From Heterotrichella gracilis (lineage: Eukaryota; Sar; Xanthophyceae; Tribonematales; Xanthonemataceae): a stretch of 64,000 bases of DNA. The notes below the pieces were generated by a model. That model did not search any database. It saw only the letters and a program-made list of their open reading frames with translations, and was not told the origin of the DNA. The DNA lies in the NCBI GenBank assembly GCA_032358255.1, contig JAULBX010023185.1, positions 1 to 64,000 of the forward strand, in the 5' to 3' direction. Positions within the stretch are counted from its first letter, which is position 1. The number at the start of each line of letters is the position of its first letter. Below, piece after piece: positions 1 to 64,000 of the stretch. The position numbers and the translations under genes were made by a program.

Positions 1-54
<54 letters not shown>
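1..54. repeat. Poly-G run
   Basis: An uninterrupted run of 54 G opens the window. Nothing else here resembles it, so it is more likely a contig edge, gap filler or sequencing artefact than biology. The chromatin gene on the minus strand must continue beyond it. Confidence 0.8.
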
Positions 55-375
55 CTGCGGGTGCTACGCCGGCGGGTGGGGGGTATTGGTTGGGGGGATG
101 CGTTTGTGAGGGGTGGGGTGGTAATGTAAGGGTTGGATGCTTCTGAGCGATGTTGACGTGCAGCGTGGGTTTGTCTGACGATGAAGTGCGAATTAGATGT
201 TGCATAACTGCTTAGGCACTCACTACAGACGTCATGTGACGTTCCATTTCACAGCATGACCCTTAGATGTAGCGTAAGAGTGCGCCACAGCATAGCGCGG
301 GAAGAGTTGAAGGCAGGAAAGCAAATGCTGACACACCAACACACGCAGGGACCCATGCGACCCCACCCTACCCAC

Positions 376-3300
376 CTGGCTGCGCCGGAGCCCCCGCCGC
401 ACCCTCCTCCCCAGCGCCAAACTTGATCTTCAGCTTGACAGGGCCCGCACCAGGGGCCTCGGGGGACCCCAAATCGCTGCCGATCTCAGTGCTAGGGCCC
501 CCACCATTTGAGGCCTCGGTGGTTGTGGTACCCGCTGCGGCTGGCTTGTCTCCTGCTGGTTTGTCTTCCGCTGGCTTTTCCACCACCTCCTTTTTTACCA
601 TTGGGCCAGGGAAGAGCATGGCTTCAAAGCGCCATAAGGGAAAGGGGGGCAGCTGGAGGAACTCACTGAAAGCCTGTGGGTGGGAGCGCGGGGAGGCGTG
701 TGTTGCACTAGAATTTGAGGCAAGGGTTTTGGAGGTGGGAAGTTAGGGTTAAGAGCTTGGTGCGAGGGTTAGGACCAGGGTACTGGATGGAAAGGACGAA
801 CAGGGGCGTGTCCAAAGCGCAGCAGCCCCAATTCCATCCAAACTTTCAAAGAGTGAAAACAGACCCTTCACACACCTGACAGCTGCAATAATTACCCATG
901 CCGCCGACCCTCAACCTCTACTACCCCCCATCACCCCACCCCCACCTGCGTGAGCTCCCACACCATCAGCACGCCCGGCAGCGCCTTGCCACCCCAGGCT
1001 AAACCCTAAACCCTGAACCGTAAACCCTAGACCCACCTGCGTAAGCTCCCACACCATCAGCACGTCCGGCAGCGTCTTGCCGCCGAACCGAAACTCGGCA
1101 GCCAGCGGCGGCGCGGGGCCCCGCGCTTCGTGCGCCTCCCGCTCGCGCCTGACCTTGGCCCGCGCCTCGGCCACCCGCTGGCGCCGCATCTGCTCCCGCT
1201 GTTCATGGTAGCGCGCGCGGCGCTGCGCCAGAATGTGGTCGTGGCGCTCCTGGGAGAGGGGCTCCTGGGGCAGGTCGTAGCCCTCGTACACCTGCGTGGG
1301 AGTAGAACGTGATATTTCCCCTCCTTTTGCAGTGTTTTGTTAAGTTTCGATTTTTTCATATTTGTATTGATGTGATATTGTTCACGTTGTAGACCTGCGG
1401 GGTGTGCATAAATTTCAGTGGCAACCCTAATTCGTATACACTCACATTGCAACACCCAGCAATCCACATCCTGTGAATCCAAATGGACGGGTTTAGCATT
1501 GGCACATTATGAAGGGGAATAGGGCTGCAGCTCCGAATGGCCACGAGCCCGCTCGCCTTGTTTTATAGGCCCCCATCAAAATAGGTGAGCCCCTCCCCCA
1601 AACCCACATCACCACCACCACCCACCTGCGTCGGCAGCCGCATTCGGCTCGGCTTGGGCTGCCAGGGGTTGTGCTCCAACAGCACCTCCCCAGGAATAGC
1701 GGGGTTGAGGTGCGTTTTCCGTTTTTTGGCGCCATGGTACCCCCCTTGCTGTCCCTGCTCGTCAGAATCGTCATCTTGTGGACTGTCCTCATAGCCGCCC
1801 ACATTTCTCCGTTTGAGGCCCCCGCGGGTCCCCGAGGGCATGTCGGGGGTGGCGGTGGGGACCAGGGACCGGCCCAGTCGGGATTTGGCAGGAAGCGAGA
1901 GGGTCACCCTGGGAAGCTTGCCCTGCTGGTGGGGACAGTACATTTAGTACTCTGTTACTATGATTAAATAATCAATACTATCCCTTTTCTCATTTGATCT
2001 TGTTACTTTTGGGCTAGCCTACTGATTGGCTGAATTCTCATGGTGTTGTGTGGTGCACGGGCGGCGCATGGAAGTATGTGTCATGAGAAAGGGAGCTGGG
2101 CGGTGCAAACAAAAGCATGTGAGTCAAAAAAAGCATTTGAGTCACAATGCAACATTGTGGAGCGTGTGCACGCATGTACATAGGCACCCACCCTCCTGCC
2201 CCCCACTGTGGGTGTGGCATCCTCCTCCTCCTCCTCTTCTTCCTCCTCCTCTTCCCGCTGCAGGAAACAGGACACGTGCTTGTCAACACATTGGTCCTTA
2301 ACTCCCCAAAATATGCACAACTATGTTGTCTGCTTTATTCAGTTACTACAACAGTAACAACTGGGAGTGCCTCTTCATGTGACTGCCATGATGTAAATTC
2401 TTGAATTTGACAAACAGACGAGGAACAACGCACAGGACATACCCAAACCAGCATGGGGCCAATCAGGCCACACCATGGATGGCACAGGCGAAACATCCCA
2501 ACAAACCATCATGATGCAGGTGACAGCCTTGCTCAGCGACAGGCAAAGCGCTCACCTTAGACACGTGGTGGGATTTCAAGTTAGGGTTTTGGGTTAGGGT
2601 TCAGCGTCACCTTGGATCTGTGGCGGGGCGCGGTGGCGGGCTGCACATCCCCTCTGCTAGCAGGTCGCATTCCTCCCTTGGCGCCAGTGGATACCGCAAG
2701 GCGGGCGCCGCCTGACCTGCGCAGCTGCGCCGCATCTGGGGTGGCTTCTGCGGAGGCAAGGGGAGGAGGTGAGTGGGGAGAAAGGAGCCGGGGTGGGGGT
2801 GAGAGGGCGTTGGAGGCAGCAGCGGGCGCATGTGTGTGGGGGTGTGAGTGTGCATGTGGGGCAGCGTGTGGGGTCTGTGCATGTGATACTTTTGTGGGGG
2901 GACATCCGACGGAGGGGGTTGCCATACATGAAAAGCAGCATGCAAGGGGCATTGTGTGAGGCGCATTTGAAGGCGCGTGCGATACAAATTACCCGCCCAC
3001 ATTGATTCCCAAGATGCAATGCACAAAAGCAAATCCTCAATCGCGCTCACCTTCCTCCGCCCCCAGCCTCCCCCGTTTTCCCCCCTTGACGGGCAGCGAG
3101 GCAGGGGTACCTCCCCTGCCCCCACCCCCCTTGACCGTGGCCAGGGCTGATGCCATGCGGCCCCCTCGGGACCTCCCTGCAGGCTCCTCCTCTGCAGTAT
3201 ACCCCACACAGGGCTGGGTGTTAGTTGGCTGTTACCCTCCGCTTGCCTTGAAAGCCTTGGTAAGATTAATATTGTAATGGTAAGAGCAACCGTGCTTTAA

Positions 3301-6247
3301 GCGTGTCTGAGAATTTGTGACTATTATAAGCAGTGCTCATTGCAGTTGTGAGCGTTAGTTGTTGCCAAACCCGCAAATGATATAGCAGTACTCTCTGAGG
3401 CATTCCAGCAGCACGGTTGAGTGCGCCTCCGCCCTGTCATGCTTATTTGCTGCAGTAAAAAGATCTTCTGGAGCAATACCCAGGGGTTCAGATTATGGAG
3501 GGTTGGCATGGGATGCATTTCTACCATCAGCGTGCACGTGGTGGCCACCATCAATGCATGGCAACACCAATGCATGCCACCATCAATGCACGGCAACGCC
3601 GATGCATACCCTTTATCCACCGACCGCACCACATGCGCACCCACCTTCTTCCTCCTCCTCCTCCTGCGCCCCCTTGCCCCTCCGCCTGCCACTTGGCGGA
3701 GCCTGAAGCTGCTTGCGACCCGATGCAGGGGCCTTGTTGGCTGGCGGCTTGCGTCCCACGGGAGATTCCAGTCCCGCGACGGCATCCGTCACCCGCCCCA
3801 GCGCCTGGCAGTAAAACTAATACTGTAAGTCTACATTTTACATATATTTAAAATGTAGTCTGAATTTATGTTTTTTAAGTTTAAACTATTAAGATTACTT
3901 TGGGGGGAAAGAGCAAACAAAGATGTAGGGTCGCGGCACGGACTGGCCATCAAGGCACGGATGCATCGTAAGGCCACTGCTGCCCCACGCACAAGTTGAA
4001 CTCCCTCTACGCCCCACCACCTACCACCAGATGCATCATCGCTCCCCCCTACACCTCCCCGCCCCACGCACCCATCACCCAAACAAACCCACCACCGCCC
4101 CACGCGGCCACCCACCTGCGCCCATTTCTGCAGCTGCGCCTGCAAAAACTGCTGCTCCGACAGCGCCTCCCCCGCCCTGGACCGGCTGCTGGTGGCTGTG
4201 TGTGAGGACAGCACCCGCCGCACAGCCTGCTGGCCCGAGGCCCCTGCGCTGCTGGTTGACCACTTGAGCTCCTCCACGCTCTCGCCAAACTCCTCCGCAT
4301 AGCTGGGGGCGGGATGCAGGAGCAGGTACCTGTGGTGGGTGGTGGGTGGGTCGTGGGTGAAGGGTGCTTCCAGCAGCCAGTGTGTACCCACAGCTGGGGG
4401 CAGGGTGGAGGGTGGTGTGTGCGCAGCCAAGGGGTTAGGCAAGTGGGAGGGTGCGGGTGCCTGCGCAACAGCCTTGTGTGGTGACAGCCCAGAAGCTCTT
4501 TAGGGTTTAGGGTTCAGGGCCATGCGCACCATATGTGCGTGGTGACAACCCAAAAGCTGGGTTTGGGGTCTAGGCTTTAGGACCATGCGTACCATGCGTG
4601 CGTGGTGACCACCCAAAAGCTGGGCTGCTCGCCATACCCTATGCACCAGTCCAGGATGCGCCCGGTTCGAAGCAGCGGCCCCCTTTTGCCGCCCTCTGCA
4701 CGCCAGGCACGAAACCGTCAGTCATGAGGCGCACAACCAAGCCACAGCGTCATGCAAATTGGGTGTGCATTGCGGCAGGTGCTGGTGAAGGGGTGTGGGG
4801 GAACGTGGTGGTTGGAAGTGCGGGAGGGACGGGTGCAAGGGGGTGAGGAATGTCAAAGTGGATGTGGAACGTGGTTATGGGTGTGTATGTGAAATGTGGA
4901 TGTGGTATGTGCATGTGCAAGGTGCGGTACTCACTCTTGCCGGCGCCGGCGCCTGGGGTAGTGTCAGGAGCCACAATGTTGCCAGTGGCTACCAGCTGGG
5001 GCCCGTCTGCCTCCAGCATCTCCAGCCCCACACGCGCAGTGGGGTCGTCCACAGTGCCCACATAGAAGTTGTCCAGCATGCGCAGGGGAAGGGGGTTGCC
5101 ATCTGCGGGTGGGCACACCAATAGGGGTTCAGGGTGTGGCACATGGGGTGGTTGTGCGCGACCTTGAACGATTAAGTAGTGGTAGATGAAGTTTCAGGGC
5201 TTGGGTGGGTGGTGCACGCTTGTAAAGGGTTACTGCTAAGCTGTTTGCAGTGCAGGAACGCATGGAGCCCCAAGTAAATGCAATTTAATGTTCAGGGTTT
5301 TGTCATGGGTGATGTGGGTACCATGACCCCACAATGCATGCATATCTTTGGCCAAGCCCTTTGCCTTCCCAACGCCACGAAACAACCTATAGCACGCGGG
5401 CTGTATACCTGTGGTGCCAAACACACGAAGAATGGCGTGTGATCAGCAGGGGGTAATCTGGCCGACGCGAGGGATCACTGTCGTGTGATCTACCGCTAGC
5501 GAAAGGGTGTGCCAGGCCGGGTATGCAGCTCCAACAGCTTAAAACAAGCCACCTAGTGGCCTGACGAGTGGAAACAACGCGCAGCCTCTGCTGGTAGACC
5601 AGTACTGTGTGCACCATAAACAAGGTGCTAGATGCACCACGACGAGTACTTGCCTCAGTGGAGACCGTGTGTACGACCAAACCCCTCTGAACAAAGTAAA
5701 CCCCGTGCATCGAGCGCACAGACCACGACCAAACGACAGCGATGGGTTTTGCTTGCTCACCGACTGTCACTGCGAAGCGATCCTCCACCTGATCCTCTGT
5801 GATGAGCAAGGACAGTGGGCGAGGCGCAGTAGGTTTCTTGGGCTCCTTTTCCTGGGACGCAGCCCCAGACGCCTCCAGCCCCGCCTCCTTCCACTTTGCC
5901 TCAAACAGCTGCTTGACCTCGTCGCACATCTCCCTGGTCCCGGAGTCAGCAGGCCGGCTGTTGTATGTATAGCAGTTTTTGAACACCAGCTGCACATCCC
6001 GCTCGACATCCGCAGCGCTTTTGTACGGACCACCCTTCCCCCCAGACTCGAGCCCCTGCTGTAGCTTAGCGCTGATCGTCCCAAAGTCCATAGGCTCTTT
6101 GACCACGTCGAGGTAGTCTGGTAGGCCGAGTGCCACTGGATCTACCGGCTGGTTGAACAAGGCCTTGCTTGACCTGGCCTTCATAACAGCAGCCAGCACC
6201 TTTTTGGCCCGCCCCAACTGGGCGGCTGGGTCATCGTCCGTACCCAT
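376..6247 (-). CDS. Bromodomain-RFTS-DDT chromatin protein (3' part missing)
   Basis: Ten exons, phase-consistent: 6247-5761, 5102-4935, 4695-4593, 4329-4116, 3804-3645, 3191-3051, 2747-2611, 1922-1626, 1291-1037, 673-376; the last donor at 375 leads out of the window. About 753 codons are visible. The start is set by GCAGCCATGG at 6247. Residues about 10-115 form a bromodomain (ZA-loop PDYLDVVKEPMDFGTI and the acetyl-lysine Asn in CYTYN). Exons 2-4 encode a replication-foci targeting (RFTS) domain as in DNMT1: LRTGRILDWCIGYGEQPSFW, then THAWYLLLHPAPSYAEEF read across a splice junction. Exons 5-8 are a basic, Gly-rich linker. Exons 9-10 give a DDT domain (LPDVLMVWELTQ joined to AFSEFLQLPPFPLWRFEAM), followed by an acidic low-complexity tail. 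By family knowledge these domains read acetylated histones and bind chromatin remodellers; the exact role is inference. Confidence 0.85.
941..991 (-). repeat. Exon echo (exon 9 end, chromatin gene)
   Basis: Imperfect copy of the last about 50 bases of exon 9 plus its donor (true copy 1032-1082). It lies in the following intron, separated from the true copy by CCCTAAA-like motifs. Confidence 0.85.
2220..2256. repeat. CTC/CTT-rich microsatellite
   Basis: Pyrimidine-rich trinucleotide tract (CTC/TTC units) inside an intron of the chromatin gene. No coding role is seen. Confidence 0.8.
4475..4560 (-). repeat. Two exon echoes (exon 3 end, chromatin gene)
   Basis: Two degraded copies of the 3' end of the RFTS exon (true end 4593-4625) at about 4475-4498 and 4520-4560. 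TTTAGGG motifs lie between them. Both are downstream of the used donor in gene direction. Confidence 0.8.
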
Positions 6248-6728
6248 GGCTGCAGTTGCGGGTCACATCACCCACTCGTGGGCCCCGTTTCTAGCTGTTC
6301 GCAGTCAAACTTGGCGAGCGTTGCAGGGCGTGCTGGATTTTGGGAGTGGGAAGCAAAACTTGGTGCTGCTTTGCGCCCAAGTCAAATGTTTTCCCTCCTC
6401 GTCTTGAATCCAAATCACCGAAAATTGTATCATTTACTCCCCTTGGTGCCCATTTTCGGAAAATGATTTTCCCCAACAAAAAAGAGGTGCAATTTCGAGC
6501 AGGCAGAGTGAGAGCTGCTGCAGATGCCCCAACAGCAGTCTTTCGGGTGCTTGACAGCTACCTACAAGCACCAACAGCGAGGCGTGTCACCCACATTGCT
6601 GTGGTAGACCCCGTGCACTCCCCCTTTGTGCCAGCTGGACTTCCATCAGCGGTTTCAGTCCACCCAACACCGTGAAAAACCTGGGTATTACCCCAACCCA
6701 GCCCTTCGCTGTTGTGCACACTTGCCCG
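6248..6728. promoter_or_regulatory. Shared divergent promoter spacer
   Basis: The 481 bp separating the start codons of the bromodomain gene (minus) and phosphofructokinase (plus). It must hold both 5' UTRs and promoters. No TATA box or other element could be identified with confidence. Confidence 0.6.
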
Positions 6729-9700
6729 ATGCAGCTGTCTTTGCAGGCCTTGGCAGGGCATCACGCAAGACCCTTTCCTGCGCATGCCTCGCCCATCGCA
6801 GCACTGAGGCCGAGGCATCGGAAGGCTCTCGGCTCGCGCATGCTGGGCTTGAAAGTGGCTGCTGCAAGCAGTGCAACGGAAGATATGCAGACCTCTTTTG
6901 CCATCGCGCCTCCAGACTCCAGTGATGAGGTGTTGGAGTGCCCTCACCTGCGGGATAAGCTGAAAGCAAGGTAGGGATCATCAGCCATCGCCCATCTCCG
7001 GAACCCGCATGTCAAACCCAGTTTGAACCTGCACAAACAAAGGGAGAAAACGGGCGCGTTGTGTGTTCCTGCGATGGATACACATAGGCTCTTGGTTTTA
7101 AGCGTTATCGAGTGACAGTCCTTGTTTTTTAACATAGCGTGTTAACAACCAGGCTCCAGTGGCAAAAGGCAAGTATATTCCTTCCATATGCATGCCATAG
7201 CCATAGCACTCGATCCAGATGTGCCGCTGGATACTCCCAACGTGCCTATTGGTTCAGTTGCGGTGATAGTCTTGGAGTCTATTCACTTGCTTTTTTTTCA
7301 TTCTTGCATCGTTCCTGCTGTCAAAGCATAGCAGTGCACTGGAGTATGCACGCTGCCCATAGCACTTACTAATAGCTGTTCGCCCTCCCTGCAGGCCCAG
7401 CCCCTTCACCGTGCACAACAACTGGGGAGGAGGCTTTGGTGAGTGTGGGTCAGGGGATGCTCTGTTGTCAACACCTGGTGCAACAACTGCCGCATTTGGT
7501 ATAGCTGCGCAGCTCTCAACACGTTGGTTTAGGGTTTAGCTGTCACTCTGCGACCTCAACCAAAGCACGTGCATGCTGACAGGGTTTGTTGTGCCAACCT
7601 GCAGTGTCAGACGATGACCGGGTGGCTCTCCAGTCCATGAAGTTTGCCTCGGCAGAGTCCTCCGGTGAGTGGGCGCTAAACCCTAAAACCCTAAACCCTT
7701 GCAGGTCAACCTTGTCTGGAGCCTAGCCCGTGTGCCCACTGTTCCCTCCCCTCCTCATTAATAAACTATTGGTGGCTCATACACAGGCGCCAGCTGCGTA
7801 GTGGACATGGATGAGGAGGGAAACGGGACCACCAAGTGGATGGAGGCGTCCATGGAGCAGGTAGGGACCTGTGTTCCACAAATACACGCACTCAAGCAAA
7901 TATTGTACTATCACAGTGATGGTCAACCTGCATTCTCTCATCAATCTTACTAGATACGTATGCTGCAACCTCAAATAATACGTGGACGTTGCACGCCCCA
8001 TTGCCACTCCATGTCCACTGCCAATCCATGCCATTCGATGCGAATGCCATTGCCACACATTGCAGCCACCGAGTGCACGCATTGCCCGCTGACAAGGTGG
8101 ACCTCAATGCACAGCACTGCGGACGCTAGACCCTAAACCCTCAAAGCTCAAGCAGTACCTCCCTCCTGCACAGGTGTGCGTACCGCTCCCCCCCTGGGCG
8201 ATGCGCGCCGGCGCCCGCGACACCATCTACTTCAACCCCGCCGAGACGCACGTGGCGGTGGTCACTTGTGGGGGCCTGTGCCCGGGGCTCAATGACGTGG
8301 TGGCAGGTGCGTGAGCAACGGGCCAGGAGGGAAGAAGTGGGGTGGGGTGGAAGTACACCCTGGTGCACCGCATGGTTTCCAGATGACTTTGGGCTTGCTA
8401 TACTTTTTCCCCGAGAATCCGGATACCGCTGGTATCCCAAAAGCATTATATGGCGACGCGCGCGTAAATGGTGGTCCAGCTTAGGGACCAGGGGTAGCCC
8501 ATGCAAACCCTGATTACCCTGGCCTGAACCTTAGCACTGGTCTACAGGCATCGTGAAAAAGTGCTGCAACTATGGTGTCCCAGAGGAGAACATCCTTGGC
8601 ATCAAGTACGGGTTCAAGGGGTTCTACAACAAGAAGCGGCGGCCGGTGACGCTGACGCAGAAGCTGGTGGACGGCATCCAGCTGCAGGGGGGGACGATAT
8701 TGGGGACGTCGCGGGGGGGCGCGGATATCAAGTGAGTGGGGCGGGTTTAATGCATTCCATGGGTCCAGACTAAGTAGGATTCTGTTTGAGTTTTGAATAT
8801 AATGTCAAGAGTTGACAGGATCTGTTGTTTTTCACCGACTAACGATTCAACACATACACACCCTTCACCACCACCACCCACTGCAGGGAGGTCGGGAAGA
8901 GGCTGAGCATTCTGTGCATCGACACGTCATTTGCATATATACCCACATTGCAAACGTACCTCATTATAACATCCTCCTAGGGAAATGTCAAAGCTCAAGC
9001 ATAAAGTCCATTATGTGCTACTCACCACCATCCCTTGCTCCCAAAGTTTAGAATAATAATGATTACCCGTCCCTCCCCACACACACCCACCACCCCTGCC
9101 CCAGGGAGATTGTGAAGCGGCTGGACATGTGGGGCATCGACATGCTGTTTGTGGTTGGAGGCAACGGGGGCAACGCGGGGGCTAACGCCATCCAGCAGGA
9201 GTGCGAGCGACAAAACGTGCTGTGCTCAGTCATCGGCGTGCCGAAATCCATTGACAACGACATTCTGCTGGTGAGGGGGGGGGGCAGAGGGAGGTGAAGG
9301 ACAGTGTGTGGGTGAAGGGAATTGCCAAGCGAGGGTCATGATCAAACAGCATATGGAAATTGGACCATTTTACATGATCAGGGTAACCTGGGTAATCTGG
9401 CTGTACTGTGAACTAGATCACATATGTAAGCTATGACGTTACAGACGCTTATGCTATCCAACGCTGCCGTCGCAGATCGACAAGTGCTTTGGGTTTGAGA
9501 CCGCGGTTGAGGAGTCGCAGCGCGCCCTGCTTGCCGCCAAGGTTGAGGCCTCCAGCTGTTTCAAGGGGATTGGCCTGGTGAAGCTGATGGGGAGGGAAAG
9601 TGGCTTCATCGCGCTGCACGCATCCATGGCCTCAGGTGGGTAGTAGGGTATTGGTGATAGGGTTTGACGAGGGTATTTGCACGTAGAGAAGCTGGTGGGT

Positions 9701-11279
9701 GGCGGCCTTCTGTTTCAAGAATGTAGCTTTTAGGGTTTGGGAAGTCTGGCTGCCAAGGTTGAGGTCTCCAGGTGCTTCGAAGGGATTGGCCTGGTGGGGA
9801 GGGAGAGTGGCGTCATCGCGCTGCACGCATCCATGGCCTCAGGTGGGTAGCGAAATGGGGCTGTCACGAATAGGCTCCTGGTAAAGCTGATTAAGCTTGG
9901 TGGGATGTGTCCATCCTAGTTTGAATCCTTGGTTTGCCGCCCTTGCCCTAGTCTCTTAATCCCCTTGAATCTTCCCTTGTCCCTCATCATTTCTACCCCC
10001 TCCTCGCCCCCTCCCAGGCCTGGTTGACGTGTGCCTCATCCCCGAGGTTCCCTTCCAGCTGTACGGCGACAAGGGCCTGTTTGCCTACATGGACCAGGTG
10101 CTGGAGGAGAAGGAGCACATGGTGGTGTGCGTGGCGGAGGGGGCGGGGCAGGTGAGGATGGGGAAGTGGGTGGGTGGTGGTGGGTGGTGTGGAGGGGGCC
10201 AGGGCAGTGGGGCGGGCGAGCAGTGGAGGTGATGGTGGTGGGAGAGGGCATCATGGGGTGGGAAAGAAGAAGCGCTCAAACGCAGGAACTTTGGCGCATA
10301 CAAGTGACCTCCTGGGTGATGCCTTCTAATATAATATTGATGGCTGAGCTTGCCTTATTTTGTAAATGTATTGCCTTTTTCAAATTAATTGCGCAAGGAT
10401 GCGGGGCACCTGGCTGAACAGCACAAATGAATTCCACATTCCACTCTCCCCCGTTCTGCGGGGGAATGCATGTAATTGTTGTTATGGTGCACCCTCCCCC
10501 GTTTTGCAGGAGTACATGCGCACCCATGCCGACCTCCAGACCGACGCCAGCGGCAACGTGCTGCTCAAGGACGTGGGCACATGGCTCAAGAGCGAGATGA
10601 AGTCCTACTTCAAGGACGCCGATGTGAAGTACATTGATCCCTCCTACATGATCCGATCGGTGCCAACCAACTCCAACGACCGCATCTACTGCAAGGTGGG
10701 TGCCTGACGCTCTGTAAACCAGGGTAAATGAGAATTAGGAAGGATTTTTTTATTATTATCATTATCACCCCTTGGGTATTGAACTTTAAATTTAAACTGC
10801 AAACCCTAGATTCTGCCCAATAGATGCTGGCTCAAAATGCAGTCTACGCCAGATTGGTCACCCAAGCAAACCCTACACCCTCAAATTCCACCCTGCAGAT
10901 CCTGGCGCACAATGCGGTCCACGCCCCCCTTGCCGGCTACACCGGGATGATCGCTGGCTTGTTAAACCCTAAAGTTAAACCCAAAACGTAAACCCTAAAC
11001 CCTAGATCCTGCCCAGTCGATGCTGGCTCAGAAGACTGGCCTCCCATGCAGCTGTGGTTTCAGAACCCTAAACCCTAACTTCCCACCCTGCAGATCCTTG
11101 CGCACAACGCGGTCCACGCCGCCTTTGCCGGCTACACGGGGGTGACTGCAGGGCTGGTGAACACCCACTACGTGTACCTGCCCATACCTGTGGTCATTCA
11201 GGCGCCGCGCAGGGTGGATCCCAGGGGCAAGCAGTGGAACAGGCTCAGGGCATCCATTGGGCAGCCAAACTTCTACTAG
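6729..11279 (+). CDS. PFK: Plant-type ATP-dependent 6-phosphofructokinase, plastid-targeted
   Basis: Eleven exons: 6729-6970, 7395-7438, 7605-7664, 7787-7860, 8174-8306, 8548-8731, 9105-9270, 9476-9635, 10018-10151, 10510-10695, 11094-11279; 522 aa, in phase throughout. It phosphorylates fructose 6-phosphate to fructose 1,6-bisphosphate, the committed glycolytic step. Landmarks in order: nucleotide-binding [29 protein letters not shown]; catalytic loop [11 protein letters not shown] (the IDND Asp is the base); substrate-binding [18 protein letters not shown]-terminal [25 protein letters not shown] in place of bacterial GGDGT matches plant chloroplast-type PFKs as I know them. The N-terminal 45 or so residues ([18 protein letters not shown]...) are Ala/Arg/His-rich with few acidic residues, as in a chloroplast transit peptide; plastid location is inferred from that. 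Three introns carry copies of flanking exons (8887, 9748, 10888). Confidence 0.93.
8887..8935 (+). repeat. Exon echo or decayed alternative exon (PFK exon 7 start)
   Basis: A CTGCAG acceptor followed by about 48 bases that read [15 protein letters not shown] in phase, against the used exon [15 protein letters not shown] at 9105. It diverges from the used exon, then loses it. No donor follows at the matching position. Confidence 0.75.
9748..9850 (+). repeat. Exon echo (PFK exon 8 end)
   Basis: About 100 bases copying the 3' part of exon 8 (9536-9641), including the donor CAGGTGGGTAG, with an internal deletion where KLM is encoded. Lies about 110 bp downstream of the true exon. Confidence 0.9.
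10888..10964 (+). repeat. Exon echo (PFK last exon start)
   Basis: Copy of the last intron's acceptor and the first about 65 bases of exon 11 (true start 11094). It reads [17 protein letters not shown] and ends at CCCTAAA motifs. Shorter remnants of the same intron segment precede it. Confidence 0.9.
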
Positions 11280-13308
11280 AGGCTTGTGCTGAGCTATGGC
11301 TGAGGGCATCTATCGGCCAGTCAAGCTTTACTAAGGGGTTGTACTGAAGCTATGGCTGTGCTTCAGAGAAGTACTTGGCTTGGTGCAGAGTGGGAAAGGG
11401 GTGAGGGAGGGGAAGAAGGGAGGGGTATGATTCCGCTACAAAGGGGAGGGATTACAGTGTTGCCGGGAGGGGTCTGATGTTGGACCATTTGTTGATCATG
11501 GTAGCATGGTCATGAATGTGGATACACTTTCTGTTCTGCTATTGCCGGCTGCGTAGTTGCTGCCAATAGGTGGCGGCCTTGTAGCGCCCTGCAATTTCTG
11601 TGCAAGACAATCAGCCACATTGATTTTGCTGCACCCAGAGATATGGCCAATAGCCCACATCGGATATCTGGGCGCTACATCCCTGAGCATGGAGGGCAGC
11701 AGTATTGCCCACTGCATAGTCGCCACTGCGTCTCAACCACAACTTGAGCGCTGTTGCATGCGCCTGAGTGGAATGCGTGTGGTTCAATCTGCACAACCCT
11801 TGTGACATGCAATTTGCTTGACGCATCTGCTCCGCGATGTAGAAAGCTGCAGGTGCTCGTGCAGGTTCTGTATACGTAGCAGGGCTGATTTCGAACAAAT
11901 TGTGTGGCTGTGGTCATTGCAAACGTTGACATTGGTAATTCTAGCATGATGATCGCTGTCGGTGAGGCCTCAACCTGCATTAGTCGGCACGTTTTAATTC
12001 TTTAGCAACATGCGATCCAGCCTGTAAATAGTTCTCTATTCATGTGATTAAGTACCGCACTCAGTCTGATTTTTGTGCCGGTGCACAGTGCAAGGGCGTC
12101 ATGGTCATGCTGAGCCAGGCAGTACATGCCTGTAATCTTCAAGCAGGCTCCGCTCAGCCTGTTGAACACTGTGTTGAGTGCGTGCAAGCACTGCATAAAG
12201 TTATAACTGCACAAGATGCGGAACGGTCCAGCTTACAGCACAGTGTGCTCCACAGATATGGATATCATGTCGTATAGCTGCATGCTTACCACAGGTTAGC
12301 CAAAAGCTAACCATTATGGTGGATGGCAGCATGGCATGCATTGCATTCGGGACTGCCGTTCCGGGGATTGCATCTCGCGCGCGCAGTCACCGTGCGCTGC
12401 GCCGCGACCTGTCGGGGACGCCGCGGGGGGCAAGCGTGCGACACGCTACCACCCACGTCTAGGCACTGCGCACCAAGCAGTGGTGAGCTAACACGCCTGT
12501 CCTGCATGCCGAGTACGCTGGCTCCTGTGGAGATTGTGGCTTGAAGAGCCTTGTCGGAAGGATTGAACGGCACGGCATGCGCAGTAGCGATTCACCCACC
12601 TGCACGCCCACCACTCGAGAGTGTTGCAGCACCCACAGCCCTTGCCTTCGAAGCCGACAATGGCGGTGCAAAAACATGCATGATGCTTGTGAGCTAGGGG
12701 AAGCACAGAGACTCGACTGCAAAGGCCTGAACACGCCGAATGCCAGGCAAGTAGACCGCGCCGATATCCACATCGCATGTCACTAAGTCTTACACTGGGC
12801 GGCCTGCATGAACTGAGCAGTACCTGAACCCCTCGGTCATACCTTAAAAGCAAGTTGCACCTTGACCGAAGTCTGACAGTCAAGCTTGATGGCCTAGGCA
12901 AGACGTTAAACGCAGCTGCTGATGCGATCATGCCCCTTTTTGCGAAATATTGGGAGTTGTCTAGTGGAGGTGGCACCATAGCTGCAGGGGGACGCTTGAA
13001 ACGGGCAACCTGAGGACTGTCACATACAAGGCCTGCATGGTGGCTCCAGAGGTGCCAGGCCCTGCAATTAATTAATATAGCATGCTGCTTGGAGAGCCAT
13101 CATTGCTGAGTAGTCACTCCAGCAGCATATGTATTATATCCATGCCATTGGGAACAATGAATTTTAAACACAGCAGCACCATGGGCTCTATCTGGGATTC
13201 CAATACCCCGAGATCTAACCCAAACTGATACCACGCCCCACCAACACCCATTTCCCCTGCGCTAGCAGCCCCCACAGGCGCCTGCTCCAGGTTCGATTCC
13301 TCCTCCCG
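11280..13308. other. Spacer, no gene recognised
   Basis: About 2.0 kb between phosphofructokinase and the protease gene. It must hold the 3' UTR of the first and the promoter of the second. Open frames here are short, on both strands, and resemble no protein I know. Confidence 0.6.
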
Positions 13309-16300
13309 ATGCTCGCCTTCCTGTTACTGCTGCTGGCCATGCTGCAAAGCGTGAGCCTCAGTGCGGTGGCCGCGCAAGCCCAGCTGCTGCATGGTGTGGG
13401 TCGCACCCTGGCCCAGGATGGGAGCAGCAATGGCAGTATTCAGCCCTACGTGGATCCCTTGACTGGGGCGCTGGTGGTGGAGAGCCGCATCGTGGGTGGG
13501 GTGGACGCGCCGCTGAACAGGTGGGGGTGTGGGGGGTGGAGTGGGGGGCTGCGCATTGGGTTTAGGGTTTAGGGTTTGCATGTGCGCATGAATTTAGGAT
13601 TAAGGGTCAAGGGTTTGCACGTGTGCATGGGTTTAGGGTTTAGGGTTGGCATGTGCGCAGCAGTGTCACCATGGAGGTTGTCCTCATGATCACCCACATC
13701 CTAACCCCTAAACCCTAACTCTCCTCACTGTAAACCCTTGGTGGGGTCAGTCGGCCCCTTGGTGAGTACTCAATTGACGATGCAGTTGTCAACCTATGCA
13801 TGCTGCTGCACAAGGCTGCATTGGTTGTTCACACCTAACATATGGCTCTCACTAGTTACATGCATTCCAGCAATACAGCCAGATTAGCAGTCAGTCTTGC
13901 ACATGCGGCGCCACGCAGCTCTTTCCTGGCACTGTTTGAACCACTTATTGATCCCACGCGACTTGAGGTCCTGCTGGAGCAAGTCATACCTATCATACCT
14001 ATGGTATAATGTACATATGGTCTTTCCATCATGCGTCCTCGCCATTCACTTGCAGGTACAAGTGGATGGGCTCCCTGCGTGATGGCAATGGCAATCACTA
14101 CTGTGGGTGCGCCCTCATCGCTCCCCAGGTGGTGGTTACTGCAGCACATTGCGTCAATTTCCCAGCCGGATCTGCGTACAACAAGCCCGCGGTAAGCCTG
14201 CGCGCACACTCTTTAACCCTAAAACCCTATAGTATAAACCATATGCACGTGCAAAAATCCTGTGCACACTTACCCTAGACCCAAAGTTTACAACTAGTTT
14301 GTGAAGAGTGTGCCTGTCCATAATCCTCCTTGGCTGCCTACTTATTTATTTTATTATTTCCTCTTGCTCCCAGGTGTACATAGGAGGCTATTCCCGCACA
14401 TCCGCATCAGACGTGCGGGAGGTGCGATCCACCGCCACCACAGTCATCCACCCGCTGTACAACCCCTCAACCAGCGTGAATGACATCGCCATCCTCATGC
14501 TGAATACCGCCTCTACACAGACGCCTGTCACGCTCCCCCTGGGTAGGTCCCAGGGTTTTACAGTGTTGGTCAAACCCTAGGGTTTGTGGTGACACCCTTC
14601 ACCTGCAAGATACTTGTTCACAGTGATCACCCTTCAAATGCAGTGAACCACCCATCATGATGTGACATCCCCTTACATGACAAATACCTCATTACAGCAG
14701 CCACAACCCCCTAGGACATTGATTGACACCCCCATTAAAAGCTTAATATATCACCCCCCTTTGTTGCAGACAGCTTTGGCTTTGGCGGCACTGACAAGGT
14801 CACAGTCCTAGGGTGGGGCATTATATGTCACCACACACTCCAAAATGCAGCAAAACAGTCATCACATCCTTTTACATTTGAAACCATTTCAGTGACCCAC
14901 CCACACCATTACAGTGACCTGGTTGACGCCCCTTTGTTGCAGACAGCTTTGGCTTTGGGGGCACCGACACAGGGTTTTGCTCAAACAAAAGGATTTGTGG
15001 TTACCCTCATGCCCAGATACTTGTGGTCATCAACCTATCAACACCAGAGGTTCTAGAAATGGACCTTTTTCTTTTCCCAGTCTTAAACTAGTCCCTGTCA
15101 ACACAGCTGTTTCCTCCCCAGCAACTGAAATACCCATTCCGCCCCTTGTTGCAGACAGCTTTGGCTTTGGGGGCACCGACAAGGTCACAGTCCTGGGGTG
15201 GGGCCTGCTGGCTGAGAGCGGGGCCCTCTCGGAAACCCTACAGCAGGTCACTGTGGACTACATTGGGCTGACGTCATGCAACAGCATCTATGGCGGGCGC
15301 ATTGATGCCAACTCGATGTTTTGCGCAGGTGGATGGGGGGGGGGGCATGCGCAAACCCTTGTACAGGGTGTGATGAAATGCTTGCACTTGCATGAACATG
15401 CACGATCAGCTTGATCACGTAAGTGAAGGCAAAAAATAAAAGAAAGTTTATATCATCTTTTGGGCTTGAAAATTGGCCGGGACCACTCCACGCAGCTCAC
15501 TCGTATTTGGCCTAAACCCTAAACCCTAATCGCAGCCCGTGAACGCTACATTGTGATCGAGTTTGCCCCTGCAGGGAACATGAACGGTGGCCAAGATGCA
15601 TGCCAGGGGGATTCAGGTGGCCCAGTGCTATTTGGCCCCTCCACCACCACACCTGGGGGTGATGTGGTGGTGGGGGTGGTGTCGTGGGGTGTGGGGTGTG
15701 CGCGGGTGGGGTACCCAGGGGTTTACACGCACCTGGGGAAGATGAGGGGGTGGATTGATGCAACCATGGTACAGCTGGTGAGTTTAGGGTTCAAGGGTTG
15801 TTGGATGCAGCTGGTGGATGGCTGTGGCTGTGGCTCTGATCTGCAATAGTGGTCTTGATAAGGTTATTATGTGACCTTTGATTGGGTGTTTAATGACGGT
15901 CAGGTGACCCTTACCTGCGGACCCTAGGCTAGGGCACGTCGTTCAAGTGGTGTGTTTGTTCATCTTGCAGGGAAAACAGGCTGCCTCTTCCTCACCACCA
16001 CCGCCACCCAAGTCATCCCCACCACCACCACCGCCCAAGTCACCCTCCCCACCACCACCACAATCCCCACCACCACCACCACCGCGGTCACCTCCCCCAC
16101 CGCCACCACAACCCCCACCACCACCACCACCCAAATCACCCTCTCCACCCCCACCGCAATCCCCATCACCACCCCCACCGCATTCCCCACCACCACCGCC
16201 ACCACAATCCCCATCCCCGCCACCACCACTAGCTGCCTCCCCACCCCCTTCCACAGCCAGATCCCCACCACCACCAGGTGAGGCTGCTCATACAAGGATA

Positions 16301-18010
16301 GATAGTATATATTTAACTACCATGGAATTGGTTGTGGCTTTTATAAGTGCGCTAACTTGAATGATCTGGCTGTATCGCTGGCACGCATTGTAAGAAGTAA
16401 TTAAAATTGGTGGTGGAATTTCTTTTCCCATTTTTAAGAAGTATACTGTATCTCGTACATTTATCGCAGGGGGTGTGTTATTAAACCTGGGCACCGTCAA
16501 GGCGCAGTGCGCATTTTATTCAGAAATTTGATCTCACTATTTTCATTTACCACAGGGGGTGTGTTATACAACTTGGACACCGTCAAGGCGCAGTGCGCTT
16601 GCTCCCCTGTCGGGCGCGTCAACGGCTACACCACCAACCGCTCCGGATGCAAGCAACACCTCAAGTCATCGGGCAACAACATGTGGTTCTGTATGGTGGT
16701 GGGGGGCATGCTGTGCCCCGTGGCGCAGCCCTCCGCACCCTACCCCGGGGCAGGGTTTGTGGAGTGCGATTCCAGCACTGGCCAGATCCGCAACGATGTG
16801 TTGAACACCCTGCAGTATTTGGCTGCACCACCGCCGCCGGCCAAATCCCCCCCTCCCCCCTTGCAAGCCTCACCGCCCCCTCCGGTGGTCGCCCAATCAC
16901 CCCCCCCTCCCCCTCCACGGGCGTCGCCCCCTCCCCCACCGGTGGTTGCCTCAAGACCCCCACCACCGCCACCAGCGGTGGGGGGTGGTGAGGACCCCTG
17001 CGCGTGCAGTGTCGATGGTGTGAGTGGTGGGGTGTCCACTGGGCGCAAGGGTTGTGGTCAGTTTCTGGTGAATTCGGGGAACAGCATGTGGTTCTGCATG
17101 ACTACAGGAGGGATGACCTGCCCCTCGGCGCAGGCCTCCTCTCCATTCCCGGTGCGTGCCATCCCACCTTTGCTCTATATTTGGCTCTCGTTGCCGGTAT
17201 ATGGTACAGTCGTTGTAAGCGTTTCTGGGTATAGAACAAATCTGTGGTTTTGTGTAATGTAAAGCAATGCCCAGGATACTTGGGGAGAAGGCGCACTTCT
17301 GTGAACACCGCTAGGAGGTGGGCAAGGGGGGGCAAATAGATGAGGCGCATGCCATAGTTTTATTGTAATGCAGCTCCTTTTTGAACCACAAATGCCTTCT
17401 CTGCAGGGTGCCGCCTGGGTACTGTGCAACGCCTCCACCAAGTCTGACCCAGGCAGCGGTAGCGGGGATGACATGTCCAGCCCTGCGTGTGCATGCAGCA
17501 GCGATGGCACAAGTGGGGGGGTACAGACTGGGAAGAGGTGAGCACTCTACACCGTTTAACCCTAAGCGAAAATTACGTTATACCTATAAATCGAATTTTC
17601 TCGGTTTCTATAATTTGTCATAATTGTCGTTGGCCTTACATGCATTGTTTAAATTGTGTAGATTATTTAATTGTTACAAATTTATCAGTAGAAGATTGTT
17701 TTTCCTTCAATGGATGATTTGAATTTGTAGCTGCGCAACCAGCAATATTATGAAGGCACTATTATTTTCCAGTGGGTTGTTCAAATTATTATCCCATACA
17801 TTATCTGATTAAAATATGATGCCATGCAGGGGCTGCGCCGCCCACCAGCGGTACTACGGCGACAGCCGCGTGTTTTGCATGGTGGTGGGAGGGGTGGCCT
17901 GCACAGCGCCAGGTGTCACTCGCTCAGCAAACACCCCTGCAGCGGCATGGAGGCTGTGTGATGACAGCACCACCACACCTGCCGGCGGTACCCGCGCGCA
18001 AGCCATATAG
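13309..18010 (+). CDS. Secreted trypsin-like serine protease with Pro-rich spacers and three Cys modules
   Basis: Nine exons: 13309-13520, 14056-14191, 14374-14542, 15155-15328, 15575-15777, 15971-16277, 16556-17151, 17407-17537, 17830-18010; 702 aa. A hydrophobic signal peptide ([20 protein letters not shown]) opens the protein. The S1A domain starts at the zymogen-cleavage motif RIVGGVDAP. The catalytic triad is visible: His in VVTAAHC, Asp in NDIAILML, Ser in GDSGGP. Asp six residues before the Ser (DACQGDSGG) predicts cleavage after Lys/Arg. After the protease come about 100 residues of SPPPPPP repeats, a Cys module ([19 protein letters not shown]...WFCMVVGG), a second Pro-rich spacer, and two further copies of the module. 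The proline-rich parts resemble pherophorin spacers of volvocine algae, so a wall or extracellular-matrix location is likely. I do not recognise a named domain for the Cys module. Confidence 0.9.
14761..14975 (+). repeat. Two exon echoes (protease exon 4 start)
   Basis: Two copies of the acceptor TTTGTTGCAG plus the start of exon 4 (DSFGFGGTD), at about 14761-14821 and 14934-14975, before the used copy at 15145. The first copy extends to VLGWG and then breaks off; the second breaks off after the first nine codons. Confidence 0.92.
15988..16275 (+). repeat. CCA/CCN coding repeat (Pro-rich spacer)
   Basis: In-frame CCA/CCC/CCG repeats interrupted by TCA, AAG and CAA. They encode the first SPPPPPP spacer of the protease. 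Confidence 0.9.
16461..16506 (+). repeat. Exon echo (protease exon 7 start)
   Basis: Copy of the acceptor and the first about 35 bases of exon 7 (GGGGTGTGTTA..., true start 16556). It sits 90 bp upstream of the used exon and carries small substitutions. Confidence 0.9.
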
Positions 18011-18734
18011 GGCGGGGGAACAAGGTTTCATCCAAGTACCTAGGCACCAGCCCACAGCATGCGGCACTACGGCACGTGCGGTAGTACTGATCTATCTGAT
18101 CTGGTCTGATTCAGCTGCTGGCAAGGCGCGGTCAGCAATGCACCTCACGGGGGCTATGCAATGACAGAGTGAGCAAACCTGCCAGCGGCACACTGTGCAT
18201 GTGAGCAGACCATGTGGCTTCAAAGGACAGTGTTTTACAATCATGCTGGGCAGCTGCCCACGAATGCGACATGCGGCATTTATTTATGTGAAATGTATTT
18301 TTATGTCAGATACACAACTAGAATGTGACATGTATTACAGTGGCGGGCACATGTGAATGGAAAAATAAAAATGATAATGTTATAAGCATTACGGTATTTT
18401 ATTGCCACCAGGTTGTAGAGGCATCAGCTACACATTGTGACACCCTAAACCCTAAAATCCAATTCAATGCGCAGCTTTGCACATCTCCACAGGCACAGTC
18501 AACATTCATTTATTCATTTACGCAATGACGTCGCATGGTTTTGCGCCTAACGGGCTTCTGCAGAATGCCCATACAAACAAACGACCAGAAAGGCATGGAT
18601 GGGATGGATGGGATCCCCCAATCATCGGCTTATTGCCCCAAATAACCAATGCGCCCCATCTGGGGTGAGGTGGGTCAATGGTCTTCTTAGCTGCAGCCTG
18701 CTCCCAACCATCACTCCCGGTATCAAAGCATGTG
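18011..18734. other. Spacer between converging genes
   Basis: 724 bp between the protease stop and the stop of the first rhomboid gene. It holds the two 3' UTRs. No further gene is seen. Confidence 0.6.
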
Positions 18735-20731
18735 CTAGGCAGCTTGTATGGCAGCCACCTGCGCAATGGCAATCCCTCCCCCAGCAGCCCCGCCTATGTG
18801 CGCCCTGCGCAGTTATGTTCCCTTCAAGGCAAGTTGCATGACTTCACAGATGCGCCACTGAGTTACACAACAGCTGCATCATGGTGGAGTGGTTTACCAA
18901 TGTAAGCAATGAAATGTTCAACATGACGCATCGAACAACACATGCAGACAATGCACACCAAACCATGCCGGAAATGCCACAGCGCTTACCAGTTGTCCAC
19001 GTAGGGCACATATCGGTGGATGAGCCATAGCTGCACACCCAGCACCAGTAGAGAAGCCAGCACCTGCTTCACAGAATTAACCAAAGCCGCGGACCACACC
19101 ATCACTGGGCCATCCCAACACTGGATATATTGCAGGGCTACTTTCCACGCCACGACCGCCGCATGTGCCGCCACCACCCCGCACAGCCCTGCCGATGCCC
19201 CGATCAAGGGAAGGTACATTGGGCTGAAGTGCATGCTGGCCAGGGATCCCGCCACCACCGAGATGGAGTACACTACATGGAAGCTGTCTGCGCCTATGGC
19301 TGCCTCCAGGGCCCTCCCAGCTATGAACAGAGCCAAACAGTTTCCCTGCATGTGGGCAAGGATCAGTGGTTTGTCAATGAGTTGCCTAGGACTTGCCTAC
19401 TAGAAATGATATTATTTAACCATTACGCAAACGTAAAAATTTGCCTACAAGCACTATACTAATATTGGGCCAATTTTGCTGTGCATGCATGTAGCCTATG
19501 GTACTAGCATGGCATGGCGGGAAGATCTTGTCATTGCATGCACAATTGGGCAAGCAATTCGGTTGCAAGGTTTTGATATTTGAGAAATTTATGAGCCTTG
19601 ACTGCGGGCAACTCCTAGACAGCAACCTGCAGCAAAGCAAGCTGGGTGTGGTGTTCGTGTGTAGGTTTTAGGGTTTACGGTACCCACCAGCAGGTGCAAA
19701 GGGCTGCCATGGAGGAATGCGCATGTGAAAGCTCTCCACCACTCCCCACGCAGAAACAATCCTTTATCCTGCACACCCAGAGTAATATTGAACCTTTGAT
19801 CTATATGACACACCTGTGGGTCTGTTTCATAAAAATGTCTCTTCACCTTATGCAAACAGGTTGCTTCAGGACAGATGGGTATCATGGGCATCATGGGTAG
19901 CTATAGTACCCAGTAGAAAGACTTCCAAGCAAACCACCGGCGTCACCCCATAACATTATCTTTGTGATGTGATGGGGGAGCACTTCGTAGGGATACAGGA
20001 GCACATGGAAGTGCAAGCCACGCACCAGCCACCACCGCTGCATCAAGGGTCCCGCAACCACAGGGTTGTAGAAAACAGGGTGCCACACCAGGGTGCAGAG
20101 GATGCGCCAAAGGGGCAACCCATTTGCATACATCACAACCCACAGCCCCATCAAGCTAAGGTAGATTATATACAAAAGCTCCCAGGTAGCAAAAAATATG
20201 GACACATTGGTCGCGATGATCAAACTGGTGGCCGCTGTCGGTTTCCTCAGCCCAAGCCTGCCAGGACTCCCAGACCTGCTACAAAGAGCATGCGGATAGT
20301 CAAAGTCTGTGGTTGGTGATATCCATTTGTTGTTTGCAAAAATTCAGTTGGTGCTATCCTTTAGTTGTTTGCAAAAACTCAGTTGGACTTTACCTTGGGC
20401 TGCAGCAGCAGCTGGCACTAGCACTACACCTCGTGCTTGAAGCATTTTCCTCTTTTTGCTGCCATGGCTTTGTGAGCTGGTTTGTTGTCCCTTTCCACTT
20501 CACCAACCCCAACTGCACTAGGACACTGCACCCAAGAGGTTGCACCCGCAGGTGACCCATGCCCCGGGTCTCAGCTGCTGCGTGCCATGGCCTCAGAGTC
20601 TGGCTGGTAGACAGGACCGACTGTCCATCACGCGTGTGTAACGAGGGACCGCGCCTTACTGACGGTGCGCCACAACCACCAAACCGGCACGGCATAGGCG
20701 TGACGTTCCTGCCACAGCATCCGGTCGCCAT
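18735..20731 (-). CDS. Rhomboid intramembrane serine protease, array copy 1
   Basis: Five exons: 20731-20394, 20275-20005, 19768-19688, 19345-18990, 18804-18735; 371 aa in phase. Order: Ser/Arg-rich N-terminal segment, first membrane span (TSLIIATNVSIFFATWELLY), loop motif RGEWWRAFTCAFLHG, HLLGN, catalytic Ser in GASAGLCGV, catalytic His in DNWAHIGGAAGG. Rhomboids cut substrate helices inside membranes. The DNW-HIGG form resembles plant plastid rhomboids, so plastid location is plausible but inferred. The phase only works if exon 2 ends at 20005 with the weak donor GTGCTC; another donor choice is possible. Copies 2 and 3 share the exon layout. The start was chosen because MAT here aligns with the M-A starts of the other copies. 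Confidence 0.78.
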
Positions 20732-21727
20732 TGCGTTATACACGAACCCTAGCGTAAGAACCAGGCATGTAGAGGCACTGTGCTTGTGCATGAAGTTTAT
20801 AGTTGCTTGAGCTGCACTTATGTGACTGTCGCTGGGCACTCGCGATCGCTGTTTCCATTCGAACGCCACATTGCAGTCGCGCGCGCCACATGGCATGCCA
20901 CATGGCATGCCACATGGCATTCTGCAGAGGATTTACAGGAAAAACTTCCAAAATTCGTAGGGTGTTGCATGCTCACTGAGTAGGGTTTTGCCCCCCAGAA
21001 ACACAGTCTGTGTTTCTAGCGCAAACGGTAACACTAAGTGGAATTTGCAGTACAAGTTTGTGTAAACATGCCTAACAGTCCAATATTTAGTTGTTGCGTT
21101 GAAATATAAATGGTTGGCCAAACACGGAAATGCACTGTCAATTACTTAGATTGAATACCAAAAATCACCTAAAATGCTAGACCTCCGGAGCGGACGCGAA
21201 GGCACTTGTGCAGGCTGATTGCTGCCTGACCTGAGATTCACGACATTGTAATGAGAGCTTGCTATGATATAACCCGGTTGAGGTGCCGCAATGGCAGGCA
21301 CATGGCACTGGTGCAACAGTAAAGAGTGGTGTGACAGATTGGGGAGGGGGCTGCGCAATGATGTGCATACACGTTATAACTTGTATGTGCAACTCTGCCC
21401 ACCTCTGTAGGTTCATCAACTGCTGTCTAACTTGTGACAAACTAATTGCTGTCCCCTGGAACAAGCAATTAAAATTACGGGAATCATTCCCGTATTGAAT
21501 ACGGAATACCATTTGTTATGCAGATGTGTCTGATAGGAGCAATGTACTGCCAATTGGTGGTACTGGCTATTTTACGCTGTTGAAGCATTCGTGCAATAAA
21601 CTGGCGTACAGCAACTGGTCATGCCAGCAAATCTGAACCTGACACTCTAGGGCTTGTTGTTCTAGCTCTAGTTGGTTTGCAGCGCTCAATGACATTCTGC
21701 ATTCCACTGTAATGAAAGCTCATACCA
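20732..21727. other. Spacer between rhomboid copies 1 and 2
   Basis: About 1.0 kb with the copy 1 promoter and the copy 2 3' flank. It includes a 10-bp unit (CATGGCATGC-like) repeated three times at about 20888-20919. No gene is recognised. Confidence 0.55.
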
Positions 21728-24458
21728 TCAACTCAGCACCACACGATATCCTGGGTTCAATGGTTTTTTGCTTGGCCGGAAAAGGCGGAGTATGCTCCCT
21801 AGCAGCATCCTGAGCAAGTGCTTGGCAGCTATTAAGGCCGCCACTAATGCAATGGCAGCCAAGCCTCCCGCAGCCCCGCCTATGCGCCCCCTGCACACCT
21901 AGATCGATTCCTCTGATGAGCATCACCAATTCCTGTGCACTGAGTTGCTTGGCTTTCAACCACAATCTATTGCCAATCTTAGAGTACATGGCATGGGGCA
22001 GTACCAGGGGCTGTGCAAGTATTTGGAGATCAGGGTAAAGGGTCAACCCATCCGACTCAAACCTCAAACCCTTACATGTCGTGTGCGCCATGGGCTGCAG
22101 AATCTACATCTTAGTCAAGAATAGCTGCAAACCCAAACTGCATCTAGATTTAGTTTAACACGTAGATACAAACTTAAACTAGACATTTGTGCCACTGTGC
22201 TCATTATTTGCCCACACTGTACAGCCAACGATGGCCCACAGCTGCACACGCAACCAGGCTGAAAATAAGTACATAAAAAAATAAATCCAGGCTGCAGCAA
22301 TGATGCCAACGTTCTGCCCACACACTCATCCACAGCCCAGTGGAAGCAAGCCAAGCCAGGGGTGCAAATCCCATCACCTTCACCAGGTGAGCTGACCCCA
22401 GTGGATGTGTTTAGGACCCAGGGTTTAGGGTTTAAGGTTTAGGGCTGATCACCTAGTTCAGGGTGCCCCTGCCCTTCCCAGTTGTTTGCGTTGGGCACAG
22501 ATCTGTGGATGAGCCATGGCTGCACAACCAGCGCCATCAGCGGTGCCAGCAGCTTGGCCATGAAGTCATCCACGGTCCTAACAATGTTGTCCTCGGTTTC
22601 CACAGAGTTGTCCACGGTCCCCAAATCCTGCGCCGGGCCTTTCACTCGCTGGTACAGCTGCACCACAGCTTGCCACGCCATGACGACCCCATATGCCGCC
22701 AACACCCCGCACACCCCTCCTGATGCCCCGATGGACGACACTCTTGCGGGGTGGCAGTGCACGCACGCCAAGGATCTCGCCACCACCGAGATGAAGTACA
22801 CTGCAATGAAGCTGTCTGCGCCTATGGCTGCCTCCAGGGCCCTCCCAGCTGCGTACAGAGAGAAGCAGTTCCCCTGCAGGGTGCGGGTTGCGGTAAGGGC
22901 CGGCGGCGTACCTGCAGGCACCCTTTCATGTGCACAGTAGGCAGACATGTTGCCATGTGCTGCACACAGAGTCAAACAGTTCCCCTGCAGGGTACCCGTT
23001 GCGGGTTGCGGTACGGGCCAACTGTTTAGGGTTTAGGGTTTGGGGGTTACGGCATACCAAGGGGTGGCTGCCGGTACCCTTTGGTGCGCAGCAGGCACAC
23101 ATGTTTGCCAGGCGCTGCTTGTTGCGCGCAGAGGGGCAACAATGGGCAACGCCGGGACAGAGATGGTGTCGTGAGGTGGTGCAAGGTTGACTGCTCATCT
23201 GGCTGTACTGCTGGATTGCGTGTGCTTAGCTCACCAACTATCTGGCAAGCAAGGGGTATTATTTCACTAAGGCATTGCCTAGGCTGCCAGCTACAAAACA
23301 CGGCGTTTGTGGAGCACGCGCGGCCGGTATTAGGTTTAGGGTTTAGGGTACCTACCAGCAGGTGCAAAGGTTGCCATGGAGGAGCGAGCACGTGAAGGCC
23401 CTGAACCACTCCCCACGCAGGAATAGCTTCTTATCCTGCAATACCAGAAGCACAGCCAGGTGAAAGACTCACCAGGCTGTGAGATTCCAGCGTCTGTCAA
23501 CTCGTGTTTTGTATTGATTACCTCGATTGTGTGCAAATATATATGCTTTGCATGCTTACCGTGAACCGCAAGTCACCTGCCAGCCGAAACAGCAGCATCC
23601 AGGTATCCACATATGGGATGATCCAATACCTGTAGCTGTCAGTCCGCCAGACCAGCTTCTTCACCATATCACGCACTGACTCCCACCCGACGTCTACCAT
23701 GTCGAAGTGTAGCTGCATGAAGGGCCCAGGCACAACGAAAACCACGGAAAAAATGGCGCAGATGGTTATGCTGGTGACTGTCAGATGGCTCTGTTTACTG
23801 CCAGGACTTGCGGCAGGAGACCTGCTCAGAAAGGGTTTTAGTCAGAGACGGGGTGATTATGGGAATGGCCTCATTGTCTGGCTTCACTCGGGCAGAAATT
23901 GCAGTTGTACAGCCGTGCTCCTCAACCACTGGGGGTAAACCATAGCTTGATAGTCTTCCAGTTTATGGCAAACACAGTTCGTCCAGCTTTGCTACAGCGT
24001 TTATTTTATAGGTGTAGGCCTAGAGTCGGGCCGGTCGGACTCTTGACCTAATGGCCATTCCCAATGCCCGTCTCTGTCAACAATGCCACTCCCTGCTTGG
24101 TAACCCAAATAAGTAAAATTCTGCACAAAGAGGGACATACCTTGAGTCGCCGGCACTAGCAGCACATCTTGTGGCTGCACCATGGCCAGGACTAGTCCGT
24201 TTGACGGTGCTGGGTGGGTTGGGCTGGCAGCGACGTTAGCAACCCTTGCTCCGACCCAGAACGAGGCACTGGAACCTTCAAGGGCGCCACAGCGGCCCCG
24301 GTTCCTGCGTGCCACGCCCTTACGCGCTGGTTACTAGCCAGGTGTGTCTGGCCACTAGACAGTGACAGTACTAGTGCGCATGCAGACGAGGGGTTGCGCC
24401 GTTGGCACCGCACTGACACGGTACCACAGCAAGCCATGCCAATGCAAGCAGGCGCCAT
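21728..24458 (-). pseudogene. Rhomboid protease pseudogene, array copy 2
   Basis: Same five-exon plan as its neighbours: about 24458-24141, 23821-23560, 23435-23356, 22873-22479, 21890-21728. Four independent lesions are visible. (1) Exon 1 has a small insertion and shifts frame before its donor, with an in-frame stop. (2) Exon 3 is 80 bases instead of the 81 in copies 1 and 3, a one-base loss in the HG-N/S-PLHLL region. (3) The exon 4 donor is GG instead of GT (ACTGGGAAGG against ACTGGTAAGC and ACTGGTGAGG). (4) The catalytic His codon CAC is CGC (Arg) at 21884-21886. The Ser motif GASGGVCGV is intact, and exon 4 has about 15 extra codons (DNSVETEDNIVRTVD). Its exon 2 donor (GTAAGC) is the best of the three copies. 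Confidence 0.82.
22966..23010 (-). repeat. Exon echo (rhomboid copy 2, exon 4 start)
   Basis: Copy of the exon 4 acceptor region and first bases (true copy 22861-22900), including the flanking GGGTTGCGGTA segment. It ends at TTTAGGG motifs at about 23025. Confidence 0.8.
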
Positions 24459-25560
24459 CGCGTGAAATTCGAGTCCTGTCGTGCACGCCAGGCGTCGAAA
24501 GGCTCTACACCTGTGGGTCGCAGTTGCAATGCAGGAGGTTTCTTTTATGCATGCATGCAAACTTGTCAAACCAAACAAAATAGAAAAAAATATTTTTAAT
24601 TAATCATTGTTTTTTTATAAAATTGATTTCTTTTTAGGAGTTCTCGTTTTCGTTGTGTCCTGCCCCTTGGTCATGACCACGTGGTGCACCAAGACATTGC
24701 TGACAATACAGCAAAGAACTGCGTCGCAGGCTGTAAAAACCGCCAGCGCCTGCGCTACAATATTTTATTTTGGTGCAGCATGTACTCCACCCTGCGGACC
24801 TCTGCAGGCAGACACACTGTGCCTCCCCACAAGCAGATACCCTAATATACTGGATGGGGAAGCATGTACCGAGTATAGCCGTGCTATAAATACACTAACA
24901 AACAAAGATAGAGACATGACGCCCCCACACGCGGCGGCACATCTCGAGCCAGCTTTGTTGAAAATACTTGTTTGATGTGAGACCTGATACTCATTGCTAA
25001 TTGCCAATAAGCCCCGAGGTTATATCCTGCACAACAACCTAGCACATAAAATGGTACTGTCCTCCTACAGGGTGCAAATTTATAAAGTACTCTCCATATG
25101 CAATAGTCAAGCAGAATAATTTGTAGTTGCACTAGTGCGACTAGTGACAGAATACAGTAACGTGCATTTACGATGGTTTTGCTATTGTAGCCTAATGGGG
25201 CACTTGTACGGAAAAACGTAGCAATAGTTTGGACCCCTGCAGTTGTTAGCGCTGGATTATCAAATGCCATGACCAGTGCCAGGACCAAACTGCTCGGGGC
25301 CGCATATGCAGGACTGACTGCTGTGCATCTGTTATCATTCTGTCATTGTCAACAACTAAGCAGCGGTACTGACCCGCGCCGGTAAGCTCGGGGCTTCTAA
25401 GGCTATCAAACCCTGGCACCAGAATCAAATGCAGAACTTTATAAAGGGAGCCCTCCACACAAGAACTCTGCAGTTTCTCCTCCCCTTGCCTGCATTCCAC
25501 TGTAGTCGAGGCGCTTTTTTTCATCCCAGCACCCCACATCCACAGGGTCTCCCAGAGGAC
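24459..25560. other. Spacer between rhomboid copies 2 and 3
   Basis: About 1.1 kb, AT-rich near 24570-24640. It holds the upstream flank of copy 2 and the 3' flank of copy 3. No gene is recognised. Confidence 0.55.
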
Positions 25561-27724
25561 CTATGGTTTCCTAGGCCAACACATGCGGGATATGCTCCCA
25601 AACAGCATCCTCAGCAGGTGCTTGGCAGCTTGCATGGCAGCTACCAGCGCAATGGCGGCCACGCCCCCAGCAGCCCCGCCTATGTGGCCCCTGCAAAACA
25701 GAATTCGCATCTAACATTCCATCAGAAGCGGGATGTTCCGCATGAGCATCACCAGAAACAATGGGAGCGGATAGGGGCGCTTTTGATGGCATGGACAACA
25801 CCTCTTATATGATTTTTTTGCTGGTATGAGACAATGACCGGCTGGCAACGCCTTGTCCATAGTTGGCCTCACCAGGTGCAGTAGCAAGTGAATGCAAGCC
25901 AATAAATGCCAAGATGTCACTGTCCTCACCGTGAGCCGTGCAACGAGTGGTGGAGCCATGGCTGAGGACACCCTACACTCTACACCCCAATCAGCAGTGT
26001 GCACTCCAAACTCGGTGGAAAAACTGGCACTGTCCTTTCCAGGGACTGTGCAGGTGGTGCAAGCCAATCTAGGAGGCCGGGCATTGTCTTCACAAATGGC
26101 TGTGCCAGTGGATGCAAACCCAAACTGGATGGATACTCCGCTGCCCTCACCAGTTGTCTGCGTTTGGCACACAGCGGTGGATGAGCCACAGCTGCATACC
26201 CAGCGCCAGCAGCGATGCCAGCAACTTGCTCATGAAGTTATCCACCACCCCCACAAGCTGCACCGGACCTTTCACCCCCTGGCGCTGCTGTGCCACTGCT
26301 TGCCATGCCATGACCGTCCCATGTGCCGCCACCACCCCGCACACCCCTCCTGATGCCCCGATGGAGGGTATGTATGCTGGGTTGAAGTGCATGCTTGCCA
26401 AGGATCCCGCCACCACCGAGATGCAGTACACTGCCAGGAAGCTGTCTGTGCCTATGGCTGCCTCCAGGGGCCTCCCAGCCATGTACAGAGTCAAGCAGTT
26501 TCCCTGTGTGCAGGGTGTGGGTTGTGGTAAGGGTGGGTACCCATGGGATGGCCGCAGGCACAGTAAAGGTATACATATTTACCATTATAGGCATTCAAAA
26601 TCGACAGCAGTTAAGTAACAGATATGCCGCAAGGTGGTGTTGGCTGCGCGCATGCATTGGGCAACCCCATTGACAGAGATGGTAGAGATGGTGACGTAGC
26701 TGTTGCAAGGTTGACAGCTGATCTGGCTATACGCGTGTGACCAAGTTAAACAGATGTCGGCTTGCATGGATTGGGCCAGCTGCCAAACAAGGCGCTTGAA
26801 AATTATGCAATGGCAGGTTTAGGGTTTATGGTACCTACCAGCAGGTTTTAGGGTTTAGGGTACCCACCAGCAGGTGCAAAGGGTTGCCATGCAGGAGCGA
26901 GCACGTGAAGGCCCTCCACCACTCCCCACGCAGGAATAGCTTCTTATCCTGCGATACCAGAAGCACAGCCAGGTTAAAGTCTAATTTCCAGCGTCTTCAG
27001 CCCATGATTGACCCCAGGTTGTGGGCGAACCCGGGGTTTTTGCACACAAATGAATGTGGAGAGCCTGGATGAGGTGGCGCAGCATTGTGAAACGCAGGTC
27101 ACCCACCAGCCACCACTGCTGCATCAAGGGGTCCACCCAAAAGAAGTTGTAGCTGTCAGTCTCCCAGACCAGCTTTTTCACCATATCACGCACTGACTCC
27201 CACCCGGCCTCCACAAGGTCGAAGTGGGACTGCATGAAGGGCCACCAGACAACGAAAAAGACGACAATGTTGGCGCAGATGACTATGGTGGTGGCTGTCG
27301 GGTGGTGCTGCTTACTGCCAGGACTCTTGGCAGGAGACCTATAATCAAAACGTCCCTGTCAGCACTGGTTACTCTTGCTTGGTACCCAGTTGAGTAAGTG
27401 CCCGCAAAACGGGACACACCTTGATTCAGTAGCACTAGCAGCGCATCTCGTGGTTGGAGCAGTTTGTTGACCGTGCTTTGTGGGTTGGGTTGTCGTCGAC
27501 TTCAGCTTCCCCACTTGCTTCAACCCTCGACACAAGGGGGCTACAGTGGCTCCAGCCACTGAGTGCCAGGCCCTTACGAGCTGCTTACTAGCAAGGAGTG
27601 TCTGGCCAGCACGCAAGTGTGACAGTGCAGGACTAGGCGAGAAGTTGCACCGCTGACACCGCCCCGACACGGTACCACTGCATGGCATGCCAATGCATGC
27701 AGCTGCCATCGCACGAAATACCAC
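25561..27724 (-). CDS. Rhomboid intramembrane serine protease, array copy 3 (splicing doubtful)
   Basis: Exons: 27724-27420, 27338 to about 27090, 26948-26868, 26503-26151, 25690-25561. The N-terminal segment is basic and Ser/Thr/Ala-rich, consistent with a transit peptide. Exon 2 carries the first span (TIVICANIVVFFVVWWPFM) and a long loop; exon 3 RGEWWRAFTCSLLHG; exon 4 the catalytic Ser in GASGGVCGV; exon 5 the catalytic His in DNWGHIGGAAGG with a longer tail than copy 1. Exons 3-5 are clean and in phase. The weak point is exon 2: where copy 2 has the donor GTAAGC, this copy has ATGCTG, and I find no other GT in the right phase. It may therefore be newly inactivated, or use an unusual donor. 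The start could also be the Met at 27709. Confidence 0.65.
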
Positions 27725-28062
27725 CCCTGGCGTGCATGCCAGGCGTCAAGAGACTGTATACTTGTGATCGCGTTTGCGATGCAGGAGTTTGACTGTTGCA
27801 TGCGTGCCAAAACCCGCTTTTCAAACCAACGAAACAGAAAAAGCATCATTATTTTTACAAATTGATTTTATTTTATTTAAGGTCTCGTTTTCGTTGTGTC
27901 CAGTCTTCCCCTTGATAACGCTGGTTTGCATCTCGCACACAATTTCCACCTCTACAAACAGGCAGCCAGCCTTCATCCTTGCCCAATTTCTTTGCTTTTA
28001 CCGCTGATGTATATGCGAAATGCTGTGTAGCTGTCAGGGGCGGCTTCCAGCAGCGGGACCCG
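27725..28062. promoter_or_regulatory. Divergent spacer between rhomboid copy 3 and DWNN gene
   Basis: 338 bp between two divergent start codons, presumably with both promoters and 5' UTRs. A T-rich stretch lies at about 27850-27885. No motif was identified. Confidence 0.5.
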
Positions 28063-31000
28063 ATGTCTGGCCTGATTTACTTCAAGTTCAAAAACACCAT
28101 CTCCTTCGACACAGTCACCTTCGACGGAGCCTTCGTCACTGTTGGCGAGCTCAAGCGCCTGATTGCTGAAAAACGGGGCATTTTAGCGGAGGACAGCGGC
28201 TGCCTGGTTGTTTCTGACCCCCGCACCAACCAGGAGTACCAGGATGACTCCCAACAGGTGGCCAAAAACACCTCCGTCCTCGTCCGCCGTGTCTCCCAAG
28301 TCAGGCACAAGGCGTTACAAGCGGCTGCCACCGAGCCCGCAAAGCCCTCCAACGCGCCTGCGGTAGCCCAGCAGCCCGTCACCGTCCCCGCCGCTCATGA
28401 TGCAGCTGCAGCCGATGATGACCTGTTCGGTGGCAACCCCTACGCCGCCCAGGTGGCGCAGCCCTTGGCCATTGACGAGGAGGACGAGGCGCTGGATAAG
28501 CTCATCGGCGGGGCTGCCTCCAACTGGCAGCGGGAGGTCCGAGCAGCGGGGCGGGGAGGGCGTGGGAGGGGGAGGGGGGGCAGGGGGATGCTGCGCCCCG
28601 AGGTCCCGCCTCCCAACTACTTCTGCCACCGCTGCGGCAAGCAAGGGGGGATGCCTGACAGCCACTTCTACCGGGACTGCCCCACGCACGACGACCCCAA
28701 CTTCAAGCAGGTCAGGGCGCCAGTGGGGATCCCCATGACCCGGCTGGCTGTCAACCAGGAGGGGGCGCTCATCCTCCCCAATGGCCAGACAGGAACCCTG
28801 CTGGCCAACGAGGCAGAGTTCCAGCGGGCCATCGCCGGCCTACCCACCGCACCCGGCGCAGCACCCGGCCCCTCAGCCCAACCCTCCCGCCAGCACCCAG
28901 CAGTCACCCAGCAGGCGCCGCCTGCCCCCGCCCCCAGACCCCCTCCGGCGGCCCTGCAGCAGCCCCAAGCGGCGCCCGCGCTTGCCCTCACCTACCCCAA
29001 CTTTGAGCCTGCACTGGCCGGCGACGACGACCACTACACCGCCCCAGCGGTTAGCAAGTCCGTCAGCCTGGGGTTTGGCATGGGGGATGAGGACAGGCGC
29101 AGGACGGACAGGGCGCGCCAGGAGGAGGGCACCTCGGGGCCAGGGCTGGATGGCATGCCCCTGCTCCCCATTTTCCCCAAGGGGATGCTTCCGGAGGGTC
29201 CCTGGGACGCCGTCCTGACCGCCTTTGGGAAGGAGAAGCCGCTCACGCCGGAGGAGTTTTTGCGGCTCAAGGGGGAGGCGCAGCGCAAGTACCAGCGGGG
29301 GGGGAGCTCCCGCGACGACAAACCCAGGGACAGGGACAGCCCCGACCGCAAGAGCCGGGCCACGCGCCGCCGCAGCCGCAGCCCCAGCCCCAGCAGGAGC
29401 AAGCACCGCGCGCACCGCAGCCAGAGCAGGGGGCGGTCCGAGGGGCGGTCGCGGCACCGCCGCTCGCGCTCGCGTTCGCGCTCGGCGTCCTCCCAGGCGG
29501 ACCGGCGCGCGCGGCGCACCAGCAGCCGGCGCCGCAGCCGGCGGTCGAGGTCTGCGTCTGCCAGCGTGGCCAGCGAGCAGCTGCGCAAGGGGTCGGAGCG
29601 GCAGCGGGTGAGTGGTGCACCGAGTTAGGGGTTAGGTTAGGGTAATGGCATTGGCGCACCTGTACCTGTACACTCACACTTGACGCCTGCACCCGAGTGA
29701 TTGTTGGGCTTGCTGTTGCGCCTGCTGCCTGTGTTTGGTTAGGTGAGCACCACTTCCCTTGCAGATACTTGCATAGGTAATATATGTCTCTCCTGCACTG
29801 TGTGCTTGCGGTCCTTTACGAGCGGTACCTCCCTTGCATCATCCCTGTACTTTGACCCACACTTGGCATGCCCCACACGTGAGCCTTCCCCACGCTCCTA
29901 ACACTGTGGCGCCACCCTTTTGATGCTAACACATGCCGCGTAGCTTCCTCCACCCTTCTAATGCTAATGCACGCCCCCTTTGCTTGCTCCACCCTCTGGA
30001 CGCTAACACCTCCCCCGCTTGCTTGCACCAGGACGACGCCCGCAGCCGCGGGGAGCGCCGCTCCAAGGCCAAACCCACCACCACCACCGTGGAGGAGGCC
30101 AGCGCGGTGGTGGGCAGCCGCAAGCGCACCCGCCCACGGTCGCGCGGGCCCGGGGAGAGCACCGGGCGCTGGGAGATGGCCACGCAAGCCGCCAGCCGGG
30201 CTGTTGCCAGGTCTGGGACCACCGCACCCAAGGCTGCTGCGAGCGGCGGGGAGCGCAGCGTGGGGATTGGAGCGGGAGCAGGGGAGGCGGAGGCCAAGCC
30301 CAGCAGCTCTGGCAGCCAGCAGGGGGTGGAGGAGGGCGTTGGCGCGGCAGAGAGGGGCGAAGGAGACAGGTTGGGATGCTGTGCTGCGCGCCTGGTGTCG
30401 CACGCCGTCAGCGGCGGCGGGCGTGGGTTTGGGTGGGGTGTAGCTGTACATAGGGCGACATGGGGTGGGGTGTGTAGATTATATCGACAAAGGACTTCTC
30501 TGTTGAACTGAATTGTGCTCTTGGTCACGTTTTGCTTTACTTTTGTGTTCTGCAATTTTTTTGTTTTATTCTCCGCAGTTTCTTTCCTGCTATCTGCTTG
30601 CTCGTCCATTTTTGCAGCACGGGCTTGCTATGATTTTTATTGAACTTTTTTCTCTGTACTCATTTCTTGCTATGTATTGTACTATTTTTCCTGTACTCTT
30701 TCAGCAAGCAGGCAACGTTCAGGCTCTCGAATAAAAAATCGGCTGGTTGCTTTGGTGCTTTCTATAACCCATCAGCTAGCCAGACACTCTCAGACAGGAA
30801 AAAAGATAGGATTACGACAGTGTTGACACAACCTGGAACAGTGGTATACAGTGTACCAGCATATGGGATGGCAGCAAATTAAGACAGAACACACACCGCT
30901 GGTGTAAAAGGCAACTTGAGCGGGCACCATCTAGGCCTGGCTATCCATCAGCTATTGCCGGCTGGTTGTATGTGGCTTTGCTGGGTGTCTTGTTGCTGCA

Positions 31001-33663
31001 ATATATGTTCTTGGTGTCCATCTTTGTTACCTGAGAGCAGTTCTAGTAGCCCTTTAGCATATCCTTTGGGCAGTGTTTGCCAGCAGCACGATTAGCATAG
31101 CTATAGAGCATCCAGAAAGCCTACTTTGCAGTTGCACATCTGCAAGTCATTCTATACTGTCAGTCATAGCCAGCTAAAAGATAGGGAGTGAGAGAAGAGT
31201 AATAACTGGCAGTAGTACTGAGTTTTGTCAGAAAGCAGCTCCAGAGCTCTCAGTTGTTGCAATGAGCTGTGCACTACCTGTTGCACTCCTTTGCTAAATG
31301 TGTTGCTTTGCTAACTTTGTTGCCCAGTGTGCTCTTTCCTTCTGTTTTCAGCTGCTTCACCCACCTGCAAGTTGTTTCATTGCCCACATCCCTCTGTTTT
31401 GCTGCAGACCTGCCAGCTCAGAACCAGCAGCCAAACGCAGCAAGGTGTCTGATGCCCAGGAGCCTGACCAGCGCAGCGAAGGCATGGCTGAGGTGGCAGG
31501 TGCCTCTCCCAGGAGTCCAAGCAGGAGCAAAGGTGACTCTGACAGGCTCAGGTTGAGCTCAGTTTCCTTTGAGGCGGACGAAGGTGACTCTCCAAGTGAC
31601 GCTGCTGGCAAGGTGGAAGTGAAAGAGGAGGCAGGTGAGCGTGACACAGATGGCAGCTAGTCAGTTTTTGTGGGTATCAGCTTTTGTGGGTGATATGGGT
31701 TCTGCAATGCTTTATGGTATGCTATCTTGGTGCCTAAAGCGAACCACCGGGTGAACCCTGGAATGTCACCTGTGGGCACCTCCTTTCTTACTCTCGTTGC
31801 TGTTAAATTTGCGTGATTTGCACATATTATCCACCTACAGGCAACCTGTCGACCTGCTTTGAATAGAGTTGAGCGAGCCAGCGGTGATAGCCAGCTGATT
31901 GTGCTGCGCCAGACCAGCCTAAGTAGAACAGCAATATTGAATGATGATAACAACACCTCATCAACCATTCATTTGGTGCTGTGCAGACAAGCCCAAGAAG
32001 GAGAAGAAGAAGCACAAGAAGGAGAAGGACAAGGAAAAGGATGGGGACAAGAAGAAAAAGAAGAAGCACAAGAAGCACAAAGAGAAGGAGAAGGATGAAG
32101 AGAAGCAACGGGGGCGAGAGAGCTCTGGCAGCCCTGCCTCTCCTCGGAAACGCAGCGGTATGTGCACTTTTATCACACTCCCAAGAAAGAGCACCCATAG
32201 TCCCACCTTACTCATCTAATCTCCTATCTCGTATATGCAACCGTTGTCACTACACAAAGGCAACTTTTGCTCTTGCAAACTTCCAAAAAAGGGTCCAGTT
32301 CTCAAGTTATCGAGACTTCAATAAGTAAAGAATAAAGGAACTGAGATGATTGTCTCAATTTAAATGATGCGAGGTAAGCCGTGGCCTCGGCTTAGAAGCC
32401 TTTCCTGTCAACATGCCACCATCGGGGTTTTTACCTGACCGTATCAGCTTGGTGCTGTTGCCATGTGGCTGCATGAAGTGAGCGTGCCCCATGCCACGTC
32501 AGACGTGGAAGGGTTAGGGTTAGGGTTAGGGTTAGGGTTGGCCTGTTGCACTGCACCAACCATGTTCCTTGTCTGTCGCCCAGCGACACTGGCGCCGTAT
32601 GCTCGGCTGGCAGTTGTGCATTGCTCATCCAATGCATGGCACCTGGCGCCGCTCCTCCAGCGCACGGCATCCTGTCAGTATGCATGACAAAAAGGGGCTG
32701 GTGCTGCGAATGCTTGGCTGCCAGGCTGGCATCGCACATCGCCAACGCCGCTGCATGCCACAGTGCATCGCACAAGGGTATTTTAAGGATACTGTCCCCA
32801 TGCATTGCACAGCCTGTACATCACACAGCACACTGTGTGGCATCCACATACGCTGGGGGTTTGCCTGTGCATGGGCTGCTTTGTACTGCTTCCAGCCTGC
32901 ACCCTCTGCACACATTACACCACACCATTTGGCGCATAGGCTCAGTGGGAAAGGCTGAGGCTTGAGGGCGCCCTTGACCACCACCTGGGTTAAGTGCATG
33001 TGAATTGTGTGAGGGTTCAGGCCAAGGCCAAATGCATCTACCAGAAAGGCCTTTCAGGGTCTGGCTTATTCCATTGCAATAGTGGCTAAGATGAGGGGCA
33101 TCCCTGACCCAAATCATTAAAGCATTCCTGACCATGCATCCACACATTCATGGTGCTTAATACTCGTAACTAACCAACAAATCCCGCACATTGCAGTGTC
33201 TCCAGCGCCAGTGGAGCGCGCGCCCCAGCGGCCAGTGCGCATCGTCGAGCCAGTGCGGGTCATCCCAGTGTCCCTCAGGGGCCGCCTGGGGGCTCCCGCC
33301 ACCTCCCGCGCCCCCGCCACCCACCCGCTCTTCAGCCGGGCGCTGGGTGCGCTTGGTGGCGGTGATGGCGGTGGCGGTGGCGCGCGGGGGGGGCGGAGGG
33401 AGGAGGTGCGATGGGATGGGGACCGGGGGATGGGGAGGGAGACTTGGCAGGGGGAGGGGTCTGTTGAACGGGAGAAGGGGAGGGAGGCGCGGCACAGAGG
33501 GGGTTTTACGGAGAGGGACAAGGGGCAGGAGAGGGAGAGGGAGAGGGAGGGCGAGCGGCATCATCGTGACAGGGGGGAGAGGGAGCGGGTGCAGGAGGGG
33601 AGGGACAAGCACCACAGGGATCGCTCGCGGGATGAGAAGCACAAGTCCAGTCGGCGCCACTAG
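28063..33663 (+). CDS. DWNN / zinc-knuckle protein, RBBP6-Mpe1 family
   Basis: Five exons: 28063-29607, 30032-30369, 31408-31634, 31987-32157, 33197-33663; 915 aa, in phase. The start at 28063 (MSGLIYFKFKN) is preferred to an in-frame ATG 84 bases upstream because DWNN domains begin at the very N terminus. Residues 1-80: DWNN ubiquitin-like fold (FDTVTFDGAFVTVGELKRLI, ending VAKNTSVLVRRV). Residues about 190-220: CCHC-type zinc knuckle CHRCGK...HFYRDC followed by GIPMTRL, as in RBBP6. The family works in pre-mRNA 3'-end cleavage/polyadenylation and as a ubiquitin ligase. No RING finger follows the knuckle: the next Cys-bearing block is absent and replaced by Pro/Ala-rich sequence. The C-terminal half is RS-, KE- and KHK-rich, typical of nuclear splicing-speckle proteins. 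Confidence 0.9.
32511..32539 (+). repeat. (TTAGGG)4 tract
   Basis: Four to five consecutive TTAGGG units in the last intron of the DWNN gene. Six-base units are used here, unlike the TTTAGGG found elsewhere in the window. Confidence 0.85.
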
Positions 33664-35021
33664 CATGACCAGGACCTGGCCAGTGGCAGTGTGAGAACCC
33701 TAGGGCCTCGTTTCCGTAGTGTGGGGCATGGGCAGGGTTTGACCCCATTGGGCAAATCCATTCAGTTTTCAGCGTTGCGCACAAATACTTGTAGCGAGTT
33801 GTAGGTCCAGCTAGGCAGCCATTGATCCACCATTGCCATGCCCACTAAGAGATCATTGATAGCATAATGCCCACACGCCCACCTTGACAGAAACCCAAAG
33901 GGTGGAATAATCATTGGCAATCCCGTCGAGTTGGGCTTATAGAACCCGTGTCAGGGCCCACCTGTTTGGGGTTTAAAGTAAAGCTTAGCCTTGATATGGG
34001 TCCCAAGACCATCCTCAACCATTTTCACGGGATTGTACTATTTCCTCCCGAATGTTGATCATCATCATCAATTATTGTAGGTCTTGAGCTGTGCTCAATT
34101 TTGTAATCACATGCAGTACTTTCCCACTGGGCCAGATTTGCCACACCATGATGGAGCCACTAGACCTAGTAGTTGGTCTTGGACAAACTCAGACTGGCAG
34201 ATTGCCGAGTCGCAATCGGATCCTGCGTATTGTGGTGGTGACTGCCAAACATCGAGTCACTACATCAAAAGTCATCGATCATGGTGTATGATATGATACA
34301 ATAATCGAGCGACGTGCATATAATAATGAACTATAGTATTACTAATTAATTACAACATTGGATCAGAATCATTGATAGTTTCCAAATCTGCGCATGCAAA
34401 ATTGCAATTTGCAGGTAATTTATTGGATAATACAGATAACATATAGATCTGTATTAATAAAATTCAGATAAAACAACTCACAACGGATGCTTGCAAGCAA
34501 AATGCCATTCACCCTGAGGGCGCCGCCAGAGCCTCGGTAAAATCACAAGAATATTCACGGGATCAGATTCTGAGATGGTCACTGACATATGGTGTGCATG
34601 GCGAGGTTGCCAACCACAGGCTGAGCCGCTGTGCCACAGTCAGTGACAAAAGAAAAGCATGGCATGGGAGGCGCGCAACCACTGCTGTATCACTGGTCAA
34701 CGCTTCTAAACAGAACACATACGTGCCAGACAAAGGCTGTCGCGTCGGGGTTCCGAAAGAAGCAGAGCTGCCAGAAAACCAGCAAAGAAAGCTGCGAAAC
34801 CAATTTTGACAGAACATTCAAGTCAGGTTTGGTCAGTTAGGGCTGCTGATATTGAGTCGGGCTAGTCTGTACCCTCACACTCTGCGTGTACTACGCGTGA
34901 CCCCCAGCAGGGCATCAGCAGGAAACACCCTATCCCCTCAGTAATAAACCCTGGGCAGGGCAAACGCCACCCCTCAGTAGTAAACCATAGGCAGGGCCAA
35001 CACCTCCCAATTAGGATCCCC
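33664..35021. other. Spacer between converging genes
   Basis: 1.36 kb with the 3' UTRs of the DWNN and beta-helix genes. AT-rich at about 34300-34480. Apart from the 3'-end copies at 34936-35003 nothing is recognised. Confidence 0.55.
34936..35003 (-). repeat. Two copies of the beta-helix gene 3' end
   Basis: Two about 30-base segments matching the stop region of the beta-helix gene (35020-35050; CTCAG-AGTA-AC-C-GGGCAGGGC), at about 34936-34970 and 34974-35003. Both lie downstream of the stop codon, so here the echo copies a gene end rather than a splice junction. Confidence 0.8.
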
Positions 35022-38000
35022 TCAGAAGTACACCCTGGGCAGGGCAATCGCCTTCCCGGCGCCCCCGACCTGCACTGCAAACTTGAGCTCGTACGCCACC
35101 TTGATGTCCTTATTGGAGGCATTGAGCAGCGTGATGCGCATCTGGTAGGGCACCTTGGCGTGCTCCAGCTTGGTGGATGCCACCACGATGCCCTCCAGCC
35201 CCGGGTTCCACATGATGTAGCTGATCTGTTTGGGGTCGTCGATGAGGTGCGCCTGGGAGTGGTAGATGATGCAGTCGCGGCGGGTCTTGGCCTTCCACAG
35301 CGTCTTGGGGATGTACTTGAGCCACGACACCTATGTCGAAGATATGATATACATCAGTTCAAAATTGTGTTTGAGACTTCATAGTAGGGCAAGTGGCGCA
35401 GTTAGCCACAGCGGCATTGGCAGGTATGCGTACATGCCCACATGGGTCACGGGGTCAAGGCAAGGGTTCCAACCAGGACAGTGATGTATGGGATGGGCAA
35501 TGGTGCTCGTGCCTGCAAGAGGGGAGGGTGCGTGTTTGCGGAAGATGAATTGCACCGCCTTTTTGGAACAGCGGTGCCGCAGCCGGGGAGCACATTGACA
35601 TCTGCAGGGCATTGCTGACCAATTTCCACGCGCCAAAGATACACCCAAAGGGTCCATGGAAATCCTTAAACCCTTAAACCGCTCCCCACCTGCTTCTCCC
35701 CGATCGGCTCCCCCTTGCTAGCAGCCTTGGGCGGAGACCCTACAAAGGTCTTCAAGCTGTTGCTGCTCTCCCCACACATCACCCACGCCGCATCACTCGC
35801 AGGCAGCGCCGTGAACCCAAACGACAGCAGGTTGGGTGAAGAGGGCGCCCTGTAGTTAAGCTGAACCCTAGGCTTGGGGAAGGGGGTGGGCTGGAAAGAG
35901 AAGATGTCGGTGTTTTGGAAGGCGCCGCTGACCCACTGGCTGACTATGCCGTGGTCGTCGTTTGCCCAGGTCTCGTAGGCGATGGTGGGGCCGCTCACGA
36001 TGCCCTTGGCATTGCTCTGGGGGAAGGGGCAGGGAGGGGGTGAGTGTGAGTATGGGAATCTAAGGACATCAATTTAGGGTCAGGGTTAGGGTTTTAGGGT
36101 TTGGTGATTTGGAAGGCGCCGGTGACCCAGCGGCTGAGTTATGACGTGGCCGCCGTTGGCCCAGGTCTTGTAGGCAAATAAGGGAGAGTGGGCATAGGGT
36201 TTCAGGGATTTGGGGTTTGAAATTTAGGTCCTAGGGGTTCCAGCACTCTGCAGGTGCAGGGTATCTGATGCGCCTCGCCAGCCATAGCACCTGTGTGGAG
36301 TCGTGGTAGCTTGCAGCTGCATGTACTGACCTGTCACTAAGGGTTTTCAGTTCTACCCTTCAACAGCTTGTGAGGCTACATAGTCCGCAGCCTGTCAATG
36401 CGGTTTGGCAAGAGGTTAGGGTCAGGGCTAGGGTTTAAGGTTTTTAATTTAGGTCCTAGGGTTCCAGCACTGTGCAGCCTGTCAACGCTAGACGGTTTTG
36501 GCAACACGAATCCTAAGGGTTTGCACTGCCCAAATGGAGAGGGGTTGTCTTCGCTGCTCACCATGACGCGCGTGAAGTCATTGGATGCAGGCACGGTTGC
36601 CTGCAGCTGGATGTTGACATTTATGTACTGGGCCGCCACCCCGGTGAATAGGACCCCTGACTTGGTCCCCCGGTCCAGGAAATTCCCGCGCATGTCGATG
36701 TTCTTGAAGGTGTCGGTGGCCGACCCCGATTTGAACACCAAGGAGTGCTCACAGTTGGTGATGACAGCGAAATGGAGCAGGCGGAACTGCGCGCAATGGA
36801 TAGGGTTTTTGTTAGGTTTTGGTGTGGGGAGGTGGCACCATGCATAAGCGAATGAAATACATGCTCCCAGAACAGTACCACATGTGCGAGACCTGTGCCC
36901 ATATACCACATTTTGCATGGCGGGTGCACTCGATTCCAAGCCCCCCCATAACCGCTAGGAATTGCCCACGCTCCCTTCTGCATTCTTCTAAGACCTCCCT
37001 ACACCCGCACGCCAATTTGGCCCCCTTACATTTTCGATCACATTTGTAGACCCCTGGGTGGTGTCCAGCATCAGGGGCACGCTGGTGCTGTCCACCTTTG
37101 CGAATTCCAGGTACAGGTTTTTGACCCCCCCCTGGACCACAAAGGCCTTGGTGTACTTCCGCAGGGCGGGGAAGGACACCGTGCGCTTGCCGTAGTCGCC
37201 AGGTGGGAAGATGAAGGAGAAGCCGCGGTTCTCACCCAGGAACAGGGCTGCAAGGGGGGTGAGAAGAAGGTTATTTGGGGAAGGGGAAAAAGGGAGGGGA
37301 GGGGGGGGGGAGATGAAGGGGAAGCCGCGGTTCTCCCCCAGGAACAGGGCTGCAAGGGAAGGAGAGGGGAAATGAAAAGGGGGAAGGGGATAAAGGGAGG
37401 GAAATGATGAAGGGAAGCCGCAATTCTCCCCCAGGAAACGGGTTGCAAGGGGAGGAGAGCAGAAATTCAATAACAAAGGGGTAAAAGGGGAGGGTTCCCC
37501 AGGAACAGGGCAGCAGCATTACCGGCAAAACAAAAGCCATATTTACAAGCGAAAGCAGCAAAATCACGCGGGAAGCGTTCACCATCACGCACCCATGTTG
37601 CACACCCCCGAGGGGCAGTTTGTGTTCGGCGAGGCCGTCACAAACCCTGCCTTAGGGTTCCACGTCACGTCGGACACCATGCTCAGCTGGCCAGAGTGCA
37701 CCACCGTGCATGGGGTGGTGCAGGAGTCAAGCGCTTTCTGGAGGTGGTTCGAGGTCAAGGGAAGCTGGGGGATGAACCACTGGGTGTGCACCTCTGGCAC
37801 GTTCTGAAAAAGGGGGGGGGCAAGGGGGTGATGTGGGGGGGCGACTCAAAACGCGTGATAGTGGAAGTGGTGGTGATGTGGTGGGTGGTGGTGGTGATGG
37901 TGGTGGCGCCAATGAGTGGCAATGGTGGCAGGCATGGGCTGCACCCACGTCGCTGAAAGCGCACCCAGCAATGCACTGAGATTAGCACAGCAGCGCCAGC

Positions 38001-39151
38001 AAGACCCTAGGCTAGGGTACTCACTCTGGAATATACCCTGTGCTAAGGCTAAGCCACGTACTCTGCTGGAATGCAAGTACCTTGAAGTAGCAGGGTGCGC
38101 ATTCTGCAATAGACCCTGGCTAGGGTACAAACGTCGACCCTAAGCTAGGTCTACGTACCCCAAGCTAGGTACCCTTAGCTAGGGTCTAAGCTAGGTACCC
38201 TAAGCTAGGTACCCTAGGCTAGCGTCTACGTACCTTGAAGAAAACGTCGCCATCCCCCACAAAGAAGGGTCTGTTCTTCCCAAAGGACCAGCGGTGGGGG
38301 GTGCTGGCGATGGTCACCTTCACCCCCGCGCCAATGTCAAACTGCACATTTGGACCCGCATAGATGGTCTTACTGAGCGTGATATCCCTCAGAAAGGAGT
38401 AGGTCCCCGGTGGGAAGTAGAGGTACTCCACCGAGGCGTTCTTCTGCATCGCATTCAGGGCGGTCCAGTTGTCGTCCACCAGGGTGCCCGCGCCATAGGT
38501 CTGCACATTGTTCTTATCCGTCGCATAGCACTTGGGTGGGGCGGTGAGGGTGATGAGGGTGGGGGGTGGGGGCGGGGGCGGGGGCGCGCGCCTTGGAGGC
38601 GGCGACTTTTTCTTGGTGGTGGTGACTTTCTTCGCTGGGGGGCTCTTCCTCTTGGGTGGCGGGCTCCTGCGTTTCTTGGGCGGTGGGGACCGTTTCCTGG
38701 GCGGTGGGGATTTCCTCTTGGGCGGGGGCGCCTTTTGGGTGATGGCAGTGGTTGCATACCTGTGCTGCGGCGGCTGCGGCTGCGCAACACCCTGGTCAGG
38801 GTTTCCCTCCCCGCTGCCGTCCACAGAGGGTACCACCCCTGCCACCACGACCTCCCCTGCTGCCCCATGCGTGTCGTACCCCTCCAGCCCGCTCAGGGGG
38901 TCAGTGAAGGGGCTGGTGAAGGTGAAAGACACCGTATACAGGCTGCTGTTATCGGCCGATTGGAGGTGGCGGGCTGGCGTGGTGCGGTAGGTACCCGCTG
39001 ACCATTCCCCCCCCTCGATGCTGCGTAGGTGGCGCCTGGCGGTGAGGGCGAAACCCTCATCGGGGTATGCTGCTGTTGAGGTGCCGCAGGTGGCGTGGCA
39101 GGCCACTAGGAGCGCAAGCACTTGGTGCGCCATGCCCGGCTGCGGCGCCAT
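35022..39151 (-). CDS. Secreted beta-helix (pectate-lyase-like) wall protein with basic Pro-rich N-terminal region
   Basis: Six exons: 39151-38234, 37803-37593, 37247-37030, 36786-36562, 36016-35690, 35330-35022; 735 aa, all in phase. A signal peptide follows the start (MAHQVLALLVACHATCG; the first Met is six codons earlier). Residues about 145-200 are a basic SPPP-repeat region (KSPPPRKRSPPPKKR), typical of algal hydroxyproline-rich wall proteins. The catalytic-like part resembles the right-handed beta-helix of the pectate lyase 3 / GH28-like superfamily: an N-terminal capping region DDNWTALNAMQKNASVEYL, FPPGTYSFLRDITLSKTIY and a second FPPGDYGKRT. No catalytic residues could be assigned. 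It may act on, or only bind, wall polysaccharide. Introns 2 and 4 carry exon echoes. Confidence 0.8.
36100..36178 (-). repeat. Exon echo (beta-helix exon 5 internal)
   Basis: Degenerate copy of about 75 bases from within exon 5 (35921-35995, encoding AYETWANDDHGIVSQWVSGA). It lies in the preceding intron next to TTTAGGG motifs and, unusually, does not clearly include the splice site. Confidence 0.75.
37316..37513 (-). repeat. Three exon echoes (beta-helix exon 3 start)
   Basis: Three successive copies of the acceptor and start of exon 3 (CCCTGTTCCTGG...GAGAACCGCGG) at about 37316-37357, 37409-37449 and 37494-37513. They precede the used copy at 37217-37256. Similarity decays with distance from the true exon. 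Confidence 0.92.
38130..38233. repeat. CTAAGCTAGGTACC-type tandem repeat at exon 1 donor
   Basis: About 14-bp units (CTAAGCTAGGTACC and variants CTAGGGTACC) repeated from about 38130 up to the exon 1 donor. GTCTACGTACC, the donor region itself, also appears at about 38149. Related units occur at 38009-38020. Confidence 0.75.
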
Positions 39152-42100
39152 TGCGGGGGGCTGCCGGTGTAGTCGCAGGGGTGGTGCTCGTGGGGGGAGG
39201 GTGGGGGGCGGTGGAGGGTGCTGTTAGGTCCGTGGTGTGGTGCGCTGCGTGGTGGAGGAGGTGCAGGGCAGGCGCTGCGGGGTTTTCCTGCGGCAGAAAG
39301 GCGTTGTGAGCTTGGATGCAGGGGGTGTGCTGGTGCAGGTACCAGTGACAATGGCAAGGTACGGTTTCGAAACCCTAAGGGGTTACAGGGGACAGGGGCG
39401 GGCAGCGGGACGTGACACTGAAGCCAGCAAGCCTGGATGGTTTGGTCCTTTGGCGCGCCCGGTTGCTGGATATGATTTTTTTACTGCAGTCGGCAAAATG
39501 GTGGTGTGTGAGTTGGCACCGTGGTCGGTGAAGGGGTTTTGATGAGCAAGCCATGGGAAGGATGTGTGCAGTCTTATATGCAGTGGCGTGTAGTACCACA
39601 TACCCGCTTATAAGCGTGGACACTTGAACACTCACAGGGGCAAACAGGGGCCACTACGAGCGCCAAGGGCCCCATAGTGTTGCACCACCAAACCCTAAAC
39701 CCTAAACACCACTAGTCAAGGCCTTGGAAGATGCGTGCACCCACACACTGAGCCTGCAGGAAGTAGCACACCTCTAGCCGTCTTAGGAACACATAACGGA
39801 TGACGTATTTGTTTCTAGATGCTAGCTAGACACAGTTGATGTGCACAGCTGGTGTCTGGGGCCAAGGCATGCATTGCATGTGCAACTGCATGCACGTATT
39901 TGGCTGTCCCACGCCACGTGTCTGGCATGATCAACGTTGCAAAGCACGCAGGCGCATCGAACGCACCACCGCGGGAGAATATCCCACAAAGGCGTCCTTG
40001 TTTAGCAAGTGCGCTTGTCCTGATCGGCCTTGTGTTGCAAAGTAACCGATGCGTTCAATCCAGCTGGCAAGCATGCGGTCGGTTCAACATGCGCCCGCCG
40101 CACCCCAACCACCTGCTACCTACACACACCTGACACCGGCAGACACCTGATACGCGAAAATAGGCGCGGTTGGTTGCTGTGACAAGCTACAGTGCCAGTC
40201 ATTCACGCGGAGGTTTAGCCTCGCTCAGAAAGTGTGGTGCGTGGCAGTGGTGGAAGCTAGTCGGTGTACTTGCGTCAAGATTCTTCTATTGCACGCCCTT
40301 GCAGCGGCGATGCTTAGATCTTGATCGGGGGGTTCAATTGCAGCAATAGCACGGCCACAGGTGGCTAAGCGACGGTAGTGGAGGGGCTGCGCATATGCAT
40401 GCATGCGGCCTCGCCTCTAGCCCTGCTCGAAGCACACCTACCCAACAATAACACTCGACAGCGCAGCACTGTCTCCAAGCGTGAGCGACTGTGGAGCCTA
40501 CCACCGCAAAGTCAGTCTACCCGCTCTCTCGAGCAGCCAGAGCCTTTGTGCTTGAACGTTGTGCATAGTAGCTACCGAACGGGGCCTGTGGTGGTGCCAC
40601 CTGGAGTGCCACATATTGCCGGCGTGGCCACAATGCATGCATGCATACTTCCTTCGTGCAAAAGCACAACTGCGTCCTCGTGGCAAAGCCGTGAAAGGGC
40701 TGGCTAACAGGGCTGCGAGCAATTAGCAGACGTTGAATATTAAATTTGTCGAACGGGGTGTATTACAGGCATGCCATGGGCAGGGGTTTGGCTGTAGCAA
40801 CGCCCAAGCACAGGCTAAACCTTGGGGCATGGACACCGGAGGGGTTCATCAGCAGGCGGCAGGCTGACTTCTAAAACAAGGGAGTAGGTGGCTAGCACCC
40901 GTTTGCAGGCTGCACTGACCAGCCAGGGAGTGCGTGCTAAGATGTGGTGAATGGCTAAGGGAGTGCATGCTAAGGTGAAGGTGCAGGGCTCCGGTAGGGC
41001 AGTCCTTGGACTTGGAAATGTGTCCCAGCGGGGATAACACCAGCGGGTAAACTAGTACACCAACGTTGGTAAGTAAGTAAGGGATCGCACAAAGGCGGAG
41101 ATAGGGGCCCATGGGCTCAGTGCACCAGGGCACCATAGCCAGCCAGAACGGCTGTTTGAGCAGAGGCACTAGACAGTGCCAGCATGCAGAGCATGCACAA
41201 GGGACTGGTTTACGCAGCATATCAGCATACCGGCTGATAGTACCCCTGAGCTGTAGTCTCTCGTGAGCCAATGCCTTGCCGGCCCTGTACATGGCTTTAG
41301 GGTTTAGGGCTGACCTAGTACCAGCTAGCCACTGCCATGGGCTTGCAAGCGACAGGCTCTGAGAGGCGTGGGGTGCGAGCCTGTGCGTGCTGGAACCTCG
41401 CACAACCACCCAACCACACCTCTGCACGATGATGCCGAGCCGCGTAGGGTTTTGGCAGGGTGCTGGCGTGGTTGCGCCAGCAGTTCACCAGGCCAGCACA
41501 GCTACTTGTGGACGCCTGGTGGGTCCAACAGGCTGGGTAGGCCAAGCCCACGGCGGTGGGGCATTTCTCCTACTCAGGGTGGCGATACACAGGGGTAACG
41601 GTTTGCACTAGCAGATGCATACCTCCACGGGGCACGCATATATATATTTATTATTAAACAAAAATATTAGTATTTATATGCAAACTATACCCCAAGGTGC
41701 CACTAGATGTTTGTAACGTCACCAGTGCCACGCAAACCCTACGCACGGTTTACCCCCTGTGTCACGAGATACCCGTGTTTAGGGTTTACGGTTCAGGGGT
41801 ATCCCCCTGTGCCGTCCTGCTCCACTAGGGTGCAGGCTTTCCATTCAGCCATGCGTTATGCGACTCCCCTCTCTCACCTAGCTCCCCACAGCAGGTATTC
41901 GCTCCCGGGAGTTGCCCATGGTCTTTGGACTGCGGCGGGCTTTTCATCAATGTTCTGTTATTCTGTTACTGCAGGTATCCCAACGAGTGTGGCATGAGCA
42001 CCCTCCGGGATGGTGTGGCGGTTGGATGGCTAGTCGGTTACCAACAGCCCTAGGATTACCCAATCGTCGGTGGTGCCTCCTTTGTCCTTGGCCCCGAGGG

Positions 42101-43868
42101 TTCGCCATAAGCCCTAGGGTTCGCCATCAGCCCAAGGGTTACCCATCCGTCAGGGGTGACCCTGCGCCCTGTGGCAGCAGCCTGTGGCCGTGTGACCCAC
42201 AGGGGTGGCTGGGGCCCCAGGGACTGGCTATGGTGCCTCCGCCAAGAACGGCTCCCATTCCGGTCCCAGTTACCAACAGCTGTAGGTATGCACAGCGGTT
42301 GTCAAGGCTGGCTTTGGTATGTGAGGGTCAGAATGATTAATGGCTACCCGCCACGGCTCAGAAGACCTTGGGGATTCCAGTAGGTGGTATATCACCAGGG
42401 GTGTGTTCAGCCTAATGCGAGGTTGACCTAAGCTGAATTAAGTGTGGGCCAATGGCACTGAAAGGGGGGAAAAGGAGAAAAGAGGTTGGGTATACTGTCA
42501 AGTTGCAATTAGAGCTAGGGTGTGCTGCAGCCATGTGCTTCAGGCCCCCATGCCCCCTGCCCAGTTACCAACCACCTGGGTGTGCCTTCAAGGAGAGTGA
42601 CAGCCACAAGAGAGGCAGCACATGCGAAGGCTTTGGGGCCGCGGAGCTCGCATGATCTTGGACGACGTAGTCCCATCAACTTGTCGTGCACCCTGTGTTT
42701 GACAGAGTGGGTGGGGGGGCCGAAAACCTCGCGAATATTGGCCTCAAGCCGAATCGTCGATCGCCCATGTGCGCTGTACTGCCGGATGACATCATCCCTC
42801 TCAGCTCTTCCCCTCGCGCATTACATAAACTTCACTCAAAGCGCTGTACTCAGAGTTTCGAGTCGTGAGCAGGAAATCCACCACCCCGCGGCACGTTGAC
42901 GATTGCCGTCGACTTGCAACAAAAGCTGCTGCTACCTCTCCTGATAGAGAAGTAGAAGGTCTACCGTTTTTGCATATCAACAACGGAAACAGTGTCGTCT
43001 ATCCCTGCACACACTGCTCGAAGGTGGTATCTTTGTATTTGTTATTCCATTGTGTTGAGCAACTGGCATCCCAACAGTGTTGGGTCCTTGGACCAGCGCC
43101 CACCTCAAGGACGACGTAACAATCGGCTTGTTTGAAAGCGTTGTTCCAGAGCGTTTTAAAGGTCAGATAAGCTTACACCTGCATTGGATTAGAGAGTCGT
43201 TGGCACGCTTGAGACAGGAAACGCTTTCCGAAGTGTGTACTTCTCCAGCCAGCAGCCCCCATGCCTCGGTCAAGCTAAGGTAGTATTTGGAGAGAGCGCG
43301 AAGCAGTGCCTCCCCTTGAGTAGCGTTACTCTGTCGAGGTCTTCGGTTTCGGTTTGAGAAACCCTGCCGGCCTGGACATCCGAGCTTCTCGAAGAGAGAG
43401 TACGGCACTTGGGCCCACTCCCACGCCTTGGGACACCCATCTGGGCGGACACCAGGTGCGACCGAGGTCCACCAACGGACACATTGACCATACGCCTGAG
43501 TTTGAAGGAGTTTGCTGCGGTTTTGGAGAACCTTCGACAGGCGAGGGAACCTGTTTGTGTTCATAATCGAAGTTTCCACCACTTGTTGGTGCGCGCACCA
43601 CCCACCAAACGTGAGGCCGCAGCGCCTGTACTGCCTATTCGATTCCTGACGAAAACGTTTGCAGGCTTGCTTTTAGGCCTAGTGGGACTCTATGCACTGC
43701 CTTTTCTGAATAACTGTGTACGCTTCTTTTAAAGCCCCATGTCGTTTGCCCTTGCGTCGGTCCCGTGGATGTTGCAGTTTTTCACCTGCGCCCATGTCCC
43801 TGCAGAGGCATCGAACCTGCGACCTCCCGAGGTTGGACCAGACCAGGCTTGAAGCACCAGCTGCAGCC
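39152..43868. other. Large spacer, no gene recognised
   Basis: 4.7 kb between divergent genes. It holds TTTAGGG-like bits (39690-39710, 41770), repetitive GGGTT-CGCCAT units around 42050-42150, and an AT-rich patch at 41640-41690. Open frames at 42865-43732 are continuous but match nothing I know; they may be a divergent 5' exon set or noncoding. Confidence 0.5.
41075..41160 (-). repeat. Dispersed repeat copy 1
   Basis: Resembles 60870-60960 over about 85 bases (GCACCAGGGCACC...CAGCCAGAACGG). Read on the minus strand both give PFWL followed by related residues with frame differences. It may be a fragment of a decayed gene or mobile element. Confidence 0.55.
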
Positions 43869-45988
43869 ATGCTGCTTGGCAAGCGTCCGTTTGAAGAGGT
43901 GTATGTCAAGGCCGAGGCGAGATCTCCTTCGTCAGGTGAGCATTGTCACCATTGGGTGCACCCCGTCTTGCCCCCCAGTTGCGCTCCCCTGTAGCCGAGA
44001 CCAAACCGTGCCAATGCAGGGAACAAACTCGCGAAGCATGAGCCCATCACGCTCGTCCACCTGACCCGCCGTGTAGCGTCGATGCTGTATTCATCACCTG
44101 ATGGAATCATCGACTTGACGGTTGCGGCCCAGGAGATTGGCGTGGTGAAGCGGAGGCTGTACGATGTCACCAACATGCTGTTTGCCCTCAACCTGGTGGA
44201 AAAGGAGGGCAAGAACCGAATACGGTGGATTGGCTTCAGCAGCAGCCACCCAGAAACTGCTCGTGAGCAACTACTACAACGCCAAGTACAAGGACTGAAG
44301 GCAAGTTTTCCTTGTGCTGCACAACTGCCTAGGCAATCCCTGCCCATCAGCCTGCTCTGTATTTTGCCTGGGCACTGCCAACAGCACCTCTCAATCTCTC
44401 TCATAACAGACATCAGTACCTGTGACATGAGTACCAGTGTACACTGCCTGGTCTTTACAGCGAGGTGTCTCACTCCTCCACCTATATAAAATAAAGTATA
44501 TAATAAATTATGGCGCTAGGAGGATACCAGCAGCACTCACGTCTCACTCCCTTCCTCACGTGTCCTCACCCCTATGTCTCTCCCCGTGTTCACAGAACCT
44601 CGACCAGGAGGTCCACCACCAGGTGCAGCAGGTTCGAGCAGCCATCAGTGAGCTGATGGCGCCCTCCCCACACCGCAAACCGGTCCTCTACGTGACCTCC
44701 GACCAGCTGCAGGCGCTCCCAGGGATGCTCACCGCACGCACCTTTGCTGTGCACGCGCCAGAGGGCACACAGGTCCGGCTGCACAGCGAGGACGCGCGGC
44801 CCGAGAAGGCCTACAGGTAGGGTCTTTGTAGGGTTTAGGGTGTGCCCTCTTGACCCTAGGCTGCCCTGCTACCACGCGTCTGTGCTGCTCTTGTTCATCC
44901 TGCCGAGCTATTCGATGCCCCGCACACCCATATCCCACCATACCCATACCCTAAACCCTACAAACCCCTCCATACCCCAAGCTCACCTTTCCTCCCCTTG
45001 CTCACCTTTTCCTCCCCTTGTCCGCAGCCTCTCAGTGCACAGCCCCCTAAGCCCCATGTACGTGACCCAGCTGGACTCCGGCCAGCGCGTGACCCGCCGC
45101 CCAACCGCCCCAGCCTCCTCCCCACCCGCCCACCCCCTCAAAACCCCAGCCACCGCCAGCCTGGAGCACCCCCACTCCACCCGCCCCTTCATCCTCGACC
45201 AGTCCTCCGTCACCCTGCCCCGCATGGCCAACCCCTTCGCCCTCCAGGACCACTCCTTCGCCTTCTCCCACAATGCGCCCAGCACCGGCGCACCCCTCCC
45301 AGGGGCCTACACCCAGGCCCATGCAGCTTCCCACCGCGCGCTGAGCCTGATGTCCTCCGCCCGCCTGGGGCTCTCCGATGCCCTGAGCATGCAGCAGGCG
45401 CTCACCGCCTTCTCCGCACCACCCATCACCGCCGCCATCGGCGCCGGGACGCCGCGCTTCTCCCCGAAGAGCGCGGCGCCCAACGCCAGCCTCGGCTCGG
45501 CATTCACCGTATGGTCGGCGCAGCCGCCGCCTACAAGCGCACCCTCTGTGTGCCCCGTGGAGCTCTACGCCAGCATCAACCAGCTGGTGCAGGGGGGTCT
45601 GGGGGCGCGCGCGGCGGTGGCCATCCGGACCATCGAGGCGCGGTCCTCCGGCCACTGCAGCGGCGCAGTGCCGCGCCCCGCCGCCGGCGGCCAGCGGCGG
45701 CAGGCGCTGTCATCCGGCTTCGAGGCGGCGCTGGCGGCGTTCAACGACACTGCGCGCGGCGGCTACGGTGCGGGCGCCATGGATAGCCTGGGGGGGCGTT
45801 CCCTGGATGCGGCAAGCAGCGGGCCGCAGAAGCGCTGCAGCGCCTCCTTTTCGCAGAGCGACGGGGGCTCGTCCGGGGCCAGCGGCTACTCGGTGACTGC
45901 GCTGGATGACTGGATGGCTCGCCAGGCGCAGGGCGGGCGGGATGAGCTGGCCTTCATGTGGGCCAGGGCCAATGGCATGCTGGTGTGA
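43869..45988 (+). CDS. E2F: E2F-family transcription factor
   Basis: Four exons: 43869-43935, 44020-44300, 44596-44816, 45028-45988; 509 aa. E2F proteins bind TTTSGCGC-like promoters with a DP partner and time S-phase genes; in algae they act in the MAT3/RB cell-size pathway. Residues about 35-95 are the winged-helix DNA-binding domain, with the recognition helix VVKRRLYDVTNML and the final strand GKNRIRWIG. A leucine-zipper/coiled-coil segment (EQLLQRQVQGLKNLDQEV) and marked-box-like strands (RKPVLYVTSDQLQALPG, TQVRLHSED) follow. The last 300 residues are Ser/Ala/Pro-rich with no clear RB-binding motif. Intron 2 is a GC-AG intron: exon 2 must end at 44300 (AAG then GCAAGT) to stay in frame. 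An in-frame upstream ATG at 43716 is possible, but 43869 has the better context. Confidence 0.92.
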
Positions 45989-48138
45989 GGAGTGGGTCAT
46001 TCCCCCTCCCTCATGGGTCTGGGAGGGGCGCAGCATTGGTATGGAGTAATTTGTTTCGAAGTTTGAGGGCATACTAGCCCTGCTTAAATGCAGTAGAGGG
46101 CTCTGGGCAGGGGTAGGGATATACGCCGGGGGCGGGGAACAGCTGGGTAACAGTTTGTTCTGCAGCATTTTCACCGCTGCATTCTGTCTATGCTATTGGT
46201 ATTACTTTGCTTGTGTGTGTGTTGTAGCGTGGGCTAGAGGGGGTGCATTAGGCCCAGGGTTTAGGGTTACGTGATCTGAGCTAGAGAGAAGTGCAATTCA
46301 AATAATTTCCGCATCTGGTTCCAGCTTGCCTTTGTGTCCCACAACAACCTCTTTTTCTCCATTTGCAAGTTGCAAATCGCAATAAATGAGCGCTGCAGGA
46401 ACCTTCATTGTCGCCCCCCAGTGCTTTCCAAGTTCTTTCTTACGCTTGCTACTGAAGCAGCTATGGCAACCCCTCATGTCCACTCGAGCTATATCAAAGA
46501 AATATAGCTGTATTCTTTGATAATAAATGGCGGATTCACCGCCCGCAACCACACCCTGCTAGGGTACTTGTGGTTGCTTGGTACAATGCACCCCATACAT
46601 AGATGCTATTAGGGTCTAGGATTTAGTCCAAGCGCCTTCCCCTTCCTGGCAGAGTTTTTTTAGGGCCATTTTCATTATCAGCAAGCTATTCAGTATTACA
46701 TACTATATTACATCAGTATTCGTGGCTGCTCTCGGGTAGTTGCACTTAAATTGCCTGCTTAATAAAGCAAGGACTCTCTCCTTGGCAAGTTACCTTGCAA
46801 TGCAATTCAGAAATAGTGCACGTCGCCTACCCCGCGTGTGATTACAAATATCTGTTTTTCAATAAACGGCAGGCCTACAGGGGTTTTGCCCGTCACGGTG
46901 GGGACAGTATTATTTTTTGCATTGTTTTCCAAAGCCTACATGCTACTGTCCGTGTGCGTAGCGGGGTCGGTAGGTACTGAGCCTACCAACCCTGGGTGTT
47001 TTTCGGCCAGGCATATACGGCTGGCTGCGGTTGTTGCTGAAAACTGTGGTGGCATGCTTGTGCAATGCAATTTGCGTTTGGTGCGGCTGGTGATCAAAAT
47101 CTTATGCATCACATGTGAGTTTCCTGTCATCTTTTCCTGCACTGAAAATGGAACGGATGCTTTGGACTGAAATTCTGCGTATGTATGCGCCACGCCCATC
47201 AACCGGGCTCGTACAGTACCTGTGTTTTTTGACCGCATGTATCACTTGCTGGTCAGGTATTTACTAGAGGTTGTAGGGTGCATTTACCTTAACTGACCAG
47301 CTCTCCAGCGGCCAAGTTGTTCAGGCCATAGGCTATACCATGTGGTTGTTTTCCTTTGTATTATACATCCCACACCGGGCTCGTCCAGCGCTGGGTGCCT
47401 GCCATCCAGCAACACGTGAAAGTTCAACATGCACTGCTCGCAGTTGAAAACGAGCACGATCTGTAATAAATAAACGTGGGCCCAACTCCGCCTCGGTATG
47501 TCTCCTTTCTTTCCAGGCGTAGTATGTCACATCACTGTGATTGGGAATTTACAGATTTCCCAGCCACCCAGGGCTGAGTCATTTGAACATTGAAAATGTT
47601 ACTTATAAGGTTGTATTCTGTAAAGGGGGAGGGGGACAATTGTCGCCAGGACGGTACCTAATAGGACCTTGGGTATCCTGGATGGACCATTGAACTGCCA
47701 GAGTATCTTAAGCGGCTTACATCTGATCCAATCGGATGTTGAAACATCACTTTGCAGCACAAAGCCGAGCCATTAGCAAGGGTCCTGGTGAGCTGCACCT
47801 GCGCCACGTACCCTCAACCCAAAACAATCACTCGCCCCAGCAGTGGCATACAGGACGCACGGTATGGCCTGGTCCAACCCTAAACCCTGAACCCTAAAGG
47901 GTCCCGTTGGGCCGACGGAAACTGGTCACGCAGGTGGGGACATGGCCAATCCCTGGGTACAATCAACCACCGCAACTTGGGCGTGGGTCAACGGCTCATG
48001 TGGCCTGTTTTGGCCAGAGCACACATTCGTCCCACCATGCGCCACGCCCCATCATCAACACATTGCTGCATGGTCCCCCCCCACTCCCTCATCCCCCCCC
48101 TCCAAAGTGACTGCCACACACCCATTGCTCACCCGCCA
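45989..48138. other. Spacer between converging genes
   Basis: 2.15 kb holding the 3' UTRs of E2F and Oxa1. A few TTTAGGG-like motifs (46255, 47880). Short frames only; nothing recognised. Confidence 0.55.
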
Positions 48139-51100
48139 TCACCACCACCCCCGCTTCTTCCCCTCCTCCGGCGCATTGAACCCGTCGCTCCCCTTGACGC
48201 CCCCGCCGTGCTTCCCCCCCTTGTGCTTCCCTTTACCCTGCTTAGGGTTGTGCGAGTAGAGCTGCACGGGCTTGCCAGGTGTCAGCGCAGCAACCCCTGT
48301 TGCAGCTCCAGCACTGGCAACTTTGCTGGTGTCAGGCAAGCCCAGCGCCTTTTTGAACCGCGGCGTCTTGAACAGCACGGTTTGGAAGAGGGAGAACACG
48401 CTGGAGGTGACCCAGTACATGAAGACGCTCTGTGGGGGCCGGGGAGTAGAGTTTACACACTTCCTGGTTAGGGTTTAGGGTTTAGAAATCAGGGTTTGTG
48501 AGAGGGAGAACACGCTGGAGGTGACCCAGTACATGAAGACGCTCTGTGGCGGCAGGGGGGGTTAGGGTTTAGGGTTCAGGGCCAGTGGAGGTGGAGGGTA
48601 TGGGGTGTAGATTCTGCCGTTGGATTGTTTAGGTTTAGGGTACAGTGCGAGCCCCAGCCGCCAACCAAGTGCGCGTGAACGTGATTGACAACCAAACACT
48701 CAGGGTTGCAACTGCTGTTTCACTTTCTGCGCCCACCCAGCCCACTCACGTTTGGCATGTTGACTGTGAAAGGCAGCATGGCCACCCCAATGAAGCGCAT
48801 CATCCACTTCAGCCGGTTCATCACCTCGGGGGGCTGGCCCTGCCAGGAAGAAAAGGGGGTGGTTTTCAAGGATAAGGGTCAGGTGAGGGTGTAAACAGTG
48901 TGCAGGCAGCACAGTGGGGGCAGCTTATACCCGTAGGGATGTATGATTGCCCCTCCCCTTTGCAGTGTGCAGTCATGGTTTTCCCTGTGGCTTTGCATGG
49001 ACCATCAGGCAAGAGGTTCCGGTAATGCACTTCTAGGGTCCACGCGAGGACCATACATCAGCAAGACCGGACAGTGGGCAGGGTTATTGCAGGACCATTC
49101 TAGGGTTTCCATGCCAATTTTCCTTACTTGCTATGCGTTAATGCTATTGCCGCGCTTTCTGCGCAAACTGCGTTCACTTTTATTTCTTTCCTTTTATGCA
49201 TGGATCAAAACACTAGGCAGGGTTGTTGTAGGGTTGGTCTAGGGTTTCCTACCTGCATTCCATCCGCCGCACCCAGCTCCACCGTGAGGGGAAAGGTTGC
49301 TACCTAGGGTTTGCATGGACCCAACGCTAGGGTTTACGAAGGGTTTACATAGGGTTTCCTACCTGCATGCCATCCGCCGCACCCAGCTCCACCGTGAGCA
49401 GAAAGATCCTTGACACCAGTATGTGTGTTTAGGGTGTAGGGCTTATGGTCTAGGGTTATTTCTAGGGTTTCCTACCTGCATGCCATCCGCTGCACCCAGC
49501 TCCACCGTGAGTAGGAATATGCCTGATGCCAGTATGGGTGTGATGTAGTAGGGATCAGGGGCGGTGAGGTCGGTAAACCAGAGATTGCCACCTGTCACCA
49601 GGGAGGGGACCTGCAAGGGGGAGAAAAGTAGTGGGCTATGTGGTCTTTTTTTTTTACATTACCAATGTTACAACCGCTGATGTACATGGGGCGATGTAAT
49701 TGGTGATGATGTGAACAGGGTTATGAAATTCTTGGGTCAGGGGCGGCGAGGTCGGTGAAGTACGGGTGGCCACCTGTCACCAGGGAGGAGACCTGCAAGC
49801 GAAAAAGAGGGCATGGAAGACTGGGTAATTATGCACTTGGCAATAGCCAATCCCAAACACTGCTGCTGCGATCGAAACCCCCAAACCCTCAAACTTTGAG
49901 ACTATGGGAGGTACCACAAGAGAAAATGAGACATTCAGTGGTGCGTGTGGGATAACGAGTTGTTCATGCGAGGGCGCAACAGGCTGATGGCATGTGAGTG
50001 CAACGAGTCGCTGGGCTCAGAATATGGGTGGTGTATACTGTCCTCAAGGCTTTGTGTTGGTTAAACTCGCACTTCAGACGAACGAGACAAAAGCATCACC
50101 GCCCAGCGACACACGCCAGCGTGCACATGCGTGGTCCGAAACCCTAGGCTGCAAACCCTATGCACAGGTCTGCCCACCCTAATATGACCATTATATCAAT
50201 GGAAACTCTACCAAAGGTGTGATACGTATGATTGTATTAATAATGTATTACTAATATTATAATGTATTACTGATAAAATTATGTGAAATCTACCAGAGGT
50301 GTGAGCTGGTTGCAACCTACTTCTTCCACACCCTAAACCCTAAACCCTAAACCCTTCACGCTAGCTCCTAAACCCCCCTATTGCGGCCGCCACACCCCTC
50401 AGCACACCCTAAACATCAACCCTTAGCCTACCTTTGCGGCCGCCATGCCCCTGAGCACAGCGAAAAAAGTGATGAACCGCGGGGACGAATGGCAATCCCC
50501 ACCAGCTATTTTAGTGCAACCTACTTCTTCCAAACCTTGAACCCTAAAACCACAGACGCTCAACCTCGTGATGCACCCCATGCATAACCTAGGCCAGCTG
50601 CATCGACGCAAACCCTAACAAGAACCCTAGACCCTACCTTTGCAGCCGCCATGCCCCTGAGCACAGAGAAGAAAGTGATGAAGAGCGGGGCCTGGATGGC
50701 GATCCCCACCAGGGACTTGAGCGGGTTGCACTTGTACTTCTTCCACACATCGGCAAGCCGCTGCTGGTACTCGCTCACCGCGTTGGGGTTGCCTTGCTGC
50801 AAATTTGGAAACATAAAGTCTAAGATTTAAAGGTTTGGAAGGAAATGAATTTTTTTGCTGGTACTAGCTGACTTCGTTGGGGTTGCCTTGCTGCGGGTTC
50901 GTGAGGGAGGGAGATCGCATGTTAGGGTTGAGGTTAGGGTTTGGGTTAGGGTTGCCTTGCTGCCAGGTCGCGAGGAAGATCACTTGTCAGGGTTTAGATC
51001 AAGGCGGGAACAAACCTCGCGCCAGGGTTTGTGGGAAGGCAAGAACCAAGTTCTACGGTTTGTTGCAGGTCGGAGCGAGGGCGGTGGCAGAGTGAGTGTG

Positions 51101-52961
51101 TGTGTGTGTCTGTGTCATCACGTGGAGATGACCACCAGAGCCACCTTCCCACTCCCGCCTCACATTGCAAGACACCGCACTGCACATCACCGCAGCTAGG
51201 ACAACTATCACAATGCCGGGGGTGGTCCAGCTGGGATCATGCATTCCATTGTGTGCAGCTAGGATAATAAGATATAAGAGTAATAGTGGGTCCCGCCGCA
51301 TCTCAAAGAGACATGTGCAGCTAGGATTCCTGCCGCGGTGCTGGGGATAGTCCCAGGGAAAAGGGGTCCGGCTGGTATTATGTACTTCATTGTGTGCACC
51401 CACCGCTTGCTGGTCCTTCATCCACTCCACCAGTTGCTGCATCTCAGGCCGCGCTTGCTGCACACGCACAACCAGTCATTGCGTCAGCACCCGGCGCAGT
51501 TTTAGGGTTTAGGGTTTAGGGTTTGGCATCTCCGGCGCGCTTGCTGCAAACAGACCCCCCATTGCGTCAGCACCCGGCGCAGTTTTAAGGTTAGGGTTTG
51601 GCCTCTCAGGTCGTCCTTGCTGCAAACAGACCCCAGCCATTGCGTCAGCACCCGCACAAAATACGTAGGCGACTATACCATGGAATCAGCGTTGGGTGCA
51701 TGGTGGGTGCAGGTAAGGCACATATGCATGCCAACGCGCACCGCAATCACCGCATAAGCACTGGCGATTGGTTGTTGTTTCAAAGCATGGCGTTTGTGTG
51801 GATGATAGGCAGGGTGGTTAGACTGGCAATGCCACCGCACAAACAAAATTACTGCTCAATGACCAGCCCGCGGGAGATGATAAACGGATGCATGGCCAGT
51901 ATGTATGTGGTGGTGTGGTGGGTCGCACCATCATCCTGGCGGTGTTCCTCATCTGGTAGAACCGTCATCCTGGTGCAACCCTAAAACCTAGATCCTAAAT
52001 CCTAAACCGTGAGCATCTGGTCGCACCATCATCCTGGCGGTGTTCTTCATCTGGTAGTACCGTCATCCTGGTGCAACCCTAAAACCTACATCCTAAACCC
52101 TAAACATCTGGTCGCACCGTCATCCTGGCAGTGTTCTTCATCTGGTAGAACATGACTGGCAGCATAAGCGTCCGGATGCCGATGGTGGTCGCCACGATGG
52201 ACTGCCACCTGCACGGTTAAGGTTTAGGGTTAGATTAGGGTTTGCGCTGGGCTTACTGCATATAACCAGCTCAGCAAGTCAAATCTGATTGCTGTTTCCA
52301 CTGCTATACTGTCTTCTAGGTGCACACCAGAGTTGCACACAACCTAGGCTCCATATATGCCAAGTGGCTGTTGGAGTATACCCCGCCAATCTGCTGCTTG
52401 TCAGGGATGACCAGCAGATACCAAGGGGAAAATGCAGGTGCTGCCCTACCAGTCCAGGCCGCTGGCATTGTGCGCAGTCAGCAGCAGGTTGAACACCGCC
52501 TTGGTGGGCACCCACATGCCCTCGGCAACCGTCGCAAGCGCAGCAACCTCCGCCAGCCCCGCAGCCTCGATGAACACCGATGGGTCAATGTCCTGCATGC
52601 CGCCGCCCCCTTGTAGGAGCTCTGTGGTGCTGGGACTGGGATCGATCGCTGTCCCCGCCGGTTCAGCGTTGTCTAGGGACGCTGCCCCTGCCTCTGGGGG
52701 TTGTTGGTCTGGGTCTGGGGTGGGGTGCTTGATCCCAAACCACGTGAAGGTGCGGGGCTGGGCGCCCATGTGGGGGTCGTACCCGAAGCGCTCCGGGTGC
52801 CTGAAGCCGCATGCTGTGGAGGGGTTGCCTAGGCCGGAGGCCAGGGCTGACGAGAAGAGGCGTTGGGGTATGGCGAGGGTGGATGGGGCATCTTGCTTGC
52901 TAGATGCCAGCAGGAGATCCAGGCAGGTTTTGCCAGCTTTGGCAGTGCCTCGTCGTAACAT
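48139..52961 (-). CDS. OXA1: Oxa1/YidC/Alb3-family membrane insertase, mitochondrial type
   Basis: Seven exons: 52961-52450, 52208-52118, 51457-51404, 50796-50638, 49610-49476, 48839-48750, 48429-48139; 443 aa, in phase. It inserts membrane proteins from the matrix or stroma side. The N terminus (MLRRGTAKAGKTCLDLLLAS...RLFSSALASG) is basic, lacks early acidic residues and looks like a mitochondrial presequence, so Oxa1 is favoured over chloroplast Alb3. Core motifs: WWQSIVATTIGIRTLMLPV (first conserved span), MKNTARM, SEYQQRLADVWKKYKCNP, PLFITFFSVLRGMA, GGNLWFTDLTAPDPYYITP, GVAMLPFTVNMP, MYWVTSSVFSLFQTVLFK. The tail is Lys/Gly-rich (GKGKHKGGKHGGG), as in Oxa1 tails that bind ribosomes. All or nearly all introns carry exon echoes. 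Confidence 0.93.
48499..48551 (-). repeat. Exon echo (Oxa1 exon 7 start)
   Basis: Near-exact copy of acceptor plus about 40 bases of exon 7 (true 48387-48440), followed by TTTAGGG motifs. Confidence 0.93.
49252..49421 (-). repeat. Two exon echoes (Oxa1 exon 5 end)
   Basis: Copies of the exon 5 end with donor (TACCTGCATGCCATCCGC...CACCGTGAG) at about 49252-49297 and 49365-49421; true copy 49473-49530. TAGGGTTT motifs separate them. Confidence 0.93.
49740..49796 (-). repeat. Exon echo (Oxa1 exon 5 start)
   Basis: Copy of the first about 55 bases of exon 5 with its acceptor (true 49560-49616), so this one exon is echoed on both sides. Confidence 0.92.
50007..50110 (+). mobile_element. MITE-like element, copy 1
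   Basis: 104 bp bounded by perfect 10-bp inverted repeats GTCGCTGGGC / GCCCAGCGAC. The same element lies inverted at 55261-55364 with only a few differences. No coding capacity. It sits in an Oxa1 intron. A target-site duplication is not evident. Confidence 0.82.
50330..50355. repeat. (CCCTAAA)n telomere-like tract
   Basis: Nearly four CCCTAAA units in an Oxa1 intron, next to the exon 4 echoes. Confidence 0.9.
50386..50541 (-). repeat. Exon echoes (Oxa1 exon 4 end)
   Basis: A long degraded copy of the exon 4 3' half (about 50431-50541; true copy 50634-50740) and a shorter remnant at 50386-50410. A CCCTAAA tract (50330-50355) borders them. Confidence 0.88.
50863..50969 (-). repeat. Two exon echoes (Oxa1 exon 4 start)
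   Basis: Copies of the exon 4 acceptor region (GTTGGGGTTGCCTTGCTGC, true 50782-50800) at about 50863-50899 and 50946-50969. Confidence 0.85.
51501..51625 (-). repeat. TTTAGGG tract and two echoes (Oxa1 exon 3 start)
   Basis: A TTTAGGG tract (51501-51525) is followed by two copies of the exon 3 acceptor segment (CTC-GG-CG-GCTTGCTGCA; true 51443-51462) at about 51527-51552 and 51601-51625. Confidence 0.87.
51927..52079 (-). repeat. Two exon echoes (Oxa1 exon 2 end)
   Basis: Copies of the exon 2 end with donor (GGTCGCACC-TCATCCTGGC-GTGTTC; true 52110-52160) at about 51927-51983 and 52018-52079, each followed by CCTAAA-type motifs. Confidence 0.92.
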
Positions 52962-53457
52962 TTTTGCGTTGCCCGACAGGCTATAGCATGTGTACTATGG
53001 TGTGGGCGCCCCTGCTTAGATGGCTAGCATACGCAGCAGCGTTTGAACAGCATGTTGATGGTGGTGAGTCACTGGGGCACAAGTGCTCAACACGTATTCG
53101 TTCAACAGACGTCGCGGGGTTTGTAGTAATACTTGGACGATCAACGTACTAGCTTTCCAGCAATGTGTTGCGTTGGCCCAAGTCTAGGCTTTGTATCAAA
53201 GCTATCCTCAAGAGAATACGCCTGTGGCCTTTCCCCGCCCTGCCTGCCATTGAATGGCACTGCAATATAAACTCTCGCCGCCACGGTTTGTTGCCACTTT
53301 AAGCCTGAGACACCGGCTACACTTTCACGCTGCCCAAAACCAACCAGCAAAGGTTGATATTTTGCTACGTACAGAAGGAAGAACCCTTACATCGCACCGC
53401 ATCTGCGCCACCCCGTGCGCCACCTCTTACACGACCCCTTAGTCGCACGCAGCAGCC
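52962..53457. promoter_or_regulatory. Shared divergent promoter spacer (Oxa1 / Pescadillo)
   Basis: 496 bp between the Oxa1 start (minus) and the Pescadillo start (plus). Both promoters and 5' UTRs must lie here. No motif was identified. Confidence 0.6.
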
Positions 53458-56400
53458 ATGGGCCGACGAAAAAAGAAGGTAAACCTACGCAGATGTAACC
53501 GACAGGCGCACGCGTTGCGCTCGCGCGCCAGCTGGTGCACCAGTTCGCCTGGCCGCCACCTCGGCTGCATATGCATGCATTGTGTTTTGCATGCATCTGT
53601 CGGTGGCTGGTGCCGGCACACGCCCTGAACCACGTCAAACCGCAGCGACAACTTTAAACAAAACCACACCATTTTTATCCCTAGCATAGCTTTGCTGGTG
53701 TGTGTTTAGCACTGGGTCGTGGCCAGGGCTAAGACATGCGTTCGCCGCCGGATGCAGGGGACCGAGGGAAATGCCGCGCAGTACTTCACCAGAAACCAAG
53801 CCCTCAAGAAGCTTCAGCTCAAGCTATCGCAGTTCAGGTTCGGCCCTCTCTTCCCCCGCGCCTGCACCCCCTCCTCTCGCATCCCCACCCATTCCCCCAT
53901 TGCTCGCCATGCGCCCTTGTGACATTGGTCCAAGCCTGTTAGGCGACTGACCATCCCAAAACCCAAACCGTACACTTACCCTGTCCCCAAACCCTAACTC
54001 TGTCCCTGTTGCTGCAGGCGGCTGACCATTTTGAAGGGCATCCACCCCCGTGAGCCCAAGAAGAAGGTGCACGGGCAAAACAAGACCTACTACCACGTCA
54101 AGGACATCAACTTTCTGCTGCACGAGCCGCTGCTGAATAAGTTCAGGTGAGGCACCCAAACCCTAAACCCTAACCCTAAACTCTTAGCTGCACGAGCCGC
54201 TGCTGAGCAAGTTTATGTAGGCATCCAAATCCCACCACCACCACCAATGCCGTCGCCGCCACCACCACCGCCACCAAAACCACTGCCTTTACTAGCACAG
54301 CCACTGCCAGCAATCCCATTGCCGCTGTCACCACCACGACCACCGCTGGTTGCAATCTGCTCTGAGTATCCCTCCCTACTTGTAAGCCCCCAACTGCCAG
54401 CTCCCTTCCCTAGTTGTGGGCCATATCCACCGGCACCTGTGCATACAATTACCCTATTGACCAGCTGTGACAAGACCCCTAGACGCCACACCCTAATAAG
54501 GCCGCACACTCCCTGCGGGAGCTGACCTGCTGTAGGCAAAGAAGCATTCAGAACCCTGAACCTAACTCTACCCCGTAACCCTTCCCCTGCAGGGAGCTGA
54601 GCTCGTATGACAAGAAGATTCGGAAGGCGCACGCCAAGAAGAACGAAGACCTGGCCAGGAGGCTGGTGGAGCGCAAGCCAACATACAGACTGGACCACCT
54701 GGTCAGGGAACGGTAGGGCTTTTGCTAGGGTTATTGCTAGGGTTTGATATCAAGGTTTACGCAAGCCATCATACATGTAGGCTGGAACACCTGGTGAGGG
54801 CTTCCATGAGGGTTCTTGTACCAGAGTTTTGTGGCAAGGTCCTATTAGGCTTGCCCATCTGGGCAGGGCACGGTGGGTTCCTTGTTAGGGTCTTTTGTGT
54901 CAGTGTGCTTCACTGCAAATTGCACTCTTGTGTGGCTCCTGTCCTGTGATGGCAAACACATATATACGCTATGCTCAATTCCAACATGTGGATGACTTAT
55001 TACCGCCCCAACGGGGCCTGAGGGCAGGGCAAGCCGTGCACCAGCCATTACTTGCATCATTAGGGTACACTTTTGACCCATTTAGGGTATGCACAACGGT
55101 TGTTTAGGGTTTGTACCTAGGGTTTTGCACCAAAATGGGGCCTGAGGGCAGGGCAAGCCGTGCACAAGCCACTTCCTGCTGCACAACTCGGTCAATTACC
55201 CTAGTAGGGTTTGCAGATTTGTTGTTTAGGGTATGTAACTTAGGGTTTGCATGCGCATGTGTCGCTGGGCGGTGATGCTTTTGTCTCGTTCGTCTGAATG
55301 GCGAGTTTAACCAACATAAAGCCTTGAGGACAGTATACACCACCCATATTCTGAGCCCAGCGACGCGTCACACACACACACACACACACACAGTTTTGGA
55401 TGCGACACGTCGACTTACCCATCATACTGTAACCCATCATGTCACGAACCATTATTCGGCTAGAAGAACCTTCTGCACTCAAGAATCAAATCCCACTCTC
55501 ACACCCACCCAAAGTCCCCCTTAACATTTTTTCATTTTTACCTTGCCCCCCTCTCCTCCTCTGTAGGTATCCCTCCTTTGTGGATGCCCTTCGGGACCTG
55601 GATGACCCCCTCACCATGATCCACCTGTTTTCCACCCTGCCAGCGGAGTCGGCGCTGGGGATCCCCACCGCGCTGGTCAATGCAGCAAAACGGCTGTCTC
55701 TGGAGTGGCAGGTGAGGAGGGAGCTGTTATCGGCTGCACTTTAGCAGGAAGTGCTGTTGTTGGATGACTGACATGCGCTGTTTAGGGTTTAGGGATTAGG
55801 GTTTAGCGTTCCAGCAGTACAGCTGTAGCGGAGTACCAGATTTCTGGCTTTCCACGGTAGTACCTGGTATTATACTTTGGCTGGAAAAGCAGTCAGCAAT
55901 GCACAGGCGCGCCAAGCAGTTCCATTCAAATTCCCAAACCCTAAGCGCTAGCGCCTGCAAGTCCAGGCCATGCAGCCACCTCCCCATTCCCCCCCCGCTG
56001 ACCCCCTCCACCCGCCCCCGCCCCCTGCAGGCCTACATCGTGCGCACCCACGCGCTGCGCAAGGTGTTTGTGTCTGTCAAGGGGTTCTACTACCAGGCGG
56101 AGGTGCAGGGGCAGGTGGTGACGTGGCTGGTGCCCCACCAACTGGCGCAGGTCTTGCCGCAGGTGAGGCAGGGAGGCTTAGGGTTTAGGGTTTAGGGTTT
56201 TGGTATGTACACTTGACCAGCCTATAATTGGAGTCCGATGGTTGTGTACTGCCTGAATGGTTCACTCATGGTCTAATGGGGGTTTTGATGATGGTGTCTA
56301 CAGTTTAAGGCTGATCACGTGCTGATCCACATTGCTGGCGCGATGGGATTCCTTCTCCCTCCTTCAGGGACCAGCTCCATCCCTACATATACATCAAAAG

Positions 56401-59400
56401 TTGTAATCCGGTCAAAGCAGAAACACTATTCAGTATGACTAACGGTAGCACGGAGCAGTTTGGGAGACTCACGCATCATGAAATTTTTTGCATCTTGGAG
56501 TTCTGGGAGTTGAATGACCTCGGGTCCATGGGTGTGAAGTTTGAGGTAGTCTTGGATAGATTTGGCGGCGTTGTCGATGGCCTTTGGATAATTAATTTCA
56601 TAACAATCGTGCAACCAGTAGGAAACATCTCTTTCATACTTTTATCATTGCAAATCAAGACCATTCTTCCCACCCCTCCTGATCCCATACCCTTGCCTGC
56701 AGGACGTGGACTACAAGGTCAAGGTCACCTCCTCCACATTTCCATTCTCACACCCATAATTAACCCCATTCCGCCCCCTTGCAGGATGTGGACTACAAGG
56801 TCATGGTCACCTTCCTTGAGTTCTACAACACCCTGCTCCAGTTTGTGCTGTTCAAGCTGTACCACGCGCTGGGGGTGCGGTACCCTCCTAGGGTCGACGA
56901 CAGGCTGGAGAAGGCAGCGCATGGCTTGGCTGCGGTGATGGAGGACCTGGCGGGTGGGGTGGGGGGTGCGGATGTGGGCGCGGCTGCTCTTCCGGCGCCA
57001 GAGGAGGTGGGTGGTGGGATGTGGTGGTGAGGGCCTTTTACAAGGGGAAGTGAGGGGCTGAGGTGGGGCGGAGAGGGACTCGCTGAATGTGTGTTGGGAG
57101 CTGGGGTATTGCAAAGAGTAGTACTGTACCAGGTGTTGCAAAGAATAGTAAGGTATGTATAAGATGCCATCTGGTGGCGCTTGTAGCCAGCACAACTAAA
57201 GAGAACGCCTTCCACTCCAGGAACTAAATGTGTAATGTTGCTTGCAGGCACCTGCAGCAGCGGTGGCTCAGCAAGGGGTGGAGGCGGTGGAGGATGACGG
57301 GGAGGCGCCCATCGTGGACCACTTCCGGGACAGCGACAGTGAGAGCGGGGATGAGCTGGGGATTGATTCTGGGGATGAGGTGCGCGGGCGTTGATATCGT
57401 CTTTTGCTGCTCCCTTCACAAGTTGCATTGTAGTGCTACTAGTGGAGGCATTCCACTTGGGGTGTGCACAGAAATGGTAACTGCTATCGTTCTTTGAGGC
57501 AGGCTGTGCCAATGCCTAGTCATGGTGCATGCATCGCTACGCATGTATCGCAGGCCCTGTGGTGATTGGTGCTTATGCATTGGTACTATGCCTGTATGCT
57601 GCGGTGGTTAGGGTTAGGGTTTAGGGTTTATTGGAGCTGCTCGTGCTGGTGGTGATGATGTACCAAGAACCATCAAATAAACCACTGACGGCCCACCGGC
57701 CTGTGTTGATTCAACTTTCAGCCTTGTCTGAGCCACACGGCAGCTCCGTTCACAAGGGTTTGGGTTAAGGGTTTCCCTAGGGTTTGGTTAGGGTCTCTGG
57801 CACCACCACTGTGTTTCGCTTTGCCAGGCACAAGCATCTACACGCACCAACATATGCATCAACATTGACGACCATTCACCAAAACTCTAGCACAACAACC
57901 TCACCGAGCCCAGGAAACGCAAACCACACCCCGAGTAGAAAAAACCTAAGCACAAACGCCCCCACCCCCCATCCCCGCAGAGCGACAGCGGGGACGATGC
58001 TGACCACGCCCCCACCACCACCACCACCACAGCCCCCGAGGACATGCAGGTGGTGAGCGTCCCGCGGGGCGCCCACCAAACCAGCGACCCCGGCAACGAG
58101 CCCGGGCCCTCGGTAGCCGGGGGCGCCATCGGCGTGGATCCGGACGACGAGGCCGCGGTGTGCGCAACCCTATTCAAGGGTTTTGTGTTCTTTTTGGGAA
58201 GGGAGGTCCCAAGGGAGGTGCTGCTTCTGGTGGTGAAGGCCTTTGGTGGGGTGGCTGCGTGGGGGGGGGAGGGGTCGCCGCACCAGGAGCACGACGAGGC
58301 GATCACGCACCAGGTACGGGTTTGGATTAGGGTTTGGGGTAGGGTTCTGGTTATAGGTGTTCATGTCAGGAGCACGACGAGGCCATCACACCCAGAGATG
58401 GGTGTGATGTGTCCATTTCCTTAAGAGCTCAGAAGAAGTCAACTTTACCCAGCATCACTCAAACACACTACCGCTCCTGTACTTCACGTAGCCTTCATTA
58501 GGCCACTTTTCTCCAGGTCATATTCCGTCATCCTGGATTCCTCCCCCCCGCCCGGCCCTGACCCCCTCCCGCAAATTCCCTGCAGATTGTGGACCGACCC
58601 ACCCAGGGGCACAAATTCCTGTCGAGGCAATATGTGCAGCCCCAATGGGTCCTGGACAGCGCAAATTTCAGAGTCCTGGCAAATGCGGATTTGTACCAGC
58701 CGGGGGCCCAGCCGCCCCCGCATTTGTCCCCCTTTGTGCAAGCCGAGGAGGAGGGGTATGAGCCTGACTACATGAAGACTCTGAAGCAGCTGCAGGTAAG
58801 GGTTTAGGGTTTGGGGAAGGGTTTAGGGTTTGGGCTATGAGCCTGACTACTTGAAAATCCTAAAGCAGCTGCTGGTAAGGGCTCTGTAACCTGGGCGATG
58901 ACTTGTGGGAGGTTCAGCATACATTGTGTGTGGTGGTGTATGCGGTCGCTGTGTGTGTGGGGCAGATCCCCTTCAGCTGCTGCTGGGAAAAAGTCCCCCA
59001 AAAAATATAGGACTCAGGAGCATAATCAGCAGCAAACCCTCGAGCTTCAAAACCATGATGTATCTGTAATTACCCTCCCTAGGAGGCCGCAGCAGCTGTG
59101 AGCACCGGTATTCTTTTGTACACATTATAGTATTAAATATGTAAGTAAGTAAGTAAGTATTTGCTTTCCAGCTTTGAAAGCCAGGTTAGCATGTCTGGGT
59201 ATGCCTCACCCCAGTCCTAGAGCCAAGGCTTAACTGACACTGTTTCCAGTGTGGCAGATGGTGGCCAACCAGTCGTGCCGCTTACCGCACTTGCGTGCTC
59301 CCCATTTTATCCCGTCGCAAAGTTCAGGGACATTAATTAAATATGTCATTTTTATTTAGTTAATATTTCTTATTACCCTCCCCTTGTAGGAGGCTGCAGC

Positions 59401-60183
59401 AGCTGTGCGCACCGGCACCGCCATTCATGACCAGGCAGGGTTCATTGGGGAAGGGGCCGACCAGGCTGGGGAGGAGCAAAAAGGAAACGGGGAGGTCGAC
59501 CCGCAGGCAGCGGAGCACCAGTATGCTGCTGAGCTGGCCAAGGAGATCAAGGTGGGTGGTGCATGGGCCGCTGCACTTGTATGTGAGTCGAGGTTTGTGT
59601 GTGAGGGGGATGGAGGTTGGGACCCGGGAGGTATCCTGGTTGGAGGTCAGTGCCTCCACACCTGGCCACCTTTGCATAGTACTCCAGTGGCTACCCAGTG
59701 GGATGGCCACCCTTGCTCACAGCTTTGGCAGTCAGTAAAGCTATCATACAATTCGCTTTTGTATTCTGCCAAATGGTTTGTCATTCTTGCCCTGCTGGCG
59801 GCCAGTGCATGTGTATCGGTGTTGGCTGGAGAGGCCTTTCCACATGTGATTGCAACCCAGGCAATGACCATCCCACAGTTGACTGCAACCGGGACAATGA
59901 CCATCCCTCACACCCTTTCTCCTCCCCCCTGCAGGCGGCACAAGGGGAGGAAATCGACGACGACGACACACCCACCACTGCCGCCGCCCCCTCCGCAGCC
60001 ACAGCCCCCTCCACCACCACCACCGGCGCCAAGCCGAACGAGGAGGAGCACATGTCCTCCATCATGCTCACCCGCAAGAACAAGCGCCTGTTTGAGAGCC
60101 TGCAGCGCAAGGAGGAGGCCAAGAAGGCGCGCGTGCAGGAGCTCAAAAACAAGGCCAAGGCGGGCAAGAAGGGGAAGCAATAG
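53458..60183 (+). CDS. PES1: Pescadillo / NOP7 ribosome biogenesis protein
   Basis: Twelve exons: 53458-53478, 53758-53837, 54018-54146, 54593-54712, 55567-55711, 56031-56162, 56785-57006, 57248-57379, 57981-58313, 58586-58795, 59390-59551, 59935-60183; 644 aa. Exon 1 codes only seven residues (MGRRKKK) in an ideal GCAGCCATGG context. Pescadillo, with BOP1 and WDR12 (PeBoW), is needed for 27S/32S pre-rRNA processing and 60S assembly in the nucleolus. The Pescadillo_N domain covers residues 8-270: [113 protein letters not shown] domain lies at about 400-490 ([16 protein letters not shown] ... [10 protein letters not shown]). Between them is an acidic DSDSESGDE stretch. The C terminus is charged and ends in a Lys-rich nuclear signal ([12 protein letters not shown]). 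Confidence 0.96.
54186..54222 (+). repeat. Exon echo (Pescadillo exon 3 end)
   Basis: Copy of the last about 30 bases of exon 3 (GCACGAGCCGCTGCTGA-; true 54120-54150), after CCCTAAA motifs. Confidence 0.9.
54757..54797 (+). repeat. Exon echo (Pescadillo exon 4 end)
   Basis: Degraded copy of the exon 4 end and donor region (ACATACAGACTGGACCACCTGG; true 54678-54720). Confidence 0.75.
55009..55180. repeat. Intronic duplicate pair in Pescadillo intron 4
   Basis: GGGGCCTGAGGGCAGGGCAA GCCGTGCAC-AGCC occurs at about 55014-55045 and 55138-55170. The source is not a neighbouring exon that I can find. Confidence 0.8.
55261..55364 (-). mobile_element. MITE-like element, copy 2
   Basis: Inverted copy of 50007-50110, also 104 bp with GTCGCTGGGC / GCCCAGCGAC ends, in Pescadillo intron 4. 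A CA microsatellite starts five bases after it. Confidence 0.82.
55369..55392. repeat. (CA)n microsatellite
   Basis: About twelve CA units directly beside MITE-like copy 2. Confidence 0.9.
56695..56748 (+). repeat. Exon echo (Pescadillo exon 7 start)
   Basis: TGCAG acceptor followed by GACGTGGACTACAAGGTCA, a copy of the exon 7 start (true 56781-56810), 80 bp upstream of it. Confidence 0.93.
58352..58392 (+). repeat. Exon echo (Pescadillo exon 9 end)
   Basis: Copy of CAGGAGCACGACGAGG-GATCAC from the end of exon 9 (true 58283-58315), following TTAGGGTTT motifs. Confidence 0.9.
58831..58877 (+). repeat. Exon echo (Pescadillo exon 10 end)
   Basis: Copy of the last about 40 bases of exon 10 with donor GGTAAGG (true 58756-58801), after TTTAGGG motifs. 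Confidence 0.92.
59073..59108 (+). repeat. Exon echo (Pescadillo exon 11 start)
   Basis: Acceptor and first about 20 bases of exon 11 (GGAGGC-GCAGCAGCTGTG-GCACCGG; true 59372-59415) copied 300 bp upstream. Confidence 0.9.
59136..59159. repeat. (TAAG)n microsatellite
   Basis: About five TAAG units in Pescadillo intron 10. Confidence 0.8.
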
Positions 60184-61266
60184 TGCTGCTCCTGTGGGAG
60201 TAGACCTTGATTAATGCCGCAATGTTTTTGCCATCTGCGCAGCGCTGATCTTTGTCAGTGATCAATAATGTGATAGGTGCAATGTATATGGGCAGGACTA
60301 GGGTCTGAACCCCTCAGCGTAGGCTAAGCGTAGCCTACACGTGGGTAGCCTACAAGCCCCTCCTGGATGGAGCGAAGGTCCATCGTGAACAGATTTACCC
60401 TAGCAATCATCATTGTTATCACCGACCAGGCTTTGCGACCGCACACACACAAGCTCGCACGCAGGTACAACAGCAGTTCGAGAAAAAGATTGTTGAAAGA
60501 TAACGCACTGTGACACTCCACGCGCTACCTCCATCCTTTTCTCGTTTTCGCCTGCTTCATTCAGCCCAAAAACATCCCAAGCGGCGGAAACGGCGGCCCA
60601 ATACGCACTGCCAGATGCCTGCGGCTACCCCGCCGGCCAGTATGTAGTACCCCCTGTCCCGGACTGCCGCCCTAGACCCTTTTGGGCTCCCGTTACAATG
60701 ACTACTAGTGTGAGAGTCAGTCACGATGATAACTTTTATTGCTATTCGCTTGATTTACAGTATACTCGGGCCTCAATAGCTTGAACTTGGTGCCGTGGCG
60801 ACGATCAATGCCACATTTGTGAGGAAACAACTGCAGCAGCAAGTGTTGCCCCGCATTATTAAGGGGTAGAAAGAAAGAAAGGGGACGCACAAGGCGGACT
60901 CCGAGTTTAGGGGCCACGGCTCGCACCAGGGCACCGACCAGCCAGAACGGTATGAGACAGAAAACTCCCTTGAGTGAAAAGGGGCATGCAGTGCTGAATC
61001 ATTGTATACTGATGCAGCGCTGCCTGGCCCAGCGCTAAGTGCCACGCTGGAGTCCCTGGATTCCAAAGGAGGCACTTCAGCTGGGCAAGCATGGAATGTT
61101 GGCATTACATTCCCAATTTGGGTCATTCATACTGGAACAAGCCTGCAATTGTTATAACAGCTCTACAGCGCACAGCCACAGATGGCATGATGAGATGATC
61201 TACATCCAATGAATGCTGTGTTGTTATAATCGCTGCATTAATATGATCAGATTCCATCAGGTTGGA
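60184..61266. other. Spacer between converging genes
   Basis: 1.08 kb holding the 3' UTRs of Pescadillo and serine acetyltransferase. It includes dispersed repeat copy 2 at 60870-60960, resembling 41075-41160. Confidence 0.6.
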
Positions 61267-64000
61267 TCAGATCCAGTACTCCGGGTCATCCTTCTTGGGC
61301 CACTTCCACTCCGCTGTGCGATCATCCGTCACGTACTCAATCGAGTCGGTGGCCGAAGGCTCGGAATCCGATGAGTCCTGTGCGGGTGAGGACAATGCGC
61401 CTGCGCCCACCGGCTGGGGGGCGGGGGTGGGGTTGGGGGAGGGGGGTGGCGCCTTGGCTGTGCTCCTGCTGCTGCTGCTGCTGGTGGTGGTGGTGGTGGG
61501 TGGGGTGGGGGCTGGGGAGGGGTGCGCTTTGGCTGTGCTCCCACTGCTGCTGGCGGTGGTGGGGCTGGTGGTGGAGGGTGCTGGGGAGGGGGATGCTTTG
61601 TCCGTGCCCTTGTCGCTGGTGGGTGTGGTGCTTGTGCTGCTGGTGCTGGTGGTGGGTGTGGCGGTGATAGAGGTGGGTGTGGTGGGTGCGGCAGCTGCAC
61701 CATTCCCCGCCACGCTCCTAAATGACACCACCCCATTGACAACCCCTCCCACAGGAGGCTTCCCCACCTTGTCTGGCCCCCGATGCCCTCCCTCCGCACT
61801 GCTGCTGACAGTATCGTCACTCCCCCCTGGGGCCCAGCTCACGCCCTCCCCGTCAATCGAGCCCACCGCCACCCCTTGGGACTCGGCTTGTGGCGGCGGC
61901 GGTGGTGGAGAGGGGGTTTCTGTGGTTGGCTGCGCAGGGACCGCCTCGGTGGTTGAGCAGAAATCGCTGTCCTTGTACTTGAGATCCTTGAGCCATTGCT
62001 GCATGTTGAGGGCGGGGGCGCCTGCACGGTGGGGGTTTAGGGATTAGGGTTGGGGTTTTCTTAGGGTTTGGGGTTGAGGGTGGTTGAGCAGGAGTCGCTG
62101 TCTTTGTACTTAGAGGTCCTTGAGCAACTGCTGCATGTTGAGGGCGGGGGCGCCTGCGCGGTGGTGGGAGCAGCGTTTAGGGTTAAGGTTTGGGGAAGTT
62201 CCAAGCCTCGAGGGCCAATGAACCCTCATGCACACACTGTGCAGCCGCCCGGCCCGGCACTCCCACCACCCACCATCCACCCCGGGCACACACTCCTTTC
62301 CCCCTATACACCACTGCGGAGAATGGCCATGATACTACACCATGGCATTTTGAGCTCCGCACCTGTGATTTTCCCGATCTCCTTTGCGGGCGAGCCAGCC
62401 ACCATGGTGCGCGGGGGCACCGCCTTGAGCACCAGCGACCCCGCCGCCACCTGCGCCCCCCTGCCCACAATGATGTTACCCAGGATGGTTGCTGAAGCCC
62501 CGATGAGGACCCCGTCGCTGATTTTGGGGTGCCGGTCGCCTGTCTCCTTGCCGGTGCCTGCAAAAGGAATCCCAATTAAAAAAGAGAATAGAAAGTGACA
62601 TTTACAATCACTAAATCACAAAAACAATAGAATAAGAGTAAAAAGTGACATTTAAAACTAAAAAATATAAACATTACAATCCCGCCCCGTCGCTGATCTT
62701 GGGGTGCCCGTCGCCCGTCGCCCGTACCTGGGGGAGCAATAACGATTGGCAATGAACAACTAGAAGATGATATTTACATCAATATGAAAGATAGCTCCAT
62801 TGCTGAGCTTGGGGTGCCTGGCTGGGTGGAGGTTGGATGGCAGGTGCAGCAGAAAACCTTCTAATTGCCTGTACACGATACAAGAACAGAATGGCCCTGC
62901 CAATGCGCGCAACCGGGTGTGGGTCCACCGCAAGGACCCCGGTCACCCTTGTCTACCATTAGGGCTTAGGGTTCTGGGACTAGGGTTTAGGGTTTAAGGG
63001 TTTCAAGTCAGGACGCACCTCCCAGCGTGACGTTCTGCAGCATCGACACGTCGTTCCCGATCACCGCCGTCTCCCCAATCACCACCCCCGTGCCGTGGTC
63101 CAGTAGAATGCCCCTGCCGATGCGCGCCGCAGGGTGTATATCAACCGCAAACACCGATCTCACCCAGCTCTACCAGTAGGGTTTTGATACCAGGGTTTAG
63201 GGTTTAGGGTACGGTCGGGACGCACCTCCCAGCGTGACGTTCTGCAGTATCGACACGTCGTTCCCGATCACCGCTGTCTCCCCGATCACCACCCCCGTGC
63301 CGTGATCCAGTAGAATGCCCCTGCCGATGCGCGCCGCGGGGTGGATGTCCACAGCAAACACCGAGCTCACCCTGCTCTGCAGCGCCATGGCCATCACCCG
63401 CTGCCCCCGGTGCCACAGCGCGTGCGCGATGCGGTGCGCCTGTATGGCCTGGAAGCCCTTGTAGTAGAGCAGCGCGGCGCTGAAGGAGTTGCAGGCGGGG
63501 TCCTGCGGGGTAGGGTTGCAGGTAAGGGTTTAGGGTTTAGGGTTTAACATTTAGGGCGGAGAAGGATTTGCAGGCGGGGTCCAGATTTTACGGTTTCAGG
63601 TTTTGGGGTTTTAGGGATGCGGTGCGCCTGGATGGCTTGGAAGCCCTTGTAGTAGAGGAGCGCGGCGGAGAAGGAGTTGCAGGCAGGGTCCTGCGGTGCA
63701 GTGTTTTAGGGTTTAGGGTTAAGGGTTTTTGGGATGCAGGGCGCCTGGTTGCCTTGAAGCCCTTGTAGAGTTGTCGGTTAGGGTTTAGAGGTGAGAATGA
63801 GTTTAGGGTTTAGGGTTTAGGGTTTAGGATTTGGGGTGGAAGAGGAGTCTGCAGGGAAGGGGTGAAAGTGGCGATTGCTGGTATGCAGCGTGGCGGTGTG
63901 ACTAAAGTGGCAGTGGTTGTGGTGGTGTGGTGCAGTTGCTGTAGTGGCAGGGTGGGTGCAGAGGTGGTTTGTGTGTACTCACCCGCTCCTTGACTGCCGC
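61267..64000 (-). CDS. SAT: Serine O-acetyltransferase (5' end beyond window)
   Basis: Visible exons: 64000-63983 (partial), 63502-63226, 62557-62363, 62021-61267; in phase. The enzyme acetylates serine with acetyl-CoA to O-acetylserine, the carbon skeleton for cysteine. Exon order: AVKER joined to [34 protein letters not shown]; left-handed beta-helix with [20 protein letters not shown] (catalytic His/Asp), [35 protein letters not shown] (active-site His), [20 protein letters not shown] and [11 protein letters not shown]. Beyond the catalytic domain the protein continues for about 240 residues rich in Ser, Thr, Pro, Ala, then ends [14 protein letters not shown]. Plant SATs end in a short peptide with a terminal Ile that docks into O-acetylserine sulfhydrylase; here that kind of ending is kept behind a long insert. 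Every visible intron has exon echoes. Confidence 0.94.
61420..61690 (-). repeat. Low-complexity Ser/Thr/Pro coding repeats
   Basis: GCT/GGT/GTG-rich trinucleotide tracts encoding poly-Ser and Thr/Pro runs in the serine acetyltransferase tail. Confidence 0.85.
62073..62164 (-). repeat. Exon echo (SAT last exon start)
   Basis: About 80-base copy of the acceptor and start of the last exon (true 61947-62027), about 90% alike by eye with small indels that break the frame. Confidence 0.93.
62580..62690. repeat. AT-rich tandem duplication in SAT intron
   Basis: AGAATA-AAAGTGACATTTA units occur twice (about 62583-62605 and 62630-62655) in an AT-rich segment. Confidence 0.7.
63010..63172 (-). repeat. 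Long exon echo (SAT exon 2 of the window, 3' half)
   Basis: About 150 bases matching 63216-63372 (donor plus beta-helix codons) with few changes. A further, worse copy lies at about 62893-62945. TTTAGGG motifs separate copy and exon. Confidence 0.95.
63552..63768 (-). repeat. Three exon echoes (SAT exon 2 of the window, 5' part)
   Basis: Copies of the exon start and acceptor (GCGGAGAAGGAGTTGCAGGC-GGGTCCTGCGG; true 63427-63510) at about 63552-63582, 63613-63694 and 63732-63768. Each is followed by TTTAGGG motifs. Confidence 0.93.
63800..63829. repeat. (TTTAGGG)4 telomere-like tract
   Basis: Four consecutive GTTTAGG units, the longest plant-type telomere-like tract in the window, in a serine acetyltransferase intron. 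Confidence 0.9.

Follow-up and report, generated by a model that had tools for sequence, protein, structure and literature searches.

Why do introns of the xanthophycean Heterotrichella gracilis hold pieces of the exons that flank them? The question is raised by a 64-kb stretch of contig 232 (the window, the whole of the DNA presented above) in a draft assembly of 68.5 Mb and 903 contigs. An initial annotation of this window had claimed that, in at least seven of ten loci, introns contain direct copies of the adjacent exon end. We call these copies echoes. We examined 264 kb, consisting of the window and one 100-kb stretch each from contigs 2 and 46; a held-out set of 50 kb from five further contigs was fetched later and scored with the fixed model. 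Exons were called by an iterated ab initio model that had learned from long open frames and admits GT/GC–AG introns only; all exon borders are accordingly predicted ones. With a minimum length of 45 bp and a good coding score required, the set comprises 319 exons (median 172 bp). The calls are approximate: several exons of the YidC gene were missed and some echoes were called as exons.

The loci of the window were checked by Pfam with hand-edited proteins. Nine of the ten gave matches above the curated cut-off with hand-trimmed proteins, namely bromodomain, PFK, trypsin, rhomboid, DWNN, E2F, 60KD_IMP, Pescadillo and serine acetyltransferase; the match of the tenth, pectate-lyase-like, falls below that cut-off. 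A Pfam scan of a Pro/Cys-rich protein returned no family above cut-off.

How often is an exon end copied into its own intron? A 60-mer from each exon border was sought in up to 500 bp of the intron next to it. A direct copy was found at 60 of the 568 predicted borders in the 264 kb, 13 of which have two or three copies. By comparison, inverted copies in the same flanking introns numbered 0 of 568, random pairings of border 60-mers with other introns gave 0 of 1704, and of 866 noncoding windows scored out of 900 requested, drawn from outside the model's exons and compared with their own flank, 18 had a copy, some of which may be exons that escaped the model. In the held-out 50 kb, 6 of 85 borders were copied, as against 0 of 85 inverted, 0 of 255 with other introns and 0 of 393 noncoding. 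Echoes occur on three of these five contigs and on six of the eight sampled overall. At a stricter score, copies remain at 15 of 121 borders in the window, 25 of 222 in the contig 2 stretch and 9 of 225 in the contig 46 stretch. Self-BLAST, with telomere motifs masked, a gap below 500 bp and a score of at least 35 bits, yielded 40, 66 and 23 direct repeat pairs in these three stretches and 0, 1 and 0 inverted pairs, a total of 129 direct to one inverted. The copies are local, with none of the 1704 pairings to other introns matching, which is not the behaviour of dispersed, near-identical introner elements. One intron does contain a different short dispersed repeat. We conclude that the exon-end echoes are real and spread genome-wide. 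The expectation that donor-side copies lie downstream of the exon and acceptor-side copies upstream is built into the border test, which covered the intron side only.

Within the window, eight of the ten gene loci carry echoes, in line with the initial count of at least seven; the repeat-pair and exon lists show no echo for the DWNN (RBBP6-like) or the E2F locus. In the bromodomain-protein gene (reverse strand) the donor end of exon 1037–1291 is echoed at 944–993, a copy of 1035–1084 (92%), with telomere blocks at 999–1029 between the two. The PFK gene (forward strand) has a donor-end echo of exon 9476–9635 at 9746–9850 (84%), with a telomere block at 9729–9738 between, and an acceptor-side echo of its last exon, 11094–11276, at 10888–10950 (90%), with CCCTAAA blocks at 10963–11078 between. 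Two further forward-strand genes have echoes: in the trypsin-like gene exon 15159–15328 is preceded by acceptor-side echoes at 14753–14819 and 14926–14969, the gaps being without an exact telomere 7-mer, and in the gene for a Pro/Cys-rich, extracellular-type protein exon 16556–16765 is echoed at 16458–16512 (89%), across a gap without a telomere motif. On the reverse strand, exon 22453–22911 of rhomboid paralog 2 is echoed at 22959–23019 (79%), with a telomere block past the copy at 23024–23041, and in the pectate-lyase-like gene, exon 35690–36016, positions 35911–35980 recur at 36105–36175 (85%), with a telomere block at 36086–36094.

The YidC/Alb3-like gene (reverse strand) is echoed at five places. 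Exon 48149–48429 has an acceptor-side echo at 48501–48557 (96%), with telomere blocks at 48468–48485 and 48562–48576. An exon end at about 49472–49536, missed by the filtered model, has donor-side echoes at 49249–49295 and 49359–49423, each adjoining telomere sequence. Exon 50638–50796 is echoed on both sides, at 50431–50505 (donor, telomere sequence between) and at 50856–50894 (acceptor). Acceptor-side echoes at 51527–51581 and 51604–51654 repeat 51440–51498, beside a telomere block at 51501–51524, and exon 52118–52208 has donor-side echoes at 52019–52073 and 51921–51975, with telomere sequence in each gap. In the Pescadillo gene (forward strand) exon 54018–54146 has a donor-side echo at 54187–54223 (87%) and a CCCTAAA block at 54158–54173; exon 56785–57006 an acceptor-side echo at 56698–56730 (94%) without a telomere motif; exon 57981–58313 a donor-side echo at 58367–58403 (84%) and a telomere block at 58327–58335; and exon 58586–58795 a donor-side echo at about 58833–58874, found by eye outside the repeat-pair list, with telomere blocks at 58799–58831 between. 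Three regions on the reverse strand are assigned to the serine acetyltransferase gene. Exon 61270–62021, which the model makes this gene's last large exon, has an acceptor-side echo at 62082–62163 (90%) with telomere blocks at 62033–62069. A 165-bp donor-side copy at 63007–63171 repeats 63214–63378 (93%), with a telomere block at 63192–63210 between. Finally, the span 63428–63828 holds an acceptor-side series of echoes at 63555–63582, 63619–63696 and 63733–63768, interspersed with telomere blocks at 63525–63546, 63705–63720, 63778–63788 and 63801–63828.

Are the telomere-like blocks a general companion of the echoes? The window contains 78 telomere-motif runs of at least 9 nt, compared with 0–5 in five Markov shuffles. 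Over the sample, introns (109 kb) contain 164 exact 7-mers, exons (68 kb) a single one and the other 86 kb of sequence 49; 125 of 259 introns carry the motif, at densities per 10 kb of 13.6 in the window, 9.5 in the contig 2 stretch and 3.2 in the contig 46 stretch. The gap between original and copy holds an exact motif in 32 of 60 cases, compared with 17.0% of 2295 matched intervals, which are intron stretches at borders without copies. Allowing one mismatch in a 9-mer, the figures are 39 of 60 and 26.0%, which leaves 21 of 60 gaps without telomere-like sequence. Viewed from the other side, copies are present at 44 of 251 borders with a motif in the flank and at 16 of 317 without (p = 1.8e-6). 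The annotated link between TTTAGGG/CCCTAAA and the copies is thus borne out. In duplication-free introns the motif occurs at 2.2 per kb within 30 nt of the donor, 1.5 from 30 to 60 nt, 0–0.8 from 60 to 180 nt and again 1.5 beyond 180 nt. Six-unit TTTAGGG arrays, oriented as telomeres, lie in the first 80 bp of contigs 70, 140, 526, 609, 717 and 770, and four-unit TTAGGG arrays are found in two places only. Short arrays of the genome's own telomere repeat are thus present at internal sites. Contig 626 encodes a telomerase RNA-binding domain (PF12009, above cut-off).

Are the duplications confined to exon borders? Among 90 duplication clusters exactly one copy is exonic in 70, both are exonic in 7 and neither in 13; at least 3 of these 13 fall in the YidC gene, where the model missed exons. 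Among the 129 individual pairs, 88 include one exonic copy, whereas random placement of these pairs gives 32%. We also simulated random tandem duplication anywhere in introns or across borders, exonic originals being constrained and both copies of intronic ones drifting; on the assumption that unit lengths are spread evenly over 30–160 bp and ages evenly over the range up to 0.30 substitutions per site, 38% of the detected duplications are exonic, compared with 70 of 83 observed (p = 1e-17). The copies stop close to the border. Leaving out four rows per side that were capped at 10 bp by the query (so that 28 of 32 donor rows are used), 24 of 28 donor-side copies reach 10 bp or less into the intron, compared with 26% in the simulation, which was run for donors only, as do 21 of 24 acceptor-side copies. 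Identity past the border drops alike with or without telomere sequence in the gap. The exonic part of the copy measures 21–102 bp in 59 of 60 cases and 148 bp in one, within queries of at most 150 bp of exon. The echoes are thus direct tandem duplications, mostly of about 100 bp or less, composed mostly of exon sequence and ending near the splice site.

What becomes of a copy once it is made? Its exonic part is identical to the original at a median of 0.90 of positions (range 0.70–1.00). Copy and original differ at 85 of 882, 71 of 883 and 160 of 879 sites at codon positions 1, 2 and 3 (9.6, 8.0 and 18.2%), and of 24 indels between them 21 shift the frame while 3 are multiples of three. Transitions and transversions stand at 167:149. 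The copied splice site is intact in 24 of 32 donor cases (GT) and 17 of 26 acceptor cases (AG), somewhat below the value of about 0.83 that simple arithmetic gives for neutral decay at 9%. The codon-position pattern and the frame-shifting indels argue strongly against both an assembly artefact and a second functional coding exon; the copies do not show the frame and codon-position constraint of alternative or mutually exclusive exons. The pattern is the one expected when an exon stays under constraint while its copy drifts freely. Several such copies were nevertheless read by the model as exons, giving repeated peptides, for example in the PFK and serine acetyltransferase genes. The initial annotation had also held that copies become worse with distance from the exon, a trend that does not reach significance among the 60 echoes (Spearman −0.24, p = 0.07). 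Copies across telomere-free gaps are not significantly older, at an identity of 0.875 compared with 0.901 where telomere sequence is present (p = 0.11), and we dropped loss of the telomere block with age as the cause of such gaps.

In which direction do the blocks read? In none of the 32 gaps with an exact motif are both orientations present, as if a single end had been extended. Read outward from the exon, the acceptor-side gaps hold TTTAGGG in 11 cases and CCCTAAA in none (of 28), the donor-side gaps TTTAGGG in 12 and CCCTAAA in 9 (of 32; p = 0.013 between the two sides). On the sense strand the first 60 nt from the donor hold 26 TTTAGGG to 30 CCCTAAA and the more distant intron sequence 22 to 78, a shift significant per motif (p = 0.002) and per intron (p = 0.027). 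The simplest reading is that selection by splicing shapes the orientation, since TTTAG|GG mimics a 3' splice site and would be tolerated only where it lies too near the donor to serve as one; a directional insertion process is the alternative. Echo-bearing splice sites are not richer in G than other borders, and priming by G-rich splice sites has no compositional support. The one hint of it is descriptive: donor-side copies average 54% G next to outward TTTAGGG (n = 12), 34% next to CCCTAAA (n = 9) and 37% where there is no motif (n = 11).

Which came first, the telomere block or the duplication? The order has to be inferred from the sequences of the scars. Where the first gap contains telomere-like sequence, such sequence also lies past the outermost copy in 22 of 37 cases, compared with 5 of 23 where it does not (p = 0.007), which suggests that the block was often in place next to the splice site when the duplication happened. 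In several pairs, among them those at 11094 and 52118 in the window and at 540 in the contig 2 stretch, homology extends through the telomere block. In some instances at least, the duplicated unit included a telomere block already adjoining the splice site. In the other 15 of 37 the telomere-like sequence is in the gap with none past the outer copy, a pattern that fits one-step insertion with duplication. Both routes may be in operation. A search of two echo regions for empty sites in paralogs or second haplotypes returned the window, diverged paralogs, telomere-like matches and one dispersed repeat; the rhomboid paralogs are too diverged for dating the event.

By what mechanism might such scars arise? 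We tentatively favour, at a little under an even chance, the view that the echoes are small tandem duplications (about 20–100 bp, exon end plus splice site) left by the repair of staggered breaks, and that the same repair inserted short telomeric repeats. Duplications that are direct only and some tens of bases long speak for fill-in of staggered ends followed by end joining. A staggered break just outside an exon would leave 3' overhangs of some tens of bases, both carrying the exon end. Such overhangs are a substrate that telomerase can extend, and it would add a few TTTAGGG units to one 3' end. Fill-in of both ends, of the kind that CST–Pol alpha performs at telomeres and at breaks, and their joining would then give a product that reads exon end, telomere block, exon end. 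Only events that put the copy on the intron side would survive, the true exon and splice site being left intact while the copy decays neutrally; telomere blocks adjoining splice sites could join further rounds and so build up a series of exon ends with telomere sequence. The scheme starts from the border-bound direct copies, their neutral decay, their telomere association, the telomerase domain and the TTTAGGG at contig ends. The staggered breaks themselves, the action of telomerase at the site, the fill-in enzymes and a cause of breakage at exon borders are inferred, and the scheme gives no reason why breaks should fall some 20 bp or less from a splice site. Several observations fit the scheme poorly: telomere-like sequence is missing from 21 of the 60 gaps, whose copies are not clearly older; the telomere block often predates the duplication (22 of 37); priming by G-rich splice sites finds no backing in composition; and at five junctions the telomere tail shows no microhomology to the start of the copy (on average 2.0 of 10 bases match, 2.5 being expected). 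Of 23 pairs read by hand only six, a small number, were informative on the register of the break, at least one base being in register with TTTAGGG in four and at least three bases in three.

Could the duplication have proceeded without telomerase? Telomere blocks independently inserted at splice sites might be fragile, and exon end, splice site and telomere would then be duplicated together in tandem through replication slippage or unequal exchange. We regard this as possible, though doubtful. It would account for the 22 of 37 cases with telomere-like sequence past the outermost copy, for the homology through the block, for the 13 borders with two or three copies and for the somewhat higher density of the motif near the donor in duplication-free introns, although that density returns to 1.5 per kb beyond 180 nt. 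It has difficulty with the 15 of 37 cases confined to the gap and with the 21 (by a second measure 23) of 60 gaps that lack telomere-like sequence altogether, and by itself it gives no reason for blocks at splice sites. End joining by polymerase theta, with patches templated by the nearby exon, would also explain why the copied sequence has a local source and why filler of tens to a few hundred bp separates original and copy. This mechanism should produce inverted copies too, and the counts of 0 of 568 at borders and one inverted to 129 direct pairs make it improbable; the five junctions examined showed no microhomology. The break-repair reading of the initial annotation is accordingly to be divided. 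A single recurrent process is supported by intron-side direct copies on six of eight contigs and by the strong telomere association, and the genome encodes a telomerase domain and carries the same heptamer at contig ends; the absence of inverted copies tells against templated patches. The duplications are tandem, as had been expected, and break-induced fill-in of staggered ends fits them better than patch copying.

Might the copies instead be useful, as spare or alternative exon ends, or as telomere-like splice enhancers or branch points? Splicing may indeed shape orientation, given that TTTAGGG becomes scarce on the sense strand more than 60 nt past the donor and that all 11 acceptor-side gaps with an exact motif carry CCCTAAA on the sense strand. 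But differences of 8–10% at codon positions 1 and 2 and 18% at position 3, the frame-shifting indels and the retention of GT and AG at no more than the neutral expectation render selection on the copies very unlikely. Introns do hold exon-end copies, as they should if they were born by tandem duplication of an AGGT-bearing exon stretch and the copies were relics of that event. A Rogers-type model of intron birth reportedly has the upstream exon end copied to a position immediately in front of the acceptor, and the three window copies inspected for this (9476, 11094 and 54593) sit away from the opposite splice site; we give this origin very little credence. As for an artefact of assembly or sequencing, the assembly is a draft in 903 contigs and a run of G opens the window, but copies that differ by 0–30% substitutions with codon-position structure and the above ratio of transitions to transversions, on six of eight contigs, leave that explanation scarcely tenable.

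How do the echoes relate to known scars of repair? According to Vaughn and Bennetzen (2014), natural insertions in rice are said to be patch-mediated tandem duplications from break repair; we know of no link of these to telomeres or exon borders. The initial claim that no named system matches was too strong, since telomeric insertion with target duplication in the horse (PMC7215372), duplications made by CST–Pol alpha (PMC8355091) and the telo-box model (PMC3022908) all come near, as far as the accessible parts of these papers go. Interstitial telomeric sequences (ITS) at double-strand breaks in horse and human, for which telomerase is the proposed source, are likewise short telomeric blocks within the genome in either orientation; in the horse, a simple target duplication accompanies 3 of 66 telomeric insertion loci and bases are in register with the repeat at 31 of 40 informative loci. 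In the part of that study available, human ITS are absent from exons and their intron share matches the expectation for random insertion, and the effect of intronic telomeric repeats on splicing is named as worth testing (PMC7215372). The repeats described here differ in occupying 125 of 259 introns, in being denser near splice sites and in being tied to exon-end duplications. In human and mouse cells, CST-guided Pol alpha–primase generates small tandem duplications where breaks carry 3' overhangs, the induced overhangs going down to 43 bp (PMC8355091). The resemblance lies in direct duplications below 100 bp, in end-joining scars and in a fill-in complex that also acts at telomeres; on the other hand, those breaks are induced, and neither a telomeric insert nor a preference for exon borders is described in the accessible text. 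Plant telo boxes share the identical motif, AAACCCTA, and transcription-linked 3' ends have been proposed there as telomerase substrates, but the boxes are enriched in 5' UTRs, with introns slightly below the genome average, and the available portion of the paper does not describe exon copies (PMC3022908). A Chlamydomonas telomere paper mentions interstitial repeats, whose role is, in the portion at hand, given as unknown (PMC6549138). In the open-licence literature we found no earlier account that links intronic copies of exon ends to telomere repeats. The echoes are a new variation on known repair scars, with an unusual bias towards exon borders.

What do the echoes mean for this alga's genes? 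They bear on two open questions, how introns lengthen and what determines where genes break, and they may be one route of intron growth. They are also a trap for annotation, as gene finders read them as extra exons. Each scar carries its own clock, in the neutral copy set against its constrained original, its own source and often a telomere insert, so that rate, age and orientation can be measured within one genome. It is conceivable, though we hold it with considerable reserve, that exon borders are here a genome-wide target of telomerase-linked break repair, in which telomerase and the fill-in machinery drive intron growth and the making of decoy splice sites while splicing selects the orientation. 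If telomerase does take part, the maintenance of chromosome ends would be tied to the structure of genes.

How are telomere blocks (runs of the heptamer TTTAGGG or CCCTAAA) and exon echoes (imperfect direct copies of an exon end and its splice site within the adjacent intron) distributed among tandem paralogs? Three rhomboid-like paralogs lie in tandem at window 18738–27235. A telomere block ahead of an acceptor is common to all three (19667, 23333 and 26816–26861), while an exon echo appears in the middle paralog only, as judged from the direct repeat pairs of the self-BLAST. At 23179–23240, a rhomboid intron holds a stretch of ~35–60 bp with ~20 further genomic matches at 81–97% identity (query ~780–841). 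This stretch is a short dispersed repeat, non-telomeric in character, and possibly a fragment of a mobile element.

One DWNN intron contains a TTAGGG array, the vertebrate-type hexamer, at 32510–32540; an exact four-unit array of this kind occurs in only two places in the whole genome. Within the pectate-lyase-like gene, one intron carries a tandem non-telomeric motif around CCCTAGGCTAGGGTAC / GCTAGGTACCCTAAGC, recognized by eye at 38000–38235.

Adjoining the trypsin-like gene, positions 15908–17900 of the window encode proline-rich stretches with repeated Cys-rich units; a Pfam scan of this protein returned no family above the cut-off. The window opens with a run of 54 G (1–54), probably an end effect of assembly or sequencing.

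Rfam places snoZ43 at 55267–55358 (+), within an intron of the Pescadillo gene. By eye, we noted a second snoZ43-like sequence at ~50002–50110 (−), in an intron of the YidC gene and oriented oppositely to the Pescadillo copy. Given these opposite orientations, each would be sense with respect to its own host gene.
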